The position numbers and the translations under genes were made by a program. A DNA stretch of 40,518 bases from a virus: the IMG/VR virus record IMGVR_UViG_3300002835_010847, positions 1-40,518 of that record; one strand, written 5' to 3'. Below, in pieces: positions 1 through 40,518 of the stretch. The notes below the pieces were generated by a model. The model saw only the letters and a program-made list of their open reading frames with translations, did no database searches and was not told the DNA's origin. The number at the start of each line of letters is the position of its first letter. Position 1 is the first letter of the stretch.

Positions 1-698
1 AACCAGTGCTGAATAGCAATTAATGGATATCCACGATCTTCTGCTTCTAAACGTATTCCGGCACCATGTGTTCCTCCGTTTCTTAACGTTTCGCTTAGAC
101 TTACATAGCGACGTTCGCCCATTCTTATCTTGATTACTTCTACATCTGGGTGACCGTGTAACGGAACTTTAGGACAAGGGTGTATCAAATACAATTCAAC
201 TTGAAAACGTCCTTTTCGAAATAGTGCAATTGATGTAGCGTCGTCGGAAAGAAACACTTCGGGGTTTGGTGGAAACCGCATAGGCATACCTGCTTTTAAC
301 CACCAATCAGCAAATTCTTCAACGTTCTGCCAAGTTTCTGGAATTACTAAATTTGGATAAGGATCTGGACCTTGTACAAGAATCATGTTTTGATCTGCTT
401 CAACATAAATTATTTTAATGTTATTTTTTTCAGCATACTCTATTCTAGGTATAATGATTTCTTCTAATACTTGTCGATCATTAGAAAATTCCATGTAATC
501 TTTTTCACTTGACCATTCAGTTACTGCGGTTAAAGTAAGTTGATCTTCAGACAGTTCAATTTTTGAATTGACTAATTTTTTAGTATCTAGGTAACGTTTT
601 TTAAAATACAGTAAAAATTCCGAAGATGAATGTTCCTTAGCAGACCAAAATTTCACATTAATGTTTGGTCGTATTTGCTTTGATTTTGAAATATGCAT
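1..698 (-). CDS. Partial protein with C-terminal cupin-like stretch (cut by left edge)
   Basis: An open frame runs from ATG at 698 on the minus strand to the window edge, giving about 232 residues with no stop. AAAGG lies about 12 bases before the ATG. The first 120 residues are hydrophilic and match nothing I recognise. The last 60 contain IHPCPKVPLHGHPDVEV followed by a conserved-looking glycine and HGAG, which resembles the metal-binding HxH...E first motif of a cupin barrel. The true C-terminus is missing, so the second cupin motif cannot be checked. It is divergent from the gene at 827. The reading frame is well supported; the cupin reading is tentative. Confidence 0.6.
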   Translation of the reverse strand, partial: MHISKSKQIRPNINVKFWSAKEHSSSEFLLYFKKRYLDTKKLVNSKIELSEDQLTLTAVTEWSSEKDYMEFSNDRQVLEEIIIPRIEYAEKNNIKIIYVEADQNMILVQGPDPYPNLVIPETWQNVEEFADWWLKAGMPMRFPPNPEVFLSDDATSIALFRKGRFQVELYLIHPCPKVPLHGHPDVEVIKIRMGERRYVSLSETLRNGGTHGAGIRLEAEDRGYPLIAIQHW

Positions 699-785
699 AT
701 TCGTTTTACCTTTTTGTTAAAATTTTTTTAAACTTGTTCAGGTATTTATGATGTTTTAACAAAGTTAAAATTTTTCCTCATAGTG

Positions 786-806
786 TATAATGTTAGATAA
801 ATATCT
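786..806 (+). promoter_or_regulatory. Candidate promoter region: TATAAT and T4-late-like GATAAATA
   Basis: The spacer between the divergent genes ending at 698 and starting at 827 holds TATAAT (786-791) with only a weak -35. It is followed by GATAAATATCT (796-806), which matches the NATAAATA form of T4-type late promoters. Initiation about six bases past that box would leave a short leader containing the AAGGAA ribosome site of the 827 gene. The assignment is inferred from motif and position only. Confidence 0.4.
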
Positions 807-826
807 CTAACAATAAGGAAACTAAC

Positions 827-1114
827 ATGTCAGGACATATCGCAAAACTAACTAAAACAGATCCGTCAACTGAATTTTATGAAGATGATCAGTTCAAGCA
901 ATATTTAATTGAAAATTATATCTTAGATGGAAAACTTATCGTAAACGTTGATATTTCTCCAGATGGATTAGAAAAAACCATTTATATGGAATTTTTAGAT
1001 GCGGATGCATTTCGACTTTGGGCCAATGATCTTGTAGTTACAGAAAACAAAATTAAACAGGGAAATTGGAATCTTGAACACGGAATTAAAGTAGAAGTTA
1101 CTCCAGTAAAATAA
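827..1114 (+). CDS. Small acidic protein of unknown function
   Basis: This is a 95-residue soluble protein with a good AAGGAA site before ATG. It has no cysteines, no membrane segment and no motif that I recognise. The alternation of charged and hydrophobic residues (VNVDISPDGLEKTIYMEF) suggests a small alpha/beta fold. Its stop codon shares an A with the ATG of the desaturase gene (TAATG), so it probably leads an operon with the two desaturases and is translated with them. Confidence 0.65.
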   Translation: MSGHIAKLTKTDPSTEFYEDDQFKQYLIENYILDGKLIVNVDISPDGLEKTIYMEFLDADAFRLWANDLVVTENKIKQGNWNLEHGIKVEVTPVK

Positions 1115-1866
1115 TGTTTTCAGCAGATGCCAACACTATATTTAAAATACAAATTTTAACTGCAATTTTAGCAGTTGTTGGCTCTTTTTTTGTTGAATTC
1201 AATGTTTTAAATTTATTAATTGCTGTAATTTCATTTTACATATATAGTATTATTGGAATAAGTTTAACATTACATAGATACTATTCACATAAAAGTTTTA
1301 ATTTCAGAAGTAATATCCTTAAATGGATTTGTACTTTTATTTCATTATTGTCTGGTAGAGGAAGTCCGTTAGGTTGGGTTTATGTGCATAGGTTGCACCA
1401 CGCATATTCAGACACTGATAAAGATCCGCACCCCCCACATTTGCTGGGATTCAAATTATTTGGATTCAAACATATTGACAATCATAGTAAAAAAATAAAT
1501 TTATTTTTGATTAAAGATTTAATGACCAAAGAACAAATTTTTATTAATAAGTGGTATTTTGCAATAATATTTTTATGGTTACTATTCTTATCATTTTTTA
1601 GTTTTGAATTGGTATTTTTTTCTTGGATCATTCCTGTTATGCTAATCCAATTAAGCCAAAATAGTTTTAATTATTTTTGTCATTTAAAAGGATACAAAAA
1701 TTTTGATAATAAAGATAAAAGTACTAATAATATTTTTATGTGGCCTTTTATTTTAGGTGATGCATGGCACAACAATCATCACCACAATCCAAAATTGTAT
1801 TCTACAAAATACAAAAAATGGGAAGTTGATCCAGTAGCAAAATTAATAAACATAATAAAATCATGA
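1114..1866 (+). CDS. Fatty-acid (acyl-CoA type) desaturase, copy 1
   Basis: This 250-residue membrane di-iron desaturase introduces a double bond into a fatty acyl chain. All three histidine boxes of the stearoyl-CoA desaturase class are present: HRYYSH (54-59), HRLHH (92-96) and HNNHH (219-223), embedded between hydrophobic segments at roughly 12-55, 70-90 and 147-182. It is somewhat shorter than bacterial DesC-like enzymes (about 300 residues). It overlaps the second desaturase by ATGA, so the two are translationally coupled. In a phage such an enzyme would change host membrane fluidity. Fold and class are confident; chain position and substrate are not known. Confidence 0.88.
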   Translation: MFSADANTIFKIQILTAILAVVGSFFVEFNVLNLLIAVISFYIYSIIGISLTLHRYYSHKSFNFRSNILKWICTFISLLSGRGSPLGWVYVHRLHHAYSDTDKDPHPPHLLGFKLFGFKHIDNHSKKINLFLIKDLMTKEQIFINKWYFAIIFLWLLFLSFFSFELVFFSWIIPVMLIQLSQNSFNYFCHLKGYKNFDNKDKSTNNIFMWPFILGDAWHNNHHHNPKLYSTKYKKWEVDPVAKLINIIKS

Positions 1867-2636
1867 AGAACATTTTTGTTTCTAGCACTGTAGGAGTTCA
1901 ATTATTTCTAATAGTATCCTTAATTGGATCAGTTATAGGTTTTATAAATTACGGTTTCAATTGGCCGATAGTTGGAATGATATTATTGGGATACTTTTTA
2001 TATGGATGTCTAGGCATTGTAGTTACATTTCACAGACAGTTAACACATAGAAGTTATAATACATTTCCATTTTTAACAAAACTTTTTTCAATACTAGGAT
2101 GTTTCGGCGGAACAGGAAGTCCGTTGGCCTGGACAGCCATTCACATTAACCATCACCTTAAAAGTGATAAATTGGAAGATCCACATAGTCCAACTCACAA
2201 GGGCCTTAGAATCTTTTTACTAAATTACGAACAAGAAATTGACAAAACTACGAAATGGAAAATTCGAAGAATAATAACTGACAAATTTCAGCAGACACTA
2301 CATCGTTATTATTTTTTATTCATTATAGGTTGGAGTAGTTTTTTGTTTTTAATAGGTGGATTTTATTTAATGGTTTTTTTACATTGGGCGCCGGCGGCAA
2401 TAACTGCAATAATGAGTAATGTTGTTAACTATATTGGTCATAAACCAAATTATTATGGTGGCTCTAGAAAATATAATTTATCCGATAACAGCACTAATAA
2501 CTGGTTATGGGCCATTCCAACCTGGGGAGAATCTTGGCATAATAATCATCATAGGCATCCAAAGAGATATCATTGCGGTGAAAATTGGAAACAAATAGAT
2601 ATTTCAGCCTATGTTATTCGATTAATAAAAATTTAA
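1863..2636 (+). CDS. Fatty-acid (acyl-CoA type) desaturase, copy 2
   Basis: This is a 257-residue paralogue of the preceding gene. Its boxes are HRQLTH (57-62), HINHH (94-98) and HNNHH (226-230), with hydrophobic helices at roughly 8-58, 72-92 and 150-190. The loop after box two (KSDKLEDPHSP) parallels the YSDTDKDPHPP loop of copy 1, which points to duplication of one ancestral gene followed by clear divergence. The start ATG overlaps the upstream stop by four bases (ATGA). The two copies may differ in substrate or position, or may work as a pair; the sequence alone does not decide this. Confidence 0.88.
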   Translation: MKNIFVSSTVGVQLFLIVSLIGSVIGFINYGFNWPIVGMILLGYFLYGCLGIVVTFHRQLTHRSYNTFPFLTKLFSILGCFGGTGSPLAWTAIHINHHLKSDKLEDPHSPTHKGLRIFLLNYEQEIDKTTKWKIRRIITDKFQQTLHRYYFLFIIGWSSFLFLIGGFYLMVFLHWAPAAITAIMSNVVNYIGHKPNYYGGSRKYNLSDNSTNNWLWAIPTWGESWHNNHHRHPKRYHCGENWKQIDISAYVIRLIKI

Positions 2637-2638
2637 TT

Positions 2639-4168
2639 ATGGTAAATTGTATTATATTTTACGGAAACAGCGATATTACTGTAGGTCCTAAAACAGCAGG
2701 TCCGTTTCGAATTGCAACAGAATTAAGAAAGCATGGGTTTTCTGTAATATGTATTGATATAACCGCGTTTGATGGGATGGATGATAATTTTAAAGAAATA
2801 TATTCTTCCTTAGTATCCTCTGAAACTTTATGGACAGGATTCAGCGGAACATTTATGCGAGACATTTTTGGTAAGCCTTCTTTATTACCATTGGGCTCTA
2901 AAAGATTTTTAGATAAAGATCCAAATCATTTTGATAAAGGTGTGCAAGAATTTGTCGATTTTGCAAAAAGATTAAATCCTAAAATGAAATTACTGTTAGG
3001 TGGAGCAAGGTTGCACCGGTTGAGTTCTTTGGGATTTATAACTTTTGAAAAATATGTTGATAAAGAAATTGTAGATTATACAAAATGGCTAGCAAAACAA
3101 TCAACAAAAATAAATCTCCAATTTTACACCGATACTATTGTTGGAGAAGAATTTAAAGAGTTTTCATCATCGCAGATTTTATATGAAGAAAACGATATTA
3201 TATTCAAAACCGACACACTTCCTTTAGAAGTATCTAGAGGATGCATTTTTAAATGTAAATTTTGTTCATACCCATTGAATGGAAAAAAGAAAGGTGACTG
3301 GATTAAACAGGCAAAGTTGTTAAGAGAAGAACTAATTTTAAACTATGAAAAATTTGGAGTTACAAATTATGCTTTGACCGACGATACGTATAACGATTCA
3401 GTTGATAAATTACTGTTACTTTATGATGAAGTTTGGTCAAAAGTTCCTTTTAAAATTAAATTTTCAACTTACACTAGGTTAGATCTTATTGTAAGATTTC
3501 CAGAGATGGTAGATATTTTAAAAGAATCTGGATTAAAAAGCGCGGTATGTGGTCTAGAAAGCATTAATCCAAAATCTGCAAAATCAATTGGTAAAGGCCT
3601 TGATCCTCAAATTCAAATTGAATTTGCAAGAGAATTAAAAAAAGATAAATGGAAAGATATTTTAATTTCTTCAAATTTTATTTTAGGATTGCCTCATGAT
3701 ACAAGAGAAACAATTGATGAATTTGAAGAATGGGTTTTAGGAGATAAAAATCCATTTGATTACTGGTACATATTTCCTTTAGGTATTTTTCCTCCAGGAT
3801 CTAATAAATCATATACTCAATCAGAATTTGATTTAAATTATAAAGATTATGGTTACGAATTAATTCGAGGTCCTGATGATCCAGATTATCTTTACATAGG
3901 CTGGAAAAACGATAGAACAAAACTCAATGCGCCATATTGTAATTCTAAATCTAAATTAATATTAGACAGATCTAGAAAGACTAACTGGAAATTTGGCGGA
4001 TGGTTATGGAGTATAATGCAAGAATTTATACCAGATGAAGATATTACTCGTCTTTCGAGAAATGAATGTTATAAAAAATACAACCTTGATAAACTGAGAG
4101 AAGAAAAGAAAAAGTTGTATATAAAACGATTATACAAAGTTGTAGAGAACATAAAAAATTCTAAATAA
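2639..4168 (+). CDS. Radical SAM enzyme with B12-binding-like N-terminal domain (A)
   Basis: This is a 509-residue protein. The N-terminal 180 residues look like the Rossmann-type cobalamin domain common in this superfamily (strand-rich, with MKLLLGGAR at 116-124), but I see no DxHxxG cobalamin-His motif. The 4Fe-4S motif C202xxxC206xxC209 lies in SRGCIFKCKFC, followed by a TIM-barrel-like region with GLES and ILGLPHDT, as in Elp3/MiaB-like radical SAM proteins. I chose ATG 2639, two bases after the desaturase stop, rather than the upstream TTG inside that gene. It is clearly paralogous to the protein at 7284-8741. Its product is unknown. Confidence 0.82.
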   Translation: MVNCIIFYGNSDITVGPKTAGPFRIATELRKHGFSVICIDITAFDGMDDNFKEIYSSLVSSETLWTGFSGTFMRDIFGKPSLLPLGSKRFLDKDPNHFDKGVQEFVDFAKRLNPKMKLLLGGARLHRLSSLGFITFEKYVDKEIVDYTKWLAKQSTKINLQFYTDTIVGEEFKEFSSSQILYEENDIIFKTDTLPLEVSRGCIFKCKFCSYPLNGKKKGDWIKQAKLLREELILNYEKFGVTNYALTDDTYNDSVDKLLLLYDEVWSKVPFKIKFSTYTRLDLIVRFPEMVDILKESGLKSAVCGLESINPKSAKSIGKGLDPQIQIEFARELKKDKWKDILISSNFILGLPHDTRETIDEFEEWVLGDKNPFDYWYIFPLGIFPPGSNKSYTQSEFDLNYKDYGYELIRGPDDPDYLYIGWKNDRTKLNAPYCNSKSKLILDRSRKTNWKFGGWLWSIMQEFIPDEDITRLSRNECYKKYNLDKLREEKKKLYIKRLYKVVENIKNSK

Positions 4169-4739
4169 AAATAACATCATTTTCAATTAAGGGATTGAGA
4201 AAAGTAACACAATCTGGGTTCGTTTCAACTTGCATACTTATTCTCGGAACATTGTTCTTGTTCATTTTTACATCATGAGGGACGCTGCTTCTTATAACCG
4301 TAGGTCCATCAAGTTCAAAAGTAGATCTAGCCTGAATGTCTTTTGATACAAATGGTCGATAACTTTTTATTCCGGATTTAGGATTAGTTGTTTTAACTAC
4401 TCTACAATTTCCATAAAAAGTTGTTTTAGATCCTTCGGTGTTAAGCAACGGCATTAATACTTTTGCATAAGGGGGCAGTAAATCAATATGTATTGGTCCA
4501 TGCGAATCGTCGTACATAACAAAAATAGAAATAAGATAAGGTTCAAGATCTAACTTATTAAAGGACGGTACCAATAAAGGGCAATAACTAGTAAATTTTT
4601 TAAAGTCTACAATATAGTAACTAGACAATTTTCTTTGAAAAATTTTATCATCATTTTTGACAAATTCTAAACTTTTACTTCTTATTTCTTGAAAATTTGG
4701 TAAATCAATCTTTTTAAAATAAATGTCATCTTGGTTCAT
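4161..4739 (-). CDS. 2OG-Fe(II) oxygenase / aspartyl-hydroxylase-like protein (1)
   Basis: This is a 192-residue protein with a plausible jelly-roll iron site: H84xD86 (HIDLLPP), H155 (SSVPHDV) and R166 (PRISMQ) as 2-oxoglutarate anchor. That spacing matches small aspartyl/asparaginyl beta-hydroxylase-like enzymes of marine phages. AAAGG precedes the ATG. The gene converges on the radical SAM gene, and the two coding ends overlap by eight bases. Adjacency to a B12-type radical SAM recalls the pair at 7284-9183. Substrate (protein side chain or small molecule) is unknown. Confidence 0.6.
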   Translation of the reverse strand: MNQDDIYFKKIDLPNFQEIRSKSLEFVKNDDKIFQRKLSSYYIVDFKKFTSYCPLLVPSFNKLDLEPYLISIFVMYDDSHGPIHIDLLPPYAKVLMPLLNTEGSKTTFYGNCRVVKTTNPKSGIKSYRPFVSKDIQARSTFELDGPTVIRSSVPHDVKMNKNNVPRISMQVETNPDCVTFLNPLIENDVIFI

Positions 4740-4805
4740 TGTACACCTTTTTTATAATTTATACAAACTTAAAATATTAAATAAAGAAAATGAAAAAGGA
4801 AAATT

Positions 4806-5297
4806 ATGCCATTATATAAAAAAATTGATACCTTTGATGTCGACGAAATCCTTAAACAATACACTGAATTAGAAAATAATATAGTTTGGAGAGAAAGTAG
4901 TAGAGGAAAACAGGCTGGTATACAATATAAAGAAGGAGAAAATCCTTGGGAAAGTGCAGTTGGAAAATTTAAAGACAGGACCGAAGAATCGTATTCTCTT
5001 TTAAATCCTTTTTTCAAAGATACTATTTTTGAAGAAATTATCAAAAAACATAATTTAATTCGAACAAGATTAATGTGGGTATTCCCAATGTCTTGTTATT
5101 CATTTCACAACGATGTAGCCCCTAGGATACATTATCCATTAATAACAGATAATGAATGTTATTTCCTTTTTAAAAAAGGAGAACTAATACATTTTCCTGC
5201 TGGAGAAGTTTGGTGGGTTGATACTAGGTTTAAACATACATTTTTAAATGCATCTAACGTAAATCGATTACACATTGTAGGTGTAGTGAAACGTTAA
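4806..5297 (+). CDS. Aspartyl/asparaginyl beta-hydroxylase-like 2OG oxygenase (2)
   Basis: This is a 163-residue protein with the best-formed oxygenase site of the group. It reads YSFHNDVAPRIHYPL (H101, D103), then HFPAGEVWWVDTRFKHTFLN (second His 144) and NRLHIVG (R154). The pattern is that of aspartyl/asparaginyl beta-hydroxylase domains, which use Fe(II) and 2-oxoglutarate. AAAGGA lies seven bases before ATG. It is divergent from the oxygenase at 4161 and overlaps the SGNH gene tail to tail by four bases. Confidence 0.75.
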   Translation: MPLYKKIDTFDVDEILKQYTELENNIVWRESSRGKQAGIQYKEGENPWESAVGKFKDRTEESYSLLNPFFKDTIFEEIIKKHNLIRTRLMWVFPMSCYSFHNDVAPRIHYPLITDNECYFLFKKGELIHFPAGEVWWVDTRFKHTFLNASNVNRLHIVGVVKR

Positions 5298-6013
5298 ATT
5301 TGTCCTAAGACAAATTCTGATACTAACTGATGAGTTTTAATTCCAGGATGTATTAAATCTCTCGCAAAGTCATTTGTCACTTTAAAATCGATTAAAAATA
5401 ATTTTGGAGCATCAAAGCATAAAAACTTTATATTATTTGTTATACAAATATTTTCTATGGCTAAAATATTTTTTTGTTGATTTAAAAAAGAGTTTGTATC
5501 GTCTAAAAGCCACTTTTTATAAAAAGAATCCATTTGATAAAATTTCATTTGCGATCTATAATAGAATATTTTTTGATTCTCGCATAGTTCTATTCTTGAA
5601 TTTTCCGGACTAAACATTATTACAATTTTTGGTTTTAAAGTTGAAATATAATGGTACCCAAATCTAAATGCAGTATCATTCGATGTTCCACCTAGACCTA
5701 AATTAAAAAACCTAAGTTTTAACTTTTGAGATATTAAATATCCGGCAGTTTCTTCTAACGGTAATCCAGTACCAAAGGTTAAACTACATCCCAAAAAAAG
5801 TATTGAATCAGTATCTGCATCAAATTCAAAAGACCTAAATCCATCACCGTTGAATTTGTAAGTTATTTTTTTATCTATCCAATTATTACTTTTTAATAAA
5901 TTGAAATTTTTATTAAGATTTTCTTCATATCTTTCTTTTGAATCAAAGAGATCCCATTCTTGAATAGTATTAGAAAAAATTTTATATGAATGAAAGCCGA
6001 GATCTGTATTCAT
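5294..6013 (-). CDS. SGNH/GDSL-family hydrolase-like protein
   Basis: This is a 239-residue protein with the SGNH blocks in order: LGCSLTFG (block I, nucleophile Ser77), LGLGGTSND (glycine block II with Asn112), and RDLIHPG near the end (Asp219, His222). This class cleaves or transfers esters, often acetyl groups on sugars or lipids. I see no signal peptide, so the protein should be cytoplasmic. In this setting removal or transfer of acyl groups on glycans is plausible but inferred. ATG is 38 bases from the divergent gene at 6052. Confidence 0.72.
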   Translation of the reverse strand: MNTDLGFHSYKIFSNTIQEWDLFDSKERYEENLNKNFNLLKSNNWIDKKITYKFNGDGFRSFEFDADTDSILFLGCSLTFGTGLPLEETAGYLISQKLKLRFFNLGLGGTSNDTAFRFGYHYISTLKPKIVIMFSPENSRIELCENQKIFYYRSQMKFYQMDSFYKKWLLDDTNSFLNQQKNILAIENICITNNIKFLCFDAPKLFLIDFKVTNDFARDLIHPGIKTHQLVSEFVLGQI

Positions 6014-6038
6014 AAATTTTTAACCTCTAATCTATTTA

Positions 6039-6051
6039 ATTAAATATTGTT
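6039..6051 (+). promoter_or_regulatory. TAAATA box five bases before an ATG that lacks a Shine-Dalgarno
   Basis: ATTAAATA (6039-6046) is followed by five bases and then ATG 6052, and no Shine-Dalgarno sequence is visible. The same arrangement occurs before 9183 (minus) and 17052 (plus). If it works as a T4-like late promoter, transcription would begin at or beside the ATG. This is inferred from three similarly spaced sites. Confidence 0.3.
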
Positions 6052-6675
6052 ATGCAAGATTTATTATTTGGTAAAGTAAATTTTCCTCCTTTAGACAAAC
6101 AGTTATTAACATCTCAAATAATGAGTGTTGATAAAAAATATTGGTTTCGAGACGATTATAGAGCGACTAACATGTTATCTCTGATGACTAAAAATCCTAT
6201 TCCAGGACCGGAAGGAACTAAAAATAGTGTTAAAGGTGAGTTTCAGTGGTTACCATATACTCCGACTGCATTAAAAGACTGGTTTGAAAAAGAGATTTTT
6301 CCGTGGATGGGAACAAAAACTCGAATCATGGCTTTATTAACACATGCAAATGATAAAAACAACGAGCATATAGATTGTGATGAAAAAGATATTGGAACAT
6401 TACAGCACAAATTCAGATATGTGATTAAAGGCAAAACCAGTACTCTTTATTTTAAAAACGAAAACAAAGATGTTTTTGTTCCAGAAATTGATGGTCCATT
6501 TATAATGGACGGTAGTTGGCCACATGGTATGTATAATTTCGACAATGATTATAAACTTACTATAGCCGCAGGTTCACCATGGAATGGCAATGTTCAATAT
6601 TCAAATTTAGCAGTTCTTATGAAGAAAAGTGAATTGGTATTTCCAAAAGATTATAAAAAATATTTAAAAAAATAA
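6052..6675 (+). CDS. 2OG-Fe(II) oxygenase-like protein (3)
   Basis: This is a 207-residue protein with HIDCDEKD (H106xD108) and a second His in SWPHGMYN (H158) after a GPFIMDG turn, as in the aspartyl-hydroxylase-like jelly rolls nearby. The usual arginine that anchors 2-oxoglutarate about ten residues later appears to be Lys168 (DYKLTIAAGSPW). Either the co-substrate site is altered or the alignment is off. There is no clear ribosome site before ATG. A GNAT gene follows one base after the stop. Confidence 0.55.
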   Translation: MQDLLFGKVNFPPLDKQLLTSQIMSVDKKYWFRDDYRATNMLSLMTKNPIPGPEGTKNSVKGEFQWLPYTPTALKDWFEKEIFPWMGTKTRIMALLTHANDKNNEHIDCDEKDIGTLQHKFRYVIKGKTSTLYFKNENKDVFVPEIDGPFIMDGSWPHGMYNFDNDYKLTIAAGSPWNGNVQYSNLAVLMKKSELVFPKDYKKYLKK

Positions 6676-6676
6676 T

Positions 6677-7291
6677 ATGTCTTATCGCGTTAAGTCTTAC
6701 AAAGATCTCAGTGTTATAGAAACACAACAATTCATTGAGTTTTGCAAATTAGCATCGACAGAAAAAAAAGACCCAGCAAGTGTTAACATGTGGGATGAAA
6801 ATGAAAATTCTAAGCACACCATTTTATATAAACTAGATAAAACACCAACGTTTACTGAACCAAACGGAATATTTTTTATACTATTTTATAATGATCAAAT
6901 AGTAGGATGTAGCGGCGTTTATAAAAGTTCTTTTTCTAATGAAATTTATATTGCAGGTGCTAGGACTTGGATTGACAAAAGATTTCGAAATCAATCTGTA
7001 ATTAAAGAATACTTTTTTCCTATGCAAAAAAAATGGGTAATAGATAAAGCAGGAAAAATAATTGCGTTAACATTTAACGAATACAACAAAAACATTATAG
7101 AAATTTTCAAAAGAAATAGGTTGGGAGAAAAGAATAATAGGATTAACAAACGATCTGAAGGCGATTTATTCTTTAACGGAATAAACGTTTTAGATTTTCC
7201 AGTTAATATAAATTATACAAAACAATGGATATGCTATGAACAGTTAGAATCAAATTTTGTTTTTGATTGGGAAAAAATAAAATTTATATAG
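6677..7291 (+). CDS. GNAT-like acyltransferase
   Basis: This is a 204-residue protein. Its central part (GIFFILFYNDQIVGCSGVY, then IYIAGARTWIDKRFRNQSV) looks like strands 2-4 of a GNAT fold with the R-x-x-x-x region that binds acetyl-CoA pyrophosphate. NEYNKNIIEIFKR fits the later helix where the acceptor enters. It is cotranscribed with the oxygenase at 6052 and overlaps the radical SAM gene tail to tail by eight bases. Acyl donor and acceptor are unknown. The family call is moderate because the glycine-rich loop is degenerate. Confidence 0.55.
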   Translation: MSYRVKSYKDLSVIETQQFIEFCKLASTEKKDPASVNMWDENENSKHTILYKLDKTPTFTEPNGIFFILFYNDQIVGCSGVYKSSFSNEIYIAGARTWIDKRFRNQSVIKEYFFPMQKKWVIDKAGKIIALTFNEYNKNIIEIFKRNRLGEKNNRINKRSEGDLFFNGINVLDFPVNINYTKQWICYEQLESNFVFDWEKIKFI

Positions 7292-8741
7292 ACATTAACT
7301 TTTCGTAATACAAATTTCTAAACGCAGTATTTCTTCTTTTGATCTCTTCCCAATTTAGTTCACTACGTCTTGCTCTTAACATAGTGTTCTTATCGTAACC
7401 TAAACTAGTCAAATGCATGTATGTCCACGGATGCAGTCTAGCAAGTGGTTTTAATTCTAAATCAATTTGTTTCGAACAATCTTCTGCTTCTTGTTGCGTC
7501 CAATCATTATTAAACCATTTTCCGTTACTGTCAACTTTAAATCCATACTTACTAGAATTTTTATCAAATTCACTAGTAACTGTCCATGCTAATGCACTTG
7601 AGAAAAATCCAAGTGCAGTAAATTTAATACTGTGTAGATCATTTTCTTTATACCATTTAATTGTTTCTAATAAATTTTCTTTTGTGTCGTAAGGTAGTCC
7701 AACAATAAAATTTAAATGCTGTGTTACTTCTTTATTCCATAATTCATTATATAGTTTAGGAAGCCAATCTCTGGCATGTTTACTACTCCATCCTTTTCCT
7801 ACTAACATAGATGCTCGAGGATGTAATGTTTCTATTCCGTGCATTGCTCCTACTAATCCAGAATTTTTTAATAAATCAACAGTTTCGGGAAAAGACCATA
7901 CTAAGTCTGCTCTAATATATGCAGTATATTGAATCTTAAATGGCAATGTTTGTATCATATCATGCCATGCTTTAACTTTAAAAACTGTATCATTAAACGT
8001 GTCACAGACAACGTAATAACTAGTTACTCCAAAATTTTCATAATTATGTATTAGTTCTTCTTTAACACACTCCATGGATCTAATATAATCCATTTTTGCC
8101 TTTCCTAAAAGGTCAAACTGACAAAATTTACATTTAAAAATGCATCCTCGAGATACTTCTATAGGAAGTGTTTCATTGGGAAAAATTAAATCTTGATTAG
8201 AAAATTTGAAATTGTCTCCTTCAATTTTGTATTTTGAATTATTTGGAGCATGATAATTTAACATCATTTTGTCACCAGATGGCAACAATACTCTTCTAGC
8301 CTGAGGAGGAGGGTCTCCATTTTTATAATGATTTAATAATTCTAAAAATGTATCTTCGGCAAATCCTGTAACAACACATTCTACTAAAGGTGATCCTTTA
8401 AATCTATTTCCAATGTGCCCACCTAAAATAATTTTTAATTTAGGATATTTTTCTTTTAGCATTATAAGTACATTCATCAAAGTTTCAGGAACAAAACTTC
8501 CGCCGATATGATGAGCGTGATAAATGTGAGTCATACCTATACCAAGAACCATAGTTTTTTCAGTAACAAATTTTGTTGTTAATTTCCAAAGTTCTTCCTG
8601 CGACCATGCAGTAACAAAATCTATCACTTGAGCAGTATACCCGTGATTTCTAATATAACCTGCAATCTTATAAACTCCCATTGTTCTGGCAGACAAATTT
8701 GTCGGCGGATTGGGCATATCATTCCAAAAAACTACGTCCAT
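7284..8741 (-). CDS. Radical SAM enzyme with B12-binding-like N-terminal domain (B)
   Basis: This is a 485-residue paralogue of the protein at 2639-4168. The N-terminal part has Rossmann-like segments (MVLGIGM at 64-70, KIILGGHIGNRF at 103-114), and the cluster motif is C200xxxC204xxC207 in SRGCIFKCKFC. Downstream come HGIETLHP and FIVGLPYDTKE, the radical SAM barrel elements seen in its partner. AGGA precedes ATG. B12-type radical SAM enzymes often methylate unactivated carbons or rearrange ring systems. Which of these applies here cannot be read from the sequence. The small oxygenase at 8749 lies directly upstream on the same strand. Confidence 0.82.
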   Translation of the reverse strand: MDVVFWNDMPNPPTNLSARTMGVYKIAGYIRNHGYTAQVIDFVTAWSQEELWKLTTKFVTEKTMVLGIGMTHIYHAHHIGGSFVPETLMNVLIMLKEKYPKLKIILGGHIGNRFKGSPLVECVVTGFAEDTFLELLNHYKNGDPPPQARRVLLPSGDKMMLNYHAPNNSKYKIEGDNFKFSNQDLIFPNETLPIEVSRGCIFKCKFCQFDLLGKAKMDYIRSMECVKEELIHNYENFGVTSYYVVCDTFNDTVFKVKAWHDMIQTLPFKIQYTAYIRADLVWSFPETVDLLKNSGLVGAMHGIETLHPRASMLVGKGWSSKHARDWLPKLYNELWNKEVTQHLNFIVGLPYDTKENLLETIKWYKENDLHSIKFTALGFFSSALAWTVTSEFDKNSSKYGFKVDSNGKWFNNDWTQQEAEDCSKQIDLELKPLARLHPWTYMHLTSLGYDKNTMLRARRSELNWEEIKRRNTAFRNLYYEKLMSI

Positions 8742-8748
8742 AATTTTC

Positions 8749-9183
8749 CTAATTTAATTTTGATATTGTTATAGCAATTCGAGGGTGAGAAATATTCATT
8801 ACAAAATGATATACATCAGTTTGAATTCGATGCCATCTTTCTTTTTCAATTAAAAATTTTTGTTTAAATCTTTTTTGATCATCAAAAAAACATGTATATA
8901 CATTATCTCCACCAGGATCAATAATATAGTTGAAGGCTTCTTTCCTAACTAGATCTTTATGGATAGGAAGACCTTTATAAACAATATGTATCTTTGCTGA
9001 ATAATCGACTGTAAAATATTGATAAGCAAAATTTTTTATTTTTTCTCCGGCATTAAATGTTTTGTAATACTGATAACTATCATCCGGATATACATTTTTA
9101 TTGTTGTTAATACACCAATATGCTTCGTCAATAAGTGATTGATCTATTTTTGGAATAGTATCGATATATTCTAAATAATTCAT
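8749..9183 (-). CDS. Small 2OG-Fe(II) oxygenase-like protein (4)
   Basis: This is a 144-residue protein. Candidate iron ligands are H75xD77 (LPIHKDLVR) and H126 (DVYHFVMN), with R135 (PRIAITIS) in the 2-oxoglutarate position. The NYIIDPGGDNVYTCFFDD stretch resembles the double-stranded beta-helix core of small phage oxygenases. No Shine-Dalgarno is visible. AATAAATA lies five bases before ATG, as described for 6039. It sits eight bases upstream of the B12-type radical SAM gene on the same strand. Confidence 0.55.
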   Translation of the reverse strand: MNYLEYIDTIPKIDQSLIDEAYWCINNNKNVYPDDSYQYYKTFNAGEKIKNFAYQYFTVDYSAKIHIVYKGLPIHKDLVRKEAFNYIIDPGGDNVYTCFFDDQKRFKQKFLIEKERWHRIQTDVYHFVMNISHPRIAITISKLN

Positions 9184-9188
9184 AAAAA

Positions 9189-9196
9189 TATTTATT
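9189..9196 (-). promoter_or_regulatory. AATAAATA box five bases before ATG 9183
   Basis: On the minus strand AATAAATA is followed by five T residues and ATG 9183. It matches the NATAAATA late-promoter form and has the same spacing as the boxes before 6052 and 17052. It lies in the 17-base gap between two co-directional genes. Its function is inferred. Confidence 0.28.
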
Positions 9197-9200
9197 TGGT

Positions 9201-9695
9201 TTATGATTGCAGAATAATATTTGCAGCCTCTTCTACTGAAATGTAATTCTTTTTATCCATGGTTGGATATTTTTCTAAAATTTTAGATGTTCCTACGTAT
9301 CCAAATGATACATATTTTACTTTACAAAACCCAATAACTCTATTTGACATTTCTTTTAGCATTACTTTTTCTGCCTGATAATGTAACAAATTAAGTTTAT
9401 TATTTGGAAGATATTTTATATCTGCAATTCTACTTCCTACATTTATTATAGTTTTATTTCTTAAGTTATACCAACTATTCCATAGATCTATAAACATTAA
9501 AGTTTGGCCAAATTTGTTTTGGGCATTGTTAATAAAAACATCGCAGTCTTGCACTTCTTCAATTATCTTCAACCGAGAAGAATTTTCATTTATATCGTAT
9601 CCGTTCGATCTACTGAATCCCAATATGTTTGGACTTAATCTATTAAAAATTTCTAAACCAATACCATAGGTATGTCCTGTAATTGCATATTTCAT
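9201..9695 (-). CDS. Minimal short-chain dehydrogenase/reductase
   Basis: This is a 164-residue NAD(P)-binding Rossmann protein. It has the SDR glycine motif TGHTYGIG (6-13), an NNA-type motif (INNAQ, 55-59), Ser88 (NVGS) and the catalytic YxxxK as Y106QAEK110. SDRs are normally about 250 residues. Here the segments between the motifs and the C-terminal substrate lobe are trimmed, yet every catalytic residue is present, so it is probably a functional minimal enzyme and not a fragment. Its ATG overlaps the stop of the upstream oxygenase by four bases. Confidence 0.75.
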   Translation of the reverse strand: MKYAITGHTYGIGLEIFNRLSPNILGFSRSNGYDINENSSRLKIIEEVQDCDVFINNAQNKFGQTLMFIDLWNSWYNLRNKTIINVGSRIADIKYLPNNKLNLLHYQAEKVMLKEMSNRVIGFCKVKYVSFGYVGTSKILEKYPTMDKKNYISVEEAANIILQS

Positions 9696-10309
9696 TTAAA
9701 CCTCAACGTTAATCCTAATTTTTCCCCGGTCATTTTAGCCGTGCAATGAATTCTTCTCGAGTCAAATATAATAACACTACCCGAACTAAATGGATAAGCA
9801 TTTCCACTTAGACCAAATAAAGTTTGAAAAGGATACTGCGATAAAAAATTTTTATGTAATTCTTTGTCTATTGGTTCCCCAGTTAAGCCAGTAACAGGAT
9901 ATTCGTATGGAGAACCTTTAACTCCAATGTTTACTTTAAAATTTTTTACTGGATGATGCATACACCAAGTAACACTATCTAGTTCCCAAATTTGATCAAA
10001 TATAATTAGATGGGGTAACTCACTAGAAAATGATAATGGTATTACTACATTTATTTTTCCATTCTGATAGGTTTTATAATCTGTGTGTGGAAAGTAGGGC
10101 TGATTGTGTTTATAAAAATTTCCCTGCACATAATCTAACTTTTTTCCTATTTGCTCTTCTAATATAGTCCTAACAATATCTAATGCTTTACCCGGAGGCG
10201 CCTTATTCATAGAAACTGTATCATAAGTACCAATTTCGTTATAATAATCAATTAAATTTTGTACAAGGGCCGAATCAATTATTTCAAAAATTTGTTTTGT
10301 TTGCATCAT
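9692..10309 (-). CDS. 2OG-Fe(II) oxygenase (5), prolyl-hydroxylase-like
   Basis: This is a 205-residue protein with a clean 2-His-1-Asp facial triad: H75xD77 (YFPHTDYKT) and H188 (FDSRRIHCTAKM), with R203 (LTLRF) for 2-oxoglutarate near the C-terminus. The layout (HxD, a long insert, then H...R) fits the prolyl-4-hydroxylase-like 2OG superfamily common in aquatic phages. The start codon lies inside the upstream radical SAM gene (26-base overlap), with AAAGA seven bases before it. Its stop is coupled to the SDR gene. Confidence 0.7.
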   Translation of the reverse strand: MMQTKQIFEIIDSALVQNLIDYYNEIGTYDTVSMNKAPPGKALDIVRTILEEQIGKKLDYVQGNFYKHNQPYFPHTDYKTYQNGKINVVIPLSFSSELPHLIIFDQIWELDSVTWCMHHPVKNFKVNIGVKGSPYEYPVTGLTGEPIDKELHKNFLSQYPFQTLFGLSGNAYPFSSGSVIIFDSRRIHCTAKMTGEKLGLTLRFK

Positions 10310-11339
10310 TAAATTCTTTAACCCACCAAAAAATTTTATCAGCCCAGCCAGGGGTTGCCCACATTGAATCCCATTTATTAGCCCATGTTACATAATTTTT
10401 TACATCATCTGTTTTTGAATAAGCAGAAAATGGTATAGATTGAAAATTATCTATTGTGTGTATTATCTTCTCTGGAAAATTAACGAGATTTGCATATGAT
10501 GGATACACAATAGGTATCGCGGTAAATTTATATTTCCAAAAATTTTTGGCTTTTAAAAAATCCTGTATAGTAAAAGGAGTTAGGGAATAATTTATTTCAA
10601 CTTCTGAAAAATCATTTAAATTTTGTACGCCTACTAATATTTTGTCCCAAGTAGATCCTCTTCTAAACCATTCGTAACTCTCCTCAAATCCGTCAATACT
10701 TACAGAACATTTTATTGTTTTCCATCCTTCCCACAACACGGGTTTAAAATTTGATATACCATTTGTTATGTAATGTAATTCACAATGAGACCTATCAAAT
10801 TTTTTTAAGTATTCTAATATTTTCCAATGATTAAAATCTAGAAAAGGTTCACCCCCGGTGAACTTAATTACAGACAAATTAGGTAAAATTGTAGATAGTT
10901 CATTTAAAAATTCATCAGTTATTTTAAATCCTTTGTTAATCTTTGAAGAAAGATTAAGTTTTTTTGCCCACGTTGAACTTTGACTAGGGCCGCAATGAAA
11001 ACATGCTAACTGACACTTATTACTCATTTTAAATTGAATGAGTTTTAATTCTCTATTTGAACTTAAAAATTTAGTTTTAGTTCTTAAACTTTTTTGATTT
11101 CTACTTTCTAAATTTTCACACCGAAAGCAAAAAGGCATTGTATTTTTTGAAAATCCTTTTTTTAATTCGTCTCTTAAAAAAATTATTTTTTTATCGTTAA
11201 AAGAATTTAAGATGCCATTTGATATATGTGAAATTTGAGATTGGATAGAATTTTCTCCGCAACACGGTCTGGTATAACCATCCGTTTCTATAGAAATCAT
11301 ATTTTCTATCCAAGCACACTTAATTTCATTAGTGATCAT
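10284..11339 (-). CDS. Radical SAM protein with N-terminal twitch-type cysteine region
   Basis: This is a 351-residue protein. The N-terminal part has auxiliary-cluster-like cysteines (C8, C26, C27 in GYTRPCC, C71 and C74 in PFCFRC). The core motif C109xxxC113xxC116 (NKCQLACFHC) follows, then a KFTGGEPFL glycine motif and SIDGFEE. The order (cysteine-rich region before the core) is that of twitch-domain radical SAM proteins annotated in large phages. Such enzymes usually modify peptides or proteins. It overlaps the sulfotransferase-like gene by ATGA and is the first gene of one arm of the mirrored cluster. Confidence 0.82.
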   Translation of the reverse strand: MITNEIKCAWIENMISIETDGYTRPCCGENSIQSQISHISNGILNSFNDKKIIFLRDELKKGFSKNTMPFCFRCENLESRNQKSLRTKTKFLSSNRELKLIQFKMSNKCQLACFHCGPSQSSTWAKKLNLSSKINKGFKITDEFLNELSTILPNLSVIKFTGGEPFLDFNHWKILEYLKKFDRSHCELHYITNGISNFKPVLWEGWKTIKCSVSIDGFEESYEWFRRGSTWDKILVGVQNLNDFSEVEINYSLTPFTIQDFLKAKNFWKYKFTAIPIVYPSYANLVNFPEKIIHTIDNFQSIPFSAYSKTDDVKNYVTWANKWDSMWATPGWADKIFWWVKEFNDANKTNF

Positions 11340-12037
11340 AAATTAAAATTATAATGACAAATTTGAACATCCATCGTTAATTGTGGTTCTGTAATATAAT
11401 TTTTTTCTAAAACAAGAAAATAATTTTCTAGATCTGGAAATTCTGATCGTTCAATTCCCCACTTATTTTTCCAATACCAATCATTGGCTACATTAACTTC
11501 TAAATGATTTTCTATTATAAAACTTCTAGTTTTAAAATTTTCAATGTTAATCCATTTAAGTAAATTGTCCGGATCTTTATAAAATTCATGGTAATCAGGA
11601 TATTGAATTTTTTCAAAACCTCCAGATTTTATCCATGTAAAATAAGCATACTTGTCTGGCCTTAAAACCATTATAATTTTACTTTTTGGAAAAGTATTTT
11701 TTATAAAATCAAGATGAAGTGCAAAATGGTGAGATTTAACTATTCTATATTTGTCCCAGGTCTTATCTTCGTACGCTGCATCAATTTCATTAATAATTTC
11801 TTCTTTTGTCATCGAAGGTAATTCATGAAATTTTTTACCAAACTCATTTCCCGGTCCCCAATAGCATCCTTGGTGTCCAATAGTATTATTTGTAAGACTA
11901 TGAAAATATTCCCTTGATTTATTTTGGTCACTGATATTAATAGGTAGTTTTTTATTTTTAGTTAAAATGTAATAAACAGAACTCCACCTAGAACCCGGTG
12001 CTCCGGTAAAAAATATTAGTTTACTTTCATCAATCAT
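11336..12037 (-). CDS. Sulfotransferase-like protein (1)
   Basis: This is a 233-residue P-loop-like protein. FFTGAPGSRWSS (9-20) corresponds to the 5'-phosphosulfate loop of PAPS-dependent sulfotransferases. KSHHFALHLDFIKNTFP followed by IIMVLRPDKYAY corresponds to the strand and 3'-phosphate-binding region. The partner at 15377 carries the same FFTGAPGSRWS and RPD(K/I) motifs. Transfer of a sulfo group from PAPS is the family reaction; the acceptor is unknown. The gene is embedded in a tight minus-strand operon between a methyltransferase and a radical SAM gene. Confidence 0.65.
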   Translation of the reverse strand: MIDESKLIFFTGAPGSRWSSVYYILTKNKKLPINISDQNKSREYFHSLTNNTIGHQGCYWGPGNEFGKKFHELPSMTKEEIINEIDAAYEDKTWDKYRIVKSHHFALHLDFIKNTFPKSKIIMVLRPDKYAYFTWIKSGGFEKIQYPDYHEFYKDPDNLLKWINIENFKTRSFIIENHLEVNVANDWYWKNKWGIERSEFPDLENYFLVLEKNYITEPQLTMDVQICHYNFNL

Positions 12038-12038
12038 T

Positions 12039-12644
12039 TTATCTCTCTTCTATAGTACAGTTAATGGTGTCAATTTTAAATTTTTTTAATGTGCCTTCTT
12101 TTTGCCACCACCATGCCATTCTTACGTTTCCAGAAATTGGTATGTTTTCAAAATACACACCCTTTATAACTTTTAAATTAAATTTCTCAGAAAAATCACG
12201 AATATCATCTTCCGTCCAAGAATAACTATTCTTTAACTGACTTATATTTGGAAATGTTCTCATTACAATAAAACCACCGGGCTTAACCCAAGAAACTATT
12301 TTTTTTAACTGAGACTCAACAAATTCCCTATTTCCAAATTGAATACTGCCTAATGCTAAAACAACATCGGCAGATTCTTCTCTAAATTTAATTTCTTCAA
12401 TTGGCATATGAATATCTGCAAAGGGAAATGGTTCAGAATCAAAGCCGATTAAATTTTTAATATGACCTTTAAATCTATTATGACCGCACCCTGCATCAAT
12501 AACCAAGTCCGGGTCTAATTCATTAATTTCATTAATTAAATTTACACCGGTATACTTATAATATTCAAACGCCTTGAAGCCATTCCATCTTTCGGGATTG
12601 AATCTAAATTTCACAGTATCTTTAATATCTTGTATATTTTCCAT
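12039..12644 (-). CDS. Class I SAM-dependent methyltransferase (1)
   Basis: This is a 201-residue protein with a textbook motif I, VIDAGCGHN (48-56), followed by LIGFDSEPF (acidic residue binding the SAM ribose) and DVVLALGSIQF (motif IV region). The start is the ATG at 12644 with AAGGAAATTT directly before it; an upstream TTG lacks such support. It shares the GCGxNxFKxxIKN pattern with the methyltransferase at 14644, so the two are paralogues. A sulfotransferase-like gene follows within two bases. The methyl acceptor is unknown. Confidence 0.78.
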   Translation of the reverse strand: MENIQDIKDTVKFRFNPERWNGFKAFEYYKYTGVNLINEINELDPDLVIDAGCGHNRFKGHIKNLIGFDSEPFPFADIHMPIEEIKFREESADVVLALGSIQFGNREFVESQLKKIVSWVKPGGFIVMRTFPNISQLKNSYSWTEDDIRDFSEKFNLKVIKGVYFENIPISGNVRMAWWWQKEGTLKKFKIDTINCTIEER

Positions 12645-12672
12645 AAATTTCCTTAGAATTTTTGTCAACTAT

Positions 12673-13029
12673 TTAACTATAGAGATTTTTAAAGATAAAA
12701 TAATCGAAGACGAATGTTATCTCTGCACCAATGAACACAGATATCCAATAATTGTTAATAAAATTCCAAATTTGTCTTATTAACCACCAAGCAGCAATTA
12801 CTCGAAGGGTGTAAATTATATCGGATTTTATATATTCAATTAACTCTGGTATTTCTACCGAATTAAAATAAAATCCAAATATAAATGTGTCATAGGCAAA
12901 ACTTAATTGCGCCATTACAAATACAGCAATGTAGTAAGGGAGATATCGATTTAAAAACTTTACAATAACTCCGCTTACCAACAATCTATAAGAAACATAG
13001 ATTAAATTTATAACAAGTAAGTCAATCAA
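12673..13029 (-). CDS. Small integral membrane protein, TTG start
   Basis: This is a 118-residue, strongly hydrophobic protein with three or four probable membrane helices (about 4-24, 31-50, 72-90 and 95-114). I recognise no family. The start is TTG at 13029, immediately after the TAA of the amidotransferase gene. AAAGG seven bases before it supports this unusual start, and no ATG is available near the N-terminus. Position after the TctC and amidotransferase genes suggests a membrane partner, but that is inference. Confidence 0.55.
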   Translation of the reverse strand: MIDLLVINLIYVSYRLLVSGVIVKFLNRYLPYYIAVFVMAQLSFAYDTFIFGFYFNSVEIPELIEYIKSDIIYTLRVIAAWWLIRQIWNFINNYWISVFIGAEITFVFDYFIFKNLYS

Positions 13030-13602
13030 TTAAAGACCTTTAATAATTTCTAGTATATACGATCTCGTATGATTATTAATAGATCTTTCGGGATGCCATC
13101 CTATACCTAATACTCTTTTTTCTTTGTGGATCGCTAATTCTATAACACCGTTATTATCGTTTAACAAAACATCAAATCCCGGTGCTAATTTATCAATCAT
13201 AATAGAATGATGACAAGTAACATCAAATGGGTCTAAATGAACTGCAACATTATCATACGGAGTTTCCATTAATTTATGAGTTCCTCCCAAGACATAATTT
13301 ATAAAATGACTTCCTCTACAAATTCCAACTAAAGGTACATTAGAATCAACAGCATCTAAGATTAATTTTTTTTCAAATTCGTCCCGTGGAGGATAATTGT
13401 TATCCCTCCACGTTGTTATATCATGCATGTCGTTACCACCACATAATATAATTAGATCATAATCTTTTACATTATATTGATCATAACATATTAAAGGAAC
13501 GATTTGATGTTCCTTTAAAAAATCATACCATTCATGATTGATAGCCGAATGCCATGTATTTCTTAATTTGAGGGTAGTTTCTAAACTTAGACCTATTTTC
13601 AT
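13030..13602 (-). CDS. Class-I glutamine-amidotransferase-like / gamma-glutamyl hydrolase-like protein
   Basis: This is a 190-residue protein of the peptidase C26 / PuuD type. The nucleophile elbow is GICRGSH (C95), and the His-Glu pair is GIGWHPE (H170, E172), which completes the triad. LCGGNDMH (54-60) provides the oxyanion glycines. Members hydrolyse gamma-glutamyl amide bonds or supply ammonia to a synthetase; no synthetase domain is fused here. The start is ATG 13602, which overlaps the TctC stop as ATGA. An upstream in-frame ATG at 13638 lies inside the TctC gene and is less likely. Confidence 0.75.
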   Translation of the reverse strand: MKIGLSLETTLKLRNTWHSAINHEWYDFLKEHQIVPLICYDQYNVKDYDLIILCGGNDMHDITTWRDNNYPPRDEFEKKLILDAVDSNVPLVGICRGSHFINYVLGGTHKLMETPYDNVAVHLDPFDVTCHHSIMIDKLAPGFDVLLNDNNGVIELAIHKEKRVLGIGWHPERSINNHTRSYILEIIKGL

Positions 13603-14555
13603 TTTGGGCTCGGCATTTGCTTTACATAAGGTTGCCATTGTGCTCTTAAAGATAACATATCCTTTCTAAGATTGTCGGAACCTTGTGCATTTTTATCAAC
13701 AATAATCATATTTTCATCTGCCCATTTTTTAAATTCACTGCTGTTCAATGCAGGAATAAAATTGTCAGTATACCATTGCACAATCTTTGGATCTGTGTTT
13801 TTTGGTAAGACAATATTCCAACAAGCATAGACGTTTAATCCAGGAACATAATCTTTCATTAAAGGAACATTGGGCATTGCAGCAAGTTTTTGTTCACCGG
13901 CTATTCCAAGAATTTTAATTTTTCCTGTCTGTACTAAAGTATTAGCAACAGCCACTGGAATAATTCCAAATTCTACAGCGCCGGCAGCAACATCTTGTCC
14001 GGCCGGTAGTGGTCCTTTATATGGAACATTTTGAGCAAATTTTCGATTGCCTTGAACTTTATCCATAAAATATTCAAATGCTAACTGATGTGCAGCACCG
14101 CCTGTTGCAAAATTTAATATCCTATTTTCTTTTTGAACAGCATTAATCAATTCGGGGACATTGTCAACGTTGCTAGATGCACTTGCAATAAATGCTAAAG
14201 GACTTTTTCCAATGTTCGTAACTAAAGAAAATTCCATTGGATCAAATTCAATCATATGTTTGTAATGAATATCGCTGGCAACAAAAGTACTTTGACATGC
14301 TGGGATAGCAATAGTTAATCCGTCTGCTGGTTTTTTACTGAAAATATTCATACCAATGTTTCCATCAGCACCTGCCTTATAATCAAAAATAAATTTTGCT
14401 TTTCCTTGTTTTTCTAGTATACTAGATACAGATCTAAATGCCATTTCATTGCCTGAACCCGGTGCAACAGGTGTAATTACAGTAATGGTTTTAGTTGGTT
14501 CCCATGCAAAGGCCATAATTGGGAAAAATAAAAGTCCTATAAACGTTTTTTCCAT
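13599..14555 (-). CDS. TctC/Bug-family periplasmic solute-binding protein
   Basis: This is a 318-residue secreted protein. The N-terminal signal peptide (MEKTF, a hydrophobic core, then AFA before Trp18) directs it to the periplasm. The mature chain has the features of tripartite tricarboxylate transporter receptors: TITVITPVAPGSGNE, then a DYKAGADGNIG loop and FATGGAAHQ, the ligand loops that bind carboxylates. The length is normal for the family. No TctA or TctB membrane subunit lies nearby. A strong GAGGAG site precedes ATG. It leads an operon with the amidotransferase-like gene. Such a receptor is rare in phages and probably came from a proteobacterial host. Confidence 0.85.
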   Translation of the reverse strand: MEKTFIGLLFFPIMAFAWEPTKTITVITPVAPGSGNEMAFRSVSSILEKQGKAKFIFDYKAGADGNIGMNIFSKKPADGLTIAIPACQSTFVASDIHYKHMIEFDPMEFSLVTNIGKSPLAFIASASSNVDNVPELINAVQKENRILNFATGGAAHQLAFEYFMDKVQGNRKFAQNVPYKGPLPAGQDVAAGAVEFGIIPVAVANTLVQTGKIKILGIAGEQKLAAMPNVPLMKDYVPGLNVYACWNIVLPKNTDPKIVQWYTDNFIPALNSSEFKKWADENMIIVDKNAQGSDNLRKDMLSLRAQWQPYVKQMPSPK

Positions 14556-14605
14556 TGATACATCTCCTCTATATTAAATATGTAAAATGAATATAAATTC
14601 TAAGA

Positions 14606-14613
14606 TATTTATA
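14606..14613 (-). promoter_or_regulatory. TATAAATA, T4-like late promoter candidate for the TctC operon
   Basis: On the minus strand the spacer reads TATAAATATCTTAG. The first eight bases are the exact T4 late-promoter box, and the following TAAATATCT run also occurs at 798 and 38842. Initiation about six bases downstream would give a leader of roughly 45 bases with the GAGGAG site of the TctC gene. This is inferred from sequence match and position. Confidence 0.42.
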
Positions 14614-14643
14614 AAAATATTCATCGAAAGGAAAAATTTTTAA

Positions 14644-15384
14644 ATGAATACTAAAATTTTTAATTTAATAACAAAAAATTTACAAAATTCTTTTAATTTA
14701 CCAAAATATAAAAAAATTATTGATAATTTAGAAAAAAATACAATCGTAAAAGAGTTACCTTGGACACCTGTCAGGTTTCAAAAATTTGAAAACAATATCA
14801 AACAAGAACTTCAGTTTGATAATATTGATCTTTCTGGTACTATAGAAGAAATAGTAAACAGGTTAGATCAAAATTATATGAAAAGATTCTTTGGTGAAAT
14901 TTGGAAACCTACAACTGAGCAGTACCAGTATAGCGGGTGGGCGGTAGTTGAAGAAATTAATAAACAGAATCCAAAATCAGTTTTAGATTTTGGCTGCGGC
15001 TATAACCCATTTAAAAACAGAATTAAAAATATCGTTGGCATTGATCCTTATAACAACTGTGCAGATTACATGGTTGATATATTAGATTTTAAAATTGAAC
15101 CAAAAAGTTTTGATCACATCATTGCATTTGGAAGTCTAAACTTTAATAATAAAGATGATATTGAAATTAGATTTCAAAGGTTAGTTGAACTATTGATGGA
15201 TAACGGGAAAATGTATTTTAGAGCAAATCCCGGAATCAGTTGGAAAAACGGACCATACGTTGATATATTTCCGTGGTCGTTTGAGTTCGTCTATGACTTA
15301 TCCAAAAAATACAATTTACATCTCGAAACGTTCAAGATAGACAACAATGAAAGATTGTATTTTGTATTTCACAAAGTTATTTGA
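14644..15384 (+). CDS. Class I SAM-dependent methyltransferase (2)
   Basis: This is a 246-residue protein. Residues 1-100 form a lysine-rich, AT-coded N-terminal region of unknown role. The Rossmann part begins with VLDFGCGYN (113-121) and IVGIDPYNN, and a motif-IV-like HIIAFGSLNF follows. It shares the GCGxNxFKxxIKN signature with the methyltransferase at 12039 but is longer at the N-terminus. AAAGG precedes the start. It is divergent from the TctC operon and its end overlaps the sulfotransferase-like gene by eight bases. Confidence 0.78.
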   Translation: MNTKIFNLITKNLQNSFNLPKYKKIIDNLEKNTIVKELPWTPVRFQKFENNIKQELQFDNIDLSGTIEEIVNRLDQNYMKRFFGEIWKPTTEQYQYSGWAVVEEINKQNPKSVLDFGCGYNPFKNRIKNIVGIDPYNNCADYMVDILDFKIEPKSFDHIIAFGSLNFNNKDDIEIRFQRLVELLMDNGKMYFRANPGISWKNGPYVDIFPWSFEFVYDLSKKYNLHLETFKIDNNERLYFVFHKVI

Positions 15385-15961
15385 TTAAAGAGATTAAGCA
15401 GTCTTTATAAATTTCGCTGTCAAAGGTTACTGTTTTATTAAATTCTTTTTCAAAAAATAATTGAGTAAAATGGTACCATACAGCATTTTGTTTGTATGCA
15501 AAATCTAAAATAGATTTATTTTGCTGCATAATCTCGGAATACATGTTAATACTGTGTTTGTATTCAGAATAATTTGGGTATGTAATATTAAAGCCGCCTG
15601 CTTCGTGCCACCAAGAATAGCATAGTATATCCGGTCGATACACCAGTAATATCCAACTTTCTGGAAAAGTTCTTTTTATTTCGTCTAACTGGTATGCCCA
15701 ATCGTGACTTTTAATCAATCTTGGTTTTTCTAAATTTGACCAAGCACTGTCGAGGTATTCTAAATTTAATTTTGACTCAAACTCCATACCTCTTCCAAAA
15801 TATGCTCCTTTGTGACCTGTAAAATTTTTATGATCATATTCTCTTTCTGCAATTCTATCAGAAGTATTTAGATCTAAAAGTTTTTCTAAATTTTGAGAAA
15901 TCCCACTCCATCGACTTCCAGGTGCTCCAGTAAAAAAAATTCTATTCGGTATTGTATTCAT
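15377..15961 (-). CDS. Sulfotransferase-like protein (2)
   Basis: This is a 194-residue paralogue of the protein at 11336. It shares the phosphosulfate loop RIFFTGAPGSRWSG near the N-terminus, a GHKGAYFGRGMEFE segment, and LIKSHDWAYQLDEIKRTFP with LLVYRPD for 3'-phosphate binding. I chose ATG 15961, one base after the upstream gene's stop; the longer TTG start lies inside that gene. It is about 40 residues shorter than its partner at the C-terminus. It forms the second arm of the mirrored gene order. Confidence 0.65.
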   Translation of the reverse strand: MNTIPNRIFFTGAPGSRWSGISQNLEKLLDLNTSDRIAEREYDHKNFTGHKGAYFGRGMEFESKLNLEYLDSAWSNLEKPRLIKSHDWAYQLDEIKRTFPESWILLVYRPDILCYSWWHEAGGFNITYPNYSEYKHSINMYSEIMQQNKSILDFAYKQNAVWYHFTQLFFEKEFNKTVTFDSEIYKDCLISLIK

Positions 15962-15962
15962 T

Positions 15963-16982
15963 TTAATCTTTCTTTTGATAAGGTTCAACCTTCCTTGAAC
16001 ATTTTATTTTACATATACGACTGTCAAATTTTAAGAAGTCTGTTTTCCAAAAAGGATCTAAAAGTATTTCATCTAACGTTTTTAATTTTAAATTAAATTT
16101 TGTTTTTGCTAAATCTAACCAATAATTGTTAACGCTATATCTATTACCTGACCAACAACAGGGATAAAACTCTCCTAGACTGTTTATAAAAACTCCAACT
16201 TCTCCTGTTAAACAACTTTTTGCTCTTAGTTCAAAAGTTTTTAATTTAAGCGTTCTTTTCCATACTACAGAATAATCATTTGGTCGAATCTTTGAAGTTA
16301 GGTCTTCAGCAGTTACTTCATACTTGTAAGAAGGAGAAACTAAATCCATTCTAGGCTGCAATTCATCAAATCCATCATTTGACCATTTAATATTATAATA
16401 TCCAAATTTAGAACTTTTGGTTATACGATACTGATCGAAACCCAAATCTTTAGCCATCTGTTTTTGGTATTCCATCATATCTTGATTAAAACTAAATGGA
16501 ATCATTCCCCAAACTCTATATGTAGAATTATTGTTTTTAAAAAAAGAATTTATACCAACAATAATACTTTCCCAATCAGAATTTTTTCTATACTTATTAT
16601 TGCTTTCGTGATCCCAACCATCTAAACTCCATGTTATTTCGTCGTGCTCGTTTAATATACTTGCTAAAGATTGCCACCATTCGGCTGTTTTGTAACTACC
16701 ATTTGTAACAATTCTGATATTAATGATAGGATTAATGCTTTTTATCCATGAACAAATTTCCAAAAATTCTTTGCAGTAAATTGGATCACCATCATTACCA
16801 CAAAAGTTCATCATTCGTATATCACGGATTCTACTTTCAGTAATCTGTGTTTTAAAAAAATTTAAATCCAATTGTTTGTTTAATAAGGTTTCAGGTACTT
16901 CAGCCCTTGTACACCTCGGACATTTCAATGTACAAATACTGGAAACTTCAACATGCCAATGGTCTAATACTAAATCGCTCAT
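15963..16982 (-). CDS. Radical SAM protein with SPASM-type C-terminal cysteines
   Basis: This is a 339-residue protein. The core motif C17xxxC21xxC24 (SSICTLKCPRC) is followed by NFCGNDGDP and SLDGWDHES barrel elements. The C-terminus has a SPASM-like set: SCLTGEVGVFINSLGEFYPCCW and later CKIKC. SPASM enzymes use extra Fe-S clusters, mostly to modify ribosomal peptides or protein side chains. ATG 16982, with AGGAA before it, is preferred; a GTG further upstream at 17063 would run into the divergent gene at 17052. Confidence 0.82.
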   Translation of the reverse strand: MSDLVLDHWHVEVSSICTLKCPRCTRAEVPETLLNKQLDLNFFKTQITESRIRDIRMMNFCGNDGDPIYCKEFLEICSWIKSINPIINIRIVTNGSYKTAEWWQSLASILNEHDEITWSLDGWDHESNNKYRKNSDWESIIVGINSFFKNNNSTYRVWGMIPFSFNQDMMEYQKQMAKDLGFDQYRITKSSKFGYYNIKWSNDGFDELQPRMDLVSPSYKYEVTAEDLTSKIRPNDYSVVWKRTLKLKTFELRAKSCLTGEVGVFINSLGEFYPCCWSGNRYSVNNYWLDLAKTKFNLKLKTLDEILLDPFWKTDFLKFDSRICKIKCSRKVEPYQKKD

Positions 16983-17038
16983 AGAACTATTTACAATTCC
17001 TATTAACTTTAGTAAAATATTTCTATAAATCTTTAGAC

Positions 17039-17046
17039 CATAAATA
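17039..17046 (+). promoter_or_regulatory. CATAAATA box five bases before ATG 17052
   Basis: CATAAATA matches the NATAAATA late-promoter form and is followed by five bases and ATG 17052, which has no Shine-Dalgarno. It lies between divergent radical SAM genes. A leaderless or near-leaderless transcript would result if the box is used. Inference only. Confidence 0.3.
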
Positions 17047-17051
17047 TTATA

Positions 17052-18011
17052 ATGAAATTGCACGGAACAAAAATAATCGAAATCAAAAATGAATCAGACA
17101 TGATAACAATTGATTGGACTTTAGGGAATTTTTGCAATTTCAAATGCGGCTATTGTTTTGATGATTGCAACAGTGGCACTATACGACCACCAAAGATAAA
17201 TGATACTGTAAAAAATAATATTCAACATTTGATTAATCAAATTAGAAAAAATAATGATAAAAGTATTATTTTTAATTTTGGTGGAGGTGAACCTACCTTA
17301 TTTCACGATTTTGAAAACTTAATAAATTTTTGTAGCACACTTGGAAAAATATCAATGGTTACAAACGGAAGTCGAACCATTAATTGGTGGAACGATAACA
17401 AAAAATTTATTAATTTTATCAGTCTTAGTTTTCACGTAGAAGAAACAAATTTTGATCACGTTGTTAATTTAATCAAAGAAATCGGTAATGATGTTTCAAT
17501 CAGTGTTCATTTTATCATAGATGATTTACATTTTGACAAATCAACAAATTTATATGAACAATTAAGAAATATAATAATTGAACAAAAGTTGAAAACAAAT
17601 TTATATATTAAAACGTTAAGGTCTACTTCAAAACGAAAAATATCGTATGACAAAGATCAAAGTAAAATAATTAACAGTTTGTTACCATACTCGATAAATC
17701 CACCCGTTTTTAAAACTTTAATAAAACTTGAAAATGGAAAAACAGTAGGATGGGATATGAGAAATTTGATAAATTATTCTGAAAATTTTTTTAATTACAC
17801 CTGCGAGGGACACAAGGAATTTGTTCAAATATTTTTAAATGGTGACGTGGGAATGATGTCGTGTGGTCAATTTTATCTTAACAATATGACAAATATATTT
17901 TCTAATGATTTTTCAAAAAATTTTATCGTCAATGATGAAAAATTAATTTGTAAGCAATTAAGAGATTGCGGATGTTTAGGACTACATACTGCATCAAAAT
18001 TTATTAACTAA
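17052..18011 (+). CDS. Radical SAM protein with C-terminal auxiliary cysteines
   Basis: This is a 319-residue protein. The cluster motif is C28xxxC32xxC35 (NFCNFKCGYC), directly followed by FDDC; the glycine motif is NFGGGEPTLF. The C-terminus carries CEGHKEFVQIFLNGDVGM with SCGQ, then CKQLRDCGCLG, a cysteine set expected to hold an auxiliary Fe-S cluster (twitch/SPASM-like). It starts a plus-strand run of four genes reaching the split pair at 20281-21244. Function within the family is unknown. Confidence 0.8.
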   Translation: MKLHGTKIIEIKNESDMITIDWTLGNFCNFKCGYCFDDCNSGTIRPPKINDTVKNNIQHLINQIRKNNDKSIIFNFGGGEPTLFHDFENLINFCSTLGKISMVTNGSRTINWWNDNKKFINFISLSFHVEETNFDHVVNLIKEIGNDVSISVHFIIDDLHFDKSTNLYEQLRNIIIEQKLKTNLYIKTLRSTSKRKISYDKDQSKIINSLLPYSINPPVFKTLIKLENGKTVGWDMRNLINYSENFFNYTCEGHKEFVQIFLNGDVGMMSCGQFYLNNMTNIFSNDFSKNFIVNDEKLICKQLRDCGCLGLHTASKFIN

Positions 18012-18020
18012 AAAAATATT

Positions 18021-19448
18021 ATGCTAGATTATATCTACTCAGATCAAGAAAACCCATTAATGATGATTGTATGGGACTTAGGGCGGAGATGCAACTATGA
18101 TTGCACATATTGCACATCGTGGATGCATTCAACTACTGCACCGTTAAACAGTCTCGAACAATACAAAAAAACTGCTCAATTTATTGACAAATATTATTCT
18201 ATATATTCTAAACATCATAGAAAAAATTGGAATTTGATGATTTCATTTACAGGAGGAGAGCCAGCAGTCAACCCTGCATTTTTTGATCTTTTATCATTTT
18301 TAAAAGAAAATTATCCTTATATGAAATTGAACCTAACCACTAATGGAACATGGAACGAAAGAAAAGGAAAATTTTTATTAGATCATTTAGATAGCATTAC
18401 AGTTTCATATCATTGTGAAGGTACACAAAAACAAAAAGATCTTGTTAGACATAACCTTAAATGGGTTCGAAACACTATAAAAAATCCTAGTAAATTAAAA
18501 GTAAATGTAATGATGCATCAAGATTATTTCGACGAATGCGTTGATTTAATTGAAAATTTCTTAAAGCCCAATGATATAAAATACATTCCCAGAGTAATTG
18601 GTGATGATAATAAATTTAAATCTAAATGGTTTGAAGATATGGACGGTGCCATGCGTCGAACATCGCACACATACACTTTTGAACAATTAGATTATCTTAA
18701 AAATCATTGGAATAAGAAAAATCAAGAAGCAGCAAATGCTAATTTTAAAAAACAAAAACGAACTAACATTTTTGACTATACCAAAGACAATTTCAAAACA
18801 AAAAAAATTATTGAAATAAAAGTAGATAATTCACCAATCAATGTAAAAAAAGTCGAAGAAATTGTTGACATGAAAGAAATCGTTAATGTAATAAAAGTTG
18901 AAGATCCAATTGTTACAAAAAAGATTGATACTAGTTTGTTAGAAAAATCACAACCAAAAGCAATAGAAATAAAAACAGAAGTAACCGATGGACTTGCTAG
19001 AAAAATGGGGAGAATGTGTTGCGGTGGTAGATGTATGACTGTTAAAGATAACGGAGAAATTAAGAACGCTGCATTTATTGAACAAAGTAATTTTAAAGGG
19101 TATAACTGCATGGTAAATTGGTTTTTCTTACATATAGAAGAAGATAAAAACGCTGTATACCATCATCAAACGTGCATGGCAAAACTTCCTAATACTCCAG
19201 AAGTTGATATTGACATGATAAAATTTACCAAAGCAAAATTTACAAACGAAGTTGGCCCAATTACGTCTTTGACCGAATCTGACAGATATTTAGAGTGGTT
19301 AGAAAAACAATTTGAAAACGGTAGAACTCCTACTATCATTTGCCCCAATACTCATTGCGGGTGCGGTATTTGTGTTACCAAAGCCAGCAATGAATTAGAT
19401 TTCAGAGAAATTGCAAACAAATTTATAAAATTAGGAGAAACTATTTAA
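18021..19448 (+). CDS. Large radical SAM protein with low-complexity insert and cysteine-rich C-terminus
   Basis: This is a 475-residue protein. The core motif is C24xxxC28xxC31 (RRCNYDCTYC), with SFTGGEPAV and LTTNGTW as barrel motifs. Residues of about 247-322 form a Lys/Glu/Val/Ile-rich linker with repeated VxxI-type spacing, unlike the rest of the protein. After it comes a cysteine-rich part (CCGGRC, NCMVNWFF, QTCMA, CPNTHCGCGIC) able to hold one or two more Fe-S clusters. There is no Shine-Dalgarno before ATG 18021. The next gene starts directly after its stop. Confidence 0.8.
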   Translation: MLDYIYSDQENPLMMIVWDLGRRCNYDCTYCTSWMHSTTAPLNSLEQYKKTAQFIDKYYSIYSKHHRKNWNLMISFTGGEPAVNPAFFDLLSFLKENYPYMKLNLTTNGTWNERKGKFLLDHLDSITVSYHCEGTQKQKDLVRHNLKWVRNTIKNPSKLKVNVMMHQDYFDECVDLIENFLKPNDIKYIPRVIGDDNKFKSKWFEDMDGAMRRTSHTYTFEQLDYLKNHWNKKNQEAANANFKKQKRTNIFDYTKDNFKTKKIIEIKVDNSPINVKKVEEIVDMKEIVNVIKVEDPIVTKKIDTSLLEKSQPKAIEIKTEVTDGLARKMGRMCCGGRCMTVKDNGEIKNAAFIEQSNFKGYNCMVNWFFLHIEEDKNAVYHHQTCMAKLPNTPEVDIDMIKFTKAKFTNEVGPITSLTESDRYLEWLEKQFENGRTPTIICPNTHCGCGICVTKASNELDFREIANKFIKLGETI

Positions 19449-20294
19449 GTGTTTTATCTTGATTTAAAAAAAGGAAATTACGTTGCCACAATTAAATTTA
19501 AGGAACTTGATCACTCATTATCTAAAAAATGGGCAAAAGTTCTTAAAAAACATATCGACGCTGGCTATCCCATAGCACAACCGAACAGAATCTATAATCT
19601 AAACAATGAATGGGACGAATTAAAAATTATTAATCAAATAAATCAATGCATTCAAACTATAAACAACTATAAACAGTTTATTGATTTTAAAATTTTATCT
19701 CAACAACTTTCACAAACTGACTCAAACATCCTACATCATTACTTTGAATTAATGAGAGGAGAAAACGACAGTCCCAATGAATTTTACAGAGACGCCCCCA
19801 GGGAAATTAAAAAAGTAATTGAAGAATATAATGTGTTGATACATAGATGGGAAGATCTAGGTAGTTATGGAAGAATTGTAGTGCATTTCAAAGAACGCCC
19901 AATGTTTGAATTAGATGACGAGGATTATCAACACTGGACTTTAAATTACGAGCCAGGCGATATAAGACTAAATTATTGTCACAAAGGAAAAACAATTTGG
20001 GACTGTTTCAAAGACGGGGATGATATAGTAGGTGATGATAACATTAGACCTCAACATAGGTACAGTCCAGATTTTAATATTATCTTTGGACGAGGCCCTG
20101 GAAAAACTCAAGCATTTGTAGATTGGTGGGAAAGAATGTCGCCGAAGTTAAATCAATTAGGATTTTACCAAGATGATCCTAAATGTGCAATAGGACATGC
20201 TGTAATAGGAAAAATACAAGGCGACCCAGATGCTGTAAAGAAAAATATTTTAGGAGCAACAGAAATATTAGGAATAAGATATGATAACACTTAA
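19449..20294 (+). CDS. Unrecognised protein linked to radical SAM genes, GTG start
   Basis: This is a 281-residue soluble protein that I cannot assign. The N-terminal half is helical. The C-terminal half has an unusually aromatic and charged segment (RIVVHFKERPMFELDDEDYQHW, then GDIRLNYCHKGKTIWDCF) and HRYSPDFNIIFGRG. The His/Asp/Glu-rich part could bind metal, but I see no known triad. The start is GTG directly after the TAA of the upstream gene, with AGGAG eleven bases away. It sits between two radical SAM loci on the same strand, so it may be a partner or substrate protein; this is inference. Confidence 0.6.
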   Translation: MFYLDLKKGNYVATIKFKELDHSLSKKWAKVLKKHIDAGYPIAQPNRIYNLNNEWDELKIINQINQCIQTINNYKQFIDFKILSQQLSQTDSNILHHYFELMRGENDSPNEFYRDAPREIKKVIEEYNVLIHRWEDLGSYGRIVVHFKERPMFELDDEDYQHWTLNYEPGDIRLNYCHKGKTIWDCFKDGDDIVGDDNIRPQHRYSPDFNIIFGRGPGKTQAFVDWWERMSPKLNQLGFYQDDPKCAIGHAVIGKIQGDPDAVKKNILGATEILGIRYDNT

Positions 20295-20568
20295 ACCAAG
20301 ATGCATGTATAAAGATAACAACGGTGTTGTCATGGGAATTGCCTATTGTTCCGACGGGTATCTTCTTCCGTGTTGTTGGCTTGACACAGAATGGTCAAAA
20401 AAAACTTTAGTAGAACTAGGTCTATACGATAATGAACTAAAATTAGAAAATAACAATTCTGTCGAAGATATTGTTAAAAGTAATCAATGGAAAAGTTTTA
20501 TAAGAATACTGCAAGAAGAACCAGAATTGGCTCCAAAAAAATGTCACGAAAAATGTAAAAATGATTGA
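20281..20568 (+). CDS. Stand-alone SPASM-like domain protein
   Basis: This 95-residue protein looks like the auxiliary-cluster part of a radical SAM enzyme without the core. It reads CMYKDNNGVVMGIAYCSDG, then LLPCCWLD, and ends with a CHEKC motif. The C...G-x-x-x-PCC...CxxxC spacing equals the C-terminal part of the protein at 15963. It overlaps the upstream gene by 14 bases and the downstream radical SAM core gene by eight, so the two are likely made together and may assemble as one split enzyme. Confidence 0.68.
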   Translation: MITLKPRCMYKDNNGVVMGIAYCSDGYLLPCCWLDTEWSKKTLVELGLYDNELKLENNNSVEDIVKSNQWKSFIRILQEEPELAPKKCHEKCKND

Positions 20569-21244
20569 TGCTGATGAATTTTTAAATATTCAAAAAGAAC
20601 AAGGTAGTTCAAATATAGAACTAACATATAAATGTCCTTTGCAATGTTCTCAATGTTTGAGAACAGATCTCGTAGATAAAAAAGTAGAAAAAAGAAATTA
20701 CATGAAGGAAAAAATTTCTCAGTCATCTGATATTTCTTTAGACAATTTTAGAAAATTATGCAAATTTTTTAATAACACAATAGCGTTATGCGGTCAAATA
20801 TCTGACCCAGTTTACCATAAAGATTTTTTTGAAATTTTAAAAATTTGTTCTCTAGAGTTTCCAAATAAAAAATTTAAGATACACACAGCAGCACATCAAA
20901 AAAATATTGAATGGTATGAAAAGGCCTTTGATTTGACTGGTGATAATGTTTTGTGGATGTTTGGATTAGACGGTCTACCGGATACTAGTTACTTGTACAG
21001 AAGGGGACAAAATTCTCAATTAATTTTTGATGCTATGATGTTGGGTAGTAAATTGAATAAAAAAATAATTTGGCAATTTATTGTATTTGAATTCAACGAA
21101 CATCAAATAGAAACTGCTAGATCCATTTGTAAACAAAACAATATCTTATTTAAATTAGTTAAAACTTATCGAACTTCAAAAAATATTAAACTCCCGTCTG
21201 AATCATATAGACCAAAGGGTTTAATAAAAGAATGGACCGACTAA
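20561..21244 (+). CDS. Radical SAM core protein lacking its own SPASM domain
   Basis: This is a 227-residue protein with the cluster motif C25xxxC29xxC32 (YKCPLQCSQC) and barrel elements ALCGQISDPVYH and FGLDGLPDTSYLYR, closely parallel to the core of the protein at 15963. It ends after the barrel with no auxiliary cysteines; the missing part is supplied by the gene just upstream. ATG lies in the last codons of that gene. Related core-only proteins are common in marine phages. Substrate unknown. Confidence 0.8.
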   Translation: MIDADEFLNIQKEQGSSNIELTYKCPLQCSQCLRTDLVDKKVEKRNYMKEKISQSSDISLDNFRKLCKFFNNTIALCGQISDPVYHKDFFEILKICSLEFPNKKFKIHTAAHQKNIEWYEKAFDLTGDNVLWMFGLDGLPDTSYLYRRGQNSQLIFDAMMLGSKLNKKIIWQFIVFEFNEHQIETARSICKQNNILFKLVKTYRTSKNIKLPSESYRPKGLIKEWTD

Positions 21245-21245
21245 T

Positions 21246-22004
21246 TTATTTGTACCCTATTCTCATGTAACGGGTGTAATCAATTAGTTGTAATTCACCT
21301 TCATACAACACTTGTGTCATAGGAGTTTGTTTAGCAAAATCTTCTAAAGACTCTGCACAATTTACATGATCTTCAATATCACGATAGTTATTGTTTTGCA
21401 TCACTAATAATTTTCCATCTGGAATTTTATCATACCAATCTTTAAAATTTCTTATGTGTTCGCAACTAGTATTAATGATAGTATCGGGATTATCAGTCAA
21501 TGTAACAACAGAATGATCTGCTCTTAACGTATCATACACTAACGGATATGTCATCTTGTGAATATCATACGTTGTTGCTTTGAATTTCCAATCTTCTAAA
21601 ATATATTTTTTATTAACAGTATTAGCAATCGTTAAACAATTTTCGTCAATATCGAAACTTCTTATTTTTTCAATCTTGCAGTTACTTTCAAATAACATAG
21701 CAGCCAATGTAGCATACCAACCTGCACAAAGAAATACAGTTCCTAATTCAACATTTAATTTTTCTAATTCTTTGATAATCCATTTTTTACTTTTAATCTG
21801 TCCACGACTAAATGCATCGTTATCGAATTCTTCGATTCTATCAATTTTTCTTAATGCTTCTACCAAAGGTGTATCGCTTAAATGTTTTATTAATCTAAAT
21901 AATGCAAATCTATCATCGCTCAAAATAGATTTTCTTAGGTCAACAATTAAATTGTTATCAGGATAAAGTAATTCTAATCGGTCAAGTAGTTCTTCTGTAT
22001 TCAT
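21246..22004 (-). CDS. Class I SAM-dependent methyltransferase-like protein (3)
   Basis: This is a 252-residue protein. The N-terminal helical part is followed by a Rossmann-like motif GTVFLCAGWYATLAAML (88-104), where the usual GxGxG is altered to AGW. IRSFDID supplies the acidic residue for SAM, and INTSCEHI resembles a motif-IV substrate loop. ATG 22004 with CGGAA before it is preferred over an upstream TTG. It is the last gene of a minus-strand operon behind two glycosyltransferase-like genes. Confidence 0.62.
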   Translation of the reverse strand: MNTEELLDRLELLYPDNNLIVDLRKSILSDDRFALFRLIKHLSDTPLVEALRKIDRIEEFDNDAFSRGQIKSKKWIIKELEKLNVELGTVFLCAGWYATLAAMLFESNCKIEKIRSFDIDENCLTIANTVNKKYILEDWKFKATTYDIHKMTYPLVYDTLRADHSVVTLTDNPDTIINTSCEHIRNFKDWYDKIPDGKLLVMQNNNYRDIEDHVNCAESLEDFAKQTPMTQVLYEGELQLIDYTRYMRIGYK

Positions 22005-22014
22005 ATTTTTTCCG

Positions 22015-22932
22015 TTATTCAAATGTTGTAAAAATTAAATTAGACTGTCTCGGAGTATTAAAATTGAATTGTTTAAAAAATTTACTTTGTCTTGGCGTAA
22101 ACATTTCTGGAATTTCTAAAATGCCTTTTAATAAATTGCTATATGTTTCAATTTTTTCTTGGACATCATCTTCAGATAAGTCAGATAGTTCATTTTCCCA
22201 ATAAGAATTTAAATAATCAAAATTTCTAACTTGTTCAAAATTCCAATTTGAATAAAGTACTTTGCAACATCCCATTCTTGCTCCTAATATTGCCCAAGTA
22301 CCATATTCTACGTCACTGCCAACAGTTGCCCAAACTAATAATCTTTTAACATTCCCATGCCACAAATCTGAAACATGTTGGGGACGAAGACCCTTGTCAA
22401 GGCTCATTTTTACTCCTTCTCGAAATCCTGCTCTCCATGCCTGCAATTTTGATGAATTGTTTCTTATTTCGCTAAATGATAAATCCAAAGGAATATAATT
22501 TATATCCCAACAAAAATCTATTTTAGATCTAGGTTTATCATCAGGAGCATTTTCATGAGTCTGCATAGACAAGGCAAGATCAGTTGGCCAACATTTAATT
22601 CCTCCATTACCGTATAATAATCCATTTATTGTATTAAAACTTGGCCAAGAAAAAACAGAGTTCTCGATATCTATCAAATCATCTTTGATAATTAATTTTT
22701 GTTTAACAAAGTTTTCTTTTGTTAAAAAATTGTCACCATCGATTACAACGAATCTTTCTGTTTCTGATTTTCTTGCTGCTTCTTTGTGTGCAGTATCACT
22801 GCCCTTTATTCCATGCACTCTTTTTGCATATGGTATCATTGTAACCAATTGTTGATAATTTTCATCTGCATTTGGTTCATCGTAACTCAAAAAGATAACA
22901 TCATACTTAGACAGATTAATTGATCTCTCCAT
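22015..22932 (-). CDS. Glycosyltransferase-like protein (GT-A type), copy 1
   Basis: This is a 305-residue protein. DVIFLSYDEPNADENY opens a GT-A-like nucleotide-binding fold, and FVVIDGDNFL (DGD at 65-67) is the likely metal-binding DxD motif. GLLYGNGGIKCWP resembles the acceptor-side loop. The start is ATG 22932 with AAGGAAAC before it, inside the end of the upstream paralogue. It shares the EPNA, HGIKG and DGD blocks with copy 2. The product would be a sugar transfer to an unknown acceptor. Confidence 0.6.
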   Translation of the reverse strand: MERSINLSKYDVIFLSYDEPNADENYQQLVTMIPYAKRVHGIKGSDTAHKEAARKSETERFVVIDGDNFLTKENFVKQKLIIKDDLIDIENSVFSWPSFNTINGLLYGNGGIKCWPTDLALSMQTHENAPDDKPRSKIDFCWDINYIPLDLSFSEIRNNSSKLQAWRAGFREGVKMSLDKGLRPQHVSDLWHGNVKRLLVWATVGSDVEYGTWAILGARMGCCKVLYSNWNFEQVRNFDYLNSYWENELSDLSEDDVQEKIETYSNLLKGILEIPEMFTPRQSKFFKQFNFNTPRQSNLIFTTFE

Positions 22933-23608
22933 ATGTTTCCTTAAATTTATTTTTAAGCCAATCAAAATTGTTAATCATATTCATTTCATTTTTGTGTTGA
23001 AGGCCAAATTTTTTTCCTTCCTTGGCTCCATCAATTGCAAATTTTCCAAATGGTCTATCAATGCCCCGCGTACACCAAACTTCGAGGCGTTCTTCAGTTT
23101 CAAAAGATTTTTGGCGATCAATCATTTTGCTAGATAATTTAGCACACTCTCTAAATGCACTTTTCCAAGTGTTAAATGGATCTGTGTTAAATTCGGTAAT
23201 GTTACTGATAACATTGACAGGTTTGTAAAAATCGCTTATACTGGTTGCAATATCTGGATTTTTAATGTTCAAATTTTGAGTCAAATGTTTTGGTAATAAT
23301 TTAACTCCACCGTAACCATAGACCAGATCATTTATCGGATTTTTACTTCTCCAAACATGAACAGTTTTTTTCGCTCCAGTATCATACTCTGGAATTTCAT
23401 AATCAAAATTAAAACTTTCTAAAATTATAGCATCACCGTCTACTACATAAAACATCTCTGTATCAACTAGTTTAGCCGCAATTTTATGAGCATTTTGAAT
23501 ACCCTTTATACCGTGTATTCTTTTAATTTTACCGTTCTTTTTCTTCAAAATTTGCCAATTTTTTTCTGCATTTGGCTCGTTGAAACTGATAAAAACAACA
23601 TCGTACAT
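22916..23608 (-). CDS. Glycosyltransferase-like protein (GT-A type), copy 2
   Basis: This is a 230-residue paralogue of the downstream gene. It begins MYDVVFISFNEPNAEKNW, has RIHGIKGIQNAHK and the DxD-like VVDGDAI (DGD 57-59), then VYGYGGVKLLP. It is about 75 residues shorter than copy 1 at the C-terminus. It is the first gene of a three-gene minus-strand operon. The spacer upstream contains GGTAAATATG, a weaker version of the late box noted elsewhere. Activity is inferred from these motifs only. Confidence 0.6.
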   Translation of the reverse strand: MYDVVFISFNEPNAEKNWQILKKKNGKIKRIHGIKGIQNAHKIAAKLVDTEMFYVVDGDAIILESFNFDYEIPEYDTGAKKTVHVWRSKNPINDLVYGYGGVKLLPKHLTQNLNIKNPDIATSISDFYKPVNVISNITEFNTDPFNTWKSAFRECAKLSSKMIDRQKSFETEERLEVWCTRGIDRPFGKFAIDGAKEGKKFGLQHKNEMNMINNFDWLKNKFKETYGEIN

Positions 23609-23699
23609 AGTTTATTTGTAAATATAATTGCACATATTTACCGAGCACTAAAACTGCTGACAAATTTTAGCGATTACAAAAAATATTTTAGAGAAAATT

Positions 23700-24422
23700 A
23701 TGAGTTATTTTGATTGGTCAGTTTTAAATCGAAAAGACATTGTTGATCATATGTTAATGATAATGCCAAACATAATTAAAAAAGAATTATCAATTGATGT
23801 GTTTCATAAAATGATAACTAATCATATCAAAAAATTAGCCCCAGTTAAGTGTAGAAAATATAAAAATGTTCACGAAAACGTAAACTGGGTATATATAGGC
23901 GGCATGTATCACGGTGATTTAGACAAAGACAGAAAAAAATGTATAGAACTTATTTTTGAATATTCCTTTTTAGATCCAAACCTTTATATCTCAATAAACA
24001 AATACAAGTCAATTTGTAAATTGATTGCTGACACACTGTTACACGAAATCATACATATGAAGCAATACAGAAGCAGGAGATTTAAAATATTGGCAAATTA
24101 TCGAAGCAATTCGTCAATAGACTATATTCGAAGAGAACAAGAATATTTAGGTTGTCCAGATGAAATGGATGCTTACAGTTTTAATATTGCCTGTGAATTA
24201 AAAGATCATTTTGAAGGCAACGTTTCAAAAATAAAAAAGTTTTTGAATCAAACCAAATTAGAAAGAAAAAAAATATCTCCCTCCTGGAACAAGTATGTGA
24301 GAGCATTTGAAAAAAATTATGATCATCCTATAATTCAAAAGTTAAAAAAGAAAATTATTAAATACTTGCCAATGGCAAACATTGGCAAACCTTACAGAAG
24401 AAATAATTGGATAAATCATTGA
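23700..24422 (+). CDS. Putative zinc metallopeptidase-like protein (HExxH)
   Basis: This is a 240-residue protein. LLHEIIHMKQ (H115, E116, H119) is a zinc-metallopeptidase motif. GCPDEMDAYSF (150-160), about 35 residues later, offers an acidic third ligand, as in SprT-like or ImmA-like folds. The C-terminus is lysine-rich. There is no signal peptide, so it would act in the cytoplasm. It stands alone between a minus-strand operon and the plus-strand block. Target protein unknown. Confidence 0.62.
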   Translation: MSYFDWSVLNRKDIVDHMLMIMPNIIKKELSIDVFHKMITNHIKKLAPVKCRKYKNVHENVNWVYIGGMYHGDLDKDRKKCIELIFEYSFLDPNLYISINKYKSICKLIADTLLHEIIHMKQYRSRRFKILANYRSNSSIDYIRREQEYLGCPDEMDAYSFNIACELKDHFEGNVSKIKKFLNQTKLERKKISPSWNKYVRAFEKNYDHPIIQKLKKKIIKYLPMANIGKPYRRNNWINH

Positions 24423-24469
24423 TTTTCACGTTAATTTATATTAGCATGTACTTTTTGTAAGCGAATAAC

Positions 24470-24700
24470 ATGTCATTTAACGTATGTAAAAGCCAAATCA
24501 AAACTATTAAACAATCTAATCCAAATTTTTTAATTCGTGATGGATTTACTATAGCCCCAAGGGCAGGATTTGAAATATCTAACTCATGTCCGTACGAATA
24601 TCTATTGATCATTGACGAATGTTTAAAAAATGGATGGCTCAAACCTGTTGCCAATGTTACTGAAAAAGAATTAATGTTTATAGGACTAACTAATGAATAA
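24470..24700 (+). CDS. Small protein of unknown function
   Basis: This is a 76-residue protein with two cysteines and no recognised motif. FTIAPRAGFEIS and CPYEYLLIIDECLKNGWLKPV suggest a small alpha/beta domain. There is no obvious Shine-Dalgarno. Its end overlaps the nucleotide-sugar dehydrogenase gene by eight bases, which suggests cotranscription. Small genes of this length next to such dehydrogenases occur in marine phages, but I cannot name this family. Confidence 0.55.
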   Translation: MSFNVCKSQIKTIKQSNPNFLIRDGFTIAPRAGFEISNSCPYEYLLIIDECLKNGWLKPVANVTEKELMFIGLTNE

Positions 24701-25499
24701 AATAAAAATTGGAATAATAGGTCTAGGATTTGTAGGAAATGCAGTACGACGATCCTACGACGATCCTTTCGTCGAAATAATTGAAATTGATTCAGATCCG
24801 TCAAAAGGGTGTACTGGAACATATAATGATTTACATGACACCGATGGTGTCTTTATCTGTGTGCCAAGTCCAATGAACACCGATGGAAGTTGTGATACCA
24901 GTCCATTAGAATCAGTTTTAGAAAATCTAAAAGATTTTCGAGGGGTAATCATTTCCAAAGTAACTGCACCCCCTTCTGTCTATGAACGTCTGCAGGCTAA
25001 TTTTACAAATCTTGTTCATGCTCCAGAGTTTTTAACTGCTGCTAATGCTGTACAAGACTATCTATCAAGTAAACATTCTATCATAGGTGGAGAAAATAAA
25101 GCCTATATGCACGAAGCAGACAGGATCATTAGACTAGGTCTTAAAAATTTAGAAACTACTTTTTTCTGTACTATTAAAGAAGCCAGTTTAACAAAGTATA
25201 CGATCAACACTTTTTTAGCAACAAAAGTTATATTCATGAATGAAATGGCCGACCTTGCAAAATCTATCGACGTTGATTGGAATAAAGTTAGACAACTGAT
25301 TGCATTAGACGCAGGGCGAGTCGGCAATAGTCACACACAGGTCCCCGGACCAGACGGTGAATACGGATTTGGTGGCGCTTGTTTCCCCAAGGATACTGCT
25401 GCCTTACTGAGATATGCAGAAAGTTTAAATGTTCAAATGAATGTATTAGATGCGGCTGTAAAGAAAAATTTGTTGTTAAGGTTGACAGATTCTAAATAA
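24693..25499 (+). CDS. UDP-glucose/GDP-mannose dehydrogenase-family protein, shortened
   Basis: This is a 268-residue protein with the N-terminal NAD-binding GLGFVG motif (10-15), PSPMNTDGSCD (59-68), PEFLTAANAV (111-120), the central-domain KYTINTFLATK (Lys168, Asn172) and the catalytic cysteine loop GGACFPKD (Cys230). Cellular UGD enzymes are about 390-450 residues; the C-terminal UDP-sugar-binding domain is absent here although the catalytic Cys is kept. The family oxidises nucleotide sugars to uronic acids. Missing the last domain, this one may use another substrate. Confidence 0.82.
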   Translation: MNKIKIGIIGLGFVGNAVRRSYDDPFVEIIEIDSDPSKGCTGTYNDLHDTDGVFICVPSPMNTDGSCDTSPLESVLENLKDFRGVIISKVTAPPSVYERLQANFTNLVHAPEFLTAANAVQDYLSSKHSIIGGENKAYMHEADRIIRLGLKNLETTFFCTIKEASLTKYTINTFLATKVIFMNEMADLAKSIDVDWNKVRQLIALDAGRVGNSHTQVPGPDGEYGFGGACFPKDTAALLRYAESLNVQMNVLDAAVKKNLLLRLTDSK

Positions 25500-25510
25500 T
25501 CCTATATTAT
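25482..25510 (+). promoter_or_regulatory. sigma70-type promoter for folE
   Basis: TTGACA (25482-25487) is separated by exactly 17 bases from TATTAT (25505-25510). The -35 box lies in the last codons of the dehydrogenase gene. The transcript would start near 25517, only about eleven bases before ATG 25528, leaving just the GAAAGAG-like site. A TTG that could extend the folE frame upstream lies within the -10 box and would not be transcribed from here, which supports ATG 25528 as start. Confidence 0.7.
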
Positions 25511-25527
25511 TGAAGAAAGAGATCAAC

Positions 25528-26322
25528 ATGACTACACAATTTCAACCAGATAAAATTATGGCCAGTAAAGAAAAACCAGAATATGTACCAATAACTCATC
25601 CGCAGATCTTTGTAAAAGCAGATGATGCTCAAAAACTTGCTACTGAAAAAAACTTATCTCAAGTAATTAGAGAAAGAATTAAAAATGCAGGTGCAAGATT
25701 TCATTGTAATGATAATATTTCAGAATTTATCAAAGACAACGAAATTGATCGTCTAGTCGATGAAGTTGCAGATCGATTCCAAGAAGTATTAAAATCATTA
25801 ATTATTGATACCGACAATGATCATAATACTCAAGATACTGCACGACGAGTTGCAAAAATGTTTGTCAACGAAACATTTAGCGGCCGATATAGACCTACTC
25901 CAAAAGTTACAGCATTTCCTAATATGGGATATAAAAGTCTGTACACCACAGGTCCTATTAGCATTCGCAGTACCTGTGCTCACCACTTTCAAAATATTGT
26001 AGGTAAGTGTTGGGTCGGAATTGTCCCCCAAGAAGAAGTTATAGGACTAAGTAAGTTTAATCGACTTGTACATCACATCTGTGAACGTCCTCAAATTCAA
26101 GAAGAAATGACCACGCAAATTGCCGACGCACTAAAACAATATGCAAAGACAGAGCATATTGCAGTTGTGGTTAAAGCCGAGCATCATTGCATGACACACC
26201 GAGGTGTGAGAGAACATGAAAGTGATATGACCACAGCAATCATGTTAGGTGCATTTGAAAAAGATCCCGCACTCAAAAAAGAATTTTATGATATCTGTCT
26301 ATCAATGAAGGGTCACAATTAA
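25528..26322 (+). CDS. folE: GTP cyclohydrolase I
   Basis: This is a 264-residue enzyme that converts GTP to 7,8-dihydroneopterin triphosphate, the first step to tetrahydrofolate and to preQ0/7-deazaguanine. Zinc ligands are Cys150 and His153 (STCAHHF) and Cys221 (EHHCMTHRG), and VGIVPQEEVIGLSKFNR is the classic family signature. Compared with E. coli FolE the catalytic Cys lies about 40 residues later, so there is an N-terminal extension. The usual Glu of CEHH is Ala here. Together with queD at 39298 it points to phage 7-deazaguanine synthesis, probably for DNA modification. Confidence 0.93.
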   Translation: MTTQFQPDKIMASKEKPEYVPITHPQIFVKADDAQKLATEKNLSQVIRERIKNAGARFHCNDNISEFIKDNEIDRLVDEVADRFQEVLKSLIIDTDNDHNTQDTARRVAKMFVNETFSGRYRPTPKVTAFPNMGYKSLYTTGPISIRSTCAHHFQNIVGKCWVGIVPQEEVIGLSKFNRLVHHICERPQIQEEMTTQIADALKQYAKTEHIAVVVKAEHHCMTHRGVREHESDMTTAIMLGAFEKDPALKKEFYDICLSMKGHN

Positions 26323-26332
26323 AAGGAAAAAA

Positions 26333-27067
26333 ATGAAAAAAACAAAACTTAATATTCCATCGAGACAAAATACTCCTCTGGCAACAGAAAAACCTACAAC
26401 TAATACTGCGCCAGCAGGTAGCACAGATCAAATTCCTAGGCAACCCAGCGTTATGATTGCTGTGCCTGCTATGGAAATGGTCAATGCAGAGTTTGCTCAG
26501 CATTTGGCTATGGCGGCTGCTAACTTAGTAGCACACGGAGTTAAAATCAACTGCGCATTTAATATCGGAAGCGTAATTACAATTGCTCGAAGAAACTTAG
26601 TTGACATTTTCTTAAAGTCAAATTTTGACTATATTTGGTGGGTCGATTCGGACATGAAATTTCCAATCGATACTCCTATTAGATTATTGAAAAGAAATAA
26701 AGACATTGTTGGTGCAAACTATCGACGCCGTCGTTTCCCTAACGCCAACTTTACAGGAATGATGGGAACAAATGGTAGTTTTAGAGAATTCGTAACCACT
26801 GATAACAGTCCGGCAATGGAATTAATTGATGTATTACCGCATGGCTGCGTTTTAGTTAAACGTCATGTTTATGAAAAAATTCCTCAGCCACACTATCTAC
26901 AAGAATTTATTCCTTCTCTAAATTTAGAAATTGGAGAAGACATTTTCTTTTGTCAACAAGCACAAAAAGCAGGATTCGAAGTTTGGTGTGATCAAGAATT
27001 AAGTAAAGAGATTGCACATATTGGAATTTTCCACTTTAACTATAATCTCAGCGTACCTAAACAATAA
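26333..27067 (+). CDS. GT-A glycosyltransferase-like protein
   Basis: This is a 244-residue protein. After a 37-residue Thr/Pro-rich tail, SVMIAVPAMEMVN starts a GT-A fold. IWWVDSDMKFP carries the DxD metal motif (DSD 105-107), and GEDIFFCQQAQKAGFEVWCD (201-220) is the typical catalytic-base/ED motif of GT2-like enzymes. LPHGCVLVKR fits the acceptor loop. It lies ten bases after folE with AAAGGA before ATG. Likely role: sugar transfer to phage DNA bases, virion protein or host glycan; undecided. Confidence 0.75.
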   Translation: MKKTKLNIPSRQNTPLATEKPTTNTAPAGSTDQIPRQPSVMIAVPAMEMVNAEFAQHLAMAAANLVAHGVKINCAFNIGSVITIARRNLVDIFLKSNFDYIWWVDSDMKFPIDTPIRLLKRNKDIVGANYRRRRFPNANFTGMMGTNGSFREFVTTDNSPAMELIDVLPHGCVLVKRHVYEKIPQPHYLQEFIPSLNLEIGEDIFFCQQAQKAGFEVWCDQELSKEIAHIGIFHFNYNLSVPKQ

Positions 27068-27078
27068 AAGGTAATTTT

Positions 27079-27252
27079 ATGTATGAATCTATAGAAATTC
27101 GCAAAGTTAAAAATGGAGTCATTGTGACTTTGCGAACCGAAGATGAAGATCAAGAGTATGTCTATGACACAGATAGAAAAGCAATCAAATTTGTCAAAGA
27201 CATGCTCGAAACTAAAAATCCTTCATTAAAAGATAAACAATTGGTGAGTTAA
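27079..27252 (+). CDS. Small charged protein of unknown function
   Basis: This is a 57-residue reading frame beginning MYESIEIRKVKNG and ending DKQLVS. AAAGG lies before ATG, and the frame fills the gap between the glycosyltransferase and the next gene, whose ATG follows the stop by one base. EDQEYVYDTDRKAIKFVKDML suggests a compact beta-beta-alpha unit. I recognise no family. Spacing and codon usage support it as real. Confidence 0.62.
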   Translation: MYESIEIRKVKNGVIVTLRTEDEDQEYVYDTDRKAIKFVKDMLETKNPSLKDKQLVS

Positions 27253-27253
27253 A

Positions 27254-27694
27254 ATGGAAGTTAAAAAAGACTACCAGATTGATGATTCGGTCTGGATATA
27301 TGGTATAACTAAAAATAATAGGTTAGTTGAAGGTAAAATTATTAAAAAGTTTACCATGGACTATCAGGGGTACGATGACGAACCTTATTATGTAGTAGCA
27401 ATTCCTACTGAGATCGAACCCTTGTTAGAAATTAGAACTTGGCATAATATTAGTCAAGATAAACACGGGCCTATCGGCGCATTTCGAAATATCAATACTA
27501 AAGATATAGTAGATCGATTTATTAAAAAAGTAGGATACAATGCATCTGACGATGACGATGACATAGAAGAACCTACAGCAGCCGAAATTCATGCGGCATT
27601 AGAAAAATCTAAATTGTCCGTTGTTCATCAACCACTGAACATGAAAGAAAACAAACCTAAAAAAAGATATTATCACAGGGCTAAAAAATCTTGA
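27254..27694 (+). CDS. Unrecognised protein with acidic stretch and basic tail
   Basis: This is a 146-residue protein. The N-terminal 85 residues look like a small beta domain (DSVWIYGITKNNRLVEGK, YYVVAIPTE). A run of aspartates (SDDDDDIEE) follows, then a short helix and a lysine/arginine-rich C-terminus (KPKKRYYHRAKKS) that could contact nucleic acid. Its stop overlaps the TTG start proposed for the next gene. No homologous family comes to mind. Confidence 0.6.
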   Translation: MEVKKDYQIDDSVWIYGITKNNRLVEGKIIKKFTMDYQGYDDEPYYVVAIPTEIEPLLEIRTWHNISQDKHGPIGAFRNINTKDIVDRFIKKVGYNASDDDDDIEEPTAAEIHAALEKSKLSVVHQPLNMKENKPKKRYYHRAKKS

Positions 27695-28026
27695 ACTCGG
27701 CTTGGATTTCGACTTTAGAACAGTTAGAACCTAACTATCATTATTTTGCAAAAATGATAGAAGAAGGTCCAACGATCGTAGCTAGATTAGAAAAATCTAC
27801 TTTTAAAAAATGGATTGTTCATATTGCTGAAGACTGGTATAAATCTAAAGGAAATATCTATTATACAGCATCATATAATAATAGAGATATTTGTGTCGAT
27901 TGGACAACAGAACAACTAAAAAATTGGAAATTTGTTAATAGAATATCTCATGATAAATGGATATTTCTTAGAAAACAAGATGCTGAAAAGTTTATAACCT
28001 TGTTTAATTTAAAGTGGGGTTCATAA
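27691..28026 (+). CDS. Unrecognised aromatic-rich protein, TTG start
   Basis: This is a 111-residue protein if read from TTG 27691, which overlaps the upstream stop in a TTGA junction. No convincing Shine-Dalgarno is present. The first ATG (27757) would remove 22 residues and has no better site, so the start is uncertain. The chain is rich in Trp, Tyr and Lys (KWIVHIAEDWYKSKGNIYYT) and lacks known motifs. The next gene starts directly after its stop. Confidence 0.5.
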   Translation: MNSAWISTLEQLEPNYHYFAKMIEEGPTIVARLEKSTFKKWIVHIAEDWYKSKGNIYYTASYNNRDICVDWTTEQLKNWKFVNRISHDKWIFLRKQDAEKFITLFNLKWGS

Positions 28027-28311
28027 ATGTTTTATCAATGTAAAGTAAATGATAAAAATGAAGTTGAAGAACTTCATAAAATAGTAGTACATAGGTTTAT
28101 TGTTACTGATGAAGATCCTGTTTTACATGCTGCTCAACCTTTATGGGAGTGGGAACAAAGTGAAGCAGGTCAATATGTAATAAAGAACGCTTATCAAACA
28201 CCAGAATGGAAACACCAAGTGTGTGTATCAACATTCGGTTATGAGTTTGCAATCATAGCAATACTCGAAAAAAAGAAACTCAGCGAATTTTACCTAAAAT
28301 TCAAAAAATAA
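28027..28311 (+). CDS. Small conserved-looking phage protein of unknown function
   Basis: This is a 94-residue protein. VVHRFIVTDEDPVLHAAQPLWEWEQSE resembles a small protein type that I have seen in marine phage genomes, where its role is unknown. It shows alternating beta and helical character with no cysteine motif. It starts immediately after the upstream stop and precedes the MazG-like gene by 13 bases. Confidence 0.58.
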   Translation: MFYQCKVNDKNEVEELHKIVVHRFIVTDEDPVLHAAQPLWEWEQSEAGQYVIKNAYQTPEWKHQVCVSTFGYEFAIIAILEKKKLSEFYLKFKK

Positions 28312-28324
28312 ATAAAGGAAAAAT

Positions 28325-28693
28325 ATGAATCCGTTTCGTGATCAAGAAAAGTTTATGATCGCCTGCGATCAAACAGTTACAGGCTTTAATGAAGAACAAT
28401 TTAAACTCTATGTTAAACTTATCGAAGAAGAATGTAGAGAACTTAGCATGGCTATTTCGGATCAAGATAAGTTAGAAATTCTAGATGCATTAATTGATAT
28501 TTTAGTTGTTACCATCGGTGCTGTTCATAGTATGGGTGCAAACGGCGAAGGAGCATGGAAAGAAGTTATGCGAACAAATTTTGCCAAAATTGATCGAGAA
28601 ACTGGTAAAGTTAGAAAAAGAGATGATGGCAAGGTCTTAAAGCCATCGGGGTGGACCGCACCTGACCTAAAACCTTATCTTACAAAGGAGTAA
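28325..28693 (+). CDS. MazG-like nucleotide pyrophosphohydrolase
   Basis: This is a 122-residue all-alpha NTP-PPase-like protein. The metal-binding pattern is present: LIEEECREL (E35, E36, E39) followed by EILDALIDILV (E51, D54, D58). TGKVRKRDDGKVLKPSGWTAPDL at the end is typical of phage members. The family hydrolyses (d)NTPs to monophosphates; in phages it is proposed to adjust nucleotide or alarmone pools. AAAGGA precedes ATG. Confidence 0.78.
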   Translation: MNPFRDQEKFMIACDQTVTGFNEEQFKLYVKLIEEECRELSMAISDQDKLEILDALIDILVVTIGAVHSMGANGEGAWKEVMRTNFAKIDRETGKVRKRDDGKVLKPSGWTAPDLKPYLTKE

Positions 28694-28697
28694 AAAT

Positions 28698-29393
28698 ATG
28701 TTTGGAGCAAGTTATGGCCTGCCACAGGCCAGTTATCGAACAGCAGGAGAATTAAATTCTGCTATGGGTAAGGTCTATGCTAATATGGGATTGGCTGTCC
28801 TTACTTCTATGATTATCAGTATGCTGGTTGCTAGTAGCCCGGCATTGATGTCATTCTTGTTTACAGGATTTATGAAATGGATTGTAATTTTTGCACCGTT
28901 AGTAGCAGTCTTTGCAATTAGCATTGCATTAAATGCAAATCCTCCGGCTCCCCTAGCACATCTAATGCTACACGGGTTCGCAGCATTAATGGGTCTCAGT
29001 TTCGCTACAATTTTTGTAGTTTACAATTTAGGTAGTATTGTTAGTGCGTTTATGGGTGCTGCTGTTTTATTTGGTGCTATGAGTTTCTATGGGTACTTTA
29101 CCAAAAAAAGCCTAGATAGTCTAGGAAAATGGATGTTTGTGGGGTTGATCGCAATCGTTATTGCTAGTATAATCAACATATTCGTAGGAAGTTCTGTGGC
29201 TCAAACGGTAATCAGCGCATTGGCCATTATAATTTTCCTTGGATTAACTGCTTGGGATACTCAAAGAATCCGTGAAGAACTGTCGTCAAATACCAGTCCT
29301 GCTGCGGAAGTTAATGGTGCCCTAAGTCTTTACATTAACTTTATCAACATTTTCTTAAACTTGTTGAACCTATTTGGAAGTAAAAACGAATAA
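28698..29393 (+). CDS. Bax inhibitor-1 (BI-1/YccA) family membrane protein
   Basis: This is a 231-residue protein with about seven hydrophobic helices starting near residue 28. It carries the family signatures LTAWDTQRIREEL in the last third and GALSLYINFINIFLNLLNLFG at the C-terminus. Bacterial relatives (YccA, YbhL) sit in the inner membrane; YccA modulates FtsH protease, and others act as pH-dependent ion leaks. In a phage it may protect newly made proteins or alter host membrane physiology. A strong AAAGGAG precedes ATG. The stop overlaps the next gene (TAATG). Confidence 0.86.
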   Translation: MFGASYGLPQASYRTAGELNSAMGKVYANMGLAVLTSMIISMLVASSPALMSFLFTGFMKWIVIFAPLVAVFAISIALNANPPAPLAHLMLHGFAALMGLSFATIFVVYNLGSIVSAFMGAAVLFGAMSFYGYFTKKSLDSLGKWMFVGLIAIVIASIINIFVGSSVAQTVISALAIIIFLGLTAWDTQRIREELSSNTSPAAEVNGALSLYINFINIFLNLLNLFGSKNE

Positions 29394-30241
29394 TGGCACA
29401 AAGAACTCATTACTGGAGTTGCAGTTCTTTCGCAGATTGGCTTCGAGGCACAGCCAAAAACGGAGCCAAGACTGCTGAAGGATGGCGTGATTGGCGGAAG
29501 GATGCAGAAACAAAGTATCCTTTCCGTTATTGGCTTGCAGAAGAAGGATTGGATAAAATCCAAAATTTTATTTGGTGGCCAGTGGACAGATTGTACGATA
29601 TCAAATATTATATTAACAATCGATTCATTAGCCGCACTCATTGTCTTACCGCTCACCCTAGAGACATTAGACCGGGTCAGTGGCGCGATGTTGGTAATCG
29701 CTTTTTGCCTTGTCTTTTCAATGAACTTGTTGATTATGTCGAAGTCGAACTAGCGTGGTGGCACCTTGTTTGGGATAAAGAATCTAGATCCAAATACAAT
29801 GCACCGTGGTGGAGATTTGGCTGGTGGAACATGCGTCTGTGGCGCTGCCCACAAGCAGGTCTCGACAATCTCAAGTGGCAAAGTGAACTTGTTTGGAAAG
29901 AAGATGAATGTGAACCTGGTAGTCCCAATATTGGAAAACCTACCTATCAAGCAGAAAAAGCCCTAGAAATTCTAGCACTGTACAAGTGGTGGACCGAAGT
30001 TTATCCGAATCGTCCAGATGTATACGATGTCAGCGGTTGGACCAAGTACTGCGATCTCAAGAGAGAACTTTATGGAAATAAAGATCTTGATTGGTTTTGC
30101 GACGACAAAACTCCTGCTGATCTAAGAGAATTTGGAGATCAGACTCTAAAAAAGAGTCGAGAAATTGAAGAAGCCTATGAACAAGAAGATGAAGAAATGC
30201 TAATTCGTCTTATCAAAATTCGCAACTCACTTTGGACTTAA
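29393..30241 (+). CDS. Tryptophan-rich phage protein of unknown function
   Basis: This is a 282-residue, unusually Trp-rich soluble protein (WWRFGWWNMRLW in the middle). The N-terminal CSSFADWLRGT and YWLAEEGLDKIQNF stretches recur, to my memory, in marine phage proteins without a known role. There is no membrane segment despite the aromatic content. The C-terminus is acidic and helical. It is translationally coupled to the BI-1 gene by TAATG. Confidence 0.62.
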   Translation: MAQRTHYWSCSSFADWLRGTAKNGAKTAEGWRDWRKDAETKYPFRYWLAEEGLDKIQNFIWWPVDRLYDIKYYINNRFISRTHCLTAHPRDIRPGQWRDVGNRFLPCLFNELVDYVEVELAWWHLVWDKESRSKYNAPWWRFGWWNMRLWRCPQAGLDNLKWQSELVWKEDECEPGSPNIGKPTYQAEKALEILALYKWWTEVYPNRPDVYDVSGWTKYCDLKRELYGNKDLDWFCDDKTPADLREFGDQTLKKSREIEEAYEQEDEEMLIRLIKIRNSLWT

Positions 30242-30244
30242 ATT

Positions 30245-30454
30245 ATGAACGACACAGACAACAAAATTAAAATCACATTTGCACCCGGATGTTTTGATAA
30301 CTTTGACGGTTCTCAAGAAGAACTAGATGAGTTGATCAAAGAAATTACTCGCCTAGCAGAAAGCGGCGAACTTCTAGAAAATTCTAAGCCGGTAGAAATT
30401 CCAGAAGATTTTGATTTTGATGATGTTGAAATACCTAAAAGAAATTTGCAATGA
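30245..30454 (+). CDS. Small acidic protein
   Basis: This is a 69-residue, strongly acidic protein (DGSQEELDELIKEITRLAESGELLE, then PEDFDFDDVEIPK). I see no family motif. The high negative charge could mimic nucleic acid, but nothing in the sequence proves it. It begins three bases after the upstream stop, and its stop overlaps the next ATG (ATGA). Confidence 0.58.
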   Translation: MNDTDNKIKITFAPGCFDNFDGSQEELDELIKEITRLAESGELLENSKPVEIPEDFDFDDVEIPKRNLQ

Positions 30455-31005
30455 TATCTAAAAGTCCAGAACGTCATACCTTTCAAAAAGAAGGATATGT
30501 AAAACGCTGTGAAGAAAACGGCGAAACTCCTAGTGAGGATTACTTGGACATGTTCCAAAAGATACTTGAACAAGAGGACCGCAAGTGGGACGATCCTAAG
30601 GCCAGAGAAAACAACATGGAATGGGATCTTGTTACTACTGATTGGATTTTGGCAAAGGCTCGTGCCAACGAAAACTATGCTCAAAACATCTACGCAGCAT
30701 TGTGCAATAACGGCTTTATCAAATTAGATGTAATTCCTATTCTTACGGAAAAAGAATGGAGTTGTTCGTGGCGCCATGCCGGGGGCATTGTTGCAGACAT
30801 GCGACAAGAAGGTGACTACATTGATTGGTATTGCAGTGGCATAGGCGGACAAATCGTCGAGGAAGAAGGTAAAGAAACTACTGAACAATGGCGTGCTCGA
30901 ACTGGCTTCATGCCCGAAGGTATGATAACCAAAGAAATTCGAGAAGATTTTCAAAAACTAGGTTGGATACCTGCCAAAGGCGGAGATTGGGAACACTTTG
31001 AGTAA
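30451..31005 (+). CDS. Conserved-looking phage protein of unknown function
   Basis: This is a 184-residue soluble protein. EWSCSWRHAGGIVADMRQ and GDYIDWYCSGIGG are distinctive segments that I associate with marine phage hypothetical proteins, together with MPEGMITKEIREDFQKLGW near the end. Two cysteines lie in the aromatic core. It overlaps the genes on both sides by a few bases and is part of the plus-strand operon. Function unknown. Confidence 0.62.
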   Translation: MISKSPERHTFQKEGYVKRCEENGETPSEDYLDMFQKILEQEDRKWDDPKARENNMEWDLVTTDWILAKARANENYAQNIYAALCNNGFIKLDVIPILTEKEWSCSWRHAGGIVADMRQEGDYIDWYCSGIGGQIVEEEGKETTEQWRARTGFMPEGMITKEIREDFQKLGWIPAKGGDWEHFE

Positions 31006-31249
31006 GCCAATTATTCTTAAACCTGCTCAATGGGAAAAACTGAGAGAACAACTTAAAAAAGACTATAGACCCAGTGTTCTACTCATACGACAACGAATGC
31101 GCGATACTTTGGGATTTTTAGACCGCGAACATCGCTGGTATACAGAACAGCACGGGTATATGACTCAAATCTGTTTAGATTTCTACAACGAACCAAAACG
31201 AACTATGTTCATGCTCAAATATAGTGAATTTATAGATAAACAATCATGA
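30998..31249 (+). CDS. Small basic protein of unknown function, TTG start
   Basis: This is an 83-residue protein starting at TTG 30998 in an eight-base overlap with the upstream gene; GGGAA lies four bases before it. KPIILKPAQWEKLREQLKKDY and REHRWYTEQHGYMTQICLDFYNE are reminiscent of small marine phage proteins. No ATG is available before residue 34. Its stop overlaps the cupin gene start by ATGA. Confidence 0.58.
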   Translation: MSKPIILKPAQWEKLREQLKKDYRPSVLLIRQRMRDTLGFLDREHRWYTEQHGYMTQICLDFYNEPKRTMFMLKYSEFIDKQS

Positions 31250-31602
31250 AATCAGGAAAAATTTGGGGCAGCACTGAATTAATACATGCCAACGGTGTTC
31301 TAGAATTTCATAGGATTGAATTTAAATCTGGATTCAAATGTTCGGAACACCTACACAAATATAAATGGAATGGCTTTTTCGTTGAATCTGGAAAATTGTT
31401 AGTTCGAGTCTGGCAAGATGACCAAAATGGTTTAATCGACGAAACCATTTTAAATCCGGGAGAATTTACTCAAGTCAAACCAGGAAAGATACATCAATTC
31501 GAAGGCCTAGAAGATGGTGTTGCATTTGAACTATACTGGGCCGAATTCAACCACGATGATATTGTTCGAAGAACTGTTGGATCAAAAGTTTTGCACGACT
31601 AG
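31246..31602 (+). CDS. Cupin-domain protein
   Basis: This is a 118-residue single-domain cupin. The first motif is G-x5-H-x-H-like with HLHKYKW, followed by GFFVESGKL. The second motif is PGEFTQVKPGKIHQFE, which supplies the last His. The metal site is thus plausible (His, His, Glu, His). Single-domain cupins range from isomerases to sugar-binding or regulatory proteins, and nothing here narrows the choice. It is the last gene before a strong promoter and is likely the end of its operon. Confidence 0.72.
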   Translation: MKSGKIWGSTELIHANGVLEFHRIEFKSGFKCSEHLHKYKWNGFFVESGKLLVRVWQDDQNGLIDETILNPGEFTQVKPGKIHQFEGLEDGVAFELYWAEFNHDDIVRRTVGSKVLHD

Positions 31603-31613
31603 TAAATAGTCTG

Positions 31614-31642
31614 TTGACAAAATTTTAGTTTGATGCTATACT
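31614..31642 (+). promoter_or_regulatory. Consensus sigma70-type promoter
   Basis: TTGACA (31614-31619), a 17-base spacer, and TATACT (31637-31642) lie in the 69-base gap before the gene at 31672. The predicted transcript starts near 31650 and contains AGGAG seven bases before the ATG. This is the best host-type promoter in the window and probably drives the following run of small genes early in infection. Confidence 0.78.
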
Positions 31643-31671
31643 ATTGAAACAGTCAATGTTCAGGAGCAATT

Positions 31672-32859
31672 ATGGCTACTTCTACTGCCAAACGAATCAA
31701 AGCCCATCAGGCCCTTCAATCTAGCAAACGAGATCATAGCCCAAAGTGGGACGATGCAGAAAATTGGTCTGGAGAAAAATTTACTGCATACTTTAGAAGT
31801 GCAATGGGATATTATAACCTTAACCATAATGGTAAGGATCTCAAGCCTCAAGTTATTAATTGGATGGCTAGAAATGGATATTCCAAGACTGTTATCGAAC
31901 AGTTCAAGAAAACTAAAGATTGGCGTTGCCAAATTACCATAGGTGCAGTTGCTGCCTGCCTCAACAAAGGCATGCCCAATGTTCATCCCGGATTTAACAA
32001 CGGCAGAGATACTGCTACCTGGCTTGGTGCAGAAATTTCTCGTGTGTTAACTGATGGCAAAAACGATATTGATCCTGAAGAGACAGTCAAGGTTGAAAAA
32101 GTAGCGACTCCTGTTGTAACTATTCAAGACCGTCTTCGAGAAGCCGCCGGCACCATGTGTGAAGAACTTGACGTTGCTATTGACAGTTTTATTCTTGATC
32201 CAGAAAACTTTGACCCTAAATCTTTCAAAATTATTAATCTTTTGAGAGGCAAAGGAGCCAAGGCTGCTCATGCACGATACATCAAAAGTTTTTTCCAATT
32301 CGGTCATGACGAACTTCAAGAACTGGCCAGTGGTAATGCCGATGACCAACTTCGAGAGGCTTATAAGCATCACCCCAGAAAACACGTTCGTAAGTTGATT
32401 GAATTTTACGAAAGCATTATGTCTGCTTGCGATCAGATCGCCGCAGAGCAAAAAGTGCTAAAGAAGCCTCGTGCTAAGAAAGTTAAGCCAGTTGAAGATT
32501 TGGTCAAGAAACTCAAATTTTGTATTAAGGACGACAAGTTGGGTATTGTAAGCACCCCTCCTGCTCAAATTGTTAGGGCACAAGGTGTTGTTGTTTACAA
32601 TGTAAAAACTAGAAAACTAGGCTACTACATTGCTAATAGCAGTAACGGATTTGGTGTAAAAGGAACAACTATCACGGACTTTACCACTAAAAGTATTCAA
32701 AAGACTTTGCGCAAGCCCCCGGAACAGATCAAAGAGTTCAAGGAACAAAATACGCAAAAACGGTTTGAAACTTGGTTTAGCAAGAGTGTCAAAACTACTG
32801 AAACTGCACTGAATGGCCGTGTCAATGAAGACATTGTTATCCTTAAGGTTTTCAAATAG
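31672..32859 (+). CDS. 395-residue protein of unknown function with own promoter
   Basis: This is a 395-residue, basic, soluble protein with AGGAG before ATG. The N-terminal region is helical (RIKAHQALQSSKR...). A central helical part (about 150-280) ends in a lysine-rich linker (KKPRAKKVKPVEDLVKK, about residues 264-280), followed by a beta-rich C-terminal domain (VVVYNVKTRKLGYYIANS). The basic linker suggests nucleic-acid contact. I know no family by sight. Strong promoter, strong ribosome site and size suggest an abundant early product. Confidence 0.65.
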   Translation: MATSTAKRIKAHQALQSSKRDHSPKWDDAENWSGEKFTAYFRSAMGYYNLNHNGKDLKPQVINWMARNGYSKTVIEQFKKTKDWRCQITIGAVAACLNKGMPNVHPGFNNGRDTATWLGAEISRVLTDGKNDIDPEETVKVEKVATPVVTIQDRLREAAGTMCEELDVAIDSFILDPENFDPKSFKIINLLRGKGAKAAHARYIKSFFQFGHDELQELASGNADDQLREAYKHHPRKHVRKLIEFYESIMSACDQIAAEQKVLKKPRAKKVKPVEDLVKKLKFCIKDDKLGIVSTPPAQIVRAQGVVVYNVKTRKLGYYIANSSNGFGVKGTTITDFTTKSIQKTLRKPPEQIKEFKEQNTQKRFETWFSKSVKTTETALNGRVNEDIVILKVFK

Positions 32860-32874
32860 CCACTAAGGTATAAA

Positions 32875-33115
32875 ATGAAACTTGTGCAATTTAACAAAAC
32901 TCCCTGATCAAATCATGAATAAATCTACAGAAAAAGTACTTCCTGCACCCGAAGCATTGATGCAATTAGACCATCCTATGGCTAGTAAGTTTGCTAAATT
33001 TTGGACGACTTATCAGTTTGATCCCACAGGAGCAAAGTCCTGGATAGAGGCTAATCCTAAAGAAGCACAAGAACTTAGGGCTTTTGTACAGAAATTTGGG
33101 TCACAGTTTATCTAA
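32875..33115 (+). CDS. Small protein probably made by +1 frameshift at CCC-TGA
   Basis: ATG 32875 has a good AAGG site six bases upstream and opens a ten-codon frame, MKLVQFNKTP, that stops at TGA 32905. Moving one base forward at the last codon (CCC 32902-32904 re-pairing as CCT) continues as DQIMNKSTEKVLPAPEAL to TAA at 33113-33115, giving about 79 residues. CCC-TGA is a known type of +1 slip site. The alternative internal ATG 32915 has no ribosome site, though re-initiation eight bases after the stop is possible. The product is a small helical protein of unknown role. Confidence 0.55.
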
Positions 33116-33120
33116 CATTT

Positions 33121-33318
33121 ATGAATACTAGTTATCAACCCACCCGAAGCCAACAATTAATGCTGGCATCTGCTGTAGCAGAAAAGTATGGCAAGCGTTC
33201 TCCCTACGAACGTATCATTGTACACTATGTACTTAAAGATACACACTTGGTTTTGCACCTTCAAATTGAAAGACAGTGTCCAGAGCATGGGGTGTTTTTT
33301 GAACGTGTATATCTATAA
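33121..33318 (+). CDS. Small protein of unknown function
   Basis: This is a 65-residue protein. A helical N-terminus (QQLMLASAVAEKYGK) is followed by a beta hairpin (RIIVHYVLKDTHLVLHLQIER) and a short tail with CPEHG. The ribosome site is weak. It follows the frameshift gene by five bases. No motif assigns it to a family. Confidence 0.52.
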   Translation: MNTSYQPTRSQQLMLASAVAEKYGKRSPYERIIVHYVLKDTHLVLHLQIERQCPEHGVFFERVYL

Positions 33319-33329
33319 TCGGAGTTAAA

Positions 33330-33626
33330 ATGAACCGAGAGGATGAAAAACTTAAAAATTCCAAACGCAGGCATCGTGATGAAGTTGCTGTAAAACGCCA
33401 GGCTAAAATTGCCAAAGAACATGGTGCACCAGTTAAGGACCCACATAAACTGCATAAAAAACATGCTATGGATTGTGGTAACCCGGGTTGTTTCTTGTGT
33501 GGAAACCCTCGAAAGATTCATAAGGATAAACTTACTCAGCAAGAAAAACGTCTTTTTCAAGACATCGATGCACCCAATGACAGACACAGTAATGGAGTAA
33601 AAAATGACCAAGAAGATTTACTATGA
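33330..33626 (+). CDS. Small basic phage protein with CxxxxCxxC motif
   Basis: This is a 98-residue, highly basic protein. It opens MNREDEKLKNSKRRHRDE and contains MDCGNPGCFLCGNPRKIHK, a cysteine cluster (Cys-x4-Cys-x2-Cys, next to His) flanked by arginine and lysine. Such proteins are common in aquatic phages; zinc and nucleic-acid binding are plausible but unproven. GGAG lies five bases before ATG. It overlaps the next gene by 23 bases. Confidence 0.68.
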   Translation: MNREDEKLKNSKRRHRDEVAVKRQAKIAKEHGAPVKDPHKLHKKHAMDCGNPGCFLCGNPRKIHKDKLTQQEKRLFQDIDAPNDRHSNGVKNDQEDLL

Positions 33627-34062
33627 AAAAAAGGGACGAAGGTATGTACCCGTAGCCGAGTATGACAGCGACTATTTAGATAGTTTTCCCAAGGGAAATC
33701 ATCTTGTTATGTGCTACCCCGGAGGATCTAGCCGAGTATTCAATATCAATCCAGACTATGCTAGTCTTATTGCTGCTAGTCGGGTAGCACATGATGCTAT
33801 GTGCAGATCTATTGTCAAAGCCAGTGAAATGAAACCTAAGAAAACGCCCCTTACCCTCGAACAAAGGCAGGCATGGGATAATCTAAAAAAAGCATTTGGT
33901 GATGAAATGTATTCTCTAAAAATTGACAGTGCCTATGACGTTGCTCAAGCAGGCATAAAGGCTTTACAAGAGGAAGCAAAGATGCTACAATCTAATGAAG
34001 CCGTTAAAAAGGCTATGGATCATCTCAATCTCATTGTCGAACTTACAAAGGAACAAAAATGA
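33604..34062 (+). CDS. Conserved-looking phage protein of unknown function
   Basis: This is a 152-residue protein. KIYYEKKGRRYVPVAEYDSDYLDSFPKG is followed by a HLVMCYPGGSSRVFNI strand pair and a long helical C-terminus ending HLNLIVELTKEQK. I associate this layout with a widespread marine phage protein lacking a known role. GGAG precedes ATG, inside the previous gene. Its end resembles that of the protein at 37187 (HFQVVAGLTK), a possible distant kinship. Confidence 0.64.
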   Translation: MTKKIYYEKKGRRYVPVAEYDSDYLDSFPKGNHLVMCYPGGSSRVFNINPDYASLIAASRVAHDAMCRSIVKASEMKPKKTPLTLEQRQAWDNLKKAFGDEMYSLKIDSAYDVAQAGIKALQEEAKMLQSNEAVKKAMDHLNLIVELTKEQK

Positions 34063-34634
34063 TTAATCTTAAACAGTGGATGGAAGTTGTTGATTACCGT
34101 ATTACCGAAGGTGATCAATATTACAGTGAAGTATTTGGCAACGACGCCAGATGCTATTGCCTCAGTGCATGGAATGGTGACCACGACGGTTATACTTTCA
34201 ATATTATATTTGACACTGATACTCAAGTGGTCTATATGGTAGAGGCATGCGATTACAAACATAATCGGGCATATCGTCGAATCAATCCAAATTTTGTTGA
34301 TGCATACAATAAAAATGCCAATGAAATGGATCATGTTGCCTGGGACGATGTAAAGTACATTGATCTTGATGTCGATGATGATTGGATGGACAAGGCGCTT
34401 GCTATCAAATCAGGTGAAGACTATGATACTCGCGTTAGTATTCCTTTAGATTTTACAGATGAAGAACTACTGAAGTACATGAAAATGGCTCATGAAAAAG
34501 ATATGACCTTTAATAAGTTTGTTGAAGAAGCACTTAAGGCTGCAATTGACCACTATGAAAAGGATCCAGAAGGAGCCTTGGCTCGTGCCAAGGAATGGAA
34601 AGAATCTCAATTGATCAAATCGGAAGATTGCTGA
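34059..34634 (+). CDS. Phage protein with C-terminal ribbon-helix-helix-like segment
   Basis: This is a 191-residue protein. The N-terminal part is a beta-rich domain with CYCLSAWNGDHDGYTFNIIFDT, where the phage protein's own DNA or protein substrate could bind. The last 60 residues (TRVSIPLDFTDEELLKYMKMAHEKDMTFNKFVEEALKAAI) have the strand-helix-helix look of an Arc/CopG-type domain. A DNA-binding or regulatory role is possible. Homologue-like proteins occur in many myophages. It is coupled to the upstream gene by ATGA. Confidence 0.62.
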   Translation: MINLKQWMEVVDYRITEGDQYYSEVFGNDARCYCLSAWNGDHDGYTFNIIFDTDTQVVYMVEACDYKHNRAYRRINPNFVDAYNKNANEMDHVAWDDVKYIDLDVDDDWMDKALAIKSGEDYDTRVSIPLDFTDEELLKYMKMAHEKDMTFNKFVEEALKAAIDHYEKDPEGALARAKEWKESQLIKSEDC

Positions 34635-34635
34635 A

Positions 34636-34890
34636 ATGACTTTACCCGACGAAAGATATCGTGCTGTAATGTGGGCTAAAAGGTTTTTAGAGAGTGTTGC
34701 TTACAAACCATCAGTCTACCCTCGTGTACCAAAATATTTACGAAGAGAAGCAAATAGTATCCTTCGTCATTTTCCCAGTGAGTGGGACTTACAACAAGCA
34801 GCCGAAAAGGCACCATCTGTGTTTCAAGAAAAAATGGAACCGTTGTATCGAATGGTCAAACAACACGAACAGGATAAACAAGATGTATAA
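34636..34890 (+). CDS. BPSL0761-like small helical protein
   Basis: This is an 84-residue protein. LPDERYRAVMWAKRFLES, PRVPKYLRREANSILRHFPSEWDL and a C-terminal helix follow the pattern of the BPSL0761 family of small bacterial and phage proteins, whose function is unknown. It starts one base after the upstream stop and overlaps the following gene by eight bases. Confidence 0.58.
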   Translation: MTLPDERYRAVMWAKRFLESVAYKPSVYPRVPKYLRREANSILRHFPSEWDLQQAAEKAPSVFQEKMEPLYRMVKQHEQDKQDV

Positions 34891-35314
34891 CGAAAATGAA
34901 TATGATATCTTCGAAAAAAAGATGATGGAGACCTATCCTAAAATGTTTGCAAATCCCTACGGTGGGATTGCAATTGGTTCAGGCTGGTGGCCAATTATCG
35001 AAACTCTGTGCCGACATATTCAACATCACATTGATTGGAAACAACAACAAAAGGAAAAGTACGGCCGTGGTGAAGGTTGTGAACAAGTCGTAGTTGCTCA
35101 AATTAAAGAAAAATTTGGTGGACTGAGATTTTATTACGACGGCGGGGACGATGTAATTGGCGGTATGGTCCGTATGGCAGAGGCTTGGGCAGGTAATTCC
35201 TGCGAAGAATGTGGTAAGCCCGGAAAGAGCCGTGAAGGGGGTTGGATACGAACTCTCTGTGACGAGCACGAAGCCGAATATCAGGCAAGAAAAACTCAAA
35301 ATGAAATTAAGTGA
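34883..35314 (+). CDS. Protein with zinc-ribbon-like CxxC...C..H motif
   Basis: This is a 143-residue protein. I start it at ATG 34883 with AGGA eight bases before; a longer frame reaching back to 34694 lies inside the preceding gene. The N-terminus is helical. KEKFGGLRFYYDGGDD is a beta segment. The C-terminus has CEECGKPGKSREGGWIRTLCDEHE, a probable zinc-binding knuckle of a type seen in several phage proteins. Role unknown. Confidence 0.65.
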   Translation: MYNENEYDIFEKKMMETYPKMFANPYGGIAIGSGWWPIIETLCRHIQHHIDWKQQQKEKYGRGEGCEQVVVAQIKEKFGGLRFYYDGGDDVIGGMVRMAEAWAGNSCEECGKPGKSREGGWIRTLCDEHEAEYQARKTQNEIK

Positions 35315-35627
35315 ACTTAAACGACTAGTTGAACGCTACGATCTTAATCCATACCACGAAGATGCAGAAGTAGTGATCCAAATTAAACTGCCATACTCTA
35401 CCGTTGGTGGTACGCCATTCGTCAAAGTAAAAACCGTTTATCCTGGATTTGACTGGGATCAGGGCAAGTTCTTCATTATTCCAGAAGAAGATGTTACGCC
35501 CAGTGATCGTGACTTCGCCAAGCAGATGAAAGAGATGCAAGATCGTGCTGGTTGGGCAGACTATGAGAACCGCAACCTCAAGGCTGAGATCAAGCAATTG
35601 AAGAAGAAGTTGAAGACAGAAGAATGA
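35301..35627 (+). CDS. Small phage protein with C-terminal coiled coil
   Basis: This is a 108-residue protein starting at ATG 35301, which overlaps the previous gene by 14 bases. KLSELKRLVERYDLNPYHEDAEVVIQIKLP is a helix-strand unit, and the last 45 residues form a heptad-like helix (MKEMQDRAGWADYENRNLKAEIKQLKKKL) likely to dimerise. The upstream extension suggested by the open frame lies within another gene and is rejected. Family unknown. Confidence 0.6.
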   Translation: MKLSELKRLVERYDLNPYHEDAEVVIQIKLPYSTVGGTPFVKVKTVYPGFDWDQGKFFIIPEEDVTPSDRDFAKQMKEMQDRAGWADYENRNLKAEIKQLKKKLKTEE

Positions 35628-35818
35628 ACGAACAAATTAAGAAACTGTTGGATAAAGGATATTCACATTGCGCAATCGCTATGTACTGTGGAGGTCCAGT
35701 TGGAACAGCAGAGTACTATAAAGTGCTAAATGAGTTAGATCCACATCGTCCTATAGGTTGCCCACATTGTGGAGAACCTTGTTTCGGTACTGGTGATTGT
35801 AATTGTCGGGATTCATAA
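35624..35818 (+). CDS. Small zinc-ribbon-like protein
   Basis: This is a 64-residue protein. A helical N-terminus starting MNEQIKKLLDKG resembles the MNERI family downstream. The C-terminus reads GCPHCGEPCFGTGDCNC, with five cysteines and one histidine suited to bind zinc. Coupled to the upstream gene by ATGA. Its 5' end differs from the 17-base repeat at 36328 and 36722 by one base, hinting at a shared origin of the N-terminal codons. Confidence 0.58.
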   Translation: MNEQIKKLLDKGYSHCAIAMYCGGPVGTAEYYKVLNELDPHRPIGCPHCGEPCFGTGDCNCRDS

Positions 35819-35819
35819 A

Positions 35820-36125
35820 ATGAATGAACGTCTCAAGGAACTATACGAACAAGCACATATGATCAGGGAATACTCAGCAGATGATCCTATGCGTGGCGGG
35901 AATCCTTCGACGGTGTACTGGGATGGTGAACGCAGCGCCAAGAAGTTTGCTGAGTTGATTGTGCGGGAATGTGTTGATAGCATGGAAAAATGTTTTGCTG
36001 GCGGCATAGGGACCGATAATAACAAAGACGTATGGGGACCTTCGGCAAGCACATTCAAGGCGTGGAACGGCGCAATTAAGTTTAGTCGTGACAAGATTAA
36101 AGAACATTTCGGAGTTAAAGAATGA
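35820..36125 (+). CDS. MNER...HFGVKE family small protein, member 1
   Basis: This is a 101-residue protein from ATG 35820, one base after the upstream stop. It has the family layout: MNERLKELYEQAHM, a variable region, KKFAELIVRECVDSM, then a helix ending IKEHFGVKE. The family is abundant in marine phages and has no known role. The DNA coding HFGVKE (ending GGAGTTAAAGA) provides the Shine-Dalgarno of the next gene. Confidence 0.64.
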   Translation: MNERLKELYEQAHMIREYSADDPMRGGNPSTVYWDGERSAKKFAELIVRECVDSMEKCFAGGIGTDNNKDVWGPSASTFKAWNGAIKFSRDKIKEHFGVKE

Positions 36126-36331
36126 AACCAAAGTCAGCCAACGGTGTAAATGGTGTTTTGATAAGAACACTTAACGGATATATGTTCCGTGTCTACGATG
36201 ACGAACATAATTTTGTAGATTATGATTTACAACATAGTGACCTATCTGTTACAATAACTGATGAAGATGCGTATTTCCATCTCAACTCAGTATTGGATCA
36301 CGCTCCTGCAACATTAGGACACGAAGAATGA
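36122..36331 (+). CDS. Small phage protein of unknown function
   Basis: This is a 69-residue protein. GVLIRTLNGYMFRVYDDEHNFVDYDLQHSDLSVTI is a beta-rich segment that I associate with small proteins of marine phages; the C-terminus is acidic. Coupled by ATGA to both neighbours. It sits inside the MNER gene array but is unrelated to it in sequence. Confidence 0.58.
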   Translation: MKPKSANGVNGVLIRTLNGYMFRVYDDEHNFVDYDLQHSDLSVTITDEDAYFHLNSVLDHAPATLGHEE

Positions 36332-36546
36332 ACGAACGAATTAACGGACTTTGGTGGAAGGCTCGGATAGGCTATAACAATCAAAACTGTGATCCAGAAG
36401 TGTTAGAAAAGTTCGCCGAGTTGATTGTAGAGGAATGTAGGACGGTTGTAACTGAGGTGTATCGTAATACTCCTTTAGAACTATGTGGTCCTTTGCTCAC
36501 AGCCGATGAAAAGATTGCAGAACATTTTTACAGAGTTAAAGAATGA
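36328..36546 (+). CDS. MNER...H(F) family small protein, member 2
   Basis: This is a 72-residue member: MNERINGLWWKARIG, then EVLEKFAELIVEECRTVV, and a C-terminal helix ending IAEHFYRVKE, a variant of HFGVKE. It is shorter than member 1 in the variable middle. Its last codons (GAGTTAAAGA) act as the ribosome site for the membrane-protein gene that follows. Function unknown. Confidence 0.6.
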   Translation: MNERINGLWWKARIGYNNQNCDPEVLEKFAELIVEECRTVVTEVYRNTPLELCGPLLTADEKIAEHFYRVKE

Positions 36547-36725
36547 TTTTGTATTTTATTTTATTTCTTATCTTATGGACAGTTGTTAGTGTTTGGTGGT
36601 TCTTCTATAATCTACCAAACAAAAACAAACCTGGTCGTTGGTATCAGTGGATATTTGTGCCGCCTTGTCTGGCAATCGCATTTATAGTTGGAAAGGTCAT
36701 AAAGTTCAGGAGTAAATTAAAATGA
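36543..36725 (+). CDS. Small membrane protein with two hydrophobic segments
   Basis: This is a 60-residue protein with hydrophobic helices at about 1-22 (ILYFILFLILWTVVSVWWFF) and 37-52 (WIFVPPCLAIAFIVGKV), separated by a basic loop (NKNKPGRW), and a basic tail. It should span the inner membrane twice. There is no catalytic motif. It is coupled to genes on both sides by ATGA and may act on the host envelope; that is inference. Confidence 0.55.
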   Translation: MILYFILFLILWTVVSVWWFFYNLPNKNKPGRWYQWIFVPPCLAIAFIVGKVIKFRSKLK

Positions 36726-36967
36726 ACGAACGAATTAAAGAACTCGCCATCAGTGCCGGTATGACAAAGATGAACCAGCGCAGTGATGGGTTGTATGTTG
36801 TAGGCGAAGAGGTCTTTGATACATTTGCTAAAATTCTTATTGAAAAATGTGTAGGTGCGTGTTCCTTGAACGCAGTAGGTATGGTAGGAACTCATGCTAG
36901 CGCATATAATAGCGCAATCGGTGCTTGTGTTAAAAATATTAAACAAACATTTGAGATCGAACCATGA
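36722..36967 (+). CDS. MNER family small protein, member 3
   Basis: This is an 81-residue member: MNERIKELAISAGM, VFDTFAKILIEKCVGACS and a C-terminal helix IKQTFEIEP in place of HFGVKE. The first 17 bases match the gene at 36328 exactly. Coupled by ATGA to the next member. Function unknown. Confidence 0.58.
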   Translation: MNERIKELAISAGMTKMNQRSDGLYVVGEEVFDTFAKILIEKCVGACSLNAVGMVGTHASAYNSAIGACVKNIKQTFEIEP

Positions 36968-37203
36968 ACAAGCATTTACGTAGACTAGAAGATCAATGTT
37001 GGGAAGAGCGAATTGTTGATGGTGAACCAATTTGGTATTTTGATACTGAACGATATGCTAAACTAATACTACTTGAAGTTACAGATATTCTTTCCACCTA
37101 TCGTCTAAAGGTTGATTTTATTGATGGATTCGAATATAATTGTGTTCACTCTATTCAAGCGATAGAAAAACATTTCGGAGTAAAAAATGAAGATCGGACT
37201 TAG
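36964..37203 (+). CDS. MNER-related small protein, member 4
   Basis: This is a 79-residue, more divergent member: MNKHLRRLEDQCWEE, ERYAKLILLEVTDIL and IEKHFGVKNEDRT. The HFGVK codons again contain GGAG, placed six bases before the ATG at 37187, so the next gene starts inside its last codons (17-base overlap). Function unknown. Confidence 0.56.
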   Translation: MNKHLRRLEDQCWEERIVDGEPIWYFDTERYAKLILLEVTDILSTYRLKVDFIDGFEYNCVHSIQAIEKHFGVKNEDRT

Positions 37204-37606
37204 TTTTAGCAGATGTATTAAAGATATCTTCCTAGGAGAAGTAGACTATGAAGATGTGCTAATAATTATTGCCAGAACTCGATTTAACCCTAACGACGAC
37301 CAAGAATGGGAAGGTATCTGGTCGGGATATCATCACGGCGGAATGTGGAGTCATCCAGAATGGAATGAGATCCCAGATGACAAAGAAGGGGAACTAAGGG
37401 CACTGGCCTGTATGTTATACAACGACGGCAAACTTCATCAGCCTAGATATTTTGGTGCCGGAGTGCCTCGTAGGCCGGAAATTTGGTTGGAAACGGTGTT
37501 ACCTAGCCGTGAACTAGAAAAGAATCCTGCTGCTAAAAAAGCATGGGATCACTTTCAAGTTGTAGCAGGGCTGACCAAAGTTGATCTTAATAAGGATTAC
37601 GGATGA
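37187..37606 (+). CDS. Conserved-looking phage protein of unknown function
   Basis: This is a 139-residue protein. KIGLSFSRCIKDIFLGEVDYEDVLIIIARTRF is followed by a WSGYHHGGMWSHPEW histidine- and tryptophan-rich loop, then ELRALACMLYNDGKLHQPR. This arrangement is familiar from marine phage hypothetical proteins. The HH/H cluster could bind metal, but no known motif matches. Coupled to the following membrane protein by ATGA. Confidence 0.64.
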   Translation: MKIGLSFSRCIKDIFLGEVDYEDVLIIIARTRFNPNDDQEWEGIWSGYHHGGMWSHPEWNEIPDDKEGELRALACMLYNDGKLHQPRYFGAGVPRRPEIWLETVLPSRELEKNPAAKKAWDHFQVVAGLTKVDLNKDYG

Positions 37607-37866
37607 AAAACTTTTTTGGTTTTATTCGTTGGCAATGGCGAAAGTGGGAAACATGGCAAAAGATGTTTATTTTTTCTATGTTTTTTGTTGTTTTAAGCAC
37701 TCAATTTGAAGGTATTATGCGGACACTTCTATCAGCAATACCACTGCTGGTAGTATTTTCTTATGCATTAAAATGGTTTGTTTGGGAACAGACTAAAGAA
37801 AATTATCAAAAGTATAAAAAAGAAAAACAGAGCCTGCTCGAAACAATTAAAACATCTGATCAATAA
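37603..37866 (+). CDS. Small membrane protein
   Basis: This is an 87-residue protein with basic N-terminal residues, two hydrophobic helices at about 22-40 (FIFSMFFVVLSTQ) and 44-62 (LLSAIPLLVVFSYALKW), and a cytoplasmic lysine-rich helix at the end. It probably spans the inner membrane twice. No family assigned. The stop overlaps the next ATG (TAATG). Confidence 0.55.
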   Translation: MKNFFGFIRWQWRKWETWQKMFIFSMFFVVLSTQFEGIMRTLLSAIPLLVVFSYALKWFVWEQTKENYQKYKKEKQSLLETIKTSDQ

Positions 37867-38213
37867 TGACAAAAAACGCATTTATTTTCAGTTGGGACTG
37901 TAATGGCATCGAGTCTATTATTCCCATTTCTAAATACGAACACTGGGATAAAGAAAATCTAATCAGATTACTTAAAGAACAATCCAGAACAAGAAATCCT
38001 TTAGATTCAATTGTTCATAATTTAATTCTTCGTGCAAGAGTTAACACACAGCGGCGTTATGAGATTTATGCTATTGATTGCGATCCTAGCCTCGACGAAG
38101 AATTTTGGCGTCGGCAGTGGGAAGAACACCCGCAGTTTACCGCAGATCTTATTCGAGAAAAAGGACATAAAATTTACAGCGATAGGCAAACTACGCAATC
38201 AGTTATAACTTAA
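37866..38213 (+). CDS. Small soluble protein of unknown function
   Basis: This is a 115-residue protein. FIFSWDCNGIESIIPISKYEHWDKENLIRLL and RARVNTQRRYEIYAIDCDPSLDEEFWRRQWEEHPQFTADLIREKG suggest an alpha/beta domain with an acidic, aromatic helix. Of the two cysteines, neither forms a motif. It precedes the ClpP gene by nine bases in the same operon. Confidence 0.58.
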   Translation: MTKNAFIFSWDCNGIESIIPISKYEHWDKENLIRLLKEQSRTRNPLDSIVHNLILRARVNTQRRYEIYAIDCDPSLDEEFWRRQWEEHPQFTADLIREKGHKIYSDRQTTQSVIT

Positions 38214-38222
38214 AGGAAATAT

Positions 38223-38807
38223 ATGTTAGTACCAATGGTAATTGAAAAAACAGGACAAGGTGAAAGAGCATTTGATATCTACAGTAGATTACTCAATGAA
38301 AGAATCGTTTTCCTAAATGGTCCAGTAGACGATGTCAGTGCAAATCTTGTAGTAGCACAGATATTGCACTTAGAAAGCCAGGACAGCGAAAAGGATATTA
38401 ATTTTTATATTAACAGTCCAGGTGGAGTAATCACAGCAGGAATGGCCATTTACGACGTAATGCAATTTGTTAAACCCGATGTTTCTACTTATGTTATGGG
38501 GCAGGCTTGTAGCATGGGAAGTTTTTTAGCGCAGGCAGGCACTCCGGGAAAAAGATATATGTTGCCTAATTCCAGACATATGATTCATCAACCCAGCGGA
38601 GGTGCAAGAGGCATGGCGTCGGACATTGAAATTAGTTACAAAGAAATCATGTTTTGGAAAACTAGATTAACTATGCTGTATGTAAAGCATAATTCTGCTG
38701 GAAAAACTTATAATGATTTTGAAAGAGATATGGACCGAGATACCTTTATGAGCGCAGAAGAATCGTTAAAGTATGGCTTGTGTGATCATATAGTTCAACA
38801 TAGATAA
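38223..38807 (+). CDS. clpP: ATP-dependent Clp protease proteolytic subunit
   Basis: This is a 194-residue serine protease of the ClpP type. The triad is complete: Ser97 ([10 protein letters not shown]), His122 ([11 protein letters not shown]) and Asp171 ([12 protein letters not shown]). [15 protein letters not shown] carries the oxyanion glycines. The chain starts near the mature N-terminus of cellular ClpP, so no propeptide is evident. It needs an ATPase such as ClpX or ClpA, absent in this window and perhaps taken from the host. Phage ClpP may serve capsid maturation or host takeover. AAAGGAAAT precedes ATG. Confidence 0.94.
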
Positions 38808-38831
38808 TTAACTTCTATGTTATTTTTAAAG

Positions 38832-38868
38832 GTTCTTTGAGTAAATATCTTACTCAAGGAACTTTTTT
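38832..38868 (+). terminator. Intrinsic terminator-like hairpin that also hides a ribosome site
   Basis: A 13-base-pair stem (38832-38844 with 38850-38862, one G-T pair) with a five-base loop is followed by six T residues, a good intrinsic terminator after clpP. The T run touches the ATG at 38869, and the AAGGAA ribosome site of that gene is inside the 3' arm, so readthrough RNA would be poorly translated. GTAAATATCT in the 5' arm and loop resembles the late box at 798. Confidence 0.75.
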
Positions 38869-39180
38869 ATGGCAAACAAATTACAACAATATAGAAGCAA
38901 AATTAAAAAAATTAATGAAAATCAAATTTTATGGCTCAGACTTAGTGGGTTCGTAGTTATTTCTATTTTCATAGTTCTATTAGGATGGAATTTTTTAACA
39001 GATAACACTTTTATATACATAATCATTTTTTCTGGTTTAATTTTATCATGTTTCTGGTGGTATTTAACTATTAAATTAATAAAAGATTTATTAAACCACA
39101 GGAACACCGAAGTAGAAATTTTGAATGAAATAATTCAAGAACTTAAAGTTATCAAAGAAGATGTTAAAAAAATATCCTAA
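38869..39180 (+). CDS. Small membrane protein with cytoplasmic coiled tail
   Basis: This is a 103-residue protein. Hydrophobic helices lie at about 22-42 (WLRLSGFVVISIFIVLLGW) and 49-68 (FIYIIIFSGLILSCFWWYL), followed by a charged helix (EVEILNEIIQELKVIKEDVKK) likely to self-associate. Two membrane passes with both ends in the cytoplasm would fit a phage inner-membrane effector or holin-like protein, but no family match is evident. Its ribosome site lies within the terminator hairpin. Confidence 0.6.
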   Translation: MANKLQQYRSKIKKINENQILWLRLSGFVVISIFIVLLGWNFLTDNTFIYIIIFSGLILSCFWWYLTIKLIKDLLNHRNTEVEILNEIIQELKVIKEDVKKIS

Positions 39181-39184
39181 CCTA

Positions 39185-39213
39185 TTGACAAGTTAAATAA
39201 TAACTTATAACAT
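39185..39213 (+). promoter_or_regulatory. Host-type promoter before queD
   Basis: TTGACA (39185-39190) is followed by TAACAT at 17 bases (39208-39213) or TATAAC at 15 bases (39206-39211). Either would start transcription near 39217-39220, right at the hairpin described next. The -35 box is perfect and the -10 box imperfect. It lies in the 117-base gap upstream of queD. Confidence 0.55.
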
Positions 39214-39220
39214 AATACAT

Positions 39221-39263
39221 AGAGGACTTGACGCTCGACCCTCTTTAAATATTCCGCCCGTCA
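39221..39263 (+). ncRNA. Structured queD leader, possible pseudoknot (candidate riboswitch)
   Basis: AGAGG (39221-39225) pairs with CCTCT (39240-39244), closing a 14-base loop. Loop bases TGACG (39229-39233) can pair with CGTCA (39259-39263) downstream, making an H-type pseudoknot. A preQ1-I aptamer has a similar AGAGG...CCUCU stem plus downstream pseudoknot strand, and queD is a known preQ1 target. The conserved A-rich tail and core bases of that class are not seen, so this is a candidate only. An SD (AAAGGAG) follows 20 bases later. Confidence 0.3.
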
Positions 39264-39297
39264 TCAAACTTGCTACCTAACATAAAGGAGACTAGAG

Positions 39298-39807
39298 ATG
39301 GCAAATCAACCTATTACCTATAAATGGACCAGCACTAAAGAATACCACGATTCTTTTCCCTGTGCATACAGACAATGGCGAGCCGATAGTCATTGTAATC
39401 TAATTCACGGCTACAGTTTTAGCATGAAGTTCTACTTTGGAACTAATGACCTCGATGTTCGAAACTGGGCTGCGGACTATGGCGGTCTTAAAGAACTCAA
39501 AAAAGTTTTAGAAGATCAATTCGATCACACGTTACTAGTTGCTCAAGACGATCCCCAACTTGAAACATTCAAACTACTCCAAGAAAAGAAAATGGCTAAA
39601 CTTACTATCCTTCCAAGATTAGGTTGTGAAGGTCTAGCAGATATGTTATACAAGTATGTTAATGGAGTATATATTCCTCAACTATGGGGAGATGGGGAAT
39701 CAAAACGTCTATGGTGTTATAGAGTCGAAGTTCGTGAAACACAAAGCAACATGGCTTTTAGAGAAGGCCATCGTGAATGGAACGAAGATTTATTTGAAGA
39801 ATTTTAA
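39298..39807 (+). CDS. queD: 6-carboxytetrahydropterin synthase (QueD family)
   Basis: This 169-residue enzyme of the 6-pyruvoyl-tetrahydropterin synthase family converts dihydroneopterin triphosphate (product of FolE) to 6-carboxytetrahydropterin on the preQ0 pathway. CNLIHGYSF (C33, H37) is the usual Cys...HGH region, FDHTLL (D76, H77) the catalytic Asp-His, and VEVRET (Glu147) the pterin anchor. The second zinc His of HGH is Tyr39 here, and H32 lies beside the Cys. AAAGGAG precedes ATG. Partners queE and queC are not in the window. Confidence 0.88.
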   Translation: MANQPITYKWTSTKEYHDSFPCAYRQWRADSHCNLIHGYSFSMKFYFGTNDLDVRNWAADYGGLKELKKVLEDQFDHTLLVAQDDPQLETFKLLQEKKMAKLTILPRLGCEGLADMLYKYVNGVYIPQLWGDGESKRLWCYRVEVRETQSNMAFREGHREWNEDLFEEF

Positions 39808-39809
39808 AA

Positions 39810-40493
39810 ATGCTGTCAACTCAAATTATCATGGTCGGTACAACTAGTATACCGGCATTGGATAATTCAATAATTGATCAATTATTAGATTGGCACGATT
39901 CTAAAAAAACAATTTTAGAAAATCCAGGGAGTATTGGTTTGAATACTCCCTGGGTGCATACAAAAATAAGAGATTCCGATCCGATGGAAAAATCAATACA
40001 AATAAAAAATTCAATCAGCGGATCTCCTTGGAATTTAGATTTTGTAGAAAATTTTCCAACTTTAGTAGAAAGTTTTAATCAATTACCACTAAATTTCATT
40101 AACAAAATTCTTATATTAGAAACTGTAAAAGAATGTGTTCCTCATATAGATGGAAGTAGTAGGACTTACTTAGATAAAAGTATCGAACCTTGTAATTATA
40201 GAATGCTTTTGAGAAAACCTAAAAACAGTAAGGGTTTTTATGTTCAACCATTATTAAAAGAAAATTTTGGAATTAGTGCAAGAAAAGAAATTGATACACC
40301 TTATTCTAAAAATTATTACTCTCCAGAAATAGGAAAATGGTGGGTACTGAACAATTGGTGTTGCCAGCATGGCAGCGATTGGTTACCGGAAGATAATAAA
40401 GCGTTAATATCAGTGATAGGTACTCCATCTAATGAACACAAACAAATATTAAATTCATTATCAAACACAATTAAACACCCCGATTATACCTAA
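39810..40493 (+). CDS. 2OG-Fe(II) oxygenase-like protein (6)
   Basis: This is a 227-residue protein. VPHIDGSSR (H112xD114) and a second His in NNWCCQHGSD (H187) fit an aspartyl-hydroxylase-like jelly roll; NYRMLLRKP lies between them. The 2-oxoglutarate arginine is not evident (Lys197 is near the position). ATG 39810 follows queD by two bases; ATG 39831 is an alternative start. It is translated from the queD transcript, so oxidation of a deazaguanine or of another target is conceivable but unproven. Confidence 0.48.
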   Translation: MLSTQIIMVGTTSIPALDNSIIDQLLDWHDSKKTILENPGSIGLNTPWVHTKIRDSDPMEKSIQIKNSISGSPWNLDFVENFPTLVESFNQLPLNFINKILILETVKECVPHIDGSSRTYLDKSIEPCNYRMLLRKPKNSKGFYVQPLLKENFGISARKEIDTPYSKNYYSPEIGKWWVLNNWCCQHGSDWLPEDNKALISVIGTPSNEHKQILNSLSNTIKHPDYT

Positions 40494-40504
40494 AAGGATT
40501 AAAA

Positions 40505-40518
40505 ATGAACATGATGGA
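40505..40518 (+). CDS. Start of next gene, cut by right edge
   Basis: AAAGGA lies seven bases before ATG 40505, which opens a frame MNMM to the window end. Only four complete codons are visible, so nothing can be said about its product. The ribosome site and spacing match those of neighbouring genes, and it probably continues the queD operon. Confidence 0.5.

Follow-up and report, generated by a model that had tools for sequence, protein, structure and literature searches.

A hypervariable island of exchangeable radical SAM, desaturase and tailoring-enzyme modules at a fixed site in a T4-like phage

Radical-SAM-rich T4-like phages have been known since 2010, and their swappable modules are already published. 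The question raised by the present locus is what a phage would make, or modify, with about 24 kb of contiguous enzyme genes. The window analysed here is the whole 40,518-nucleotide viral record IMGVR_UViG_3300002835_010847. An initial annotation, made from the sequence letters, described a phage-borne island of natural-product-type tailoring enzymes that might act in a joint pathway. The island was borne out by the analysis; the joint pathway was not.

Site, limits and expression signals of the island

The island is hosted by a myovirus that is T4-like in its replication, baseplate and tail genes. In a 125-kb contig of the same virus, genes for a polymerase, a clamp loader and baseplate-type proteins were seen by eye, and its phrog_11903 relatives belong to the large T4-like and jumbo phages. 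An assembly chimera or bacterial contamination is ruled out by a second contig that matches the window with 99.995% identity across 38 kb and runs on into T4-like genes. The recurrence of a sister island with an acyl operon (see below) in three contigs speaks against it as well.

The enzyme genes (Table 1) extend from position 1114 or before, the left end being the contig end, to 23608. The end had been correctly placed by the initial annotation, whereas its start at 2639 missed genes to the left. The two desaturases, the TctC-type protein, the glutamine amidotransferase-like protein and the small membrane protein were overlooked. In 12 relatives, gathered through a backbone gene, the island occupies the same place between conserved flanks and its contents differ in each relative. 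Only 14.6% of the island ORFs are shared between phages, against 68.6% in the flank. The HEIIH protein, the UDP-glucose dehydrogenase-like protein and FolE are kept on the right, and a tRNA array is found on the left in most relatives. The left flank of the window island lies beyond the contig and, judging from the relatives, would also be a tRNA array. Tail-fibre-like genes are placed about 19 kb to the right of the island. Among 50,697 deposited phage records, no homologues of the radical SAM protein at 2639, the TctC-type protein or the HEIIH marker were found, and the desaturase matched two records only, both of one Acinetobacter phage.

The late-type motif ATAAATA is located just upstream of genes in all five island copies and in 13 of 19 copies elsewhere, and is common to the island genes and the tail and baseplate genes. 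The island copies are ATAAATA at 749 and ATAAATAT at 797, 9195, 14612 and 17040, ahead of the genes at 3..698, 827..1114, 8749..9183, 13599..14555 and 17052..18011, respectively. In place of the T4 late promoter TATAAATA, of which the window has hardly any copies, the phage uses ATAAATA.

FolE, QueD and a QueE-like gene are present in the same genome, and the known pathways by which phages modify their DNA include 2OG and radical SAM enzymes. A pathway for DNA base hypermodification is nevertheless highly improbable: the queuosine-type genes are outside the island, the membrane desaturases and the periplasmic binding protein fit poorly, and the island content is almost wholly different between close relatives.

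Table 1. Features of the island and its right flank (positions in the window; percentages are identities to homologues in relatives, given by our designations)
Feature	Module	Position	Strand	Evidence
RPNxxVxFW small domain and cupin-like part, probably island		3..698	-	open at contig end
~95-aa protein, divergent member of the 3..698 small-protein family		827..1114	+	alignment
Fatty acid desaturase 1	A	1114..1866	+	FA_desaturase 56 bits; 57% homologue beside L249 acyl operon
Fatty acid desaturase 2	A	1863..2636	+	FA_desaturase 67 bits; 68% homologue in L249
Cobalamin-type (predicted B12-fold) radical SAM, virus-enriched family	A	2639..4168	+	PF04055 64 bits
2OG-oxygenase-like	A	4161..4739	-	HxD...H by eye; syntenic in G002
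Asp/Asn beta-hydroxylase-type 2OG oxygenase	A	4806..5297	+	PF05118 (Asp_Arg_Hydrox) 25 bits; syntenic in G002
SGNH-hydrolase-like	A	5294..6013	-	GCSLTFG motif by eye; syntenic in G002, 53%
2OG-oxygenase-like	A	6052..6675	+	HxD...H invariant in 6 homologues (alignment); G002 67%
GNAT-like acyltransferase	A	6677..7291	+	PF00583 17.5 bits, below cut-off; G002 50%
Second B12-type radical SAM, paralogue of 2639		7284..8741	-	PF04055 45.5 bits
2OG-oxygenase-like		8749..9183	-	HKD...H motif by eye
Short SDR-like protein	D	9201..9695	-	68% in G002, order kept; 48% in G019
2OG-oxygenase-like	D	9692..10309	-	HxD...H; 64% in G002
Twitch-type radical SAM	D	10284..11339	-	64% in G002, 54% in G019
Sulfotransferase-like 1	C	11336..12037	-	Pfam weak
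SAM methyltransferase	C	12039..12668	-	PF08241 23 bits; G053 43%
Small membrane protein	C	12673..13029	-	G053 62%, equivalent place
Peptidase_C26/class-I glutamine amidotransferase-like	C region	13030..13638	-	PF07722 70.7 bits
TctC-type periplasmic solute-binding protein, signal peptide	C	13599..14555	-	PF03401 103 bits
SAM methyltransferase	C	14644..15384	+	PF13489 20.5 bits, weak; G053 70%
Sulfotransferase-like 2	C	15377..15988	-	43% to 11336; G070 50%
Radical SAM/SPASM	B	15963..17063	-	PF04055 borderline, 29.4 vs cut-off 29.5 (protein scan); 31.2 in other scan
Radical SAM, viperin-like N-terminal half	B	17052..18011	+	viperin structures by sequence
Radical SAM, long Cys-rich C-terminus	B	18021..19448	+	PF04055 42 bits; 32-41% in L065, L076, L043
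Protein without family match		19449..20294	+	no match in family searches of its sequence
Stand-alone SPASM domain, overlaps next gene		20281..20568	+	PF13186 18.8 vs cut-off 21.5 bits; cysteine pattern present
Short radical SAM core, 15963 homologue without its SPASM		20561..21244	+	24% to 15963; PF04055 weak, 18 bits; CxxxCxxC
Methyltransferase-like	B	21246..22022	-	by eye; homologues adjoin module-B radical SAMs in L076, L043/L062
Glycosyltransferase-like, phage-type, putative		22015..22965	-	paralogue of 22916; no Pfam, no PDB match
Glycosyltransferase-like paralogue of 22015		22916..23608	-	sequence comparison
HEIIH metalloprotease-like protein, right boundary marker		23700..24422	+	first gene conserved in all 12 relatives right of variable region
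UDP-glucose dehydrogenase-like, FolE, glycosyltransferase-like; conserved right flank		24693..27067	+	PHROG matches; kept in most relatives

Enzyme families and their recurrence as modules

The seven radical SAM genes of the initial annotation were confirmed. All contain CxxxCxxC, and six are at or above the PF04055 cut-off with 15963 borderline; the assignment of 20561-21244 is by motif and homology. For the partner enzymes, the picture is more uneven. The lone SPASM domain has the cysteine pattern but scores below its Pfam cut-off. Among the five 2OG oxygenases, the one at 4806-5297 passes Pfam, whereas those at 4161, 6052, 8749 and 9692 were recognised by HxD...H only. Similarly, the methyltransferase at 12039 passes, that at 14644 is weak and that at 21246 was called by eye. 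The GNAT is below cut-off, and the SDR, SGNH and glycosyltransferase-like proteins lack a Pfam match, several of these calls being by motif. For the 2OG-like and glycosyltransferase-like families, PDB searches by sequence and by profile were uninformative. The sulfotransferase-like call is weak in Pfam (18.4 bits), but the closest fold of the 11336-12037 model is tyrosylprotein sulfotransferase (Foldseek probability 0.99, E 5e-3). The radical SAM protein at 10284-11339 scores 155 bits against the NF033640 twitch family (cut-off 170) and, despite this sub-cut-off score, is putatively regarded as NF033640-like. On the other hand, a viperin-like antiviral enzyme at 17052-18011 was rejected: the prokaryotic viperin model NF038283 reaches 57.8 bits over the first ~130 residues only, far below its cut-off of 180.

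The island genes are grouped beyond chance, as indicated by the comparison of relatives, the shared-ORF fractions and the linkage counts. Where neighbouring genes co-occur (41 cases), they are at most 1.5 kb apart in 26; for genes at least four apart, the figure is 18 of 133. Scattered single homologues are therefore not what is seen. Module A is syntenic and co-oriented in G002, with a B12-type radical SAM at the place equivalent to 7284..8741. Module D is syntenic in the same relative, yet inverted and relocated. Module C is inverted in G053 and occurs partly, at another place, in G070, the TctC homologues being 47% and 46% identical, respectively. Homologues of module B, that of 15963 included, are contiguous in L043/L062 and L076. 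Three modules thus recur elsewhere as syntenic blocks and the fourth more loosely, and the island is put together from at least three and probably four separately recurring modules, one pathway of all genes not being supported. Single sulfotransferase and methyltransferase queries against the viral contigs returned this virus only, the exact 8-residue seeds being too strict.

The strand changes from one gene to the next, which in module A is untypical of a classical operon, and most genes differ among relatives, as expected from a store of unrelated auxiliary genes gained one by one and forming no pathway. We consider such a store quite improbable, given that multi-gene blocks with 33-70% identity recur with gene order and relative orientation intact, also where a block has been inverted or lies elsewhere. 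A RiPP cluster was also rejected. As the initial annotation had noticed, a precursor peptide gene is absent, the island being 99.0% coding with three gaps of 66-91 bp.

Module A and the acyl operon of sister islands

The AF2 model of the radical SAM protein at 2639 (pLDDT 89.9) consists of an N-terminal B12-type Rossmann domain and a radical SAM barrel. Its top PDB matches are TsrM (the best, E 1.4e-12), CysS, OxsB and AprD4, whose cobalamin fold it shares, and the protein is predicted from this model to have a cobalamin-enzyme fold. AprD4 has the cobalamin fold without requiring cobalamin. The family is separate, virus-enriched and almost confined to viruses: 300 relatives were found in viral contigs and a single good one in bacteria. 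Matches to the named B12-radical SAM families (HpnJ, PhpK, BchE, ladderane-lipid) are weak, the best scoring 56 and 72 bits, far below the curated cut-offs of 360-600. The family is under purifying selection (dN/dS ~0.1 in related loci). In G002, L017, L022 and L023, its homologues abut those of the desaturase at 1863 (-3 to +4 bp), which matches stearoyl-CoA desaturase structures by sequence.

The sister island that is present in three contigs contains AcpS, an ACP with DSL, a ketoacyl synthase, a RimK ATP-grasp protein, eight desaturases and two ferritin-like proteins. ACP, AcpS and ketoacyl synthase were found in relative G061, whose acyl operon also encodes a 119-aa protein 40% identical to the product of 3..698. 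In L249, one of the three contigs, the acyl operon adjoins homologues of both desaturases and of 4161 and 6677. With a whole fatty-acyl assembly line at this spot in close relatives, the locus looks like one where lipid-like small molecules are made or modified, not a random gene store. ACP, AcpS, ketoacyl synthase and acyl ligase were looked for and not found in the 127.9-kb composite of this virus, and host acyl donors would therefore be needed. Likewise, the dedicated ACP and the activating or condensing enzyme of a polyyne or acyl-ACP cluster were found neither in the window nor in the composite.

Proposed function and known systems

We prefer, at about an even chance, to read the locus as a hypervariable T4-like phage island whose place is fixed and whose content consists of swappable modules, with module A acting on an acyl or lipid substrate. 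The island would be refilled by module swaps among related phages, presumably by recombination in the tRNA array on the left and the HEIIH/UDP-glucose dehydrogenase/FolE block on the right. ATAAATA, the late-type promoter motif of this phage, is present in the modules, together with enzymes that would tailor small molecules or lipids. For module A, fatty-acyl chains or a membrane lipid are the most likely substrate. Its two membrane desaturases would introduce double bonds, the B12-type radical SAMs could perform C-methylation or rearrangement at unactivated carbons, the 2OG enzymes may hydroxylate, and the GNAT and SGNH hydrolase may be responsible for acyl transfer or removal. Module C, with two sulfotransferases, two methyltransferases and the periplasmic binding protein, may serve to decorate or handle a different moiety. 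Modules B and D, which comprise SPASM/twitch radical SAM, methyltransferase, 2OG and SDR enzymes, may do so for a third; no acyl link was seen for modules B, C and D. The benefit could be an altered envelope or a compound released late in infection.

The initial annotation had also considered a virion protein or a host glycan as substrate. For the left module, an acyl or lipid substrate is preferred to either, because the desaturases and the relatives' ACP/ketoacyl-synthase operon occur there. SPASM and twitch radical SAMs typically modify peptides, and the Asp/Asn hydroxylase-type oxygenase and tyrosylprotein sulfotransferase-like enzymes act on proteins. Along with the tyrosylprotein sulfotransferase-like model of 11336, the late-type motif that tail and baseplate genes also have and the tail-fibre-like genes ~19 kb rightward, this would suit the modification of virion proteins (tail fibre, capsid) or of a peptide late in infection. 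This is, however, unlikely: integral-membrane desaturases and the relatives' ACP/ketoacyl-synthase genes fit no protein substrate, no precursor peptide is present and module C has a solute-binding protein. The modification of a host surface glycan or LPS against superinfection, a role already suggested for the pelagimyophage host recognition cluster, with module C and the glycosyltransferase-like genes decorating sugars, would agree with the UDP-glucose dehydrogenase-like and glycosyltransferase-like genes adjoining the island, and with the glycosyltransferases and radical SAM cassettes published for the pelagimyophage hypervariable region (PMC7029224). It is improbable too, since the island contains no recognised glycosyltransferase family or sugar-nucleotide pathway and module A is acyl-like.

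Beyond the acyl-tailoring reading of module A, a tentative and rather doubtful extension is that one exchangeable T4-like locus, between the tRNA array and the FolE block, carries complete or nearly complete, late-expressed acyl/lipid pathways around virus-specific B12 radical SAMs and desaturases, with a different compound in each lineage. Such an arrangement may be likened to the bacterial O-antigen loci.

Several known systems are similar in part. The Campylobacter phages CP220 and CPt10 are described as T4-like, with 11-12 radical SAM proteins and an interchangeable five-radical-SAM module (PMC2853527). In these descriptions, as here, a virulent T4-like phage has many radical SAM genes and a module swapped en masse, whereas desaturases, sulfotransferases, 2OG and TctC modules and the tRNA-array/FolE site do not figure in the descriptions considered. 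The pelagimyophage host recognition cluster is also a large hypervariable T4-like region, and its non-tail genes, too, include radical SAM cassettes. It comprises tail fibres and glycosyltransferases between VrlC and the neck gene gp14 (PMC7029224). The flanks seen for the window island are HEIIH/UDP-glucose dehydrogenase/FolE on the right and, in relatives, the tRNA array on the left. The T4-like marine genome TARA_ERS488813_N000010 is similarly rich, with 12 radical SAM genes, but these were discussed as Fe-S cluster supply (PMC5332604), not as biosynthetic modules. Phage-encoded biosynthetic gene clusters are summarised as rare, mostly bacteriocins and from temperate phages (Dragos et al. 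2021 in PMC10452541); as far as that summary goes, T4-like phages that have modules of acyl and radical SAM type at a single hypervariable site are different.

If true, the preferred reading would make T4-like phages producers of specialised lipids or metabolites, beyond boosting host metabolism, and the virus-restricted cobalamin-type radical SAM family a new source of C-H chemistry. It offers a unifying view of the radical-SAM-rich T4-like phages, and the fixed site, the module boundaries and the desaturase coupling provide concrete, testable genes. Relatives of the TctC-type protein also occur on plasmids, with the best in Comamonadaceae/Burkholderiales, as a hint of the host only.

Gene content and identity of the virus

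The 40,518 bases of the IMG/VR record hold seven radical SAM genes, matched by PF04055 profile search at the positions proposed in the initial annotation, and all seven carry CxxxCxxC. The remaining labels of that annotation are correct in kind and uneven in support. Four genes of the window are backed by Pfam (see the table), the GNAT and sulfotransferase genes score under the Pfam cut-off, and the SDR, SGNH, glycosyltransferase-like and 2OG labels (other than 4806; genes are named by start coordinate) have a motif basis only. The predicted model of the sulfotransferase-like 11336 has tyrosylprotein sulfotransferase as top match (Foldseek probability 0.99, E only 5e-3). Two genuine fatty acid desaturases of module A had been overlooked.

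Features of the window, the composite and related loci (window positions unless stated)
Feature	Coordinates	Remarks
Module A	1114-7291	B12-type radical SAM at far end
Two fatty acid desaturases	1114-2636	Part of module A
Asp/Asn hydroxylase	4806	Pfam-backed
Module C		Sulfotransferase, methyltransferase, TctC, membrane protein, methyltransferase, sulfotransferase
Methyltransferase	12039	Pfam-backed
C26/GATase	13030	Pfam-backed
TctC	13599	Pfam-backed
SPASM and radical SAM core in one protein	15963-17063	Paralogue of 20281-21244
SPASM domain gene, then overlapping radical SAM core gene	20281-21244	Split, permuted version of the 15963-17063 arrangement
2OG-oxygenase-like gene	39810-40493	Right end of window, outside island, adjoining QueD
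Carbamoyltransferase-like (NodU/CmcH type) short protein	Composite 79897-80772 (contig 3300034103_001604, 77466-78341)	Adjoins DNA polymerase gene; the G053 and G059 islands hold full-length forms
tRNA genes	L218:367-9712 (contig 3300042302_000394)	39, arrayed beside island
Asparagine-synthase genes	L094:9650-16780	Two, adjoining the Enhygromyxa salina relative of 2639; echo PP-loop genes of phage islands
AcpS, ACP, ketoacyl synthase, ATP-grasp, two ferritin-like, aminotransferase-like, eight desaturases	L247:620-13801 (IMGVR_UViG_3300034093_001553)	Also in two further viral contigs

A 125.5-kb contig overlaps positions 2432-40518 with 99.995% identity, giving a 127.9-kb composite. The virus is a T4-like myovirus: the genes past the window, read by eye, include those for tail-fibre/collagen-type proteins, thymidylate synthase, a B-family polymerase, its clamp loader and the baseplate. 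The 7-mer ATAAATA, which resembles the T4 late promoter, has 24 copies in the composite, 18 of them 8-80 bp upstream of genes, tail and baseplate genes included; within the island, all five copies lie at that distance upstream of genes (p 2.9e-7). The shuffled controls ATATAAA and AATAATA remain at chance level, and two further A/T-only motifs show a mild upstream enrichment, as expected since upstream DNA is AT-rich. The island genes would thus probably be expressed late.

The island site and its modules in related phages

Relatives were gathered by the backbone gene 31672-32859 instead of by radical SAM, against selection bias. Radical SAM genes occur in 29 of the 42 records searched (41 from the backbone-gene collection), with a maximum of 13 in 52-71 kb. 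The marker 23700-24422, a HEIIH protein, has a homologue in 12/12 relatives read leftwards from the backbone (G019, G054 and G055 being near-identical), and gene content differs past it. Across phage pairs, 14.6% of the ORFs left of the marker (within 20.5 kb) are shared at 35% identity or more, versus 68.6% to the right. In most relatives a tRNA array borders the variable region opposite the marker (39 tRNA genes in G019, 38 in G070, 13 in G061 and 22 in G002); the array is described from relatives, as the window's left flank lies beyond the contig end. G002, retrieved through radical SAM, carries its island at the same position with respect to backbone genes 29393-32859, but the 23700-27067 block is missing from this phage.

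Module A keeps its order and orientation in G002 (42-67% identity), where module D (9201, 9692, 10284) is inverted and relocated (64-68%). Module C is inverted in G053 (33-70%) and present in part in G070, at a different location flanked by backbone genes 30451 and 30998. Homologues of module B genes adjoin one another in L043/L062 and L076, so that this candidate fourth module is more loosely shown than the others. A spacing of 1.5 kb or less is kept in 26 of 41 co-occurrences of window neighbours versus 18 of 133 for genes at least four apart. Given this linkage and the recurring modules, the island is a mosaic, neither the single pathway initially suggested nor a random store of genes.

Swappable radical-SAM-rich modules of T4-like phages are already known. 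CP220 and CPt10 have 11-12 radical SAM genes and an interchangeable five-gene module (PMC2853527), a marine T4-like genome has 12 such genes (PMC5332604) and pelagimyophage hypervariable regions hold radical SAM cassettes (PMC7029224). Viral desaturases have been reported (PMC7678222), and phage biosynthetic clusters are described as rare and mostly from temperate phages (PMC10452541). A search of the open literature found no account of a site bounded by a tRNA array and the FolE block, of a virus-enriched radical SAM family coupled to desaturases, or of T4-like phages of this kind with ACP/ketoacyl-synthase operons.

The radical SAM 2639 family

This family has about 300 relatives among viral contigs, and the genomes searched from 84,980 species of bacteria and archaea yield one good relative, in Enhygromyxa salina (29% identity; the only clear bacterial one); the seeds were exact peptides, which makes the contrast indicative. 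Radical SAM 2639 reaches the cut-off of no named family among curated profiles. Its model (pLDDT 89.9) matches TsrM, CysS, OxsB and AprD4, natural-product enzymes of the cobalamin type. Across 43 homologues neither the radical SAM motif nor a DT.N signature varies. In G002, L017, L022 and L023 the homologue abuts that of desaturase 1863 (-3 to +4 bp). For gene pairs of related loci, radical SAM pairs included, dN/dS has a median of 0.10 and a maximum of 0.22 where dS is measurable.

Sister islands and the substrate of module A

At the same site, G061 carries a mostly co-directional run of GNAT, AcpS, two small proteins (one 40% like window 3-698), RimK-type ATP-grasp, ketoacyl synthase, two ferritin-like proteins, an ACP with a DSL motif, HisC-like aminotransferase and eight desaturases. 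The run recurs in two other contigs (ketoacyl synthase identity 99% and 72%); in one, L249, homologues of window 6677, 4161, 1114 (57%) and 1863 (68%) directly adjoin it. The G059 island encodes acyl-CoA-ligase-like, BKACE and carbamoyltransferase-like proteins, three TctC-like proteins and 2OG enzymes, and that of G019 encodes Rieske, nitronate-monooxygenase-like and asparagine-synthase-like proteins. Such genes are those of small-molecule or lipid chemistry and, for this reason, the favoured substrate of module A is an acyl compound or a lipid. No ACP or acyl ligase was found in the 127.9-kb composite.

Several families of asparagine-synthase/QueC-like PP-loop proteins (300-420 aa) that lack a glutaminase domain are absent from the window, yet their genes are among the commonest in the relatives' islands (many viral loci, L009, L021, L022 and L056 among them).
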